The position numbers were made by a program, and so were the translations under genes. Source: Enterobacteriaceae bacterium (GTDB taxonomy: Bacteria; Pseudomonadota; Gammaproteobacteria; Enterobacterales; Enterobacteriaceae). From it: a stretch of 43,863 nt of DNA. The stretch lies in assembly GCA_031253755.1 (NCBI GenBank), contig JAIRVT010000002.1:1-43863 (forward strand), read 5' to 3'. The notes beneath the pieces were generated by a model. The model had not been told where the DNA came from and ran no database searches. It saw only the letters and a program-made list of their open reading frames with translations. Below are positions 1 through 43,863 of this stretch, in pieces (positions within the stretch are counted from its first letter, which is position 1; every line of letters starts with the position of its first letter).

Positions 1-162
1 ACCGTTAACAACCTGAGCGCTGCTCGTAGCCGTATCGAAGATGCTGACTACGCAACAGAAGTTTCTAACATGAGCCGTGGCCAGATCCTGCAACAAGCGG
101 GTACTTCTGTACTGGCGCAGGCGAACCAAGTTCCACAAACAGTTCTGTCTCTGCTGCGTTAA
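1..162 (+). CDS. fliC: Flagellin, 3' end (partial)
   Basis: The window opens inside this gene in frame 1 and the reading frame runs 53 codons to a TAA at 160-162. The residues include [20 protein letters not shown] and end in [11 protein letters not shown], the strongly conserved D0 helix at the C terminus of flagellin, which lines the filament core. The following fliA-fliZ genes are the usual neighbours. The N-terminal part and the variable central region lie outside the window, so serotype or glycosylation cannot be judged. Confidence 0.97.
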
Positions 163-470
163 TTTTTATTAGCCAGCTAATGATTTATGCGGGGCACAAT
201 CTGCGTAAATCTTATGTATAAGATAAGGGTCGGCTTGCCGATCCTTATTTTTTTAACTGTTTTAAAATGGTGATGAAAGGAATACTCTAATCATTTAGAG
301 GTACTCGAATGATAACGGGTATTTGTCAAGGACAGCCTAATGGATGCGGCAGACAACAAAAATTTCGCATAGGTGAAAAAGAAGCGCTTTTACTTCATTG
401 TTCCAACGATTGTAGCGGTTAGGGGATTGGATAATGGTATCTAGTCTCTTATCCAAAGGTGTCTGTTGTT
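163..470 (+). other. fliC-fliA intergenic region
   Basis: These 308 bases hold the fliC terminator and then the presumed fliAZ promoter region. I cannot point to a clear sigma-28 box. The last part contains a perfect 8-bp inverted repeat, TTGGATAA (427-434) and TTATCCAA (449-456), whose right arm abuts the fliA Shine-Dalgarno AAAGG (455-459). Confidence 0.5.
223..253 (+). terminator. Rho-independent terminator of fliC
   Basis: ATAAGG-GTCGGC and GCCGA-TCCTTAT form a stem with a TTG-type loop, followed directly by seven T residues. It lies about 60 bp past the flagellin stop codon, so it separates fliC from the fliAZ operon. Confidence 0.85.
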
Positions 471-1190
471 GTGAGCGATTTGTATACCGCCGAAGGCGTG
501 ATGGACAAAAATAGCCTCTGGAAGCGCTATGTACCACTGGTTCGTCATGAAGCTCTGAGGCTACAGGTAAGATTACCTGCCAGCGTCGAACTTGATGACC
601 TGCTTCAGGCCGGGGGCATTGGCCTGTTGAATGCGGTGGAGCGTTACGATTCCATGCAGGGAACGGCGTTTACCACCTATGCGGTGCAGCGCATCAGAGG
701 TGCAATGTTGGATGAGTTGAGGAGCCGTGATTGGGCGCCGCGCAGTGTGCGACGCAATGCACGGGAGGTCACGCAAGCCATCCATAAACTTGAGCAAGAA
801 TTAGGCCGTCCAGCCAGTGAGCAGGAAGTTGCTAAAGAATTAAAGATTAATCTGATAGACTATCGGCAAATTTTGTTAGAAACCAATAACAGTCAACTAT
901 TTTCTTATGACGAATGGCACGAAATTTATGGTGAGAGCTGCGAGCCGGTAATTGAGGCAGAGCATGAAACAAACCCTCTCCAACAGTTACTGGAAAGTGA
1001 TCTCCGCCAGCGAATTATCGAAATCATTGAGTCATTGCCCGAAAGGGAAAAAATGGTTTTGACGTTATATTATCAGGAAGAGCTTAATCTTAAAGAGATT
1101 GGCGCGGTACTTGATGTGGGGGAATCTCGCGTGAGTCAGCTCCACAGCCAGGCAATAAAACGGCTGCGGACGCGTTTGAATCCAGAGTAA
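471..1190 (+). CDS. fliA: RNA polymerase sigma factor FliA (sigma 28)
   Basis: This is the flagellar sigma factor that directs core RNA polymerase to class 3 flagellar, motility and chemotaxis promoters; the family is held inactive by FlgM. The protein begins VSDLYTAEGVMDKNSLWKRY. Region 2 residues FTTYAVQRIRGAMLDELRSR contact the -10 element, and the C-terminal region 4 helix-turn-helix contains LKEIGAVLDVGESRVSQLHS. The length of 239 residues matches the enterobacterial family. The frame is open from a GTG at 459, but I choose the GTG at 471: AAAGG at 455-459 is a well-placed ribosome site for it and the family starts just before LYTAEGVMD. fliZ follows 49 bp later, probably cotranscribed. 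Confidence 0.97.
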   Translation: MSDLYTAEGVMDKNSLWKRYVPLVRHEALRLQVRLPASVELDDLLQAGGIGLLNAVERYDSMQGTAFTTYAVQRIRGAMLDELRSRDWAPRSVRRNAREVTQAIHKLEQELGRPASEQEVAKELKINLIDYRQILLETNNSQLFSYDEWHEIYGESCEPVIEAEHETNPLQQLLESDLRQRIIEIIESLPEREKMVLTLYYQEELNLKEIGAVLDVGESRVSQLHSQAIKRLRTRLNPE

Positions 1191-1239
1191 CTTTTTGCTT
1201 ATTTTTTTGTTAAAGACTACACACAGGGCTTTATCTCTT

Positions 1240-1749
1240 ATGTCTGTTACAACACAAAAGAAACGGCCTCTCAGCCGTTATATTAAGGACTATAAACATA
1301 GTCAAACTCATTGTTTACATTGTCATAAATCGCTTGACCGTATTTCGCTTGTTTTTAACGGACAAGTCATGAATAAAGAAGCGATTTCTGAAATGACAGA
1401 ATTAGTTGATGACAAAACATGGAATGAGTTACAGGGTAAATTTGTAGCGCTGTGCCGGTTCTGTAGCGAAATTTATTGCAATAGCCAAACAGATTATTTC
1501 GACATTATGTCATTTAAACAATATCTGTTTGAACAAACAGAAATGAGTCACAGCACCGTGCGTGAATATGTGGTACGCCTGCGCAGATTGGATGAAATAC
1601 TGATTTCAAACAATTATCCTGAAGAAGAGTTTACACCAGAAAAAGTTCAGGAAAAATTGAGTGAACAGCTGTCTGAGTCGGCTTTCAGTAACTACAATAT
1701 TGCGTTACGTAAATATGGGCAGTATTTACGCTGGCAGCAACGCGGCTAA
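1240..1749 (+). CDS. fliZ: Flagellar and virulence regulator FliZ
   Basis: FliZ is a small DNA-binding regulator encoded behind fliA; in enterobacteria it modulates flagellar, curli and virulence genes, and in Xenorhabdus it is reported to influence hemolysin and motility expression. The product, 169 residues from ATG 1240, keeps the family's KKRPLSRYIKDYKHSQTHC start, a cysteine pair in THCLHCHK, a second pair region in LCRFCSEIYC, and the helix pattern FKQYLFEQTEMSHSTVREY resembling the core-binding domain of phage integrases. The frame extends upstream to a TTG at 1195, but MSVTTQKKRPLS matches the family start. The ribosome site is weak, which suits translation coupled to fliA. Confidence 0.93.
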   Translation: MSVTTQKKRPLSRYIKDYKHSQTHCLHCHKSLDRISLVFNGQVMNKEAISEMTELVDDKTWNELQGKFVALCRFCSEIYCNSQTDYFDIMSFKQYLFEQTEMSHSTVREYVVRLRRLDEILISNNYPEEEFTPEKVQEKLSEQLSESAFSNYNIALRKYGQYLRWQQRG

Positions 1750-1772
1750 TATCCGTCATCTTTCAAGTTGCC
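1749..1772 (+). repeat. ERIC remnant (left end only)
   Basis: TATCCGTCATCTTTCAAG followed by TTGCC is the left end of the ERIC element seen complete at 2126-2252; the remainder is absent. It begins inside the stop codon of fliZ. Confidence 0.6.
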
Positions 1773-1806
1773 TAAAAACTTTATGTCTATTAGGCTGAAT
1801 GATTTC

Positions 1807-1839
1807 AGAGGGGAGTGCGTTAATAACGCATTCCCCTCT
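1807..1839 (+). terminator. Terminator of the fliAZ operon
   Basis: AGAGGGGAGTGCGTTA and TAACGCATTCCCCTCT form a long stem (one G.T-type mismatch pair) 60 bp past the fliZ stop, with a weak T-rich tail (ATTTGTTTATTT). Confidence 0.75.
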
Positions 1840-2087
1840 ATTTGTTTATTTAGACTTATGTTTATTGCCGCTTATTGTTCATTAATACTTATTGTTTATA
1901 GGTGTTTATTATTTACGCGTACTTACTGATTATTTAGGTCATATTCACTGTGTAATAAGTGTTTTATTTAGTTATAACGATATAACTGGAGTTTTTTTAT
2001 TTATATCAAGCGATTGATTTAATTATTTTATTATAAATAAACATTTTAAATGCAACTTTATAATAGTCTCGATTTGAATAAAGAATA

Positions 2088-2120
2088 ATCCTTATTCCTT
2101 GCATGGCGAAGAATAAGGAT
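2088..2120. repeat. 10-bp stem-loop between fliZ and putA
   Basis: ATCCTTATTC (2088-2097) and GAATAAGGAT (2111-2120) pair perfectly around a 13-base loop, directly before a full ERIC copy. It could be a palindromic repeat or a terminator remnant; there is no T tract. Confidence 0.5.
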
Positions 2121-2125
2121 ATTTT

Positions 2126-2252
2126 ATACCCGTCGTCTTTCAAGTTGCCTCTTTGTTGGCTGCGCTCGCTCACCCCGGTCACATAGTTATCTATGCTTCC
2201 GGAGATGGGACTTTCTTGCAGCAAGCGATGCAACCCGAAATCCATAGGGTAT
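2126..2252 (+). repeat. Complete ERIC element, 127 bp
   Basis: It runs from ATACCCGTCGTCTTTCAAG to CGAAATCCATAGGGTAT. The ends form an imperfect terminal inverted repeat and the core TTGGCTGCGCTCGCTCACCC is the classic enterobacterial ERIC sequence. The length of 127 bp equals the canonical size. A 79-codon frame on the minus strand across it is spurious. Confidence 0.9.
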
Positions 2253-2313
2253 ATATCAGTCAGGGGAATTTATTTAACCCCTATTTTTATCCGGTTTTTA
2301 AGCCGATTGTTTA

Positions 2314-2332
2314 AGCGGTCGCTTTGACCGCT
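2314..2332 (-). terminator. Hairpin downstream of putA
   Basis: Read on the minus strand, AGCGGTC-AAAGC-GACCGCT lies five bases past the putA stop codon. The tail (TTAAAC) is T-poor, so it may be a weak terminator. Confidence 0.5.
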
Positions 2333-2336
2333 ATTT

Positions 2337-5300
2337 TTAACCTATCGTCATTAAGCTGGCATTGCCTCCGGCGGCTGCCGTATTAATACTTAATGAACGT
2401 TCATGTAATAAGCGTTCCAGCAACAGATTGGTTTCACCACGGGCAAAGCCCTGTACCGAAATAATCGCGCCTTTGCGCTGTGCCACCGTTTCACACACCG
2501 TGCGTAACTGGTCGCTGTCACCGTGATAAATCACCGCTTCGATTGCCAAGTTTTCACTGATCGTATTTTCATTGTTCGCATCTTCGCTCTGCCAGTCATT
2601 GACCAGATGGATGGAGGGGTGAATGTCATTCGGCAACTGTCCCAATAATTGCTGGTGTAATTCGTCTTTCTCCCAAATGGCCTGACAACCCACCGACAGC
2701 ACAGCCGCTAACTGGATCAGCACATCCTGCTCGTTATCCGCAAGGCACAGAACCTGACCACGCGGCAGCAAGGTATAGCTATTGCGTTCGCCCGTTGGCC
2801 CCGGCAAGATGCGCGTTGTTCCGCCTTGCGCTAACACGCTGTATTCCTGAATCAGTGCGCTCAATTCGGTGTTATTGTGCGCGGTGGCCCATTCCGCCAG
2901 TTTGTTGAGCGGAGAGAACAACGCGGTACGAACGGTGGTGTCCAGTGCATATTTTTCGTCCTGACGTGCCAGTGTTTGCGCCGCCGCATTAACCGGACGC
3001 TGGGACAATAAGCGGTAGAGATACAACGGCCCGCCCGCTTTTGGCCCGGTTCCTGACAAGCCTTCGCCGCCAAATGGCTGTACACCCACCACCGCACCCA
3101 CCATATTACGGTTGACATACAGGTTGCCGACTTTCGCCTTACCCGTGACTTGAGCGATAGTTTCATCGATGCGGGTATGCACACCCAGCGTTAAACCGTA
3201 GCCGGAAGCATTAATCTGATCCAGCAACGCATCCAGCTCGTCGCGTTTGAAACGCACCACATGCAGCACCGGGCCGAAGATTTCTTTCTTCAGTTCAGTA
3301 AAACTGTCCAGCTCTATCAGGGTTGGCTTGACGAAAGTGCCCTGTGCCCATTCCTGACTGTCCGCACTATTTTCATAGGCCGCCTGATAAACCGTCCTGC
3401 CTTTGGTACGCATCGCCTGAATATGGCGTTCAATATTGGCTTTCGCTTCCGCATCAATCACCGGGCCAGTATCGGTGAACAGGTGTTCAGGATTTCCCAT
3501 CCGGCACTCCGTCATCGCCCCTTTCAGCATGGTGAGCGTGCGGTCTGCCACATCATCCTGTATGCACAGAATACGCAGGGCAGAGCAGCGCTGGCCCGCA
3601 CTGTCGAACGCAGACGCAATCACATCGGTTACCACCTGTTCCGTCAGTGCGGAAGAATCGACAATCATGGCATTCATTCCGCCGGTTTCTGCGATCAACG
3701 GCGTCGGACGCCCTTGCGCATCAAGACGGCCTGCGATATTGCGCTGCAACAGGCTGGCAACTTCGGTAGAACCGGTAAACATGACGCCGCGTACCCGCGC
3801 ATCACCCACCAGCATTGCGCCGACCGTTTCCCCTTGTCCCGGCAGTAATTGCAGCACATCGCGCGGAATGCCTGCCTGATGCAGCATTTTTACCGCCACC
3901 GCTGCGATTAACGGCGTCTGTTCTGCCGGTTTTGCCAGCACACTGTTACCGGCTGCCAATGCAGCGGCAATTTGGCCGGTAAAAATCGCCAGCGGGAAGT
4001 TCCACGGGCTGATACAGACAATAACACCCAGCGGGCGATGGGTATCATTGGCGAAATCCTGACGAACCTGATCGGCGTAGTAATAGAGGAAATCAACGGC
4101 TTCGCGGACTTCTGCAATGGCATTGTTGAACGTTTTACCCGATTCCCGCACCAGAATACCGAGCAGCGTTTGCAGGTTGCTTTCCATTAACTCCGCCGCC
4201 CGGACTAAAATCGCGGCACGCTCTGACGGCGGCGTGGCAAACCAGATGGTTTCGGCATCGGTTGCGACATCCAGTGCGTGTCTGACTTCCTGCTCCGTGG
4301 TTTCACGTACGTAGCCCACGATATCGGATGATTTGGCCGGATTATTGACCGTTCTGGCAGCCGGTAAATCGTCGTTACCAGCGTAATCGCCTCCCAGCAG
4401 TGGCTCGCTGTGCCATGTTTCCATTGAAGAACTTAATAATGCACTGGAGAGCGAGGCTAAACGGTGTTCATTGGCGAGATCCAGACCCGATGAGTTGACG
4501 CGCTCGTTACCGTATAAATCCACCGGCAGGGGAATTTTCGGATGCGGCAGGCCGATTTGCCCTTCGGATTTCGCCATGTCCTGTACCACTTTCACCGGAT
4601 CAGCAATCAGTTCATCAATCGACAGCGTGGCATCCGCGACACGGTTAACGAATGACGTATTCGCCCCATTTTCCAGCAAGCGGCGAACCAGATAAGCCAG
4701 CAAGGTTTCATGCGTGCCTACCGGCGCGTAAATACGGCACGGACGGTTGAGTTTGCCATCGGCAATTTTGCCCACCACCTGTTCATACAGCGGCTCTCCC
4801 ATCCCATGCAGGCACTGGAATTCATACTGTCCCGGATAATAATTCTGCCCCGCGATAGTATAAATGGCCGACAACGTATGGGCGTTGTGCGTCGCAAACT
4901 GCGGATAGATTAAATTCGGCACCGACAGTAATTTGCGGGCGCAGGCAAGGTAAGAGACATCGGTATACACTTTGCGGGTATAAACCGGGTAGCCTTCCAG
5001 ACCATCGATTTGGGCGCGTTTGATTTCGCTGTCCCAATAAGCGCCTTTCACCAGCCGGATCATCAGCCTGTGACGGCTGCGCTGGGCCAATTCAATAATG
5101 CTGTCAATCACGAAAGGACAGCGCTTCTGGTAAGCCTGAATGACAAAACCAATGCCGTTCCAGCCTTCCAGTTGTGGCTCGAAGCAGAGTTTTTCCAGCA
5201 AATCGAGGGAAATTTCCAGCCGATCGGCTTCTTCCGCGTCAATATTGATGCCGATATCGTACTGGCGCGCCTGTAGCGTCAGGGCGAGCAGGCGAGGGTA

Positions 5301-6347
5301 AAGCTCCTCCATGACACGCTCATACTGGGCACGGCTGTAACGCGGATGCAGGGCAGACAGTTTGATGGAAATGCCCGGTCCTTCGTAAATTCCCCGCCCG
5401 TTTGACGCCTTGCCAATGGCATGAATGGCCTGTTGATAAGAGACCATATAAGCCTGCGCATCGTCTTCGGTCAGCGCGGCTTCACCCAGCATGTCATAGG
5501 AGTAGCGGAAACCTTTTTCCTCCAGCTTGCGCGCATTGGCGAGGGCCTGAGCGATGGTTTCGCCGGTGACAAACTGCTCACCCATCAGGCGCATCGCCAT
5601 ATCCACGCCTTTGCGCACCAAAGGTTCGCCACTCTTGCTGATAATCCGGTTCAGGGATTTGGAGAGTTTGGCTTCGTTGTGGGTAGAAACCAGTTTACCG
5701 GTGAACAACAGCCCCCAAGTGGCGGCATTGACAAACATTGACGGGCTTTGCCCCAGATGGGATTGCCAGTTGCCGTTACTGATTTTGTCGCGGATCAGCG
5801 CATCGCGGGTGGCTTTGTCAGGAATGCGCAACAGCGCTTCGGCAAGGCACATCAACGCAACACCTTCCTGCGAAGAGAGCGAAAATTCCTGCAATAATCC
5901 CTGCACCAAACCGGCGCGGCCAATGCCCTGTTTTTGCTGGCGTAATTTCTCGGAGATGGAATAGGCAAGTTTATGGGTGGCTTTGGCCTGTTCTTCGGGT
6001 AATTGTGCCTGCTGGAGCAACATCGGCACCGCCTGAATCTCCGGCAGACGATAGGCGGCCGTAATTGCGGAACGTTTCACCGATTGGGGCAAAATATGTT
6101 CGGCAAAATCCAGAAATGGTTGATAAGGGGTTTCAATCGGTGATTCTTCTTCGGAAATCTTTTCTTCTTTGTTATCCTGAGTCACTGATATTTCTGGGAT
6201 CTTGTCCTCCTGCTCCAGACGTTCAAGATAATTAAAGATGGCTTGCTTAATCAGCCAGTGTGGTGTGCGTTCAATTCGTTGTGCGGCGGTTTTGATTCGA
6301 TTACGCGTTGCTTCATCGAGCTTCACGCCCATAGTGGTGCTACCCAT
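2337..6347 (-). CDS. putA: Bifunctional proline dehydrogenase / P5C dehydrogenase and put repressor PutA
   Basis: PutA oxidises proline to glutamate in two steps (FAD-linked proline dehydrogenase, then NAD-dependent L-glutamate gamma-semialdehyde dehydrogenase) at the inner membrane, and represses put genes as a soluble DNA-binding form when proline is low. The 1336-residue protein is the full trifunctional enterobacterial type. It has an N-terminal ribbon-helix-helix (residues 1-47, [20 protein letters not shown]), a PRODH barrel (about 260-610, [17 protein letters not shown]), an aldehyde dehydrogenase domain (about 650-1130) with the catalytic Cys in [10 protein letters not shown] and Glu in ETGGMNA, and a C-terminal domain ending [20 protein letters not shown] 6347 is chosen because TAAGGAG precedes it by seven bases; a GTG two codons upstream overlaps that site. 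It diverges from putP. Confidence 0.98.
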
Positions 6348-6402
6348 TCTCACTCCTTAATAGGTAAGACTAATCAGGTTGTTACTGAACAATATCATCC
6401 AT

Positions 6403-6420
6403 GTTGCAACTTTGTGCAAC
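6403..6420. promoter_or_regulatory. Probable PutA operator pair
   Basis: GTTGCA (6403-6408) and an inverted GTGCAAC (6414-6420) face each other across a few bases, 55 bp upstream of the putA start. GTTGCA is the recognition core described for enterobacterial PutA. Confidence 0.65.
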
Positions 6421-6835
6421 CTTGTTGAAAGTTATTATTCAGAATTTGTGAAATCAATCTGATTTTGCTGATGTCATTGACGGATTAATGGTTAGTCATG
6501 ATTTATCTTGATGATATATCGATAGTTATTTTTAATTCCCTGAGTTGAACTTAATCAATTGTTTTATTCAAGGTACAACTTTCGGGGTCATAAATGTGAT
6601 TTGACGGGCGTTTCTTATAAAAAAACCGTTAATCGGTTGTTAAAAATGTTTTGGCTAATTTAGGATAGGGAAATGCTTTTTTAAATGAATGAAAAAGACA
6701 AATAATTTATTGCGAGTCAAACATCACCCTCAGCTTCAGATGAAATAATCTTCAGGTACAACTGGGTATCACCTTAAGAAAACATCTTGTCTCAGGCGAA
6801 TATTGACTAATATGAACAGCATTAAATAGCTTTTC

Positions 6836-6931
6836 ATGATGCTTATCAAAAAAACGTTTACCAAAAAACGTTTGCCAAAAAAGCGGTTATTAAAAATGCG
6901 ACTTGCTAAAACACGATTTATCAAAATATGA
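6836..6931 (+). CDS. Possible basic leader ORF over a 15-bp A-tract repeat
   Basis: Six A tracts (starting 6848, 6863, 6877, 6892, 6908 and 6923) recur every 14-16 bases. From ATG 6836 they read through as a 31-codon ORF ending TGA at 6929-6931, 15 bases before putP. The peptide is very basic with a five-residue rhythm (KKTFT, KKRLP, KKRLL, KMRLA, KTRFI). No convincing ribosome site precedes it (TTAAATAGCTTTTC), so this may be only a decayed DNA repeat. No family is recognised and no function is proposed. Confidence 0.25.
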   Translation: MMLIKKTFTKKRLPKKRLLKMRLAKTRFIKI

Positions 6932-6946
6932 CGGAGAAGAACCTGC

Positions 6947-8431
6947 ATGACAGTAAATTCACCAATGCTAATTACCTTTATTGTCTACATTACCGGAATG
7001 CTGCTGATAGGCTTTATGGCTTATCGGGCTACCAAGAACTTTGATGATTATATCTTGGGTGGCAGGCGGTTAGGCAGTGTGGTAACAGCACTTTCTGCCG
7101 GCGCTTCGGATATGAGTGGCTGGTTATTAATGGGATTACCGGGCGCGATTTTCTTATCCGGTGTCTCTGAAACTTGGATAGCGTTAGGCTTACTGTTGGG
7201 CGCATACCTGAATTGGCGTTGGATCGCCGGCCGGTTACGTGTTCATACCGAAGTGAATAATAACGCGTTAACGTTACCCGATTATTTCACCAATCGCTTC
7301 GAAGACAAAAGTAAGCTCCTGCGTATTATTTCTGCCGTCGTTATCCTGATTTTCTTTACCATCTACTGCGCATCCGGTGTGGTGGCAGGCGGGCTGTTGT
7401 TCGAAAATACCTTTGGCATGAGCTACGACAAAGCCATCTGGTTAGGGGCACTGGCAACCATTGCTTACACGTTCTTGGGTGGTTTTTTGGCCGTGAGCTG
7501 GACGGATACCGTACAGGCAACTCTGATGATTTTTGCCCTGTTACTGGTGCCGATTCTGATCCTGTTCAAACTGGGCGGCGTTGATACCGCAGTCCAGATT
7601 ATCGAGGCGAAAAACCCGGCGTATCTTGATATGTTCAAAAACCTGAACTTTGTTGCGATTATTTCGCTGTTGGGCTGGGGATTGGGCTATTTCGGGCAGC
7701 CGCATATTCTGGCGCGTTTTATGGCGGCGGATTCCCATCAAACGATTCATAAAGCCCGTCGCATCAGTATGACGTGGATGTTCTTGTGCCTTGCAGGAAC
7801 GTCAGCCGTCGGTTTCTTTGGAATTGCTTACTTTAATGTACACCCGGAGCAGTCAGCGGGCGTGATGCAAAACCATGAGCGGATCTTTATGGAGCTGGGC
7901 GTGATTCTGTTCAATCCGTGGATCACGGGTATTCTGTTATCCGCCGTGCTGGCGGCGGTGATGAGTACGTTAAGCTGCCAGTTGCTGGTGTGTTCCAGTG
8001 CGTTGACAGAAGACTTCTACAAAGCCTTTATCCGCACGAAAGCCAGTGAAAAAGAGCTGGTATGGGTTGGCCGCATGATGGTTTTACTGGTCGCTGCTAT
8101 CGCGATAACCATCGCAACGAACCCGAATAACAAAGTACTGGCTTTAGTGAGTAATGCTTGGGCCGGTTTTGGTGCGGCATTCGGGCCGGTGATATTAATT
8201 TCCGTACTCTGGAAACGGATGACACGTAATGGCGCGCTGGCGGGAATGCTGGTAGGTGCAGTCACTGTGCTGGTATGGATGGAGTATAAGTGGTTTGGCT
8301 TATATGAAATTATTCCAGGATTTATTTTTGCCTCTGCGGCGATTATCGTGGTGAGTTTGTTGGGTAAAGCGCCGAGTCAGGCAACCCAACAGCGTTTCAC
8401 CGAGGCAGAAGCGCAATATAGAGTGAAGTAA
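6947..8431 (+). CDS. putP: Sodium/proline symporter PutP
   Basis: PutP imports proline with sodium across the inner membrane and supplies PutA. The 494-residue protein has the solute:sodium symporter pattern of about 13 membrane segments. Diagnostic stretches are NFDDYILGGRRLG near the start, ALSAGASDMSGWLLMGLPGA (residues that hold sodium and proline in the family), GYFGQPHILARFMAA and MSTLSCQLLVCSSALTEDFY. The C terminus is cytoplasmic and short. GGAG at 6933-6936 lies 10 bases before the ATG. It diverges from putA across a shared control region, so the two are expected to respond together to proline. Confidence 0.97.
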   Translation: MTVNSPMLITFIVYITGMLLIGFMAYRATKNFDDYILGGRRLGSVVTALSAGASDMSGWLLMGLPGAIFLSGVSETWIALGLLLGAYLNWRWIAGRLRVHTEVNNNALTLPDYFTNRFEDKSKLLRIISAVVILIFFTIYCASGVVAGGLLFENTFGMSYDKAIWLGALATIAYTFLGGFLAVSWTDTVQATLMIFALLLVPILILFKLGGVDTAVQIIEAKNPAYLDMFKNLNFVAIISLLGWGLGYFGQPHILARFMAADSHQTIHKARRISMTWMFLCLAGTSAVGFFGIAYFNVHPEQSAGVMQNHERIFMELGVILFNPWITGILLSAVLAAVMSTLSCQLLVCSSALTEDFYKAFIRTKASEKELVWVGRMMVLLVAAIAITIATNPNNKVLALVSNAWAGFGAAFGPVILISVLWKRMTRNGALAGMLVGAVTVLVWMEYKWFGLYEIIPGFIFASAAIIVVSLLGKAPSQATQQRFTEAEAQYRVK

Positions 8432-8440
8432 CATCAAACT

Positions 8441-8473
8441 CCCCTTTATCTTTTAAGCTGAAAGATAAAGGGG
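8441..8473. terminator. Convergent hairpin after putP
   Basis: CCCCTTTATCTTT (8441-8453) and AAAGATAAAGGGG (8461-8473) form a perfect 13-bp stem, 10 bases past putP and 2 bases before the stop codon of the convergent gene. There is no long T tract, but it is well placed to stop transcripts from both sides. Confidence 0.7.
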
Positions 8474-8474
8474 A

Positions 8475-8870
8475 TTACGGTTTTTTAGCGGGCGGAAATA
8501 AACCTCGGATCACGCCCAAAAAAGCGGCAAAGACATTCAGCGTTACCGCCGTCGTGATCGCCAGCATGACATTGACAGGAAAAATATCGATTTGGAATAT
8601 CCGAAAACCGCCATAGAGCGCCAGTAAAACGGCCCAGCCACATAACGTAATGATGGCGACTTTATAGGCTTTATCACCAAATTCCTTTCTTAACGCCCGG
8701 TCCGCTTTTCTATCTTCAATATCCTGCCGCAAGAGCGATTCATTAATATCCGTATTGCCGATTTCTGATGCGGATTCACTGTCGGTTAAATTATCAACGT
8801 CTGAATCTGCATCCGGGATTTCATGGATTTCGTGAGGGAGTGCGATATCACTGAGTGAAGTTTTTTTCAT
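8475..8870 (-). CDS. Small two-helix membrane protein, candidate PanT-like toxin
   Basis: The function is not known from sequence. The 131-residue protein has an acidic, probably disordered first half (IPDADSDVDNLTDSESASEI), a charged linker (EDRKADRALRKEFGDKAYK) and two hydrophobic segments near residues 77-97 and 101-122 with a short basic tail. It lies 31 bp downstream of a Panacea-domain gene on the same strand. Panacea (PanA) proteins are known antitoxins for very diverse neighbours, some of which are membrane-acting, so a membrane toxin role is an inference from context. ATG 8870 is chosen: AAAGGTGG sits seven to eight bases ahead of it. That ribosome site lies inside an ERIC remnant. 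An in-frame TTG at 8888 would overlap the site. Confidence 0.75.
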   Translation of the reverse strand: MKKTSLSDIALPHEIHEIPDADSDVDNLTDSESASEIGNTDINESLLRQDIEDRKADRALRKEFGDKAYKVAIITLCGWAVLLALYGGFRIFQIDIFPVNVMLAITTAVTLNVFAAFLGVIRGLFPPAKKP

Positions 8871-8890
8871 ATACCCGCCACCTTTCAAGT
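8871..8890. repeat. ERIC end fragment carrying a ribosome site
   Basis: ATACCCGCCACCTTTCAAGT resembles the left ERIC end (ATACCCGTCGTCTTTCAAGT). Read on the minus strand it supplies AAAGGTGG, the apparent Shine-Dalgarno of the gene that starts at 8870. Confidence 0.45.
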
Positions 8891-8901
8891 CCGGAATTCA
8901 T

Positions 8902-9369
8902 TCACTCAATACATTTCTTTAACAGCTCATTGCTCATTACAGCGCCGTTGACAGCGGTTAAAGACCATGCCGTTTTGGGTTCGTGGGTCAGATAGGATAA
9001 TTGCGCACCGCGCAGAGGGCCGTAGACTTCGACGATTTTATCGATTAATTGGTTCGTTGTAACATCACTGTCCGGCACGATGGGTGCGACGACTAATGTC
9101 GTGCCATTACTGGCAATCACACTGGTGATTTTCTTATCTATCGAATTTGCGCCATACATTTTTACATCATGATACAGCGATGGAATGACAGGCCCGTATT
9201 GCCATTTAGAGAAAAAATCATCAATAACAGGCTTGTCATAGATCTTCAGAGACCACGACTGAACATAAAACATTAACTTCTGTAATTTCATCGGGGTAAG
9301 ATCGACAATTCTGCCATCTATCGCTCTCTGGATGAAGGCGTTAGCGACAGCAACCGTTGAATATGCCAT
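8902..9369 (-). CDS. Panacea-domain (DUF4065) protein, candidate antitoxin PanA
   Basis: The 155-residue protein carries the Panacea/DUF4065 pattern: AVANAFIQRA near the start, LTPMKLQKLMFYVQSWSLKI (about residues 25-45) and FSKWQYGPVIPSLYHDVKMY (about 53-72), with a C-terminal helix region. Members include SocA-type and phage GepA-like proteins, and the domain is known to neutralise many unrelated toxins by direct binding. The adjacent downstream gene for a two-helix membrane protein would be the matching toxin; here the putative antitoxin comes first. GGGAGG four bases before ATG 9369 fixes the start. The 188 bases upstream up to the DUF2474 gene would hold the promoter. Confidence 0.85.
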   Translation of the reverse strand: MAYSTVAVANAFIQRAIDGRIVDLTPMKLQKLMFYVQSWSLKIYDKPVIDDFFSKWQYGPVIPSLYHDVKMYGANSIDKKITSVIASNGTTLVVAPIVPDSDVTTNQLIDKIVEVYGPLRGAQLSYLTHEPKTAWSLTAVNGAVMSNELLKKCIE

Positions 9370-9531
9370 TTTGCCTCCCACTTATCTATTGATGTCTATA
9401 AAACGCGGCTATTAAGTTGCCTAAGGTTTCTATGTTGCAGGTAATATTTTCATCATGTCAATATTTATCTCATCTTCATTTCCTTGAAAAAGAGCATGAT
9501 TAGTTTAATCATAGTTTAGCTTAATTTAATC

Positions 9532-9551
9532 CAACCACCCGAAGGTGGTTG
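9532..9551 (-). terminator. Hairpin after the cytochrome bd operon
   Basis: CAACCACC and GGTGGTTG form a perfect 8-bp stem with a CGAA loop seven bases past the DUF2474 stop. On the minus strand the tail is GATTAAATTAAG, T-poor, so termination strength is uncertain. Confidence 0.55.
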
Positions 9552-9557
9552 TAGGGT

Positions 9558-9770
9558 TTACTTGATTTTCATTCCGGCCGTGGTCATTAAGAAACGAAAT
9601 AATGTGGAAACCGCGTAAAGTGCGAAGACACTGCCAAACCAAATAATCACCATCCAGCCCAATCGTTTCCATAATGGAGAGGAATTAGACGAAGAGGAAC
9701 TAGACAGAGAAGAACTGGCCTCTGTTTTAATGGTAGCCTTGGTCATGGGTGATTTTTCCTCGGAAGACAT
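9558..9770 (-). CDS. DUF2474 small membrane subunit of the bd oxidase operon
   Basis: A 70-residue single-span protein: a serine-rich cytoplasmic start (EASSSLSSSSSSNSS), then PLWKRLGWMVIIWFGSVFAL, the typical DUF2474 segment, and a second hydrophobic stretch ending LMTTAGMKIK. DUF2474 genes sit behind CIO-type cydAB pairs, and small single-helix subunits (CydX-like) stabilise bd oxidases; the same role is inferred here. ATG 9770 has GGAG six bases upstream and overlaps the end of cydB by 44 bases; ATG 9746 with GAGGA is an alternative. The serine run is unusually long and is encoded by an AG/TC-rich repeat. Confidence 0.8.
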   Translation of the reverse strand: MSSEEKSPMTKATIKTEASSSLSSSSSSNSSPLWKRLGWMVIIWFGSVFALYAVSTLFRFLMTTAGMKIK

Positions 9771-10734
9771 AATAACTCCAACAGGTGTATGCCAATATGA
9801 CAGGGATAATAAACAGCGCGCCAACGAGCATAAAACCCAGTGATTGAGGCGGAGAGGCTGCCTCTTCATAACTGATAAAGGGTGGAATGATATTGGGCCA
9901 GATACTGATCCCTAAACCGCTGAATCCCATGAAAACCAGCAATAAGGCTGCCAGAAAAGGGATGTAATGGCTGTGGCGCGGGCTGGCAACCAGCAGCTTC
10001 CAGCCTGACCACAAAACCAGTAATGGCACAGGCAGAAAGAAAAACAGATTAGGCAGGCTGAACCAACGTGCGGAAATAGCCGGATGTGCCAGCGGCGTCC
10101 AAAGGCTGATAACGGCGATCATCGCCAACATCAACAGCACTAACGGCCGCAGAATACGAAACATCTGTTGTTGCAGGTGTCCTTCGGTTTTCATAATCAG
10201 CCAGCCACAGCCCAATAATCCATAGGCAACCAGCAGGCCAGCACCACAAAATAAAGGGAAAGGCGTCAACCAATCAAACGCGCCGCCGGCATAAGCCCGG
10301 TTTTCAACCGGAAAACCCTCAATCACCGCACCGACAACAACACCTTGGGCAAACGTGGCAATCATGGAACCGACCATAAATGCCCGATCCCAAACAGGCT
10401 GATGCGCTGGCGTGGCCTTGAAACGGAACTCAAATGCCACGCCCCGGAACAGTAACCCCAGTAACATAATCATTAATGGGATCGCCAGCGCATCCAAAAT
10501 AACGGCATAAGCCAGCGGAAACGCACCGAATAACCCGGCACCGCCGAGCACCAGCCAGGTTTCATTGCCATCCCAGACCGGCGCGACAGAATTCATCATC
10601 AAATCGCGGTCTGATTGCTGCTTAATCATCGGATACAAAATGCCGATGCCCAGATCAAAGCCATCCATCACAATGTACATCATGGTGCTGAACACAATGA
10701 TCAGAAACCAAATCAGGGGAAGGTCAATACCCAT
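9727..10734 (-). CDS. cydB: Cytochrome bd-type quinol oxidase subunit II (CIO type)
   Basis: This is the second subunit of a heme-copper-independent terminal oxidase that passes electrons from quinol to oxygen in the inner membrane. The 335-residue protein has eight to nine membrane segments and the family start LPLIWFLIIVFSTMMYIVMD followed by GFDLGIGILYPM and VAPVWDGNETWLVLGGAGLF. Its length is that of the cyanide-insensitive (CioB) group rather than the roughly 380 of E. coli CydB. It begins inside the last codons of cydA (11-base overlap) and its own end overlaps the DUF2474 gene, so all three are translationally coupled. Confidence 0.94.
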   Translation of the reverse strand: MGIDLPLIWFLIIVFSTMMYIVMDGFDLGIGILYPMIKQQSDRDLMMNSVAPVWDGNETWLVLGGAGLFGAFPLAYAVILDALAIPLMIMLLGLLFRGVAFEFRFKATPAHQPVWDRAFMVGSMIATFAQGVVVGAVIEGFPVENRAYAGGAFDWLTPFPLFCGAGLLVAYGLLGCGWLIMKTEGHLQQQMFRILRPLVLLMLAMIAVISLWTPLAHPAISARWFSLPNLFFFLPVPLLVLWSGWKLLVASPRHSHYIPFLAALLLVFMGFSGLGISIWPNIIPPFISYEEAASPPQSLGFMLVGALFIIPVILAYTCWSYYVFRGKITHDQGYH

Positions 10735-12061
10735 TTGTTAACTCCTTATCAGTGCCTTTTCTAATAAGTTTCATCATATAGATGTAGCCGGCACCAAAAA
10801 CGGCGCTGTAGACGACAAAGAAAACCAGCAGGCTGATACTCATGTGAAATTCGCCATGCGCCGAAACCGCATCTTTGGTGCGCAACAAACCATAGACAAC
10901 CCACGGCTGGCGACCGATTTCCGTGGTGAACCAGCCCGCCAATATGGCGATCAGGCCGGAGGGTGCCATCAACAGCATAAAGCGCAGGAAAAACCGGTTC
11001 TGATACAAACGTTTTTTATACCGTAGCCAGAGGCTCCAGATGCCTGCCGCGATCATCAGAATCCCCAGCCCGACCATAATGCGAAATGACCAGAACACCA
11101 TCAAGGCGTTGGGGCGATCTTCCGGTGCAAACTCTTTCAACGCCGGAACCTGTTTATCCGTGCTGTGTGTCAGGATCAGGCTGGCAAGATAGGGAATTTC
11201 AACCGCGTAGCGGGTCTTTTCGGCCGCCTGATCGGGAATGCCGAATAAGATCAGCGGTGTCGCTTCGCCGGGATGATTCTCCCAATGGCCTTCTATGGCG
11301 GCGATTTTAGCCGGCTGGTGTTTCAGGGTATTCAGGCCATGATGATCACCAATCAGAGCCTGTAACGGCGCAAGCACCAGAATCAGCCACATCGCCATTG
11401 ACAGCATTTTCTGCATCGCCGTTGAGTTATGTCCTTTCAGCAGATGCCATGCGGCGGAAGCGGCGATAAAAAAGGCGGAAGCCAGAAATGCGGCGGTTGC
11501 CATATGCAGCAGCCGGTAGGGGAAAGAGGGATTGAAGACAATCGCCAGCCAGTCGACAGGCACTACCCGATTATTGATAATTTCATGGCCTTGTGGCGTC
11601 TGCATCCAGCTATTGGACGACAGGATCCAGAACATCGAAATAATCGTACCGAGTGCCACCATACAGGTGGCAAAAAAGTGCAGTTTCTCTCCCACCTTAT
11701 GCCAGCCGAACAGCATCACGCCCAAAAAACCGGCCTCAAGGAAAAAGGCGGTCAACACTTCATAAACCAACAGCGGGCCGGTAATGGCGCCGGCAAAATC
11801 AGAGAAAAAACTCCAGTTAGTGCCGAACTGATACGCCATCACCAAACCGGAAACCACGCCCATGCCGAAATTAACCGCAAAAATTTTCGACCAGAAGTGG
11901 TAGAGGGTTTTATAATCGGTGTGACGTGTTTTCAGCCAGAGACCTTCCAATAACGCCAAAAAACTGGCGAGGCCGATAGTAATGGCGGGAAAAATAATGT
12001 GAAAAGAAACGGTAAATGCAAACTGTATCCTTGCCAGATCAAGGGCACTTAATCCAAACAT
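10724..12061 (-). CDS. cydA: Cytochrome bd-type quinol oxidase subunit I (CIO type)
   Basis: Heme-bearing catalytic subunit of the bd oxidase. The 445-residue protein has the family start ALDLARIQFAFTVSFHIIFP with the high-spin heme ligand His at residue 21, the proton/heme Glu pair in YEVLTAFFLEAGFLG, the second heme His in YRLLHMATAAF, Arg and Met ligands in FWSFRIMVGLG, and the GRQPW motif. The quinol loop is short (no long Q-loop insert), and together with the DUF2474 partner this points to the CioA-type, cyanide-tolerant subgroup; this subtype is inference. GAGG lies six bases before ATG. It is the first gene of a three-gene operon. Confidence 0.94.
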   Translation of the reverse strand: MFGLSALDLARIQFAFTVSFHIIFPAITIGLASFLALLEGLWLKTRHTDYKTLYHFWSKIFAVNFGMGVVSGLVMAYQFGTNWSFFSDFAGAITGPLLVYEVLTAFFLEAGFLGVMLFGWHKVGEKLHFFATCMVALGTIISMFWILSSNSWMQTPQGHEIINNRVVPVDWLAIVFNPSFPYRLLHMATAAFLASAFFIAASAAWHLLKGHNSTAMQKMLSMAMWLILVLAPLQALIGDHHGLNTLKHQPAKIAAIEGHWENHPGEATPLILFGIPDQAAEKTRYAVEIPYLASLILTHSTDKQVPALKEFAPEDRPNALMVFWSFRIMVGLGILMIAAGIWSLWLRYKKRLYQNRFFLRFMLLMAPSGLIAILAGWFTTEIGRQPWVVYGLLRTKDAVSAHGEFHMSISLLVFFVVYSAVFGAGYIYMMKLIRKGTDKELTNGY

Positions 12062-12398
12062 CGTGGCCTCTTTATTGATTATTTAAATGAAAAACAGACG
12101 AAATAAAAACGTGCGGATAAGTAGAACACAGGTGTTTTATCTATAACAGTAACAGTTATTTGTTTATTGGCTATAACAGTTGAATTGAAGATTGGATAAT
12201 AGCGGGGAAATATAGGGCAATTAGATAAAATTGGCAGATGTGATTTATTTTATTATCTGGTAATTCATAACCGAATTTTTTATCTTTCATAATATATTTT
12301 TTAAATTTTTATTAAGAACGGAATCATTTATATTAGTTATGGTTTATTGGTGTTGGGATATAGGTGTTTATTGCTATATCCCGGAAGGTTTTTTATAT
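12062..12398. other. AT-rich region upstream of the bd oxidase operon
   Basis: The 337 bases should carry the oxidase promoter. I see a direct repeat CTATAACAGT (near 12140 and 12170) but no confident promoter or FNR/ArcA-type site, and no gene. Confidence 0.4.
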
Positions 12399-12668
12399 TT
12401 ACGTTGGGGAAAATGAAATTGCGGCTTCCACAATGCAATCATTATTAATTCTAAGCTTAACTACTTTACCATTTATCATGGCTGATAATAAAGTCATATA
12501 TATTATTATATTGCTCGTTGCGTTACCACCTTGTAATTTAGAAGTGTACTGTGTGTGATCAGAAGCTGATTGATATCCCACACTGGCATAATAATCCTTA
12601 CTATCAGTAAAATCAGCACGCGTAGGAATTAATAAAAATATTTTTGCATCAACATAAATATCACTCAT
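12399..12668 (-). CDS. Unassigned small protein, paralogue of its upstream neighbour
   Basis: I do not recognise the family with certainty. The 89-residue product has no signal peptide or membrane segment and is rich in beta-type residues. The segment YMTLLSAMINGKVVKLRIN followed by a single Cys resembles the LLSA-x(3)-GK-x-V-x-L ... C pattern common in small OB-fold, toxin-B-subunit-like proteins; this is a weak pattern match only. The gene upstream at 12830-13153 shares the layout (IY..., IPT, I-x-M, LS-x(4)-GK, Cys, I-x-I). GGAG seven bases before ATG 12668 supports translation. Base composition is much lower in GC than the flanking genes, suggesting acquired DNA. Confidence 0.7.
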   Translation of the reverse strand: MSDIYVDAKIFLLIPTRADFTDSKDYYASVGYQSASDHTQYTSKLQGGNATSNIIIYMTLLSAMINGKVVKLRINNDCIVEAAISFSPT

Positions 12669-12829
12669 AATAATACTCCAATATATTTAGTTAATTAAAT
12701 GTGATAAATACTATTCTAAATGGTATTTATTTCTATATGAAATGGCAGCACATACCTTTACGATTTGTTTAGTGATAACTAATTGTCATTATATATTTAA
12801 TTGTTGAATCTAATCTAGATGTTATTCAT

Positions 12830-13153
12830 TTACTCAGGAGAGTCGTCCATTGTAATGGAAATAATATGGCAATATGAGTCAATTGATTCTAATATCAATT
12901 CAGAAATTTCCTTTCCAGATATTACGGATAATACAAACATGTTAATAATATTATTTCTGTATGGTCCATCTTGCATTGAGATAGCAAAATTTCCTCTTAT
13001 TGGGTCATTTTTTTCATTATATCCTTGATATCTTACATCAATATTTTCTTGATCATAATAAGATTCGCTGGTCGGAATTGTAATGCCATAAATGAGTGCT
13101 CTCTTAATATAAATTTTATTAATTTCTTTCTGCATTGGATTTTGATTGGCCAT
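12830..13153 (-). CDS. Unassigned small protein, paralogue of its downstream neighbour
   Basis: A 107-residue product, no signal peptide seen. It parallels the 89-residue neighbour: INKIYIKRALIYGITIPTSE aligns with IYVDAKIFLLIPTRA, and NIINMFVLSVISGKEI-x(9)-DSYCHIISI aligns with NIIIYMTLLSAMINGKVV-x(5)-NDCIVEAAI. The acidic end (TMDDSPE) is extra. AAGGAA lies six bases before the ATG. The 161-bp gap to the next gene and the absence of a clear terminator leave open whether they form one transcript. Function unknown; a pairwise relation to its neighbour is all the sequence supports. Confidence 0.7.
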   Translation of the reverse strand: MANQNPMQKEINKIYIKRALIYGITIPTSESYYDQENIDVRYQGYNEKNDPIRGNFAISMQDGPYRNNIINMFVLSVISGKEISELILESIDSYCHIISITMDDSPE

Positions 13154-13602
13154 AATGTATTCCTTTCTATGTAACTGTATTTTATAAATAAAATAACCAT
13201 TAGTATGTTTTTTTGAAATTAGTTTACCGATACGTTGAACTTATTTTTAACCTAATTTCAGTGTAGTTGCTGTTTTTTATTCTGCAAATTATTTGGTTAT
13301 ATTTTTAGTGATAAATAATAATTCATTATTTTAATTTGTGAGTATTTGATATTTCTTATTATATTTGTTTTATTGTTTTTATTTTGAATGAGTTTTTATT
13401 TCATATACTTCACTGTTTTTAAGGAGTTATATTTAAATTAAATAATCTTATTAATTAAACTAAAAGCATCATTCATATTTCATTATTAAACTGGAAATAA
13501 AAATCTCTTATCACTCAACGCGGTTGGATAACACCAACAAAGAGGCAACACAAAAAACCCTGTGTATAATAACGCACATTGTCTGCACTAAGAGCCTGAT
13601 CC
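13154..13602. other. AT-rich divergent promoter region
   Basis: The 449 bases separate the minus-strand small genes from the ydcR-like gene. Most is very AT-rich without recognisable structure. A perfect TATAAT at 13565-13570 lies 33 bases before the ydcR-like start, without a good -35. ACCAACAAAGAGGCAAC (13531-13548) matches the inner part of an ERIC end. Confidence 0.45.
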
Positions 13603-15057
13603 ATGACGCGTTATGAACAATTGGCAGCCACCATCCGCCAACAGATCGAAGATGATATCTGGCAAGTGGATGACCGTTTGCCGTCACTGCGGGAATCCGT
13701 GAAATCATCCGGAATGAGCCTGATGACCGTATTGCAAGCCTATCAATTACTGGAAAGTCAAGGCTGGATCGTCGCCCGTCCACAGTCGGGCTATTACGTT
13801 GCCCAACGGATAAAACCGTTTGCAGCGGCAAAAGGCGGCAAGAAGCTGAACCTGAGTGAAAACGTGGCGATTAGCGCCTCCATTTTTGATGTGTTGCAAG
13901 CGTGTAAAGACCCAACGATTGTGCCTTTTGGCTCCGCATTTCCCGATCCCTCCCTGCTGGCCGAATCCCGGCTGGCAAAAACACTGGCTTCCGTCGCCCG
14001 CCGTTTTGTGGCCAATACCGGCTCTGTGAATAATAGCTATGTAAATAACAGTTATCTGGCTAGCCTGCCGCCGGGCAATGAACAGTTACGGCGTAATATT
14101 TCCCGCCGTTATGCTGCGCAAGGCATCCATGTTTCTCCCGATGAAATCGTCATCACGGCAGGGGCGATGGAATCGCTGAGCTTCAGTTTGCAGTGCGTCA
14201 CATCTCCCGGAGATTGGGTGGTGATTGAATCGCCGGCTTTTTATGGTGCATTACAGGCGATAGAACGGTTGCGCCTGAAAGCCATTGCCATCAAAACCGA
14301 TCCGAAAACCGGCATTGATCTGGATGTGCTGGAAGAGGTGGCCGGGAAATACCCGATAAAAGCCTGCTGGCTTATGTCCCGTTTCCAGAATCCGTTGTGC
14401 GTCAGTATGCCGACAGACAACAAACAGCGGTTGGTGGAAATCCTGGACCGTCACGGAATTACTCTGATTGAAGATGACGTTTATGGCGAATTGTATTTTG
14501 ATCAGAACCCGCCGCTGCCCATCAAAGCGTGGGATAAAGAAAATAACGTCATGCACTGTGCCTCTTTCTCCAAATGCCTTGCGCCGGGTTATCGTGTCGG
14601 TTGGGTCGCCGCCGGAAAGCACGCGTTAAAAATCCAGCAGTTGCAGATGATGAGTACCGTTTCAGCCAGTATTCCGACCCAATTGGCGATTGCCGAATAT
14701 TTAACTCAGGGAGGGTATGATAACCACATCCGGCGATTGAGGCGTCAATTGGAACAGCGGCAGCTACAAATGTTGCGGGCCGTGAGTGAATATTTTCCCC
14801 ACTCGGTCAAAGTGAACAGTACCAGAGGCGGCTATTTTATCTGGCTGGAGTTCGAAACGCCTTTCAGTGCCAATCGGTTATATCAACTGGCGTTAGCGAA
14901 AGGCATCAGTATTGCGCCCGGCAGCATGTTTTCCACCAGTTCCCAGTTTGACCATGCGTTTCGTCTGAACACGTCATTTGCATGGAACGAAACACAGGCC
15001 GCTGCGATGAAAACACTGGGAAGTTTGTGCCATATGTTGTTAAAAGAAGACGGGTAA
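13603..15057 (+). CDS. ydcR: MocR-family PLP-dependent regulator, YdcR-like
   Basis: This is a GntR-type winged helix fused to an aminotransferase fold (484 residues). The N-terminal reader is MTRYEQLAATIRQQIEDDIW with RLPSLRESVKSSGMSLMTVL as the recognition region, closely like E. coli YdcR. The class I aminotransferase part runs from about residue 100 and keeps LPPGNEQLRR, ITAGAMESL, LIEDDVYGELYF and the PLP lysine in SFSKCLAPGYRVGWVAAGKH. Members act as transcription factors that sense PLP or amino acids; targets here are unknown. Two oddities: a duplicated VNNSY stretch just before LASLPPGN, and FQNPLCVS where YdcR has SQNPLG. ATG 13603 is the family start. A HutD/Ves gene follows. Confidence 0.9.
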   Translation: MTRYEQLAATIRQQIEDDIWQVDDRLPSLRESVKSSGMSLMTVLQAYQLLESQGWIVARPQSGYYVAQRIKPFAAAKGGKKLNLSENVAISASIFDVLQACKDPTIVPFGSAFPDPSLLAESRLAKTLASVARRFVANTGSVNNSYVNNSYLASLPPGNEQLRRNISRRYAAQGIHVSPDEIVITAGAMESLSFSLQCVTSPGDWVVIESPAFYGALQAIERLRLKAIAIKTDPKTGIDLDVLEEVAGKYPIKACWLMSRFQNPLCVSMPTDNKQRLVEILDRHGITLIEDDVYGELYFDQNPPLPIKAWDKENNVMHCASFSKCLAPGYRVGWVAAGKHALKIQQLQMMSTVSASIPTQLAIAEYLTQGGYDNHIRRLRRQLEQRQLQMLRAVSEYFPHSVKVNSTRGGYFIWLEFETPFSANRLYQLALAKGISIAPGSMFSTSSQFDHAFRLNTSFAWNETQAAAMKTLGSLCHMLLKEDG

Positions 15058-15158
15058 TCAATCACATTTTGTCGGTTTTGGGGTTGCGACAAGCGAAATT
15101 ATTTGCGAACTTATAATTTGGTATTAAATGTCCTCTTTAGATGTCGCTTAGGTATAGC

Positions 15159-15197
15159 GGGCGCAGCCAACAAAGAGGCAACTTGAAAGACGACGGG
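15159..15197 (-). repeat. ERIC fragment, inverted
   Basis: GCGCAGCCAACAAAGAGGC followed by AACTTGAAAGACGACGGG is the inverse of the left half of ERIC. It ends beside GGGGAG, which serves as the ribosome site of the next gene. Confidence 0.65.
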
Positions 15198-15209
15198 GAG
15201 AGCATACGG

Positions 15210-15776
15210 ATGAAAAGTTTCGATTATGCGGCGTTACCAAGAGAACAATGGGCAGGCGGGATAGGGGAAGTCAGGGATATTGTTTGCTGGCCGGTGGCTG
15301 ATGATTTCGCTTGGCGTGTCTGTTTTACATCCATTCAGCAAAATGGGCCGTTGGGGCAATTCCCGGATATTGATCGCGCAATGGTATTATTGAAAGGCAA
15401 GGGTGTAAGGCTGACCAGTCCGGGTTTTCTGGAACATGAGCTGGTGGAAAAAATGAAACCTTTTTATTTTTCCGGTGATGTACGGGGTCAGGTTGAGTTA
15501 TTGGACGGCCCGGTACAGTGCTTCAATATCATGACCCGTCGGCCGGATTGGACAGCTGAAATCTCTTTTGTGACCGATGCACGGAATTTACCGACTTCCC
15601 ACAGTGGTGTGCTGTACGTCCTGAAAGGGCGCTGGGAAATGACCGGCACAAATGTTGTACAATTTGCTTTTGGTCAGGGCGGATATTGGTTCCCGGACGA
15701 CATGCGCAAAGGCGCACTCAAGCCATTAGTCCCGGACAGCCAGTTATTATGGGTGGATTTACATCCGGATGGATAA
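15210..15776 (+). CDS. ves: HutD/Ves family protein
   Basis: A 188-residue bicupin-like protein of the HutD/Ves (DUF886) family: WRVCFTSIQQNGPLGQFPDI followed by DRAMVLLKGKGVRL near residue 30-65, FYFSGD, and CFNIMTRRPDWTAE, the invariant NIMTRR-type motif. E. coli Ves is a cold/environmental stress gene; HutD members are tied to histidine use. No hut genes are near, so the Ves name rests on overall likeness and is tentative. The frame is open back to 15141, but that part is an ERIC fragment; GGGGAG (15195-15200) lies nine bases before ATG 15210, fixing the start. It may be cotranscribed with the MocR gene 150 bp upstream. Confidence 0.85.
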   Translation: MKSFDYAALPREQWAGGIGEVRDIVCWPVADDFAWRVCFTSIQQNGPLGQFPDIDRAMVLLKGKGVRLTSPGFLEHELVEKMKPFYFSGDVRGQVELLDGPVQCFNIMTRRPDWTAEISFVTDARNLPTSHSGVLYVLKGRWEMTGTNVVQFAFGQGGYWFPDDMRKGALKPLVPDSQLLWVDLHPDG

Positions 15777-15892
15777 TCGAACGCCGGGAATATTCTGCAA
15801 TTTCTGTTATTGAAAGCAGGGCAGAATATTCCCGGTGGGTGCGAAGTTGGATGGTGCATTATAATTTCAATAGTCAGGTTTTAATTAATAAT

Positions 15893-15914
15893 AAAAAGGC
15901 CATGTATGGCCTTT
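15893..15914 (-). terminator. Terminator of the first Tad2-like operon
   Basis: On the minus strand AAAGGCCAT-AC-ATGGCCTTT is followed by TTATTATT after five T (complement of 15893-15897). It ends the operon that runs from 18978 to 15940, and sits between it and the convergent ves-like gene. Confidence 0.85.
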
Positions 15915-15939
15915 AGGGAAATAAAGAGTGGGATTAGAA

Positions 15940-16677
15940 TTATTCCCAATTAAAACCAAAAGTTTTCGTTCCTGTTTGCTTTAATACAGTCCCCAATTTT
16001 ATTGCGTCATCATTAGAATAAGTACCCGCGTTAAGACTCCAATCGGGCGAATATGACCCAAGATTATAGATGCGAGCATCAACAGTAACAGTAAGATTTT
16101 TATTCAGTAGCTCCGTTACTTTCTGTTCATTATTCGGGCTGGCAACTAGTTTCATCCATATTGCATTTTGAGGTTCGCGATAAAAAAACATTGCAATGCT
16201 TGCAACATCTGTGCTGGTTTTCAACCCTGCCAGAGTACCGAAAGGTGATTCATTACCTGTCAAATACCCTGTGGGAGAAATATATCCCCAATCTTTCTGG
16301 TTATTGACGGTATCTACACCAGCGTCTGAGGTGAGATCGAAAGATAGCATATAATTATCGTACAGTTCCCAATTGCAAGAGAGCATATCTTGTCTGCTTA
16401 TCGCCCAAGGGAAAATAGTATTACCTCCGGTTACCTGCAATATATTAGTTATATTTTGCGGACCATTATACTCAGGTATCAGATAGGAATCAGTAGGCCA
16501 GGTATTGCGGCTTACAGGATGACCACGGAATAAATTGTTCATTGCCCACGCAAAAGAATATAGGGGGGCAACGAAAACATCCTCAAGGGTCATGGTTGCT
16601 GTGTATGTCACTTCAGGATGAAATTGCTCTGGTTTAAATGAACATACTGTGCTTGCTAATAGATTAACATCAGACAT
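15940..16677 (-). CDS. Tad2-like (DUF2829) two-domain protein A
   Basis: A 245-residue cytosolic-looking protein, first defined here by its paralogues. Residues 1-25 hold the family's CSFKPEQF motif. Residues about 35-105 resemble DUF2829/Tad2: SFAWAMNNLFRG, then R-N-T-WP-x-D-SYL, and PWAISRQDMLSCNWE. Tad2 of phages binds and hides the Thoeris signal nucleotide. Residues about 110-245 form the array's own C-terminal domain (LSFDLTS, KDWGYISPTG, FGTLAGL, NKNLTVTVDARIYNLG, KLGTVLKQTGTKTFGFNWE), which I cannot assign. It closely resembles the protein at 27854-28606. It is last in a four-gene unit; a 45-bp conserved leader with GAGG gives the start. Function as a nucleotide sponge is inference. 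Confidence 0.85.
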   Translation of the reverse strand: MSDVNLLASTVCSFKPEQFHPEVTYTATMTLEDVFVAPLYSFAWAMNNLFRGHPVSRNTWPTDSYLIPEYNGPQNITNILQVTGGNTIFPWAISRQDMLSCNWELYDNYMLSFDLTSDAGVDTVNNQKDWGYISPTGYLTGNESPFGTLAGLKTSTDVASIAMFFYREPQNAIWMKLVASPNNEQKVTELLNKNLTVTVDARIYNLGSYSPDWSLNAGTYSNDDAIKLGTVLKQTGTKTFGFNWE

Positions 16678-16722
16678 AAATACCTCACTTAATGATTTAT
16701 TAATAAAGGTTATTTCATTCTG
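16678..16722 (-). repeat. Conserved 45-bp leader, copy before gene A
   Basis: The sequence just upstream of the start codon, on the minus strand, ends ATTAAGTGAGGTATTT before ATG and begins CAGAATGAAATAACC. It is nearly identical in front of five array genes and contains the GAGG ribosome site and a conserved ATG-AAA-TAA triplet set. Confidence 0.9.
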
Positions 16723-16748
16723 CTAGTCGTTTAATGATTATTATTATC

Positions 16749-16769
16749 TAAGGCCACGTAGTGGCCTTA
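16749..16769 (-). repeat. Internal GGCCAC hairpin between genes B and A
   Basis: TAAGGCCAC-GTA-GTGGCCTTA is a perfect 9-bp stem with a 3-base loop. Unlike the end-of-operon copies it lacks a following T run on the minus strand (GATAATAATAATC), so it may slow or process the transcript rather than end it. Confidence 0.75.
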
Positions 16770-16793
16770 ATAAATAACGTGTGGATTTGATTA

Positions 16794-17564
16794 TTACTGA
16801 TCAAACCAGTTAAGGTAGAAAGTATTGGTTTTGTCTGTCTTTTTTAAGATGGCTCCTAATTTTTGTGCAGCTTCGTTATTATAGCTAACAGTGACTCTTG
16901 AATTTTTATTATCTATCATGGCAGTTGAGAAACCAAGATCATAGGGGATATTATCGACAGTGATATAAAGATGTTTATTAAGTAATGCTGCTGCATTCTG
17001 AAGGTTATTCTTATCAGTCGATACCCCAAATCCCCAATCTCCATGAGGAGGTGATGTTGTTGTTGTAGAAACTGAAGAGGTAAAAGCAAATATTGGAATT
17101 TTTGTAATCTTGGCGTTTGCAGTTACAGTATTCGGAGGCATTTGTAGTTTAGTATTACCAAAATTGAATGCAACTGAATTCATACAACCCCATATTTGTT
17201 GCGTACCGAATGTTATGGTTTCTGAAGTAACATCTACAGACATCATACCGTAAGGTTCCCAATTACATGCCAGCATCTCCTGTATTTCAGGAGTCCAGGG
17301 GCCATTGCTGCCATTTTGAGTTATCTGTTGAATAGAGCTAAGTTCCGCTTGCACATCCTGCACATAAGTAAGATATACGTCAGAAGGCCAATTACTGAGC
17401 CTTACAGCCTGATGCAGGAACGATTGAATCATTGCCCACGGGAAAGTTCCTGGTGGTGTAGCGGCATCATTATCAATCTTAAATGAAGGATCGATCGTTA
17501 CCTGATATTTAAAATAATCAGGATCAAATAAACAATTATTATTTAATTTATTAACATCAGACAT
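16794..17564 (-). CDS. Tad2-like (DUF2829) two-domain protein B
   Basis: A 256-residue member. The start MSDVNKLNNNCLFDPDYF carries the Cys-Phe-Pro motif. The Tad2-like domain spans about residues 38-108: TFPWAMIQSFLHQAVRLSNW, PSDVYL, and PWTPEIQEMLACNWEPYG. The C-terminal domain shows MSVDVTS, QQIWGCMNSVAFNFG (where others have WGY and G), LLNKHLYITVDNIPYDLGFS and KLGAILKKTDKTNTFYLNWF. No signal peptide or membrane segment. It follows gene C by 73 bp and precedes A by 116 bp, with its own copy of the leader. Confidence 0.85.
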   Translation of the reverse strand: MSDVNKLNNNCLFDPDYFKYQVTIDPSFKIDNDAATPPGTFPWAMIQSFLHQAVRLSNWPSDVYLTYVQDVQAELSSIQQITQNGSNGPWTPEIQEMLACNWEPYGMMSVDVTSETITFGTQQIWGCMNSVAFNFGNTKLQMPPNTVTANAKITKIPIFAFTSSVSTTTTSPPHGDWGFGVSTDKNNLQNAAALLNKHLYITVDNIPYDLGFSTAMIDNKNSRVTVSYNNEAAQKLGAILKKTDKTNTFYLNWFDQ

Positions 17565-17607
17565 AAATACCTCACTTAATGGTTTATTAATAAAGGTTAT
17601 TTCATCT
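17565..17607 (-). repeat. Conserved leader, copy before gene B
   Basis: Same leader as at 16678-16722 with few differences; the ATG-AAA-TAA set and TTAAGTGAGGTATTT before the start codon are kept. Confidence 0.9.
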
Positions 17608-17610
17608 TAT

Positions 17611-17633
17611 GATCTTGGAAATATTTCAAGATT
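17611..17633 (-). repeat. Hairpin between genes C and B
   Basis: AATCTTGAAATATTTCCAAGATC-like arms (minus strand) pair over about 9 bp. It takes the place of the GGCCAC hairpin found in the other gaps, but differs in sequence, and lies next to the stop of gene C. Confidence 0.55.
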
Positions 17634-17637
17634 ATAA

Positions 17638-18024
17638 TCATGCAGTTGGGAAATTATAAATACCCCAATCACAGGACGTCATTTCCGGCACTTGTACTGC
17701 CCAAGATTGCGGAGGATTATTGCCGGATACTTTTACAATATCATCGATAATATTATTATTTTGTGGATTATATACAGGTTTAATATATGTGTCAGCAGGC
17801 CAACTATTTAACCTCGCAGGCGTATTCCTGAACACCTGAACTATTGCCCACGGAAAAGAATGCATGGGAGCAACGAAAATATCCTCAACAAGATATTTTT
17901 TCCCCGGCGAGGGAACAACGTAAACTCCGCCAACAGTGCATGTAGTTGTGTTTTCTACACCAGGAAGAAATTGCTCAGGCGTAAATGCACAATTATTACT
18001 TTCTAGTAGATTAACATCACACAT
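17638..18024 (-). CDS. Tad2-like protein C, N-terminal domain only
   Basis: A 128-residue member consisting of the Cys-Phe-Pro start (NNCAFTPEQFLPGVEN) and one Tad2-like domain (HSFPWAIVQVFRNTPARLNS, WPADTYIKP, SWAVQVPEMTSCDWGIYNF), ending four residues after the domain. The C-terminal domain of its neighbours is missing. The extra segment VGGVYVVPSPGKKYLVEDIF lies between motif and domain. The stop codon is followed by a hairpin and the leader of gene B, so the loss looks like a clean deletion or an original single-domain form, close in layout to phage Tad2, which is a single domain. It may be functional. Confidence 0.75.
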   Translation of the reverse strand: MCDVNLLESNNCAFTPEQFLPGVENTTTCTVGGVYVVPSPGKKYLVEDIFVAPMHSFPWAIVQVFRNTPARLNSWPADTYIKPVYNPQNNNIIDDIVKVSGNNPPQSWAVQVPEMTSCDWGIYNFPTA

Positions 18025-18070
18025 AAATACCTCACTTAATGATTTTATTAATAAAGGTTATTTCATTCTG
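18025..18070 (-). repeat. Conserved leader, copy before gene C
   Basis: Same leader with one extra T (46 bases). It carries GAGG at the usual place and the ATG-AAA-TAA set. Confidence 0.9.
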
Positions 18071-18111
18071 TTAAATAAAATCTCATCATTATAGGGAATT
18101 CCATTATTATC

Positions 18112-18131
18112 TAAGGTCACGTAGTGACCTT
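18112..18131 (-). repeat. Internal hairpin between genes D and C with paired base change
   Basis: AAGGTCAC-GTA-GTGACCTT: compared with AAGGCCAC-GTA-GTGGCCTT elsewhere, both arms change together so pairing is kept. No T run follows on the minus strand. Confidence 0.75.
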
Positions 18132-18156
18132 GGAAAATAGTGTATGACTTCAATCA

Positions 18157-18978
18157 TTATTGATCAGACCAGAAAAGGGCACAATGAACGATTATTTGTT
18201 CAAGGCCAAATGGTCCGAGTACTAATTGGGAATATTTTTCTAATACAGCCCCTGCTTTTTGTGCATCAAATTGACTATAGCTAACAGTGGCTGTCTGATT
18301 GTCATTGCTTATAATGGAATTTCCGACGCCAAGATAGTAGCGTGTTTCACCAAGAGTGATATAAAAATGTTTACTAATTAACACCTTTGCAAGAGAAAGA
18401 TCATTCTGACTAAAGGATATCTCAAATACCAAAGTTCCAAGATTAGTTGTAGTTATATCTCGTGTGAAAGTCAATTGTAAAACATTTATAATAAAAGTAC
18501 TGTTAGTTAGCGCATTAGGGACACTTGTTAACCCAGATAAAGAACCAAAACGTTTCTCACCCGGTGCTAAATTACCCTTTCCAGATAGATAACCCCAACT
18601 TTGCTGATCCTTTCCAGGTATGCCAGTACCAGAAAAAATACCGCAATATAACAGGCCATGAGGAATCCAATCACAGGCCAGTACATCTTCTACCGTAGCA
18701 AACCAAAATGCGTTTACGAATTGATTATCTTTATCTTTCTGTTGAACAGAAAAAAGTTTTCCTTCCTTAAGTACGGGCTGAAGGTATGTACCTGCGGGCC
18801 AACTAGTACGAGTAACGGGTTGATCTTTATATAGTTGAACCATTGCTCCAGGGAAAGTTCTGTATGGTGTAGCAGCATCATTCTTAATCGTATATGACGG
18901 TTTGATATCTACCTGAACGGTAAAATCCTTAGGGTCAAATGAGCATGGTTTATTATTTGACATAGTAACTTCAGACAT
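18157..18978 (-). CDS. Tad2-like (DUF2829) two-domain protein D
   Basis: The longest two-domain member of its operon (273 residues) and its first gene. Start MSEVTMSNNKPCSFDPKDF, then a Tad2-like domain at about 37-115: TFPGAMVQLYKDQPVTRTSW (Gly replaces the usual Trp after Pro), PAGTYLQP, and FWFATVEDVLACDWIPHG. The C-terminal part has QSWGYLSGKGNL, FGSLSGL, LISKHFYITLGETRYYLG, KAGAVLEKYSQ, with a longer tail (GPFGLEQIIVHCALFWSDQ). A promoter TTGAGA-N17-TAATAT lies at 19042-19070, giving a leader of roughly 57 bases. Genes C, B and A follow without new promoters that I can see, so D-C-B-A reads as one unit. Confidence 0.85.
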   Translation of the reverse strand: MSEVTMSNNKPCSFDPKDFTVQVDIKPSYTIKNDAATPYRTFPGAMVQLYKDQPVTRTSWPAGTYLQPVLKEGKLFSVQQKDKDNQFVNAFWFATVEDVLACDWIPHGLLYCGIFSGTGIPGKDQQSWGYLSGKGNLAPGEKRFGSLSGLTSVPNALTNSTFIINVLQLTFTRDITTTNLGTLVFEISFSQNDLSLAKVLISKHFYITLGETRYYLGVGNSIISNDNQTATVSYSQFDAQKAGAVLEKYSQLVLGPFGLEQIIVHCALFWSDQ

Positions 18979-19023
18979 AAATACCTCACTTAATGGTTTA
19001 TTAATAAAGGCTATTTCATTCTG
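18979..19023 (-). repeat. Conserved leader, copy before gene D
   Basis: 45 bases as in the other copies; here the small set reads ATG-AAA-TAG, so the stop is kept although one base changed. Confidence 0.9.
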
Positions 19024-19041
19024 TTTCTAAATTACCGGATT

Positions 19042-19166
19042 ATATTATTTCGGTTAATATTTGATCTCAATAGAAAACCTAGCAATAGCACAAATACGAA
19101 TTAAAATAGTCTGCAATGCTATAAAGCTAATTTATTCATCGGATAGATAAGTCGGCAAGGTGTAAA
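19042..19166 (-). promoter_or_regulatory. Promoter and upstream box of the D-C-B-A unit
   Basis: On the minus strand: -35 TTGAGA (19065-19070), 17-base spacer beginning TCAAA, -10 TAATAT (19042-19047). A box TTTACACCTT (19157-19166) lies 86 bases upstream of the -35 and is joined to a second shared block AATAAATTAG. The same arrangement recurs in front of the other four units. Confidence 0.8.
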
Positions 19167-19372
19167 TATAGTGGTTGGTTCGGAGTGGTAATGCTATTTC
19201 TTTAATATACAAGTTATTATCTATTTTAAAACAATGAAATTATCACAATGCAATATTTAAATAATTTAAGAAATAACCTATATGTTTTGTTTGGTTACGA
19301 AATTTATTTATTGAGTTTTATTATTGGTGGTTTATAAATGTTTTTTATATTTAATTAATTTCAAGTTGTAAT

Positions 19373-19405
19373 CCAGCTTCAAGATAACACTCATCTTGAA
19401 GCTGG
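19373..19405. repeat. 12-bp palindromic stem-loop
   Basis: CCAGCTTCAAGA and its exact complement flank nine bases; AATCC before it resembles the CCAATCCAA of the palindromic repeats at 29833 and 42364. Confidence 0.7.
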
Positions 19406-19490
19406 ATTGGTTTATGATAATGAAGACCCAAATTAAAAGCCATATTACGTTTCTGAAGCATGATGGTGTATGCCTTTCATCTTTGTGTAT

Positions 19491-19520
19491 TTACATCTCC
19501 CCGTGTAGCAGGAGATGTAA
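19491..19520 (-). terminator. Hairpin downstream of the fimbrial operon
   Basis: A perfect 10-bp stem (TTACATCTCC / GGAGATGTAA) with a CCGTGTAGCA loop lies 48 bases past the adhesin stop. On the minus strand the tail is ATACAC, so termination may be weak; it may instead be a repeat of the CCCCGC stem-loop family. Confidence 0.45.
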
Positions 19521-19568
19521 GCGGTGCATACCGTAACGTGTAATTTGAATAGTAATGCCATAGTGTGG

Positions 19569-20654
19569 TTAATAAAACGTCGCAGTTACACTAAATTCTG
19601 CTGTTATTGGATTTGGAGGATGAGAATCTGCTGCCTGAAGAGGTACTGGCCTAACGATAAAATTTAAAGTTGCTGAAGGAGATAATTCGGTGAGTCTAAT
19701 CGGAGTTTGGTTAAAGAAGTTTATTATTTTGTCGGCGTTATGAAAAATAAAGTCATCATTTTTTTCATCGAACATAACCTTAAAACCAATACTGTCATTG
19801 TTGGATTTTAAGACGTCAGGTTGTGCAGACGATATTGCCGTGGTCGCGCCTGCCGGTCTGAATGTTAAGCTAAAGCCCATGGGGAGTGCTTGATTAGGGA
19901 AATCAGGTATTGCGCCGGGGGTTGCGCAGCTAATAAGAATAGAACCACTAACCAGATAACTGGGGTCTTGATTTAATATATTGTTGTATATCAAATTGTT
20001 TGGGAAAGTAAAATCTTTTAAAATACGTAGATCGCAGGTTTTTATGTTGTTGTCTATTGTTGTAATACTCAAACCTGACGAGAAATTTTTTTTATCCAGA
20101 GTGTGATAGGCTGCTTGTGTATCAAGATAACCAAATTTTACACCAAACTGACCATTTTGAGCTGTCTTAACTTCGCCATTAGTCCCTTCAGGAATTGTCA
20201 CTGATGCAGTTTTATATAACGCCAGCAGGATATCAACGGTTGTTCCCTGCCAGTTTTTATCTAACTTATTACCCTTTGTGCTGAGTTCAGCGGGTCCGAG
20301 AACTTCGGAAGATGAACGTTCAGTCACTTTAATTTTATAACCAATACCGGGAATATTTGTTGGAATCGGTGTGTCAATCGGCGTAGGTGCAGTCCCATCA
20401 GGCACGTCCGGGTACCAATAAACAAAAGAATCAATGAATTCAGTGTTGGCTGTGCATTTTATTGGCAAACTTTTCACTATGGGGTATTCACCAATAAGAT
20501 TCTGATTATTTTCATAGGGCATATTCGCCGGAATAGAAAGTGTTATCCCCGAACCGGGTGTAATGTCAGGAATCGGGAGGCAATATGGATCACTGGCAGA
20601 ATAAGTACTATAAAAATACAGGCAGAAACAAAAAATAAATGATTTTATTTTCAT
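19569..20654 (-). CDS. Fimbrial tip adhesin-like protein
   Basis: A 361-residue secreted protein, last gene of the fimbrial operon. A signal peptide (MKIKSFIFCFCLYFYSTYSA) precedes SDPYCLPIPDITPG. The length and layout are those of two-domain tip adhesins: an N-terminal receptor-binding half (to about residue 200) and a C-terminal pilin-like half beginning near KTCDLRILKDF, with a second Cys in ISCATPG and the alternating C-terminal strand ITAEFSVTATFY (Phe/Tyr at the end) for chaperone binding. The receptor is not predictable. ATG 20654 has AGGTG eight bases upstream and starts 11 bases after the upstream gene. Confidence 0.8.
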   Translation of the reverse strand: MKIKSFIFCFCLYFYSTYSASDPYCLPIPDITPGSGITLSIPANMPYENNQNLIGEYPIVKSLPIKCTANTEFIDSFVYWYPDVPDGTAPTPIDTPIPTNIPGIGYKIKVTERSSSEVLGPAELSTKGNKLDKNWQGTTVDILLALYKTASVTIPEGTNGEVKTAQNGQFGVKFGYLDTQAAYHTLDKKNFSSGLSITTIDNNIKTCDLRILKDFTFPNNLIYNNILNQDPSYLVSGSILISCATPGAIPDFPNQALPMGFSLTFRPAGATTAISSAQPDVLKSNNDSIGFKVMFDEKNDDFIFHNADKIINFFNQTPIRLTELSPSATLNFIVRPVPLQAADSHPPNPITAEFSVTATFY

Positions 20655-20665
20655 ATTATATGCAC

Positions 20666-21253
20666 CTATGAATATATAACCGTATATTTGACCGTTGATG
20701 TAATAATACCGGGTTTAGAACCGCCACTTGGGTTTGTCGCAAAAATGGTTGCCCTAAAAATAAAATTGCTACCATAACTTCCAATAGCATCTCCTGACAT
20801 TATCTGCTGAACCAAGGGAGGGTTGCTTGCTTTGATAAGAACGGGAGCTCCATCGGATTTAATCCATTCAAGTCTTATGGCATAGCCAACGCTGGCAATT
20901 TTGGCGTCTTCTGGATTGTTCAGGCCGAATGTATTTGCAAAATAATCACCATTATCAGCATCAGGGGGATTATTCGAAAAATTCAGAGTGATATTCTGAA
21001 GGCCCGTATCACAATTTGAGAACCCAATGATAAATTGAGTCCAGGGAGCACTATTCTGCGTCTTTGTGGTATTGAATGGATGCAGTGGCACTAAAATATT
21101 GCCATCATCGGTCAGATTACAGGTTGCATATGAGATATTTGCAGTAATGGTGATATTCAGGGGCTGGGATTGATCCGCCCCAACATACCCCGGCACACCC
21201 ATGATCAACAGACCATGTACCAACCCCCACAACAGAACCTTCTTCATCACCAT
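20666..21253 (-). CDS. Minor fimbrial subunit
   Basis: A 195-residue pilin-like protein with a signal peptide (MKKVLLWGLVHGLLIMGVPG, cleavage near YVGA-DQ), first Cys in SYATCNLTDDG and second in GFSNCDTGLQNI, the usual disulfide of pilins, then the family pattern of GYAIRLEW and a C-terminal strand STVKYTVIYS. It probably joins tip and shaft. It starts four bases after the chaperone ends. Start could be ATG 21253 or the second Met two codons later. Confidence 0.85.
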   Translation of the reverse strand: MVMKKVLLWGLVHGLLIMGVPGYVGADQSQPLNITITANISYATCNLTDDGNILVPLHPFNTTKTQNSAPWTQFIIGFSNCDTGLQNITLNFSNNPPDADNGDYFANTFGLNNPEDAKIASVGYAIRLEWIKSDGAPVLIKASNPPLVQQIMSGDAIGSYGSNFIFRATIFATNPSGGSKPGIITSTVKYTVIYS

Positions 21254-21257
21254 GCAC

Positions 21258-21932
21258 TCACTTTAAGTTGTACTTGCGGCGGCCGCCGTAATCATCCACC
21301 GCTTCCACTTCCACCGCGCCATTGAGCGGCTGCTGGAGATTCACTTCACTAAACGGGGCAAACTGGCTTAAGGCTTTATCCACACCTTCGCTCAGTTTTA
21401 GTTTTTTGCCGTTTACCGAAACTTCCGTCACCGCAAAATAGTAGGGCGTCGGGTTTTTCAGAATATTGCCATTGGCTTTGAGCTGTTGTTCAGCACCGGC
21501 GCGGCCTTCAATCAGCGTTGTCGGGCGATAAAACAGCTTCACCTGCGTGTTCATTGCCAACGACAGCACATTCTCGCCCTCTTTGGGAGCAGGAGGGATT
21601 TCCTGTACATTCAGCCAAAACAGCGATTCCCGATCCTTCGGCAGGTTAGGGTTGATATTGATTAAGCGGATAATCTGCTTTTGTTTGGCATCAACGCGGA
21701 AAAACGTCGGTGCCGGTGTGAAAAACACCTCATCTTTCGGCTGCGTGGTATTGTCTATCCACACCTGCCCGCCGAACGTCACGTTGGCGTGGTTAGTCAC
21801 TTCAACGGAAATATTTTTTCGCCCTTCCGGGTAAATAAAACGGGTGCTATCCAGCGTAAACGCCGCCATTGCCTGACTGCTCAGTACCAGACCGAGTGCT
21901 AACGTAATAAAAAGACGCGGTTGTTTATTCAC
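21258..21932 (-). CDS. Periplasmic fimbrial chaperone (PapD family)
   Basis: It folds pilins in the periplasm by donor-strand complementation and hands them to the usher. The 224-residue protein has a signal peptide (NKQPRLFITLALGLVLSSQA-MA), the subunit-anchoring Arg in DSTRFIYPEGRKN, the RESLFWLNVQEIPP motif, and the Lys in NTQVKLFYRPTTL. I start it at GTG 21932, which overlaps the usher end (TTGTGAATAA) and has AGAGG six bases before it; the open frame runs further up to 22196 but lies wholly inside the usher gene in another frame. The coupling with usher is typical. Confidence 0.9.
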   Translation of the reverse strand: MNKQPRLFITLALGLVLSSQAMAAFTLDSTRFIYPEGRKNISVEVTNHANVTFGGQVWIDNTTQPKDEVFFTPAPTFFRVDAKQKQIIRLININPNLPKDRESLFWLNVQEIPPAPKEGENVLSLAMNTQVKLFYRPTTLIEGRAGAEQQLKANGNILKNPTPYYFAVTEVSVNGKKLKLSEGVDKALSQFAPFSEVNLQQPLNGAVEVEAVDDYGGRRKYNLK

Positions 21933-24453
21933 AATGAACCTCTTTGGCTTTATTTTCTCCCGCAACGATGCCCTGCATACTGAAGCGGCACTGTTGCCCG
22001 TTTTGCTGCTGAACCGTGATGGACGCCGGTGACTCCGTAACGTTAACCAGCAGGATGCCGCCATCAGCGACAAAGCCCGCGTAGACGTCCTTCTCCGTCC
22101 GGGCGGAGCTGCCCAGCGGGAGCGGTTTGCCATCACGCCCGACGACCCGCAGGATGTAACGATGAATTTCGGTATGGCCGAATTCGCGGTAAACAATGGC
22201 GCGCTCCGTCGGCACCACGCTGTAAACGGTGTTTAACAGTTCCACATTTTCCGGCACCTGTTCGGTATTAATGCGGATCGAGTTGTTGCTGTAAGGAGAG
22301 ACATACAGCACGGTATTGCCCTGACTGTTGGTAGGCTGTGAGTTGTTAAAGCGTACGCCCGGTATCCCTTTTAGGTTGACCACCGCGACAGTGCTGCTCT
22401 GCTCACGGGCGAACAGCAAGCCGGTTGGCACAGTACCAATCACCGAACCGGAGACGCTGGCGGACAGCGTGGAGTTGCTGCTGTAAGCCGAGCTGCTTTG
22501 TGACGCGCTGAAATTGGTCTGCACCGCATCAAAGGCGACACCGGTATAGGCGGAGATGCTTTTCGAATCGCGGTTCAGGCTGCTGTTCAGGTTGTAATTC
22601 ACCCGCTCATTAAAGCGGCCGGAGAAACCGGTATTAAAGGTGGTGTTGCCGTCACGGTTATAGTTGACACTGGAGTTACTGTAGTAATCTTGCCCGAAGG
22701 CGGAGAACGGAATACTGACGCTGAATGAGGCGCCGTAATTACCCCGGTCAAAATAATAATATTTGCTGTAATTGGCATTCAGGTTAAGGAAGACGCGCTT
22801 GATCGAGGTGCTGATCCCCAGATTGGCACCGATATCACTTCTCCGGTGCTGGCGATAGGTTTGTGCCCAGCCGGATAAGCTGACGTAGCTGTTATCAAAA
22901 TTATGGGTCAGCGTGCCTTCATACCTTGCCTTGCGGTTATCCGGGTAGCGGTAGGTCGGGTTAAATTCAGCGAAATCGACATACTTTTCCCCCGTATAGT
23001 GGTAGCTCATCAATTGCAGATTGGTTTTTTCGGTCAGCCCCTTGGCGTATTTCACTCTGGCGCTGAAACCCATTTGTGTGGTGGACGGGTTATCTTTTTT
23101 ATAGATATCAGGGAAGCCAGTACCGGGAAAATCCGCGCCGGGAGAATAACTGTTGGGGAAATAGCTATCGCGGTAATAGCTATCACGATAGTAGCTGCTG
23201 GAATAATAGCTATAGGGAGAATTACTGTTATCGAAAACACTGCGTGCGCCGTTCACGCTGACAGAAAGCGCGCCGAGCAGCCCAAAATCCCGCGTCAGCC
23301 CAAGGCCGAGGCTCTGGTAATCTTTATGCAGGATCAAAGCGGTATTCAGGGTAAAAGGCTCAAAACCGTAATCCAGACTGGCGAGGGTGAAAAGCCCTTT
23401 GACATCACGGTGCCGGCGGGTGCCATCGGTGCGGGTTCCCACCACCAGATTGTAGTTAAAATCCCCTGAGCGCAGCAGGGTGGGCAGCGTCGTCACCGGA
23501 TAGGTACGGACAGTTTTTTCGCCGTTTTCTTCCTCGACAGTGACGGTTAAATCACCATTGCCGATAGGGGTGATATCCCGCAGCGAATAGGCGCCGGGAG
23601 GAACGATTTGGTTGTGGAGGGTGTAACTGCCTTGAGTGATGGTGATGCGGGCGTTGCTGTTGGCGACACCGGAAATCACCGGTGAATAGCCGCGCTGCGA
23701 CCACGGCACCATGCTGCTGTCGGAACGCAGCGCTGCGCCGTAAAAGCCGAAATCCGGCAGTAGGGTACTGGCAGTCTGGGTTTTGCCCAGGATCAGGTTG
23801 CCACGAATCGGCGCAATGGCGGTATAGAGCCGCGCATCGGGTGTCGAGAAACCCTGCCCGCTATAGGTACTGGTTTGCCCGGCTAATACCCAACGCCCCA
23901 GATTGGCATTCAGTTCGACATTGCCGTAAAACTGGGTTTTATTGTCATAGGAAGATTTGCGGGCATTGCCGTAATAGGTCAGGCGAAAACCCGGAATACC
24001 GTAATCCCAGTTTTCCGCGGCTAATTTATCAAGCACGGCAATTTGCGGAATGCTGAATGTCAGGGTCTGCATTCCGGTATTTAAGGTGATTTTCGCGCCG
24101 GGAAAACGGCCCAGAATATAACATTGGCGTTGTTGATCAAAATAAGGGGCGAACTCTGCCAGTTTAATTGGCAGAGCCGCAGCCGCGATCCATTCGGTGG
24201 ACAGGCATAATTCATCCGCCTCTTGTGGCGAAACCATTAATACCTGCCGCCCCAAACCTTCGCGGTTAAATTTAATATCCACGACATACTGGCCTTCCGG
24301 GTATTTTTCCGTTGCCAATAATATCGTCGGAATATTCCCTTTTGCACCACCGCGAATAAAATCCAGATTCAGGTCACTTTTTTCAGCCTGTGCGCTGAAC
24401 CCGGATAATATCAGCATGATCCATAAGGGCGACCTGATAATACAGGTGCGCAT
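21925..24453 (-). CDS. Outer membrane fimbrial usher (PapC/FimD family)
   Basis: The usher forms the pore through which pilins are assembled. The 842-residue protein has a signal peptide (CIIRSPLWIMLILSGFSAQA), the N-terminal chaperone-binding domain (LNLDFIRGGAKG... GQYVVDIKFN), a long beta barrel with plug (GYSPVISGVANSNARITITQ), and C-terminal domains ending HRYILRVVGRDGKPLPLGSS ... FSMQGIVAGENKAKEVHCE with the terminal Cys. ATG 24453 is chosen because AGAGGA precedes it; a second in-frame ATG lies 30 bases upstream. About residues 405-450 contain a Tyr/Ser/Asp-rich insert with YYRDSYYRDSYFPNSY, not typical of ushers. Its GC content is higher than that of the pilin genes beside it. Confidence 0.93.
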   Translation of the reverse strand: MRTCIIRSPLWIMLILSGFSAQAEKSDLNLDFIRGGAKGNIPTILLATEKYPEGQYVVDIKFNREGLGRQVLMVSPQEADELCLSTEWIAAAALPIKLAEFAPYFDQQRQCYILGRFPGAKITLNTGMQTLTFSIPQIAVLDKLAAENWDYGIPGFRLTYYGNARKSSYDNKTQFYGNVELNANLGRWVLAGQTSTYSGQGFSTPDARLYTAIAPIRGNLILGKTQTASTLLPDFGFYGAALRSDSSMVPWSQRGYSPVISGVANSNARITITQGSYTLHNQIVPPGAYSLRDITPIGNGDLTVTVEEENGEKTVRTYPVTTLPTLLRSGDFNYNLVVGTRTDGTRRHRDVKGLFTLASLDYGFEPFTLNTALILHKDYQSLGLGLTRDFGLLGALSVSVNGARSVFDNSNSPYSYYSSSYYRDSYYRDSYFPNSYSPGADFPGTGFPDIYKKDNPSTTQMGFSARVKYAKGLTEKTNLQLMSYHYTGEKYVDFAEFNPTYRYPDNRKARYEGTLTHNFDNSYVSLSGWAQTYRQHRRSDIGANLGISTSIKRVFLNLNANYSKYYYFDRGNYGASFSVSIPFSAFGQDYYSNSSVNYNRDGNTTFNTGFSGRFNERVNYNLNSSLNRDSKSISAYTGVAFDAVQTNFSASQSSSAYSSNSTLSASVSGSVIGTVPTGLLFAREQSSTVAVVNLKGIPGVRFNNSQPTNSQGNTVLYVSPYSNNSIRINTEQVPENVELLNTVYSVVPTERAIVYREFGHTEIHRYILRVVGRDGKPLPLGSSARTEKDVYAGFVADGGILLVNVTESPASITVQQQNGQQCRFSMQGIVAGENKAKEVHCE

Positions 24454-24575
24454 AAGCCCATCCTCTAAATTCAAACAAAACACGCAATATTTAATTTATT
24501 TGCCTTACCTTGGTGGAAATTAAATATAAGGTGGGGCGGTGTTTTTGGTTATTTATTTCGGGTGATGCTGGGTGA

Positions 24576-25118
24576 TTATTTATAGGCTATTGCATAACTT
24601 GCACTAGCTTCAACACTTCCTGTTTCAGCTTTCCCATTACTAATATTTACCATTTTCACACTATAACTAGGAGTAATTGGACCGGTTCCAGTAAATACTG
24701 TGTCCTGATTACCTTGACCTTCAGTAATAGGTGTTGTAGGTGTCGCTGTAATACCTTCAGTAACATCAGGAGTGATTTGAACAGCTACATCTTTTGATGT
24801 TCCTGTACTTCGGATACCTTTAGGCCCAAGCCCAGAAGCTTGCCAAGATACAGTGACTGTTGTTGCTGTTGCACATCCTGCATCACTACCAGCAGTTGGT
24901 ACCAGCTTAAATGTCTTTGGTGTTGAAGCTGGGTCATCACTTTTCATATTCCCCAGTTTTATAAGATTATTCTCTCCATCAGTTGATTCTGGGCTAATAT
25001 TGCAGGTGATGTCACTTACTGAACCACTAAACATAATTATTCCACCATCTTGATCAGCGTAAACTATCCCTGAAGCCATCACACTTACCACCAATGCCGT
25101 TATCGCTAATTTGTTCAT
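24576..25118 (-). CDS. Major fimbrial subunit
   Basis: First gene of the operon and likely shaft pilin: 180 residues with signal peptide (MNKLAITALVVSVMASGIVY-A), start of mature chain DQDGGIIMFSGSVSD, disulfide Cys pair in DITCNISPES and SDAGCATATT, and C-terminal strand SVEASASYAIAYK with the penultimate Tyr region used for donor-strand exchange. AGGAAAGTTT precedes the ATG. 122 bases separate it from the usher, enough for a partial stop signal that would favour pilin over usher, though I see no strong hairpin. I do not equate it with the characterised Xenorhabdus MrxA; it is too diverged to say. Confidence 0.87.
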   Translation of the reverse strand: MNKLAITALVVSVMASGIVYADQDGGIIMFSGSVSDITCNISPESTDGENNLIKLGNMKSDDPASTPKTFKLVPTAGSDAGCATATTVTVSWQASGLGPKGIRSTGTSKDVAVQITPDVTEGITATPTTPITEGQGNQDTVFTGTGPITPSYSVKMVNISNGKAETGSVEASASYAIAYK

Positions 25119-25450
25119 CTAAACTTTCCTACTTTAAAGGTTATACATAGAGAAAACGGGCAATATTGTCATATTTCCGGTTACAGACTGAGTTAATGCA
25201 ATATAGGCCCGTATTATCTTTAATGGGGGTTAGCCCATCGCTATATACTACCTTTCCCATATTTCGCACCTGCCGTGGCGTTAATTTATATACCCTAGGT
25301 AGTTTTAGAGTATAGATAAGGTTTTTTGATGTGATGAAATTTTTCTGAGATTTAGCGTTTGATTTAGGGTTGGTTTGGTTTGGTTTTTGGTAGTGCAACA
25401 AAAAGGCCACGTAGTGGCCTTGAATTCAGGTTGGAGAGTAGGTTTTAATA
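25119..25450. other. Region upstream of the fimbrial operon
   Basis: The 332 bases should carry the fimbrial promoter. I see no recombinase gene or convincing invertible repeat pair for phase variation. A frame of 89 codons exists on the minus strand (25141-25410) but begins inside the array terminator hairpin and is judged doubtful. Confidence 0.4.
25399..25421 (-). terminator. Terminator of the F-E unit
   Basis: Minus strand: AAGGCCAC-TAC-GTGGCCTT then TTTGTTG. It lies 30 bases past the stop codon of gene E. Confidence 0.88.
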
Positions 25451-26149
25451 TTAATCCCAGCTAAGGTCGAAATGAAGTGTTTTATTTTCATTTTCTTTTA
25501 GTAGAAGTCGTAATTTATATGCATCAGCGTTATTATTGCTATAATAAATAATAGTACTTGTACATTCTATATCACTCAGAGGAGCTGAAGTCACTCCAAG
25601 TGAGTAAACTGTATCATTAACTATAATATTGAGATTTTTCTTATGAAGAATATCCTTCATTTTTTGAAAATTATCCTGCTCATATTTTAGCCCCAAGGTT
25701 ATAGTGTTCTTGAAACCGATAGCACTGGCAGAGAAATAATCTATTTTTTCAACACCAAAATTAGACTTAAATTCTGTTAATGCACCAGCAGCACCAAAAT
25801 AGCCCCATTCGATACCACTTTCCACAATTTTTATACTAAAAGAAGCCATATTATAGAATGCCCAATCACAAGCGATCATCTCTTGCTGTTCAGGTTTCCA
25901 AGGTGAAGCACTTCCATCCTGTTTTATCCGCTGAAAATTGAGAAAACTGCCTGAATCATCATAGTTAGGACTAACATATACATTAGGTTTCCAGCCACTG
26001 CGCCTTACTTGCGGTTGAGTATCCATATATAATTGAATCATTGCCCACGGGAAAGTACCCTCTGGTGCAACTATTTTATTCGTATTAAGGATATATTGAT
26101 TGGAAGAGGATAAAAGATTTTTATTATCTAATTTATTTATTGTAGACAT
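25451..26149 (-). CDS. Tad2-like (DUF2829) two-domain protein E
   Basis: A 232-residue member, second gene of the F-E pair. The N terminus (STINKLDNKNLLSSSNQY) lacks the Cys of the usual CxFxPxxF motif. The Tad2-like domain covers about residues 28-100: GTFPWAMIQLYMDTQPQVRR, SGWKPNVYVSP, and PWKPEQQEMIACDWAFYNM. The C-terminal domain keeps SFSIK, IEWGYFGAAGAL, KKNLNIIVNDTVYSLG and KTLHFDLSWD. I start it at ATG 26149 because GAGG lies six to seven bases before it, as in the other members; the frame is open upstream to 26176. The usual leader has been lost here. 52 bases separate it from gene F. Confidence 0.84.
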   Translation of the reverse strand: MSTINKLDNKNLLSSSNQYILNTNKIVAPEGTFPWAMIQLYMDTQPQVRRSGWKPNVYVSPNYDDSGSFLNFQRIKQDGSASPWKPEQQEMIACDWAFYNMASFSIKIVESGIEWGYFGAAGALTEFKSNFGVEKIDYFSASAIGFKNTITLGLKYEQDNFQKMKDILHKKNLNIIVNDTVYSLGVTSAPLSDIECTSTIIYYSNNNADAYKLRLLLKENENKTLHFDLSWD

Positions 26150-26201
26150 AAAGGCCTCATTAATTTTTATAAGCAATGTAAATTTTCATTATAGCTTTTA
26201 A

Positions 26202-26888
26202 TTAATTCCAACTGAAAATAATATCAAGCGTTTTACCATCATTTTGTATTATCAAATCACCAAACTTCTGTGTATCAAGGCCTTCATAAATAAAAGAACC
26301 CACATTACATATAATAGTTGTTTGTTTAGCAGAAAGTGAATAGACTTTATTATTAACGATAGCACCTAAGTTTTTATAAGCAAGTGCGTTTTGTATCTTA
26401 TGGTAATCAATTACATTAATAAACATGTTAAGCCATATAGTGGTGTTTTTTGAATCTTCAGGCTTTATAGATAAACTATCAATACGTTCAATATGAAAAC
26501 TACTTTGTACATTTGTGAATTTACCAATACTACCCCAAGACCCCCATTGACCATTATTATGACCAACTGTAAGTGTAAAAGACAGCCTATATTCAAATTC
26601 CCAATCGTGTGCTCCCATATCTTCATGATCAGGTGTCCAAAATAAAACGTTACCATCTGGTTTTACCAATTGAAAAGAGATAACATTACCAGGGCCATCG
26701 TAATCGTATATAGGTCTAACATATATATGAGGTTCCCATTTACTACGTCTTACTAATTTATCCATATACAATTGTATTATGGCCCAAGGAAATGAACCTA
26801 CAGGCGCAATTATTTCATCAATATTTAGAATATATTGATTGGAATTAAAAGGGCACTGTCCATTATCTAAGATATTAATACCAGACAT
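26202..26888 (-). CDS. Tad2-like (DUF2829) two-domain protein F
   Basis: A 228-residue member and first gene of its unit. MSGINILDNGQCPFNSNQYI is a variant Cys-Phe motif. The Tad2-like domain at about 30-100 reads GSFPWAIIQLYMDKLVRRSK, WEPHIYVRP and FWTPDHEDMGAHDWEFEYR. The C-terminal domain keeps GQWGSWGSIGKF (Ser for Tyr), FHIERIDSL, YKNLGAIVNNKVYSLS and KFGDLIIQNDGKTLDIIFSWN. It is the closest relative of gene E (shared INLDN..., APxGSFPWAxIQLYMD), so the pair likely arose by local duplication. The promoter is at 26966-26994. Confidence 0.84.
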   Translation of the reverse strand: MSGINILDNGQCPFNSNQYILNIDEIIAPVGSFPWAIIQLYMDKLVRRSKWEPHIYVRPIYDYDGPGNVISFQLVKPDGNVLFWTPDHEDMGAHDWEFEYRLSFTLTVGHNNGQWGSWGSIGKFTNVQSSFHIERIDSLSIKPEDSKNTTIWLNMFINVIDYHKIQNALAYKNLGAIVNNKVYSLSAKQTTIICNVGSFIYEGLDTQKFGDLIIQNDGKTLDIIFSWN

Positions 26889-26965
26889 AAATACCTCACG
26901 TTATTATTAATGGATTAAAAAAGAAAAGGGTAATTATTTAGTTATTAAAACTAAATTTCATATTT

Positions 26966-27090
26966 ATAATATATTGATCATTTTTTGATCTCAAGTCAAT
27001 ATTCCACATTAATGTAAATACGAACTTAAATGATATGATGGTTTATTAAGCCAATTTATTATTCTGATATGCCATTAGGTAAGGTGTAAA
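26966..27090 (-). promoter_or_regulatory. Promoter and upstream box of the F-E unit
   Basis: Minus strand: -35 TTGAGA (26989-26994), 17-base spacer beginning TCAAA, -10 TATTAT (26966-26971). The box TTTACACCTT (27081-27090) is 86 bases further upstream. Confidence 0.8.
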
Positions 27091-27273
27091 TTCAGTGTTT
27101 ACTGTTGGGTAAAATTATTTTTATTAAGTGGGTAAGGAGTTATTTGTTTTTATGTGATGAATTGTCATGGAGTGATATCTTTTAATAGAATGGAAACGGT
27201 GTTGGTTTTTATTTAAGGCTGAAATGGTTTTAGATTGGATTATTATTTTAGATTGATGGTTTTATAGTAAAAT

Positions 27274-27299
27274 AAAAAGGCCATGCCGGAGCATAGCCT
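27274..27299 (-). terminator. Terminator of the H-G unit
   Basis: Minus strand: AGGCTATGC-TCCG-GCATGGCCT with one mismatch, followed by TTTTATTTT. A diverged form of the array hairpin. Confidence 0.8.
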
Positions 27300-27323
27300 C
27301 AATTCTGACTGTAATATTAACTA

Positions 27324-27818
27324 TTATTTCCAGCAAAGCTCAAACTTCAGCGGCTTACCGACATTTTTTTGGATTAACTCACCTAATTTTTCTGCTACAT
27401 CTCCATAATACAAAACCGCATCCATGGCTTTTCGGCTATTATCAGAAATAGAGAATGATTTTTTGGCGTAATTGTCTTCTGGATTAAAAATGCCAAGATC
27501 ATAGTTTATCCCATTAACCGTCACCGTCAGATTTTTTTCATGCAGCCAATCTATAACATGAATAAAATTTTCCGCATTAAATAATACAACCAATGTGATA
27601 TTTCCAACCGGAGAATAAGTAGGATCAATTTCAAAAGAGAACATTAATACATCGTCAAGACGGGTATTTGAACTGGCATTAAAATCAGTTAAGACGCCAT
27701 AAGTCAAATAAGGTTCTGTAAAGTTTTCTTTATCACTTAAATATCCCCAATCTTCTTTATAGGTAAATTTACCGATACCGGGCGTGAGATTAAAAGATAG
27801 TTTGTAAGTTTCGGACAT
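27324..27818 (-). CDS. Array protein G, C-terminal domain only
   Basis: A 164-residue protein made only of the array's C-terminal domain: MSETYKLSFNLTPGIGK, EDWGYLSDKENF, YGVLTDFNASS, a long beta region, LHEKNLTVTVNGINYDLGIF, and KLGELIQKNVGKPLKFELCW. There is no Tad2-like domain and no Cys-Phe motif. It starts at its own ATG behind TCTCC-complementary GGAG (minus strand CAGGAGAAATATTT), 35 bp after gene H, so the two are surely cotranscribed. A stand-alone copy suggests that the domain folds and works by itself or pairs with partner proteins. The domain family is unknown to me. Confidence 0.78.
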   Translation of the reverse strand: MSETYKLSFNLTPGIGKFTYKEDWGYLSDKENFTEPYLTYGVLTDFNASSNTRLDDVLMFSFEIDPTYSPVGNITLVVLFNAENFIHVIDWLHEKNLTVTVNGINYDLGIFNPEDNYAKKSFSISDNSRKAMDAVLYYGDVAEKLGELIQKNVGKPLKFELCWK

Positions 27819-27853
27819 AAATATTTCTCCTGTAACAAAATATAGAATTGGAA

Positions 27854-28606
27854 TTATTCCCAGTTAAAGCCAAAATATTTAGTGCCTTGTTGCATTAATA
27901 CCTTACCTAAATTTATTGAATCATCTGTACTACCATACATAATCGTTATGCCATCCGCTGAATAACCATAGCCCTCATATAAACCCACGCCAAGGTTATA
28001 GAGATTACTATCAACAGTGACAGTAAGGTTTTTCTTGATTAACGCTTTTATGCTGTCAACATTAGTGGTGGACAATTTCAACAATATATATTCACTACTC
28101 TCGCGATAGCAAAACATTAACACATTTTCAATATTCGTATCTTTGCCAATTGTCAACTTAACTAACGAACCAAAAGGGTGTTCATTACCATCAACAAAAT
28201 CTCCTTTGTCAGACATATATCCCCAATCATGAGAATCGTCATCCGTAGCACTATTGCCTAGTTTGACATCAAAAGAGAGCATAAAACGGCTCGGTTCCCA
28301 ATCACAATGTAGCATATCTGGTAGACTTATTGCCCAGGGTTCAGTGGTATTACCTCTGATCACCTGTAGAATATCAATAATATTCTTTTGGTCATCATAT
28401 TTAGGTATCAGATAGGTATCAACAGGCCAAATATTGCGGCTCACCGGAATGCCCCGGAGTACTTGATTCATTGCCCATGCAAAAGAATACATGGGAGCAA
28501 CAAAAACATCCTCAAGGGTCATGGCTGTTGTGTTTGTCACCACCGGGTGAAATTGCTCTGGTTTAAACGAACATACTTTACTTGCTAATGTATTAACTTC
28601 AGACAT
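27854..28606 (-). CDS. Tad2-like (DUF2829) two-domain protein H
   Basis: A 250-residue member strongly similar to protein A: MSEVNTLASKVCSFKPEQFH, then EDVFVAPMYSFAWAMNQVLR, PVSRNIWPVDTYLIPKY, and PWAISLPDMLHCDWEPSRF. The C-terminal domain reads LSFDVKL, HDWGYMSDKGDF, FGSLVKL, IKKNLTVTVDSNLYNLGVG and NLGKVLMQQGTKYFGFNWE. Gene H sits first in an H-G unit with the full leader and promoter. Its likeness to A, which lies 11 kb away across the fimbrial genes, shows duplication preceded or accompanied insertion of the fimbrial block. Confidence 0.86.
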   Translation of the reverse strand: MSEVNTLASKVCSFKPEQFHPVVTNTTAMTLEDVFVAPMYSFAWAMNQVLRGIPVSRNIWPVDTYLIPKYDDQKNIIDILQVIRGNTTEPWAISLPDMLHCDWEPSRFMLSFDVKLGNSATDDDSHDWGYMSDKGDFVDGNEHPFGSLVKLTIGKDTNIENVLMFCYRESSEYILLKLSTTNVDSIKALIKKNLTVTVDSNLYNLGVGLYEGYGYSADGITIMYGSTDDSINLGKVLMQQGTKYFGFNWE

Positions 28607-28651
28607 AAATACCTCACTTAATGGTTTATTAATAAAGGTTATTTCATCCTG
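28607..28651 (-). repeat. Conserved leader, copy before gene H
   Basis: 45 bases, same as copies before genes A-D: starts CAGGATGAAATAACC and ends TTAAGTGAGGTATTT before the ATG. Confidence 0.9.
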
Positions 28652-28669
28652 CCAGTAATTTACTGATTT

Positions 28670-28793
28670 ATACTAATAGGACTACCATTTGATCTCAATA
28701 GAATATCTAATAGTGGTATAAATAACCTCAAAGTATACAGCGGAGTGATAAAACTAATTTATTAATCGGATATATAATCCAGTAAGGTGTAAA
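28670..28793 (-). promoter_or_regulatory. Promoter and upstream box of the H-G unit
   Basis: Minus strand: -35 TTGAGA (28693-28698), 17-base spacer beginning TCAAA, -10 TAGTAT (28670-28675). The box ACACCTT with TTT ahead (28784-28793) lies 85 bases upstream, next to the shared block ATTAATAAATTAG. Confidence 0.8.
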
Positions 28794-28985
28794 ATGAGTA
28801 TTTGATTCTGTTTGATTCGTTATTCTAAATAAAATCAAGTTGTTTGTTTTGCGTAATTAAATTAATTATCACAGGAAAATACTTTAAATACTGTAGATAT
28901 AACATTGTGTATTTATTCAAACCTGAAATGGTATCGTTTAGTCGTTTTATTTTGGATTTATTATTTTATAACGGAACAGTAAAAA

Positions 28986-29008
28986 GAAAAAGGCCACATA
29001 GTGGCCTT
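28986..29008 (-). terminator. Terminator of gene I
   Basis: Minus strand: AAGGCCAC-TAT-GTGGCCTT then TTTCTTTTT, 32 bases past the stop. Confidence 0.88.
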
Positions 29009-29040
29009 GGGGAGAAAAACTTAAATTTGATAATGATTAA

Positions 29041-29556
29041 TTATGCAGACCATGTGAAGGTAAACGTTTTTAACAAGCCTGTATCGCGTAATTGAGGAGC
29101 TAACCCATCTACATCACTGCCATTATCAATTACATAAGCAACAGTGAATGATTCTTTTGGGCCATCAGTTAAATAGCTGGCATCTATAGGATTAAGAACA
29201 TATGAACCAGCAGAAGCTGATGAATAAGAAACAGAAACCGTTGTGCGTCTAAGGAGTATTGCTTTTAAATCCTCGAAGGCAGTTGGATTATTTGGGTAAG
29301 TGGTTGCTCTAAAAAATATATTATTCGATGTATTAACATCAGTATAAAACATATCAATTCTTTTAATTATTGCAGTACTATCATTCTTAATAGTTAAGTG
29401 ACCAAAAGGATATTGACTATATACTCCTGTGCTAGTCATATAACCCCATTCTTGATCACCAGCCGTATCAGATATATGTTTACCTAATGTAAGATCAAAA
29501 GATAAATTGTAATCGATAAATGAAGAATGTTCATCTGACTTATTTACTTTAGACAT
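29041..29556 (-). CDS. Array protein I, C-terminal domain only
   Basis: A 171-residue protein: a short MSKVNKSDEHSSFIDYN start that keeps the MSxVN beginning of the family, then the C-terminal domain (LSFDLTLGKHISDTAGD, QEWGYMTSTGVYSQYPFGHL, a beta-rich middle, LLRRTTVSVSYSSASAGSYV, and GLLKTFTFTWSA). The Tad2-like domain is missing, apparently by deletion between the first ten codons and the LSFDL segment. It stands alone with its own promoter (29614-29642) and terminator. Its C-terminal domain is more diverged than that of G. Confidence 0.75.
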   Translation of the reverse strand: MSKVNKSDEHSSFIDYNLSFDLTLGKHISDTAGDQEWGYMTSTGVYSQYPFGHLTIKNDSTAIIKRIDMFYTDVNTSNNIFFRATTYPNNPTAFEDLKAILLRRTTVSVSYSSASAGSYVLNPIDASYLTDGPKESFTVAYVIDNGSDVDGLAPQLRDTGLLKTFTFTWSA

Positions 29557-29613
29557 AGATACCTCATCTGTTTATTTTAAAGGAAGGATGTTTTATTGCT
29601 AAATAACCATTGT

Positions 29614-29738
29614 ATATTAATATGGTTATTTTTTGATCTCAAGAGGCTATCTTGAAATTGTTAAAATACACATTTAAATAGGCTTTAAAATTACAGATCT
29701 AATTTATTAATCTATTATTTAATTCAATAAGGTGTAAA
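29614..29738 (-). promoter_or_regulatory. Promoter and upstream box of gene I
   Basis: Minus strand: -35 TTGAGA (29637-29642), 17-base spacer beginning TCAAA, -10 TAATAT (29614-29619). The box TTTACACCTT (29729-29738) lies 86 bases upstream of the -35. Confidence 0.8.
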
Positions 29739-29832
29739 TCTAGTGTTTGCTACTGGATAAAATGGTTTTTATTTAATAGACAATGTGTTATTTTTTTTTG
29801 AGTGATAAATTATTACATGGGATATTTTCTTG

Positions 29833-29893
29833 ATATACCAATCTAATTTTAGAATGCGTGTTATTTCTCCCCGCGTAGTGGGAAAAAATAAGG
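29833..29893 (+). repeat. CCCCGC stem-loop repeat, copy 1
   Basis: ATATACCAATCTAATTTTAG, AATGCGTGTTATTTCTCCCC and GCGTAGTGGG match, in opposite orientation, the element at 42361-42424. The stem here is imperfect. Confidence 0.65.
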
Positions 29894-30025
29894 CTTAGTG
29901 TTGTTTTGAAAATAGAAAATTGAAGTTAGAAATATATAGAATGGAAACAGCATTTGTTTTTGTTTAATGCTGAAATTGTTTTTTGTAGGTTTATTATATT
30001 CAGTTGATTATTTTTTTATTAAAAA

Positions 30026-30050
30026 TAAAAAGGCCACAAATAGTGGCCTT
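30026..30050 (-). terminator. Terminator of gene J
   Basis: Minus strand: AAGGCCAC-TATTT-GTGGCCTT then TTTATTTTT, 24 bases past the stop codon. Confidence 0.88.
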
Positions 30051-30074
30051 GGAGAGTAAAGATTGATTTTAAGA

Positions 30075-31157
30075 TTATATCCAATTTAACCAATACGTTT
30101 TAGGTATGCCTGTTTGTTTCTTTAATATAGCACTTAATTTTTGAGCATCACCACCACTATAATTAACCGTGGCTTCTGGGTAAAAGGGATCACCTTCAAT
30201 GGGAGTAGCAACGCCAAGGTCATAGCGTACACCATCAACAGAAACATAAAAATTCTTTTTAAGTAATGCTACTGCTTCTTGCATGTATGCTGGAAAGACC
30301 CTTATTGAAAATGACACTATTCCATCGGTCGAGAGTGATGTTTCAGTATTGTCAGCAGACTCAAAATAAAACATTGATACTAAAGGAGCGAATGAACTTA
30401 TGTTATCTTCAATGATATCTAAACTACCACAAGAATTCTTATTAACGGTTGCTGCACCAAGGTAAGACAAATAACCCCAGTCATACATAAGGTCATTCTC
30501 ATTCAGGTTATGAAGATCATGATATCTGCTATGGCCTGAAGTTAAGTTAAAAGATAGATTAGGTGAGTATAGTTCCCAATTACACAGCAAAAGGTCATCT
30601 ATATCACTCCATTCAGTAAATTTTCCGGACGAGTTAAATTTCTTAATAACGCTTTGGGTATCTACAGCCGACAAACGATCAGGAACGACAATATATTCGC
30701 CTTCATCCCAAGTTTTAAGGCGAGCACCTTTGCCTAAGAACACTTGCATCAATGCCCATGGCGCACTGCCTACGGGAGCAATATCTCCCTGATTACCTGT
30801 ATATAAATTAGGATCATATGGGCAAACAAGCGTGCTGGGAACGAGTTCTTCATTTTTATATGAAGAAGCGGTATTTACCCAATTGCAGGCAGTAAAATCT
30901 TCGGCTTCCGCATTCCAGACACTTGGCATTCCAAAAGCGCCAAAATGATTAATAGCGGCGTTAGGCCCATAACCCGTCAGTTGTATATATGTATCTGCCG
31001 GCCAGGTTGTACGGCGAAGAGTGGGACGGTAACTGGGATTATATTTTAACAATGTAGTCAATGCCCATACAAAATTACCCATTTTCGGGCTTCCGTTAGG
31101 ATAATCACTAGGGTCAAATGGGCACTTAAGTTTATTTAATTCATTTACATCAGACAT
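30075..31157 (-). CDS. Tad2-like protein J with two N-terminal domains
   Basis: A 360-residue member built N+N+C. Unit 1: LKCPFDPSDYPNGSPK motif, then GNFVWALTTLLKYNPSYRPT, WPADTYIQL, VWNAEAEDFTACNWV. Unit 2 repeats the motif (LVCPYDPNLYTGNQ) and domain (SAPWALMQVFLGKGARLKTW, DEGEYIVVP, EWSDIDDLLLCNWELY). The C-terminal domain follows: LSFNLTSGHSR, YDWGYLSYLGAATV, LLKKNFYVSVDGVRYDLG, KLSAILKKQTGIPKTYWLNW. The duplicated motif shows that motif plus domain form the unit of duplication. The frame opens at 31232, but that point is upstream of the expected transcript start; ATG 31157 with GAGG fits the family. It forms its own unit. Confidence 0.85.
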   Translation of the reverse strand: MSDVNELNKLKCPFDPSDYPNGSPKMGNFVWALTTLLKYNPSYRPTLRRTTWPADTYIQLTGYGPNAAINHFGAFGMPSVWNAEAEDFTACNWVNTASSYKNEELVPSTLVCPYDPNLYTGNQGDIAPVGSAPWALMQVFLGKGARLKTWDEGEYIVVPDRLSAVDTQSVIKKFNSSGKFTEWSDIDDLLLCNWELYSPNLSFNLTSGHSRYHDLHNLNENDLMYDWGYLSYLGAATVNKNSCGSLDIIEDNISSFAPLVSMFYFESADNTETSLSTDGIVSFSIRVFPAYMQEAVALLKKNFYVSVDGVRYDLGVATPIEGDPFYPEATVNYSGGDAQKLSAILKKQTGIPKTYWLNWI

Positions 31158-31230
31158 AAACACCTCGCTTAATAGTGTATTTGGTGTATTAATAAAAGGA
31201 TGCTTCATCTTGTTGCTGAATAGCAAATTC

Positions 31231-31354
31231 ATATTACTGAGTTCTGTTTTTATAGCAATTAAATAACTTCCGATATCCTTGATTCATATAAAAATATGCT
31301 GTTTAGCTATAAATTCTGTTTATTTTTTACCATATCAATCCAATTTAGCGTAAA
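31231..31354 (-). promoter_or_regulatory. Diverged promoter and upstream box of gene J
   Basis: Minus strand: TTGCTA (31253-31258), 16-base spacer, TAATAT (31231-31236). TTTACGCTAA (31345-31354) matches 6 of 10 bases of the TTTACACCTT box and again lies 86 bases from the -35. The fixed distance supports the match despite weaker sequence. Confidence 0.6.
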
Positions 31355-31704
31355 TTCAGAATTTAATTCTGATATTTTACAATAATAACCTTTAACGCGA
31401 TAAAATATTCACTCCTATTAATGATTTCTGGGTGAATAAATAATTCATTGGGAATTTCTTTATAAATAACAAGTTATCTCTTTATTACTTTCTAATAAGT
31501 CTTTTAATAATGAGGTATTAAATTGATTGGATATTTACGTAGGTTTTCTTTTTTTGAAGTAAATTACATTGATCTATGATTTTTAATTTCCTTGGTTTTA
31601 ATTTTCAGTTGATTATTGTTTTTTCGGAGTATTAAATAGAACGTTTCAATTATATTAAATAAATAATATTATGGAATAAATAGCTTTTCAAAATGATAGG
31701 AGTA

Positions 31705-31737
31705 TTCCTTATCCCGCGCATTGCGCGGGATAAGGAA
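31705..31737. repeat. 15-bp perfect palindromic stem-loop
   Basis: TTCCTTATCCCGCGC (31705-31719) and GCGCGGGATAAGGAA (31723-31737) flank ATT. No T run follows on either strand in the outgoing direction, so it looks like a REP-type element rather than a terminator. Confidence 0.75.
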
Positions 31738-31961
31738 AAATCACTACTGATAGTTTCATTATTATGAAAAAGTATATATAAAGAGTAATGTTATTATTTT
31801 TGAATGATTGTTTATTGTGAAATGATAAAAAGATCAGCAATATAGCGTGGTGATTATTGAGGGTTTAGGGGGAATGCAGTAGAGTCGGGCTATTCAGAGA
31901 GTATATATGTTCTCCATTAATAAATAGTCAATTTATTATTCATTTGTCAGGAGATAAATTC

Positions 31962-32825
31962 ATGACTACTGCACACAATAAGACGCATTATTACAATATA
32001 TCAACCCGTTATGCCCGTATTTCAGTATTAGATACCGGCGGTAGTGGTCTGCCGGTGCTTTTTATTCATGGCAATTCAAGCTGTAAGGAGATATTCCAAC
32101 ATCAGGTGGCGTATTTCAAGCCGCGTTATCGCGTCTTAGCGCTGGATTTACCGGGGCATGGTGCTTCTTCTGACGCCTACGAGCCGCGCCAGACTTATTC
32201 TATGCCGGGTTATGCCCATGCTGTCATTGAAGCACTGGAGAAAATCGGCATTAATCGCGTGGTGGTTTTTGGCTGGTCATTAGGCGGGCATATCGGGCTG
32301 GAAATGTTGGTACGAGCCTCCAAAATAACAGCTTCCGAGATAAATGCTCCCAAAATAATCGGGTTGATGATTTGTGGTACGCCGCCGGTGGCCGCCGGTA
32401 GAGAGAATGTCGCGCGGGGTTTTCTGCCGTGTGAGCATATGGGGCTTGCGGCTAAGGGTGATTTTACGCAAGAGGATGTGCAGAATTTTACCTGGCAGAC
32501 TGTTGGCGTTAATGCACCTCATGATCCTTTTCTCCTTGAAGCGGTAGCCAGAACTGACGGCTTAGCGCGCCAGTATATGTTTGATGCTTTCACTTCTCCT
32601 CAGGCAACCAATCAAAAATTATTGGCGGAAACCAGCCCGATCCCGTTGGCTATCGTCAATGGCGCAGGCGACCCTTTTATTAATAGCGAGTATATCGAGA
32701 GTTTGCATTATCAGAATCTCTGGCGGGATCAGGTCATTAAGCTGGCCGATGCGGATCATGCTCCGTTTTGGGAAGCGCCTGACAGGTTTAATGCCATATT
32801 GGCTGATTATCTTGGTGATTTTTAA
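31962..32825 (+). CDS. Alpha/beta hydrolase
   Basis: A 287-residue cytosolic protein with the alpha/beta-hydrolase fold: oxyanion region LFIHGNSSCKEIF (about 35-47), ALDLPGHGASSD, nucleophile Ser in VFGWSLGGHIGLE (about residue 110), Asp in IVNGAGDPFI and catalytic His in ADADHAPFWEAPDRF near the end. The substrate is not predictable; such enzymes include esterases and haloperoxidase-like hydrolases. AGGAGA (31949-31954) seven bases before ATG 31962 fixes the start; the frame is open to 31944. It is followed by an ERIC fragment and then the PTS genes, which have their own regulatory region, so it is probably a separate unit. Confidence 0.9.
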   Translation: MTTAHNKTHYYNISTRYARISVLDTGGSGLPVLFIHGNSSCKEIFQHQVAYFKPRYRVLALDLPGHGASSDAYEPRQTYSMPGYAHAVIEALEKIGINRVVVFGWSLGGHIGLEMLVRASKITASEINAPKIIGLMICGTPPVAAGRENVARGFLPCEHMGLAAKGDFTQEDVQNFTWQTVGVNAPHDPFLLEAVARTDGLARQYMFDAFTSPQATNQKLLAETSPIPLAIVNGAGDPFINSEYIESLHYQNLWRDQVIKLADADHAPFWEAPDRFNAILADYLGDF

Positions 32826-32866
32826 CCCGTTGCCGCCGCGGCCCAACCCGAAATCCATAGAGCTAT
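32825..32866 (+). repeat. ERIC right-end fragment
   Basis: CCCGTTGCCGCCGCGGCC followed by CAACCCGAAATCCATAGAG matches the right end of ERIC. It begins at the last base of the hydrolase stop codon. Confidence 0.6.
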
Positions 32867-32923
32867 CTATTTTAAAGATTAAATAAATAGATTTTTATTC
32901 GACATTTGCCAAATAAATGGACT

Positions 32924-32939
32924 TTTAATCTGGATCACA
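32924..32939 (+). promoter_or_regulatory. Candidate CRP site before the PTS operon
   Basis: TTTAATCTGGATCACA matches 13 of the 16 bases of the ideal CRP site (TGTGATCTAGATCACA); the right half TCACA is perfect. It lies 143 bases before the first PTS gene. Catabolite control would suit a sugar transporter. The downstream promoter boxes are not clear. Confidence 0.6.
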
Positions 32940-33081
32940 GTTTCCCTTAGTTTACTCTGCTGTAATGCTCACGATTAATATCAGCATTAAATAGTTTTAT
33001 CTTGTTACTGCTTGCCTATGACAGATCCTGCCGGCTTCCCGGCAGTGAAAATCTGTATCAAAAAATCGTCAAGGAGTTCGC

Positions 33082-33564
33082 ATGTCTACCCCAAATATTC
33101 TCATGACCCGCATTGATAACCGTCTGATCCACGGGCAGGTTGGCCTTACCTGGGTAAATACACTGGGTGTCAATCTGATTGTGGTGGCAAACGACGAAGC
33201 TGCGGATGATCCTGTCCAGCAATCGCTGATGGATATGGTGATATCTGATGGCGTTGAAACGCGCTATTTTACGCTGCAAAAAACGATTGATGTCATTTAT
33301 AAGGCTTCACAGCGCCAGAAAATTTTTATTGTCTGTAAAACGCCGCAGGATGTGCTGGCTCTGGTCAAAGGCCACGTGCCCATCGATTTTGTCAATGTCG
33401 GCAATATGCATTTTTCCGAAGGAAAGGTTCGGATCCATAAAACGGTTTCCGTTGATAACAGTGATATTGATGCCTTTCGTGAACTGGGTGAGCTCGGCAT
33501 TCCCTGCGAAATCCGTCGTGTACCGGATGAAACGGGTGAATCTGTTGCGAACTTACTAAACTGA
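33082..33564 (+). CDS. Mannose-family PTS component EIIB (Aga-like)
   Basis: EIIB carries the phosphate from EIIA to the incoming sugar. The 160-residue protein has the phosphorylatable His in RIDNRLIHGQVGLTWV (about residue 17) and the family segments NLIVVANDEAADDPVQQSLM and VNVGNMHFSEGKVRIHKTVS. It is most like the AgaV/AgaB subunits of N-acetylgalactosamine or galactosamine systems, judged by eye; substrate assignment is uncertain. GGAG at 33072-33075 precedes ATG 33082. It is first in the order B-C-D-A. Confidence 0.92.
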   Translation: MSTPNILMTRIDNRLIHGQVGLTWVNTLGVNLIVVANDEAADDPVQQSLMDMVISDGVETRYFTLQKTIDVIYKASQRQKIFIVCKTPQDVLALVKGHVPIDFVNVGNMHFSEGKVRIHKTVSVDNSDIDAFRELGELGIPCEIRRVPDETGESVANLLN

Positions 33565-33575
33565 CGGGAGGAAAT

Positions 33576-34376
33576 ATGTTTATTGATGCACTTTTGATCT
33601 CAATCGTGGCGGGCGTTGCCGGTATTGACATGTTCAATGGATTGACGCATATCCATCGCCCGGTTGTGGTAGGGCCGCTAGTCGGGCTGATATTGGGTGA
33701 TATTCAGACCGGTTTACTGGTCGGCGGGACATTAGAACTGATCTGGATGGGAATGGTGCCTCTGGCGGGAGCACAGCCGCCCAATGTGGTTATCGGCGGT
33801 ATCATTGGCACCAGTTTTGCCATTCTCGCTCATGCTGATCCCAAAATTGCGATAGGTATCGCTATTCCTTTTTCAATCGCGGTTCAGGGATGTATCACTC
33901 TGCTGTTTACGGTTTACTCTCCGATGATGCACAAATGCGATCGGATGGTCAAAAACCTGAACTGGCGCGGTGTCGAGTGGGTCAACTATTTCGGCCTGAT
34001 TATCCTGTTTTGTTTTTACTTTATCGTCTCTTTCCTGCCTATTTATTTTGGTGCGAACGAAGCCAGAGAGATTGTGCAAAAAGCGCCTCGCTGGCTGCTG
34101 GAAGGGTTGTCGGTAGCGGGGGGCATGATGCCTGCCATTGGTTTTGCCCTGTTGATGAAAATAATGATGAAAAAAACCTATGTGGCTTATTTCATTCTTG
34201 GTTTTATTTCTGTCACTTTTCTCAAATTACCCATGATCGCCATTGCATTAGGCGCGTTTGCCATTGCTTTAATCGACTTTTTTAACCGTACTCGTAACGA
34301 CCAGTTCCATAGCGACGATGCGCAAGCGGCATCTTCCCAATCATCCTCATCGAAGGAGATGCAAGATGGTATTTAA
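33576..34376 (+). CDS. Mannose-family PTS component EIIC (Aga-like)
   Basis: Membrane channel subunit: 266 residues, about six to eight hydrophobic segments, with GIDMFNGLTHIHRPVVVGPL near the start, GDIQTGLLVGGTLELIWMGM and VPLAGAQPPNVVIGGIIGTS, all EIIC-type motifs. The tail after the last segment is Ser/Gln-rich. GGGAGGA lies five bases before the ATG and 11 bases separate it from EIIB. Its end overlaps the EIID start by 11 bases. Confidence 0.93.
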   Translation: MFIDALLISIVAGVAGIDMFNGLTHIHRPVVVGPLVGLILGDIQTGLLVGGTLELIWMGMVPLAGAQPPNVVIGGIIGTSFAILAHADPKIAIGIAIPFSIAVQGCITLLFTVYSPMMHKCDRMVKNLNWRGVEWVNYFGLIILFCFYFIVSFLPIYFGANEAREIVQKAPRWLLEGLSVAGGMMPAIGFALLMKIMMKKTYVAYFILGFISVTFLKLPMIAIALGAFAIALIDFFNRTRNDQFHSDDAQAASSQSSSSKEMQDGI

Positions 34377-35274
34377 TAAAAAAGCATTTAATAAAAAAGC
34401 CATACCTAATGAAGCGATGCCTGATAACACGGCAGCGATTGAAACAGTGAATGAAAACAGAGAGCCTGACAGTTATACCGATCTCACTTCGGCTGACGAT
34501 TTAACTGAGCACGATATTAATGTCATGGCTGTGCGTTCTCTGTTGTTACAGGCGTCTTTCAACTATGAACGTATGCAAGCGGGAGGCTGGTTTTATACCT
34601 TGATCCCGGCGTTGCGTAAGCTACATAACAACCCGGACGATCTGGCAAAATCGATGAAAATGCACATGGAGTTTATCAACGTTCATCCGTTTGATGCGAC
34701 TTTTTTGGCCGGTCTGGTGTTGGCGATGGAACGCAATAAAGAGAGGCCTTCGACCATCCGGGCGGTGAAAGTGGCCCTGATGGGGCCATTGGGCGGGATT
34801 GGTGATGCGTTATTCTGGCTGACATTATTGCCGATTTGTGCGGGTATCGGTGCGGCGCTCGCGCTGCAAGCCAGCATTTTAGGGCCGATTGTGTTTCTGC
34901 TGATGTTTAATATTGTGCATTTTTCTCTGCGTTTTGGCTTGGCACACTACGGTTACTATACGGGGCTCAAAGCAATAACCCTGCTCAAAACACATGCAAA
35001 AAACATTTCCCATGCCGCCACGATGGTAGGAATGACGGTCATCGGGGCACTTGTGGCTTCTTATGTTCATCTTTCGACACCTTTTGTGATCCACGCAGGC
35101 GAGGCAAAAATTCCCCTGCAAACGGGTGTCATTGATGAGCTGTTGCCTAACTTATTGCCGCTTTCCTTTACCTTACTGGTTTATTGGCTGATGAAACGGA
35201 ATTTTTCCCCCGTGAAACTTATCGGCATTACGGTCGTATTGGGTGTTGTGGGTAAATGGTTTGGCTTTTTATAA
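34366..35274 (+). CDS. Mannose-family PTS component EIID (Aga-like)
   Basis: Second membrane subunit, 302 residues: SLLLQASFNYERMQAGGWFY, HMEFINVHPF and GLVLAMERNKE, then LMGPLGGIGDALFWLTLLPI, the standard EIID motifs. I start it at ATG 34366 because AAGGAG precedes it by seven bases; the open frame upstream (34318) is inside EIIC. The first codons contain an exact-type 15-bp duplication (34372-34386 and 34387-34401) that gives FNKKA twice, and the N-terminal 60 residues before the PTS domain are longer than I expect for the family. Translation is coupled to EIIC. Confidence 0.93.
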   Translation: MVFNKKAFNKKAIPNEAMPDNTAAIETVNENREPDSYTDLTSADDLTEHDINVMAVRSLLLQASFNYERMQAGGWFYTLIPALRKLHNNPDDLAKSMKMHMEFINVHPFDATFLAGLVLAMERNKERPSTIRAVKVALMGPLGGIGDALFWLTLLPICAGIGAALALQASILGPIVFLLMFNIVHFSLRFGLAHYGYYTGLKAITLLKTHAKNISHAATMVGMTVIGALVASYVHLSTPFVIHAGEAKIPLQTGVIDELLPNLLPLSFTLLVYWLMKRNFSPVKLIGITVVLGVVGKWFGFL

Positions 35275-35297
35275 CCTGAAAAACGACGGGTATCGCG

Positions 35298-35744
35298 ATG
35301 CCGGGAGAGAACATACTGGGCATTATCATCACCGGGCACGGCATGTTTGCCAGTGGCCTGCTTCAGGCAGTGGTGCAGGTTATAGGCAAACATCCCGGAT
35401 GTCTGGCGATTGATTTTCCTGATGGAATGACGACGGAACAGTTACAACAAGCGTTATCTATCGCCAGAACAGCGAGTGATACGGGGAAAGGCGGCGTTTT
35501 CCTGACGGATTTGTTGGGCGGTTCTCCGTTCCGTCAGGCGGCACTGCTGGCTTTGGCGCACCCACAATGGCAGGTGATCACCGGCACGAATATGCAGTTA
35601 GTGGTTGAAATGATGATGGCGCGCGGCGATGCGGATGCCGCCGAGTTTCGAGATAGGGCGCTGGAATGTGGTCATCGCGGGCTGACCAGCCTGTGGCATC
35701 AACAACAGCTACAATCGGTATTGCCTGATATTGATGGGATTTGA
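35298..35744 (+). CDS. Mannose-family PTS component EIIA (AgaF-like)
   Basis: A 148-residue cytosolic phosphocarrier that takes phosphate from HPr on the His of IIITGHGMFASGLLQAV (about residue 14). It keeps FLTDLLGGSPFR, VITGTNMQLVVEMMMAR and ALECGHRGLTSLW, close to E. coli AgaF. It completes a full B-C-D-A set, but no kinase, deacetylase, isomerase, aldolase or regulator of amino-sugar breakdown is in the window, so the pathway served cannot be read from context. Confidence 0.92.
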   Translation: MPGENILGIIITGHGMFASGLLQAVVQVIGKHPGCLAIDFPDGMTTEQLQQALSIARTASDTGKGGVFLTDLLGGSPFRQAALLALAHPQWQVITGTNMQLVVEMMMARGDADAAEFRDRALECGHRGLTSLWHQQQLQSVLPDIDGI

Positions 35745-35753
35745 GTGAGGAGA

Positions 35754-35780
35754 TAAAAAAAGAGCCTGAGAATCAGGCTC
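35754..35780 (-). terminator. Hairpin with T tract on the minus strand
   Basis: GAGCCTGA-TTC-TCAGGCTC (35762-35780), then TTTTTTT on the minus strand (complement of 35754-35760). It is a proper terminator for leftward transcription arriving from the exporter operon. The stem also lies 17 bases past EIIA, but there is no T run on the plus strand. Confidence 0.7.
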
Positions 35781-35799
35781 CAAAAATGGGCGAGGATAT

Positions 35800-35844
35800 A
35801 TACCCGTTGTCTCTCAAGCTGACCGCACTCGAAATCCGCAGGGT
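35800..35844 (+). repeat. ERIC, internally deleted copy
   Basis: ATACCCGTTGTCTCTCAAGC joined to CACTCGAAATCCGCAGGGTT: both ends without the core. Confidence 0.55.
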
Positions 35845-35990
35845 TGGCTTATTAATAAATAACTGATTATTGTTCCAGATTGATTTAAATCGGGGAGGTA
35901 ATGGTTATTTATTTTTTTAGTGTGGCTATCTTCCAACTTATTGGCGTGTGCTGCCATATTAAAATGTGCACCATCATAATGAATAATAAT

Positions 35991-36124
35991 ATACCCTTCG
36001 TCTTTCCAGTTGCCTCTTTGTTGGTTGCGCTCACTCGTCCCAGTCACCCCAGTAGCATAGTTATCTATGTTCAGGGAACTCGTTCCCTTGCCGCCGCGAT
36101 GCAACTCGAAATCCATTGGGTAAT
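35991..36124 (+). repeat. Near-complete ERIC element
   Basis: Starts ATACCCTTCGTCTTTCCAG, has the core TTGGTTGCGCTCACTCGTCC and ATAGTTATCTATGTTC, and ends GCAACTCGAAATCCATTGGG. It is slightly longer (about 134 bp) than the copy at 2126. Confidence 0.85.
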
Positions 36125-36144
36125 ACCCGTCGTCTTTCAAGCCG
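36124..36144 (+). repeat. ERIC left-end fragment overlapping the exporter stop codon
   Basis: ATACCCGTCGTCTTTCAAGCC directly abuts the previous ERIC. On the minus strand it provides the TGA (36137-36139) that ends the ABC exporter gene. Confidence 0.65.
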
Positions 36145-38266
36145 TGCCTTCTGGCTGGAGGTTGGGATCTTCTATCGACACAACCCGTCCGGCTGAATTA
36201 ATCGTTGATGGCCGATGTGCAATGATAATTCGGGTGATGTTTAAGATTGAAATGGATTCATTAATGTAAGATTCATTATTCAGATCTAAGTGGCTGGTTG
36301 CTTCATCCATAAATAAAATACTGGGGCGGCGGTAAAGTGCTCTGGCTATCAATAATCGTTGAATTTGCCCACCGGATAATCCGCTGCCTAATTCGCCAAT
36401 GAGTGTTTCATAGCCCATTGGCATCCGCAAAATATCATCATGAATACTGCTACGAATTGCACATTCCTGAATAAATGCGATATCAGGTGAAGATTCAAAA
36501 CTCGATATATTGTCAGCAATAGAACCTGAAAGCAATTTATCATCCTGCAATACGCAAGCAATACATTTTCGATAGTTATTTAAACCGATAATATTAATAT
36601 CTAATCCATTCATTAAAATAGTGCCTTTATTGGGTTCCAATAGCCCGCTCATTAATTTCATGAGGGTTGTTTTTCCCGTCCCGGAAGGGCCAACAATCGC
36701 GACACTTTCTCCAGCCCTGACACTCAAATTAAAGTTGGATATAATCGGTTTAGATAAATTGTCATATTGATAACATAAATTACGCACCGTTAATGCAACC
36801 GGCATTCCGTTAATTCCCAAATCCCTGCTAGGCGATTCTTTTTCTGGTTCAGAAAGGACAATATCTGAAATTCTCTCATTATGTAAATTCAACATGCGTA
36901 ATTTAATCGCCATATCAATTAAATTACTTGCACGGTCAGCAAATTGCCCGCGATATGAATTAAAAGCCACAAACATGCCAAGCGTCATTTGGTTATCCAT
37001 GACTAATGATGCACCCAGCCATAAAATAATGATCTGCTCACAGGACGTAATTAAAGAATTAACGACATTAAAAATAGAACCTATCTTACTGAGTTTTGTA
37101 TTTGAATTCAGGGTGTCAACATTCAGATTCAGCCAGGATTTTGCCCTGGTATCGCATAAACCAAGCGCCTTTAATGTGTTGATGCTATATAAGGTTTCCA
37201 TGAAATGGGAATTTGCTCTGGCATCTTTGACGATTTGTTCTTCAGAAAGTTGCCGGAAATATTGGTAAGTGATAAATCTTATTATGATATAAATCACCGT
37301 AAAGCCTAATACGACCCAAACTAACCAGCCACCATATAATAACATCATGATAAAGACGCTGATCATCATAATAGTATCAATAATGCTATTAACAATATTC
37401 TGGGTGAATGTTGTCCGTATAACGCTCAATGAACCAAACCGTGATTGAATATCACCTAATTTACGTTTTTCAAAATATTCTAAGGGTAATTTCATTAAAT
37501 GATCGAAAACCCCGGATTTCCATTGAACGTCAACAAATGCTTCCATCGTAATGGATACCCAGCTGCGTAATGTTGATACACTGACCCTGAATAAGATAAA
37601 AAAGAGTAAACCACAACAAATAATGGTTAACAGGCTATTATCCTGCGCGATAATAACATGATCCATGATTAACTGTGTGCCTACCGGAAGTAATATATTA
37701 ATAGCCTCAATGACGAGAGATAAGGCGAATATTTTCCCCAGTGCAGGTTTAAGCCCCTGAATATTATTTAATAAGGCGATGATACGCAGTTTATTTTGTT
37801 TTTTGGCAGGAACGAAATCACTGCCCGGCCATAACTCTAACCCAATACCGGTAAAGTGTTTGGAAAATTCCTGTTCGCTTAAAATGCGTTTTCCGAAAGC
37901 CGGGTCATGAATAATCATTTTATTTTTTTTAACACCGACCAAAACAACAAAATGATTCATATCCCAATGTAAAATACACGGTTTTCTCAATTCAATAATT
38001 TCATCGAGATCCAGCGATACGGCTCTTGTTTTAAATTTAAGGGTATTGGCAATGTTAATTAATGTAGGCAATGTAACGCCTCTGGTGGATATACCGAACT
38101 GGCTCCGTAAATTGGATAAATCAATTTGCAATCCATAATAATGGAAAACCATTGCTAAGCTGGCTAACCCGCACTCGGCGGCTTCAGTCTGTAGAATTTT
38201 CGGTACTTTTCTTTTGAATCCTAAATTCAATTTTTCTGCAATTGCTTCGAAAGACGTTTTATTCAT
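36137..38266 (-). CDS. C39 peptidase-containing ABC exporter (CvaB-like)
   Basis: This protein cuts double-glycine leaders from peptides and exports them. The 709 residues hold an N-terminal C39 peptidase (about 20-140) with oxyanion Gln26 and catalytic Cys32 in ILQTEAAECGLASLAMV, His in ILHWDMNHFVVLVG and Asp in IIHDPAFGKR. A six-helix membrane domain spans about 155-430. The nucleotide-binding domain has Walker A VGPSGTGKTTLMKL, signature GSGLSGGQIQRL, Walker B ILFMDEATSHLDL and switch His in IIIAHRP. All catalytic residues are present. It overlaps the membrane-fusion gene by eight bases. Closest by eye is the colicin V/microcin exporter CvaB. The last codons and stop come from an ERIC end. 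No substrate peptide gene is seen nearby. Confidence 0.94.
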   Translation of the reverse strand: MNKTSFEAIAEKLNLGFKRKVPKILQTEAAECGLASLAMVFHYYGLQIDLSNLRSQFGISTRGVTLPTLINIANTLKFKTRAVSLDLDEIIELRKPCILHWDMNHFVVLVGVKKNKMIIHDPAFGKRILSEQEFSKHFTGIGLELWPGSDFVPAKKQNKLRIIALLNNIQGLKPALGKIFALSLVIEAINILLPVGTQLIMDHVIIAQDNSLLTIICCGLLFFILFRVSVSTLRSWVSITMEAFVDVQWKSGVFDHLMKLPLEYFEKRKLGDIQSRFGSLSVIRTTFTQNIVNSIIDTIMMISVFIMMLLYGGWLVWVVLGFTVIYIIIRFITYQYFRQLSEEQIVKDARANSHFMETLYSINTLKALGLCDTRAKSWLNLNVDTLNSNTKLSKIGSIFNVVNSLITSCEQIIILWLGASLVMDNQMTLGMFVAFNSYRGQFADRASNLIDMAIKLRMLNLHNERISDIVLSEPEKESPSRDLGINGMPVALTVRNLCYQYDNLSKPIISNFNLSVRAGESVAIVGPSGTGKTTLMKLMSGLLEPNKGTILMNGLDINIIGLNNYRKCIACVLQDDKLLSGSIADNISSFESSPDIAFIQECAIRSSIHDDILRMPMGYETLIGELGSGLSGGQIQRLLIARALYRRPSILFMDEATSHLDLNNESYINESISILNITRIIIAHRPSTINSAGRVVSIEDPNLQPEGTA

Positions 38267-39557
38267 TTTTCGCGCCTGCCAATGTTTTTTTCAAGTCATA
38301 AAGAGGGGAGAACATCCATTGATAAAGCGGTCTTTTTTCAAGGAAGAACGTTGACTGGGCTTTCATGCCATTGGATAAATATAAATTTCTGCCGTTGTAA
38401 TCAAACTTATTTTTATCCAAGTTGATCATGACCTTATAATAAGAGTCGGTTTTGTCCGTATTATTGCTTGTCGGTGAACTTTTATAATGGGACATTTCTT
38501 GAGAAGAGGCAGGAATATAGGAAATACTATCAATGTGTCCTGAAAATTGGCCAAATTTTTCAAATGGAAATGCGTCGTAACGTACAGCAATTTGATCGCC
38601 TTTAGTAATATAAGGCAAACTGCTATTGGGAACCCACAAAATTAAATGATAAACCGGGGCAGAGTCATTGGTGATGACCTGAGCTAAATTATCATTTGTG
38701 ACAACAGTCTGGCCCACCGTAAAGCTCAGTGATTCAATCCGGCCATCAATCGGAGAGGTAATAAAAACAGAACCGCTGGTAGCCATTTCGGTTAATTTCT
38801 GTTTTAAATCATCCCGCTGAATTTTATATTGCGAAACTTGTTTATCAAAATCAGCTTGTTTAAGTAAGATCTCGCTATTTAAGCTGGTGATTTTCAATGA
38901 GTCACTGATATATTGGCTGTATAAATTTTGGTAGGTGTTTTGCTGTTGGTAATAGGAATAACCGTAACTATTAAACTGGTCTTTAGTGATAAGCCCTCGC
39001 TCTTGATAAAGTTTATAACTTCTCATGTTGTCTTTGGCAAATTCAAGCCCCTGACGTGCATTTTCAAGCACGACTTTATTTTTCTCATGGGATAATTCAT
39101 ATTGTTCTTTTTGTTCTTGCAGGCTTTTTAATGTAACTTCGTTATTATATTCAAGGTTTTTAATAATATTATTAACTTGTGTCAGTTGATTTTTAATTAA
39201 ATTTTGCGCATTCGTACTGATCTTACCTTCTTGGGTAATTGGGCTGAAATCTACCTGATAAATTTTAGCGCCTTTTTTGACAATATCGCCTACGTTAACA
39301 AATGTGTTTGCGATAAATCCCGGCTGGGTGGATAAGATATTGATGGGATGAGGATTCGTGATAACTTCACCATAAACATTAATTCGCCGGGTATAACTGC
39401 CAAAGACAATGAATATAAACAGAATGGTTAAAAAAACGAATGAAGCGATATAGATAACCCATGCAGGAATTTTTGCTACCAGCAGCGCTTCTCCGGTCCA
39501 TTTGGATTTTTTATGTTCTAAAGCTTCTTGCCGAAATAGCTGATTCATTGCAGTCAT
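38259..39557 (-). CDS. HlyD-family membrane fusion protein (CvaA-like)
   Basis: The periplasmic adaptor linking the inner-membrane exporter to an outer-membrane channel such as TolC. The 432-residue protein starts FRQEALEHKKSKWTGEALLV, has one membrane segment (about 31-52, WVIYIASFVFLTILFIFIVF), a lipoyl half-motif (VYGEVITNPHPINILS), a long coiled coil (about 115-270, LTQVNNIIKNLEYNNEVTLK) and the beta barrel (FITSPIDGRIESLSFTVGQT). The end YQWMFSPLYDLKKTLAGAKN matches CvaA closely. ATG 39557 has no strong ribosome site; an ATG three codons further is possible. An internally deleted ERIC lies 36 bases upstream, within the probable leader. Confidence 0.93.
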   Translation of the reverse strand: MTAMNQLFRQEALEHKKSKWTGEALLVAKIPAWVIYIASFVFLTILFIFIVFGSYTRRINVYGEVITNPHPINILSTQPGFIANTFVNVGDIVKKGAKIYQVDFSPITQEGKISTNAQNLIKNQLTQVNNIIKNLEYNNEVTLKSLQEQKEQYELSHEKNKVVLENARQGLEFAKDNMRSYKLYQERGLITKDQFNSYGYSYYQQQNTYQNLYSQYISDSLKITSLNSEILLKQADFDKQVSQYKIQRDDLKQKLTEMATSGSVFITSPIDGRIESLSFTVGQTVVTNDNLAQVITNDSAPVYHLILWVPNSSLPYITKGDQIAVRYDAFPFEKFGQFSGHIDSISYIPASSQEMSHYKSSPTSNNTDKTDSYYKVMINLDKNKFDYNGRNLYLSNGMKAQSTFFLEKRPLYQWMFSPLYDLKKTLAGAKNE

Positions 39558-39593
39558 AGGTTATTAATCTTTAAACTATATTGAATACTTGTC

Positions 39594-39662
39594 ATACCCG
39601 TCGTCTTTCAAGTTGCCTCTTTGTCGTTTGCCGCCGCGATGCAACTCGAAATCCATAGGGTA
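39594..39662 (+). repeat. ERIC, 69-bp internally deleted copy
   Basis: ATACCCGTCGTCTTTCAAG and TTGCCTCTTTGTCG joined to GCAACTCGAAATCCATAGGG; both terminal inverted repeats are intact and the central half is missing. Confidence 0.85.
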
Positions 39663-39839
39663 TGTTACGATTTGAGAAATGGTTGAAAATATTATTTCAT
39701 TAATATGATATTGTTGGAGCGAATATTTTTTCTATAATGCCACTTTAATATAGATAACCTGAACATTACTTCAACGATATATATCAATCCAATTGCCTCC
39801 CCGCTGTGCGGAGAGAATAGGGAAAAAGCGGAAAGAAAA

Positions 39840-39863
39840 ACATCCGCGTTATTAAGCGGATGT
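39840..39863 (-). terminator. Terminator of ychF
   Basis: Minus strand: ACATCCGC-TTAATAAC-GCGGATGT then TTTTTC, 77 bases past the ychF stop. Confidence 0.8.
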
Positions 39864-39917
39864 TTTAAATAGGAGGTTTTAAATAGGAAGTTTTAAATAA
39901 GCTGTTTTAAATAAAAC
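39862..39917. repeat. Four tandem copies of a 14-bp unit
   Basis: GTTTTAAATAGGAG, GTTTTAAATAGGAA, GTTTTAAATAAGCT and GTTTTAAATAAAAC follow one another without gaps. They lie in the 3' untranslated part of ychF, between its stop and its terminator. Confidence 0.85.
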
Positions 39918-39939
39918 GTGTTGAAATAACAGATAACAA

Positions 39940-41031
39940 TCAGACGTTAAACAGGAAATTCATGACATCGCCATCTTTGACAATATATTCTTTTCCTTCC
40001 GCCCGCATTTTGCCCGCTTCTTTTGCCCCTTGTTCACCTTTGTAAGTAATGAAATCTTCAAAGGCGATAGTTTGGGCGCGGATAAAACCTTTTTCGAAAT
40101 CAGTATGGATTTTACCTGCCGCTTGTGGCGCGGTTGCACCGACCGGAATTGTCCATGCACGAACTTCTTTCACACCCGCCGTGAAGTAGGTTTGCAGGTT
40201 CAGCAGTTGGTATCCGGCACGGATAACCCGGTTAAGTCCCGGCTCTTCCAGCCCCATTTCCGCCATAAACTCTGCACGATCCGCATCTTCCAATTCTGCA
40301 ATATCCGCTTCAATCGCTGCACAAACAGGCACAACAACAGAACCTTCCTGCTCGGCAATTGCCCGGACGGTATCAAGATGAGGGTTATTGTCGAAACCGT
40401 CTTCATTGACGTTAGCAATGTACATGGTGGGTTTTAAGGTCAGGAAACTGAGGTAGCGAATGGCGGCTTTTTCTTCGGCACTCAGGTTCAAGGCGCGCAG
40501 CATTCCGGCTTGTTCAAGGTGGGGCAGGCATTTTTCCAGTGCTTCTAATTCCGCTTTTGCGTCTTTATCGCCACCTTTGGCTTTTTTCTGCACACGCTGA
40601 ATGGCGCGTTCACAGGTTTCCAGATCGGACAAAGCCAGTTCTGTGTTGATCACGTCAATATCCGCAGCAGGGTCAACCTGACCGGAAACGTGAATGATAT
40701 TGTCGTTGTCAAAGCAACGGACAACGTGGCCGATGGCTTCTGTTTCACGAATGTTGGTCAGGAACTGGTTACCCAGACCTTCGCCTTTTGATGCGCCTTT
40801 TACCAGACCGGCGATATCCACAAATTCCATCGTGGTAGGAAGAATACGCTGGGGTTTGACAATTTCAGCTAACTGATCGAGGCGCGGATCCGGCATCGGG
40901 ACAACGCCGGTGTTTGGCTCGATTGTGCAGAAAGGGAAGTTTGCTGCTTCGATACCTGCTTTGGTCAGCGCGTTGAATAATGTCGATTTTCCGACGTTAG
41001 GCAGGCCAACGATACCGCATTTGAATCCCAT
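39940..41031 (-). CDS. ychF: Ribosome-associated ATPase YchF
   Basis: An Obg-related P-loop protein that prefers ATP, binds ribosomes and affects stress responses. At 363 residues it has the standard length. G1 is [14 protein letters not shown], then [13 protein letters not shown]3 region [20 protein letters not shown], the central coiled coil (about 130-200), and the C-terminal TGS domain with [18 protein letters not shown] and [14 protein letters not shown], ending [17 protein letters not shown] before ATG 41031 supports the start. pth lies 95 bp upstream on the same strand, the usual pth-ychF order. Confidence 0.98.
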
Positions 41032-41126
41032 AAATTTATCACCTTAATCACAGAAAAACCGGTGCAAATAGACCACCGGTGAGTTAGAGAAAATTGGCGC
41101 TATTATACACGCAATAGCCTGTTGTG

Positions 41127-41717
41127 TCAGGCTCTGGCCTTAAACGTGTGCAGGCGGCTGATGGCTTTGTTCATACCTTCTTTCATCATGATGTCCGCGC
41201 AGCTTAAGGCTTCTGCAATGGCATCGTCGATCAGCTTCTGCTCATTAGCGGAAGGTTTACCGAGGACAAACCCTACCACTTTGTTTCTGTCGCCCGGATG
41301 GCCGATTCCGATACGCAGGCGGTGGAAATTCGGGTTATTGCTGAATTTGTTCTGAATATCTTTCAGGCCGTTATGCCCGCCGTTGCCGCCACCGAGCTTC
41401 ATTTTTGCCACACCGGGCGGCAGGTCAAGCTCATCATGCACCACCAGAATTTCATCGGGTTCGATGCGGTAGAACGTCGCTAATGCAAGGACAGATTTGC
41501 CGCTGAGGTTCATAAAGGTCGTGGGCACCAGCAGGCGAACATCCTGCCCGTTCATATTAATGCGGGCGGTATAGCCAAAAAACTTGCTTTCCTCTTTTAA
41601 GGATTGGTGATGGCGTTGCGCTAATAAATCGACAAACCATGCGCCCGCATTATGTCGGGTCTGAGCATATTCAGCACCGGGATTTGCCAGGCCAACGATT
41701 AATTTTATGTCATTCAC
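41127..41717 (-). CDS. pth: Peptidyl-tRNA hydrolase
   Basis: Essential enzyme that frees tRNA from prematurely released peptidyl-tRNA. The 196-residue protein keeps [20 protein letters not shown] with Asn and the catalytic His of TRHNAG (residue 22 or so), [21 protein letters not shown], and [14 protein letters not shown], all active-site or tRNA-contact segments. Length equals E. coli Pth. It diverges from ychH across a 318-bp gap, as in other enterobacteria. Confidence 0.98.
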
Positions 41718-42035
41718 AGTGTGGTTTCGCTTATTGGCATTGAAAAATAGGGATAAAAAAAGAGGGCTAGTTTACCTGCCTCAAGGCTTGAGTTCAAAAT
41801 TCATCTTGTAAAGTATTGGGGTGAATACCGGAAAGGTAAATATAAGTATAAAAAATGCGCAATTGTGATCGCTCACGCAATAACCATTTACATACTAGGG
41901 CTATAATAAGTAAAGAAGATATCTGCTTTCGTGATTTTGAGTTTATTGGTTAATACATTACGTTCACATATTACGTTCACACATTACATTTATACGTTCA
42001 CAACATCCGTTAATAAAAAATATTGGGGGTGGATT
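41718..42035. promoter_or_regulatory. Divergent region between pth and ychH
   Basis: The 318 bases should hold both promoters. AATTGTGATCGCTCACGCAA (about 41859-41878) has TGTGA and TCAC arms but with a 4-base instead of 6-base spacer, so CRP binding is doubtful. Short ATTACGTTCACA direct repeats precede the ychH ribosome site. Confidence 0.4.
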
Positions 42036-42311
42036 ATGAATCGCAAAAAGGCTTTTATTCTGGGCAATATTTTCATGGGAATTGGCATGATAGGGATGTT
42101 GATCAGTTTAGCTTATGTTTTACTCAGCCATATTTTTAGTTTTGATGAATCTGACTTTCTGGCGGGCATTGCGTTGATGGGGTTATTTGTGGGAGCATTG
42201 GTTTGGTTGAGCGGTGCCAGCCTGAGCGGACGCGAGCAGGTAACAGATAAATATTGGTGGCTGAAGAATTATGATAAGCGCTGCCGTAGAAACCAGCATA
42301 AATATCCGTAA
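42036..42311 (+). CDS. ychH: Small inner-membrane stress protein YchH
   Basis: A 91-residue DUF2583 protein with two membrane segments (about 8-32 and 45-65) and the conserved end GREQVTDKYWWLKNYDKRCR. In E. coli ychH is stress- and CRP-controlled and affects biofilm and hydrogen peroxide resistance. ATG 42036 is chosen for the strong GGGGGTGGA just upstream and the family start MNRKKAFILGN; an earlier in-frame ATG at 41931 would lie in the promoter region. Confidence 0.9.
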   Translation: MNRKKAFILGNIFMGIGMIGMLISLAYVLLSHIFSFDESDFLAGIALMGLFVGALVWLSGASLSGREQVTDKYWWLKNYDKRCRRNQHKYP

Positions 42312-42360
42312 TGTTTTATAACTTATGGATTTCGAATTTCAATTCGCAAGACGACGTGAA

Positions 42361-42424
42361 GCCTTATATTTCCCCGCAACGCGGGGAAATATAACACGCA
42401 TCTTGACGTTGGATTGGTATATAT
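42361..42424 (-). repeat. CCCCGC stem-loop repeat, copy 2
   Basis: TTATATTTCCCCGC (42364-42377) and GCGGGGAAATATAA (42381-42394) form a perfect 14-bp stem, followed by CACGCATCTTGACGTTGGAT and TGGTATAT. Its reverse complement matches the copy at 29833-29893. Confidence 0.75.
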
Positions 42425-42469
42425 TGGGCATAATAGATACCATAAAATAAACCATTTAATTTTTTCTGA

Positions 42470-42506
42470 CTGACCTGATTATTTTAAATAAACAGGTCAG
42501 TTTTTT
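42470..42506 (+). terminator. Rho-independent terminator between ychH and the barrel gene
   Basis: CTGACCTG (42470-42477) and CAGGTCAG (42493-42500) pair, then TTTTTT. It is oriented for ychH and lies 11 bases before the stop of the convergent gene. Confidence 0.8.
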
Positions 42507-42516
42507 ATTTCCAGAA

Positions 42517-43509
42517 TCAAAAGGTCGTACTGAGCCCTAAATTGACATTATAATCAGGCTCTTGGGCACTGCCTTCATTACGTGATATAGAGGCAAATCC
42601 CTGCCATTTTTTGCTTGGAAATTTGGCAGTTACGCCTAGCGTATATTGACGCCAGTCGGTATCCAGTTTGCCGCTATTCACATCGAAGGACTGGCCTAAA
42701 TAATCAGAAGTGATACGAAGGTTAGCGTGGTTATCACCAAACTGATGATGAATTTGGACAGAAGCATACGGATTAAAATGCCCCAGATGGGTATCCACCC
42801 GCCAGCCGAGTGTTCCGACTTGAGATTTATAATTTTGATCAGAAAAGCTCACGGATGTAGGCGAATAATTCGGCTCACGATAACCGTTGATATGGCTTTT
42901 ATCCCAACTGTATTGAATGATCGGGCTGGTGCTGATAGCGCTGGTTATCGGAATATCCCAGCCAACCGTTACGTGGAGACCCCAGTGTTGACCTGATGTT
43001 GAGCCTGTTTCTTTGCTGTCGTTTCCGAAAAATTCAAAACGGCGAGTCGTGCTATCGAAACTCACCCGTGAATAATGAAGATCACCACTCAGCCAGGCGT
43101 TATCATAAATATTCCACAGGGCATAAGTGACGAAAGTGTGGGCGGAGGCTGAATAGCTGAGCGCTGAGGAAAAAAGGTCACGTTCGCCGCGAAAGTGAGA
43201 ATAGGCAGCACCCAGTAACAGTTTATCGGTTAGCTGGTAGTCACTTCCCAGTGTAAAAATATGGTGGCCATTGTGTGTATAGCCACCAAAAATACCGGTA
43301 TTGCCCTGAACATGATCGTTATTATGCAGCTGTTGCAGATGGTCATCCAGATAAGCCCGGACACCTTTTACCGGCAGCCGGTTAATATGCGGCAATGCCA
43401 TGATATAGGCCGGGGACTCGTAGGGAGAGGCAGCACTACCTTGTGCACTGGTAATATAAGCGGATAAACAGACTGCGATAGCGGATAAGCCAAAAAGTGT
43501 TTTTTTCAT
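42517..43509 (-). CDS. Autotransporter-type outer membrane beta barrel with short passenger
   Basis: A 330-residue outer membrane protein. The signal peptide is MKKTLFGLSAIAVCLSAYIT (cleavage near SAQG). About 45 residues follow (YESPAYIMALPHINRLPVKG), then a barrel of roughly 265 residues with alternating strands (GIFGGYTHNGHHIFTLGSDY, LLLGAAYSHFRGERDLF, GTLGWRVDTHLG, PYASVQIHHQFG, WRQYTLGVTAKFP) ending in the consensus GLSTTF with terminal Phe. The barrel resembles that of GDSL-esterase autotransporters, but no GDSL domain or other passenger is present. GAGGA lies five to six bases before the ATG. It may be a stand-alone barrel or the remainder of a larger gene; no passenger remnant is seen upstream. 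Confidence 0.85.
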   Translation of the reverse strand: MKKTLFGLSAIAVCLSAYITSAQGSAASPYESPAYIMALPHINRLPVKGVRAYLDDHLQQLHNNDHVQGNTGIFGGYTHNGHHIFTLGSDYQLTDKLLLGAAYSHFRGERDLFSSALSYSASAHTFVTYALWNIYDNAWLSGDLHYSRVSFDSTTRRFEFFGNDSKETGSTSGQHWGLHVTVGWDIPITSAISTSPIIQYSWDKSHINGYREPNYSPTSVSFSDQNYKSQVGTLGWRVDTHLGHFNPYASVQIHHQFGDNHANLRITSDYLGQSFDVNSGKLDTDWRQYTLGVTAKFPSKKWQGFASISRNEGSAQEPDYNVNLGLSTTF

Positions 43510-43863
43510 TGGAAATTCCTCAAAGGAAAATTGCCATTGCTTTTCTGCTGCTCTTGTTCTTTATTCAGCAGAGCCGTAGAACTCGGTAGAAAGTTTTTTT
43601 GTAAAAACTTGGAATTGAAGCCGGTACTTGTGACATTTCCTTTGATATTACGTTTGGAAATATTAATAAATTGTTAACGTTTTATGGATGAATATAAACT
43701 TTAATTAAATGGAGATAATAAAAATGAGTTTCAATAATCAGGATTATTATTTTATGTCTTAGTTAATATGGTTATTAAAGTTATGGGGTTTATCTGTAAT
43801 ATAAATTTGTTTTGTGTTTTTGTTGATGGGGAGTTTAGTTTTATTGACTATAGTTTTTAATGT
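43510..43863. other. AT-rich end of the window upstream of the barrel gene
   Basis: 354 bases expected to hold the barrel promoter. On the plus strand GGAG (43711-43714) precedes ATG 43724, which opens only 12 codons (MSFNNQDYYFMS) before TAG at 43760; whether this is a leader peptide or chance cannot be told. The next gene lies outside the window. Confidence 0.4.

Follow-up and report, generated by a model that had tools for sequence, protein, structure and literature searches.

Ten Tad2-like genes in a Xenorhabdus contig and their possible origin as prophage-spread nucleotide sponges

Introduction

Why does an insect-killing bacterium of the genus Xenorhabdus hold a bank of genes that resemble the phage protein Tad2, and what could such a bank do? 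Tad2 anti-defence sponges are tetramers that bind gcADPR or another immune nucleotide and thereby inhibit defence. Known members of the Tad2/DUF2829 family (PF11195) are SPO1 Tad2, ModTad2, SptTad2 and AcrIIA7/HgmTad2, and each of the solved sponges consists of one small domain of about 90-100 residues. We analysed a stretch of 43,863 nucleotides (the window) and propose, with a probability of about 45%, that its bank is a lineage-specific expansion of prophage-spread cargo genes encoding two-domain nucleotide sponges.

Results and discussion

An array of ten genes on one strand

The ten same-strand paralogues within 15 kb that a sequence-only reading had described are borne out by open reading frames and Pfam: ten Tad2-like/DUF7823 relatives, matched by Pfam and a family profile, lie on the minus strand of the window between 15940 and 31157. 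A Tad2-like domain is joined to DUF7823 (PF25136) in A (15940..16677, 245 aa), B (16794..17564), D (18157..18978), E (25451..26149), F (26202..26888) and H (27854..28606; 56% identical to A), while J (30075..31157) carries two Tad2-like domains before DUF7823. Three of the ten are single-domain pieces, namely C (17638..18024, 128 aa), which is Tad2-like alone, G (27324..27818), which lies 35 bp downstream of H and is DUF7823 only, and I (29041..29556), which has the family start and a DUF7823-like remainder without Tad2 and was matched by the family profile, not by Pfam. PF11195 scores above its curated cut-off of 25 bits in A, D, E, F and J and below it in B (22.6 bits), C (15.0 bits) and H (24.5 bits), with no match in G and I; DUF7823 is matched by Pfam in eight of the ten proteins. 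The ATG of E was inferred from the N-terminus common to the family (the listed frame starts at 26176), and the start of J was set from a common 5' module (listed frame, 31232). E and F perhaps form one unit.

A chaperone-usher fimbrial gene set outside the family (19569..25118, minus strand; chaperone and usher recognised by eye) splits the array. ABC exporter and HlyD genes lie at 36137-39557; a bacteriocin system was considered there and rejected, as we saw no double-glycine precursor on inspection by eye. None of the ten array proteins matched PADLOC-DB at E 0.01.

Tad2 fold and conserved positions

The proposed relationship to Tad2/DUF2829 is supported by sequence and by predicted fold: the AF2 model of copy A, one of the structure predictions that the same reading had called for, adopts the Tad2 fold and not an unrelated one. 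The window family differs from known Tad2 proteins in being fused to DUF7823 or arranged in tandem, in its copy number, in its common promoter and leader, in a short β2-β5 stretch and in alterations at conserved positions in most copies. With SPO1 Tad2 as reference, we compared conserved sites, which are not computed ligand contacts. Positions 57, 60, 91, 93, 97, 100, 101, 102 and 103 are each kept in 25-27 of 27 genus members, hand-picked from DUF7823 loci. In the window, by comparison, six of the seven full-length copies depart from the conserved residues: E at one position (Asp to Glu at 97) and A, B, D, H and J at two or more. F retains every conserved position shared with SPO1 Tad2 and departs from the genus consensus at 101 only, where two of the 27 others also have His. 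Loss of the pocket residues in all ten copies, which would have spoken against a Tad2 role, is not what we find, given the SPO1-type positions kept in F and the single exchange in E.

The six altered copies and the three single-domain pieces, together with the long end branches of J and D in the tree and a dN/dS of 0.40 between A and H, could indicate that the array is a decaying remnant whose duplicates drifted after prophage loss and have no present function. We regard this as quite improbable, since F has kept its conserved positions apart from 101, the Tad2 domains of A and H differ with a dN/dS of 0.24, and the 5' modules of A, B, C, D and H are, by eye, near-identical over their final 45 bases. 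On our reading the window copies, though mostly diverged, would remain functional.

The fold also bears on the ligand. According to a review and to PDB titles, cyclic dinucleotides, cGG among them, are ligands of some Tad2 proteins, and the review ties this to a long insertion between β2 and β5. That the array binds cyclic dinucleotides, whether the insect's or those of its own cell, is nevertheless very improbable: between the bracketing Trp residues, seven window copies have 31-33 residues compared with 53-57 in nine phage-type relatives and 48 in SPO1 Tad2 and ModTad2 (counted by eye), so that the long insertion of the SptTad2 and AcrIIA7 type is absent, as judged by length only. The earlier suggestion that the insect's dinucleotides are bound is therefore not favoured.

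A second domain that changes faster

DUF7823 is a curated family whose fold resembles phage proteins, mostly unnamed but including a baseplate/tail-fibre connector protein. None of the papers listed by a literature search carries that name, and we know of no function for it. In nine close pairs the Tad2 domain has dN/dS values of 0-0.46; in four of the same nine pairs DUF7823 has values of 0.76-1.54. By this measure DUF7823 changes faster and the Tad2 domain is under stronger conservation.

Spread within Xenorhabdus

DUF7823 genes occur in all 30 Xenorhabdus genomes searched, mostly singly or in small arrays, and Tad2-like genes in 29 of them. A multi-copy bank had been called unusual, and a look into other Xenorhabdus genomes had been suggested; the family proves ordinary for the genus, and array size alone stands out, the window's ten being the largest array seen. 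At the site itself, the array was absent from the 18 HutD-hydrolase intervals examined, a count that leaves out 11 other genomes of the genus. Outside the genus the family is sparse: 8 of 246 genomes in a family-level sample were positive, three of the eight being Xenorhabdus, and 2 of 398 in a phylum-level sample, both Xenorhabdus. Searches of plasmids with L095 from X. hominickii gave no full-length member, and DNA searches of E. coli genomes gave no member. Scanning genome contigs with copy H alone yielded 94 pattern matches and no relative, probably because the window copies have diverged; relatives were recovered with an alignment of ten close members instead.

The bank is not unique: related genes are found across the genus, in many cases next to phage genes and equipped with on/off signals. 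With Tad2-DUF7823 or DUF7823 in every searched genome, a conserved Tad2 part and a faster second part, the genus would be a ready-made set in which to study the ligands open to Tad2 folds and the reasons for their retention by lysogens.

Phage neighbourhoods

Homologues of tail-fibre, tail-fibre-assembly, spanin, Q or lysozyme genes were found in 20 of 40 family neighbourhoods and in none of 20 random regions. This overstates the contrast, because the neighbourhoods were chosen by us from 12 genomes, the five classes were picked from what surrounds the family itself, and other prophage genes, for example terminase and head proteins, are present in the random regions. Among the best 25 PHROG families, tail-fibre and Q families lead for 148 neighbours (5-7 members each) and major head and terminase families for 148 random genes (3-4 each), with phage genes in both sets. 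IMG/VR proviruses, which cover only part of the genomes concerned, matched 19 of 69 named loci, and 8 of 10 in X. hominickii. Caudo_TAP, tried as a prophage marker in ten genomes, had few family genes within a few kb by eye and proved too narrow. Three queries, namely L095, a relative that belongs to another genus and the DUF7823 portion of A, recovered no full-length member from the collection of isolated phages.

Carriage by phage or prophage is therefore seen for part of the family genus-wide, not at the window array, where Pfam analysis of the 20 other frames gave no adjoining phage gene and no visible prophage; the sole phage-type piece there is an integrase N-terminal piece at 1195-1749. 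Phage morons are lysogenic-conversion genes. The family resembles them in the promoter- and terminator-like signals at many members and in having tail-fibre and Q/lysis genes as neighbours in many genomes, while the window array, unlike morons, lies outside any visible prophage and is amplified in tandem.

A common 5' module

A module of about 100 bp (R1), consisting of promoter-like hexamers, leader, ribosome-binding site and start codon, precedes seven of the ten window genes. Profile matches, all on the minus strand, lie before A (16675-16775), B (17562-17641), C (18022-18080), D (18976-19083), H (28604-28713, E 4.5e-19), I (29554-29653) and J (31155-31270); that of D, with TTGAGA-17-TAATAT, scores best in the window (E 9e-21). 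Outside the own genome, R1 precedes 80 of 122 DUF7823 matches, and the upstream sequence is of another kind in 14 of 41 named members. Terminator-like hairpins follow five of the ten genes, likewise on the minus strand: A (15895..15914), E (25403..25421), G (27277..27300), I (28990..29008) and J (30030..30050). They follow 29 of 41 named members compared with 20 of 170 control frames, which include genes inside operons. Judged from these signals, many family units would have their own promoter, and many their own terminator.

R1 also precedes four Ig-like proteins, three of which were scanned and match Big_1 below the Pfam cut-off, and one coiled-coil protein; in G254 and G270 Ig-like units adjoin family units. 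The 5' region has a median identity of 76% among 27 members compared with 64% over the opening 300 bases of the coding sequence. These features may point to a mobile 5' module of promoter, leader and first codons, better conserved than the genes that follow it, which Xenorhabdus prophages and islands carry and which became joined to varied passengers (Tad2-DUF7823 sponges, Ig-like and coiled-coil proteins). Arrays would then arise by shuffling, and the Tad2-DUF7823 proteins would be diversifying sponges for undescribed signals. We consider this unlikely.

Link to defence and proposed explanation

The defence markers searched were ThsB_TIR, present in 2 of 30 Xenorhabdus genomes, and SMODS, present in 3 of 30, other TIR and nucleotidyltransferase families lying outside the search; neither was found in the own assembly, which is 83% complete. 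It is possible that the family blocks nucleotide-based defence. The sponges Tad1, Acb2 and Acb4, whose folds differ from Tad2 according to a review and a preprint, resemble it in the proposed way of working only.

The genus-wide presence of the family exceeds that of both markers, and this could mean that the Tad2 fold is a mere scaffold of lysogenic-conversion proteins whose task is unrelated to nucleotide defence. They might, for instance, serve in the association with insects or nematodes or in competition among strains, DUF7823 and the Ig-like relatives acting as binding modules. The use of R1 by Ig-like and coiled-coil proteins, the adjoining Ig-like units, the fast change of DUF7823 and its likeness to phage proteins such as the tail-fibre connector fit this idea. 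An inverse autotransporter (assigned by eye and, for one member, from Big_1/Invasin_D3 matches) occurs in 8 of 40 neighbourhoods, but this is not significant against 1 of 20 controls (p 0.25), and a single conserved neighbourhood accounts for four of the eight. As inspection by eye revealed no signal sequence in the family proteins and the Tad2 domain is better conserved than DUF7823, we hold the scaffold explanation to be doubtful. If it were correct, a Tad2 match alone would not imply anti-defence.

We return to the nucleotide sponges. The array would be a lineage-specific expansion within a Xenorhabdus/Photorhabdus family of prophage-spread morons, and many units, having their own promoter/leader and terminator, could for this reason be expressed even where the prophage is silent or reduced to a relic. 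Each protein would be a cytosolic two-domain sponge. Its N-terminal domain, of Tad2 fold, would capture an immune signal of nucleotide nature, more likely of the ADP-ribose type than a cyclic dinucleotide, and withhold it from the effector, while the variable C-terminal DUF7823 domain may set specificity or partner. The common 5' module offers a handle on the timing of production. Rfam gave no match above the gathering score in the window and no conserved pair was predicted in the 5' leader; GGA motifs led us to consider that an RNA-binding protein such as CsrA may take part in regulation.

Domain composition and distribution of the family

The best-supported reading of our data is that genes A to J belong to a family of prophage cargo genes spread through Xenorhabdus, of which this lineage holds an amplified, mostly diverged island. 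New here is the joining of Tad2 to DUF7823 on a common 5′ module, a shared region with promoter-like sequence, leader and start codon; Tad2 itself was already known. No paper found on DUF2829/Tad2-like proteins in the literature from 2023 on names DUF7823, at the level of search listings.

The ten same-strand paralogues claimed at 15940–31157 by the sequence-only reading were confirmed as minus-strand frames (A 15940–16677, B 16794–17564, C 17638–18024, D 18157–18978, E 25451–26149, F 26202–26888, G 27324–27818, H 27854–28606, I 29041–29556, J 30075–31157). A, D, E, F and J match PF11195 (Tad2-like) over the Pfam cut-off, and B, C and H match below it. PF25136 (DUF7823) is over the cut-off in A, B, D, E, F, G, H and J. 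Protein I matches neither domain in Pfam and was placed in the family by a home-made family profile and the presence of the 5′ module. Against NCBIfam at E 1, the ten proteins gave a single weak, unrelated match, to D. A family protein elsewhere (L026, 301–1707) has three Tad2 domains in tandem.

Relatives occur in both Xenorhabdus and Photorhabdus. DUF7823 is present in 30 of 30 Xenorhabdus genomes, including that of the window (1 to 10 matches per genome, 129 in total), in 8 of 246 genomes and 4 of 154 genera of a family sample (three of the eight genomes being Xenorhabdus), and in 2 of 398 genomes of a phylum sample, both Xenorhabdus. In a scan of named genomes, 69 of the 79 pattern matches proved to be relatives; Xenorhabdus accounts for 60 of them and Photorhabdus for 9 (genera counted by eye). 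Since other clusters in the genus comprise about three units each, judged by eye, the ten genes form the largest array seen.

Association with prophages

A scan of viral contigs gave 42 loci among 103 pattern matches, five being distant Tad2 domains from other sources. Among the 69 named loci, 19 have an IMG/VR provirus match of ≥99% (8 of the 10 loci in X. hominickii). Homologues of tail-fibre, tail-fibre-assembly, spanin, Q or lysozyme clusters were found in 20 of 40 family neighbourhoods (~15 kb each, chosen from 12 genomes) versus none of 20 regions drawn at random from seven genomes. Because these five classes were chosen from the family's own neighbourhoods, and other prophage genes do occur in the random regions, this comparison is better evidence of location within prophages than of prophage excess. 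It places genes of part of the family at tail-fibre and late-promoter/lysis sites of prophages.

Inverse autotransporters (invasin/intimin-like) lie near family genes in 8 of the 40 neighbourhoods (L067, L074, L080, L081, L082, L083, L087, L088); against control regions the link was not significant.

A shared 5′ module

About 100 bp upstream are common to 27 of 41 named members, in the order TTGAGA, 17 bases, TAATAT, a leader ending AAGTGAGG, and the start codon. In the other 14, most of which are relatives with the long insertion, the upstream region differs. Compared pairwise, the 27 members have a median identity of 76% in the 5′ region, as against 64% over the first 300 bases of coding sequence and 57% beyond the module on its upstream side. 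Structure prediction gave no conserved RNA fold for the leader. In many members the conserved leader contains a tiny ATG-AAA-stop frame (e.g. window 28604–28713), which may be a chance occurrence.

A sequence model built from 25 of the 27 members plus window D and H, with 125 candidates scored per genome, found at least 108 sites in other genomes and at least 7 in the own one; at least 27 of the 30 genomes have such a site. The 108 sites are followed by Tad2 and DUF7823 (69), Tad2 only (7), DUF7823 only (11) or neither (21). Among 18 of these 21 fetched for inspection, four precede Ig-like proteins of ~135 aa (L279, L282, L284, L287; Big_1 matches below cut-off in the three scanned) and one a coiled-coil protein (L281), all five sharing also their first codons with Tad2-DUF7823 genes; the remainder precede truncated or interrupted family genes or are of unclear kind. 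Terminator-like hairpins follow 29 of 41 members versus 20 of 170 control frames. In the window, modules and terminators together suggest eight putative units: J, I, H-G, F-E, D, C, B and A.

Genomic place of the array

A fimbrial gene set sits within the array. The HutD and hydrolase genes that flank the array also lie close to each other in other species, and in the 18 genomes read, of 29 others, array and fimbrial set are absent between them; one of the 18 has a DUF7823 gene just outside the interval. The array therefore looks like an island of this Xenorhabdus lineage at a variable site. A Pfam scan of 20 other frames in the window gave only one phage-like hit, an integrase N-terminal (SAM-like) piece at 1195–1749, which adjoins a sigma factor gene. 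At 36137–39557 lie a Peptidase-C39 ABC exporter and an HlyD-type partner, as in bacteriocin export; no double-glycine precursor was seen nearby by eye.

Divergence of the window copies and possible targets

Because the named-genome scan patterns include part of the Tad2 motif, conservation was determined in 27 full-length members hand-picked from DUF7823 loci. R57, W60, W91, A100, D102 and W103 are present in all 27, P93 and D97 in 26 and C101 in 25. Judged by these residues, the window copies are mostly diverged: A has I93, S100 and N102; H has I93 and H100; B has L57, E97 and N102; D has A93 and also G44; and the second Tad2 domain of J has L57, D93, L100 and N102. As F is changed only at 101 (His, also in 2 of the 27) and E only at 97 (Glu), the pattern is retained in F and nearly so in E. 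The two Trp bracketing the β2–β5 region are 31–33 residues apart in seven window copies; among 45 relatives the spacing is 28–37 in 36 and 53–57 in nine. A quick tree places A, B, D, E, F and H together with L144, a provirus copy from X. hominickii (SH-aLRT 92; the fork is drawn open), and J separately, at the end of a long branch.

Across nine closely related named pairs, dN/dS of the Tad2 domain is 0 to 0.46, and that of the C-terminal domain 0.09–0.30 in five and 0.76–1.54 in four; these are simple counts over short stretches in hand-chosen pairs, to which recombination may contribute.

From the fold and the conserved positions we infer that the family may sponge nucleotides, which is less certain for most window copies and least doubtful for F. 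Of 30 Xenorhabdus genomes, 2 contain ThsB_TIR and 3 contain SMODS; neither was found in the own assembly (83% complete). Given this rarity, the usual target, if the proteins are sponges, would not be a resident ThsB_TIR Thoeris or SMODS-type CBASS system.

Four phage-type relatives (L148, L153, L155, L157) keep Tad2 and have a diverged C-terminal domain with no Pfam match at E 0.01; L146, L151, L152 and L154 resemble them by eye.
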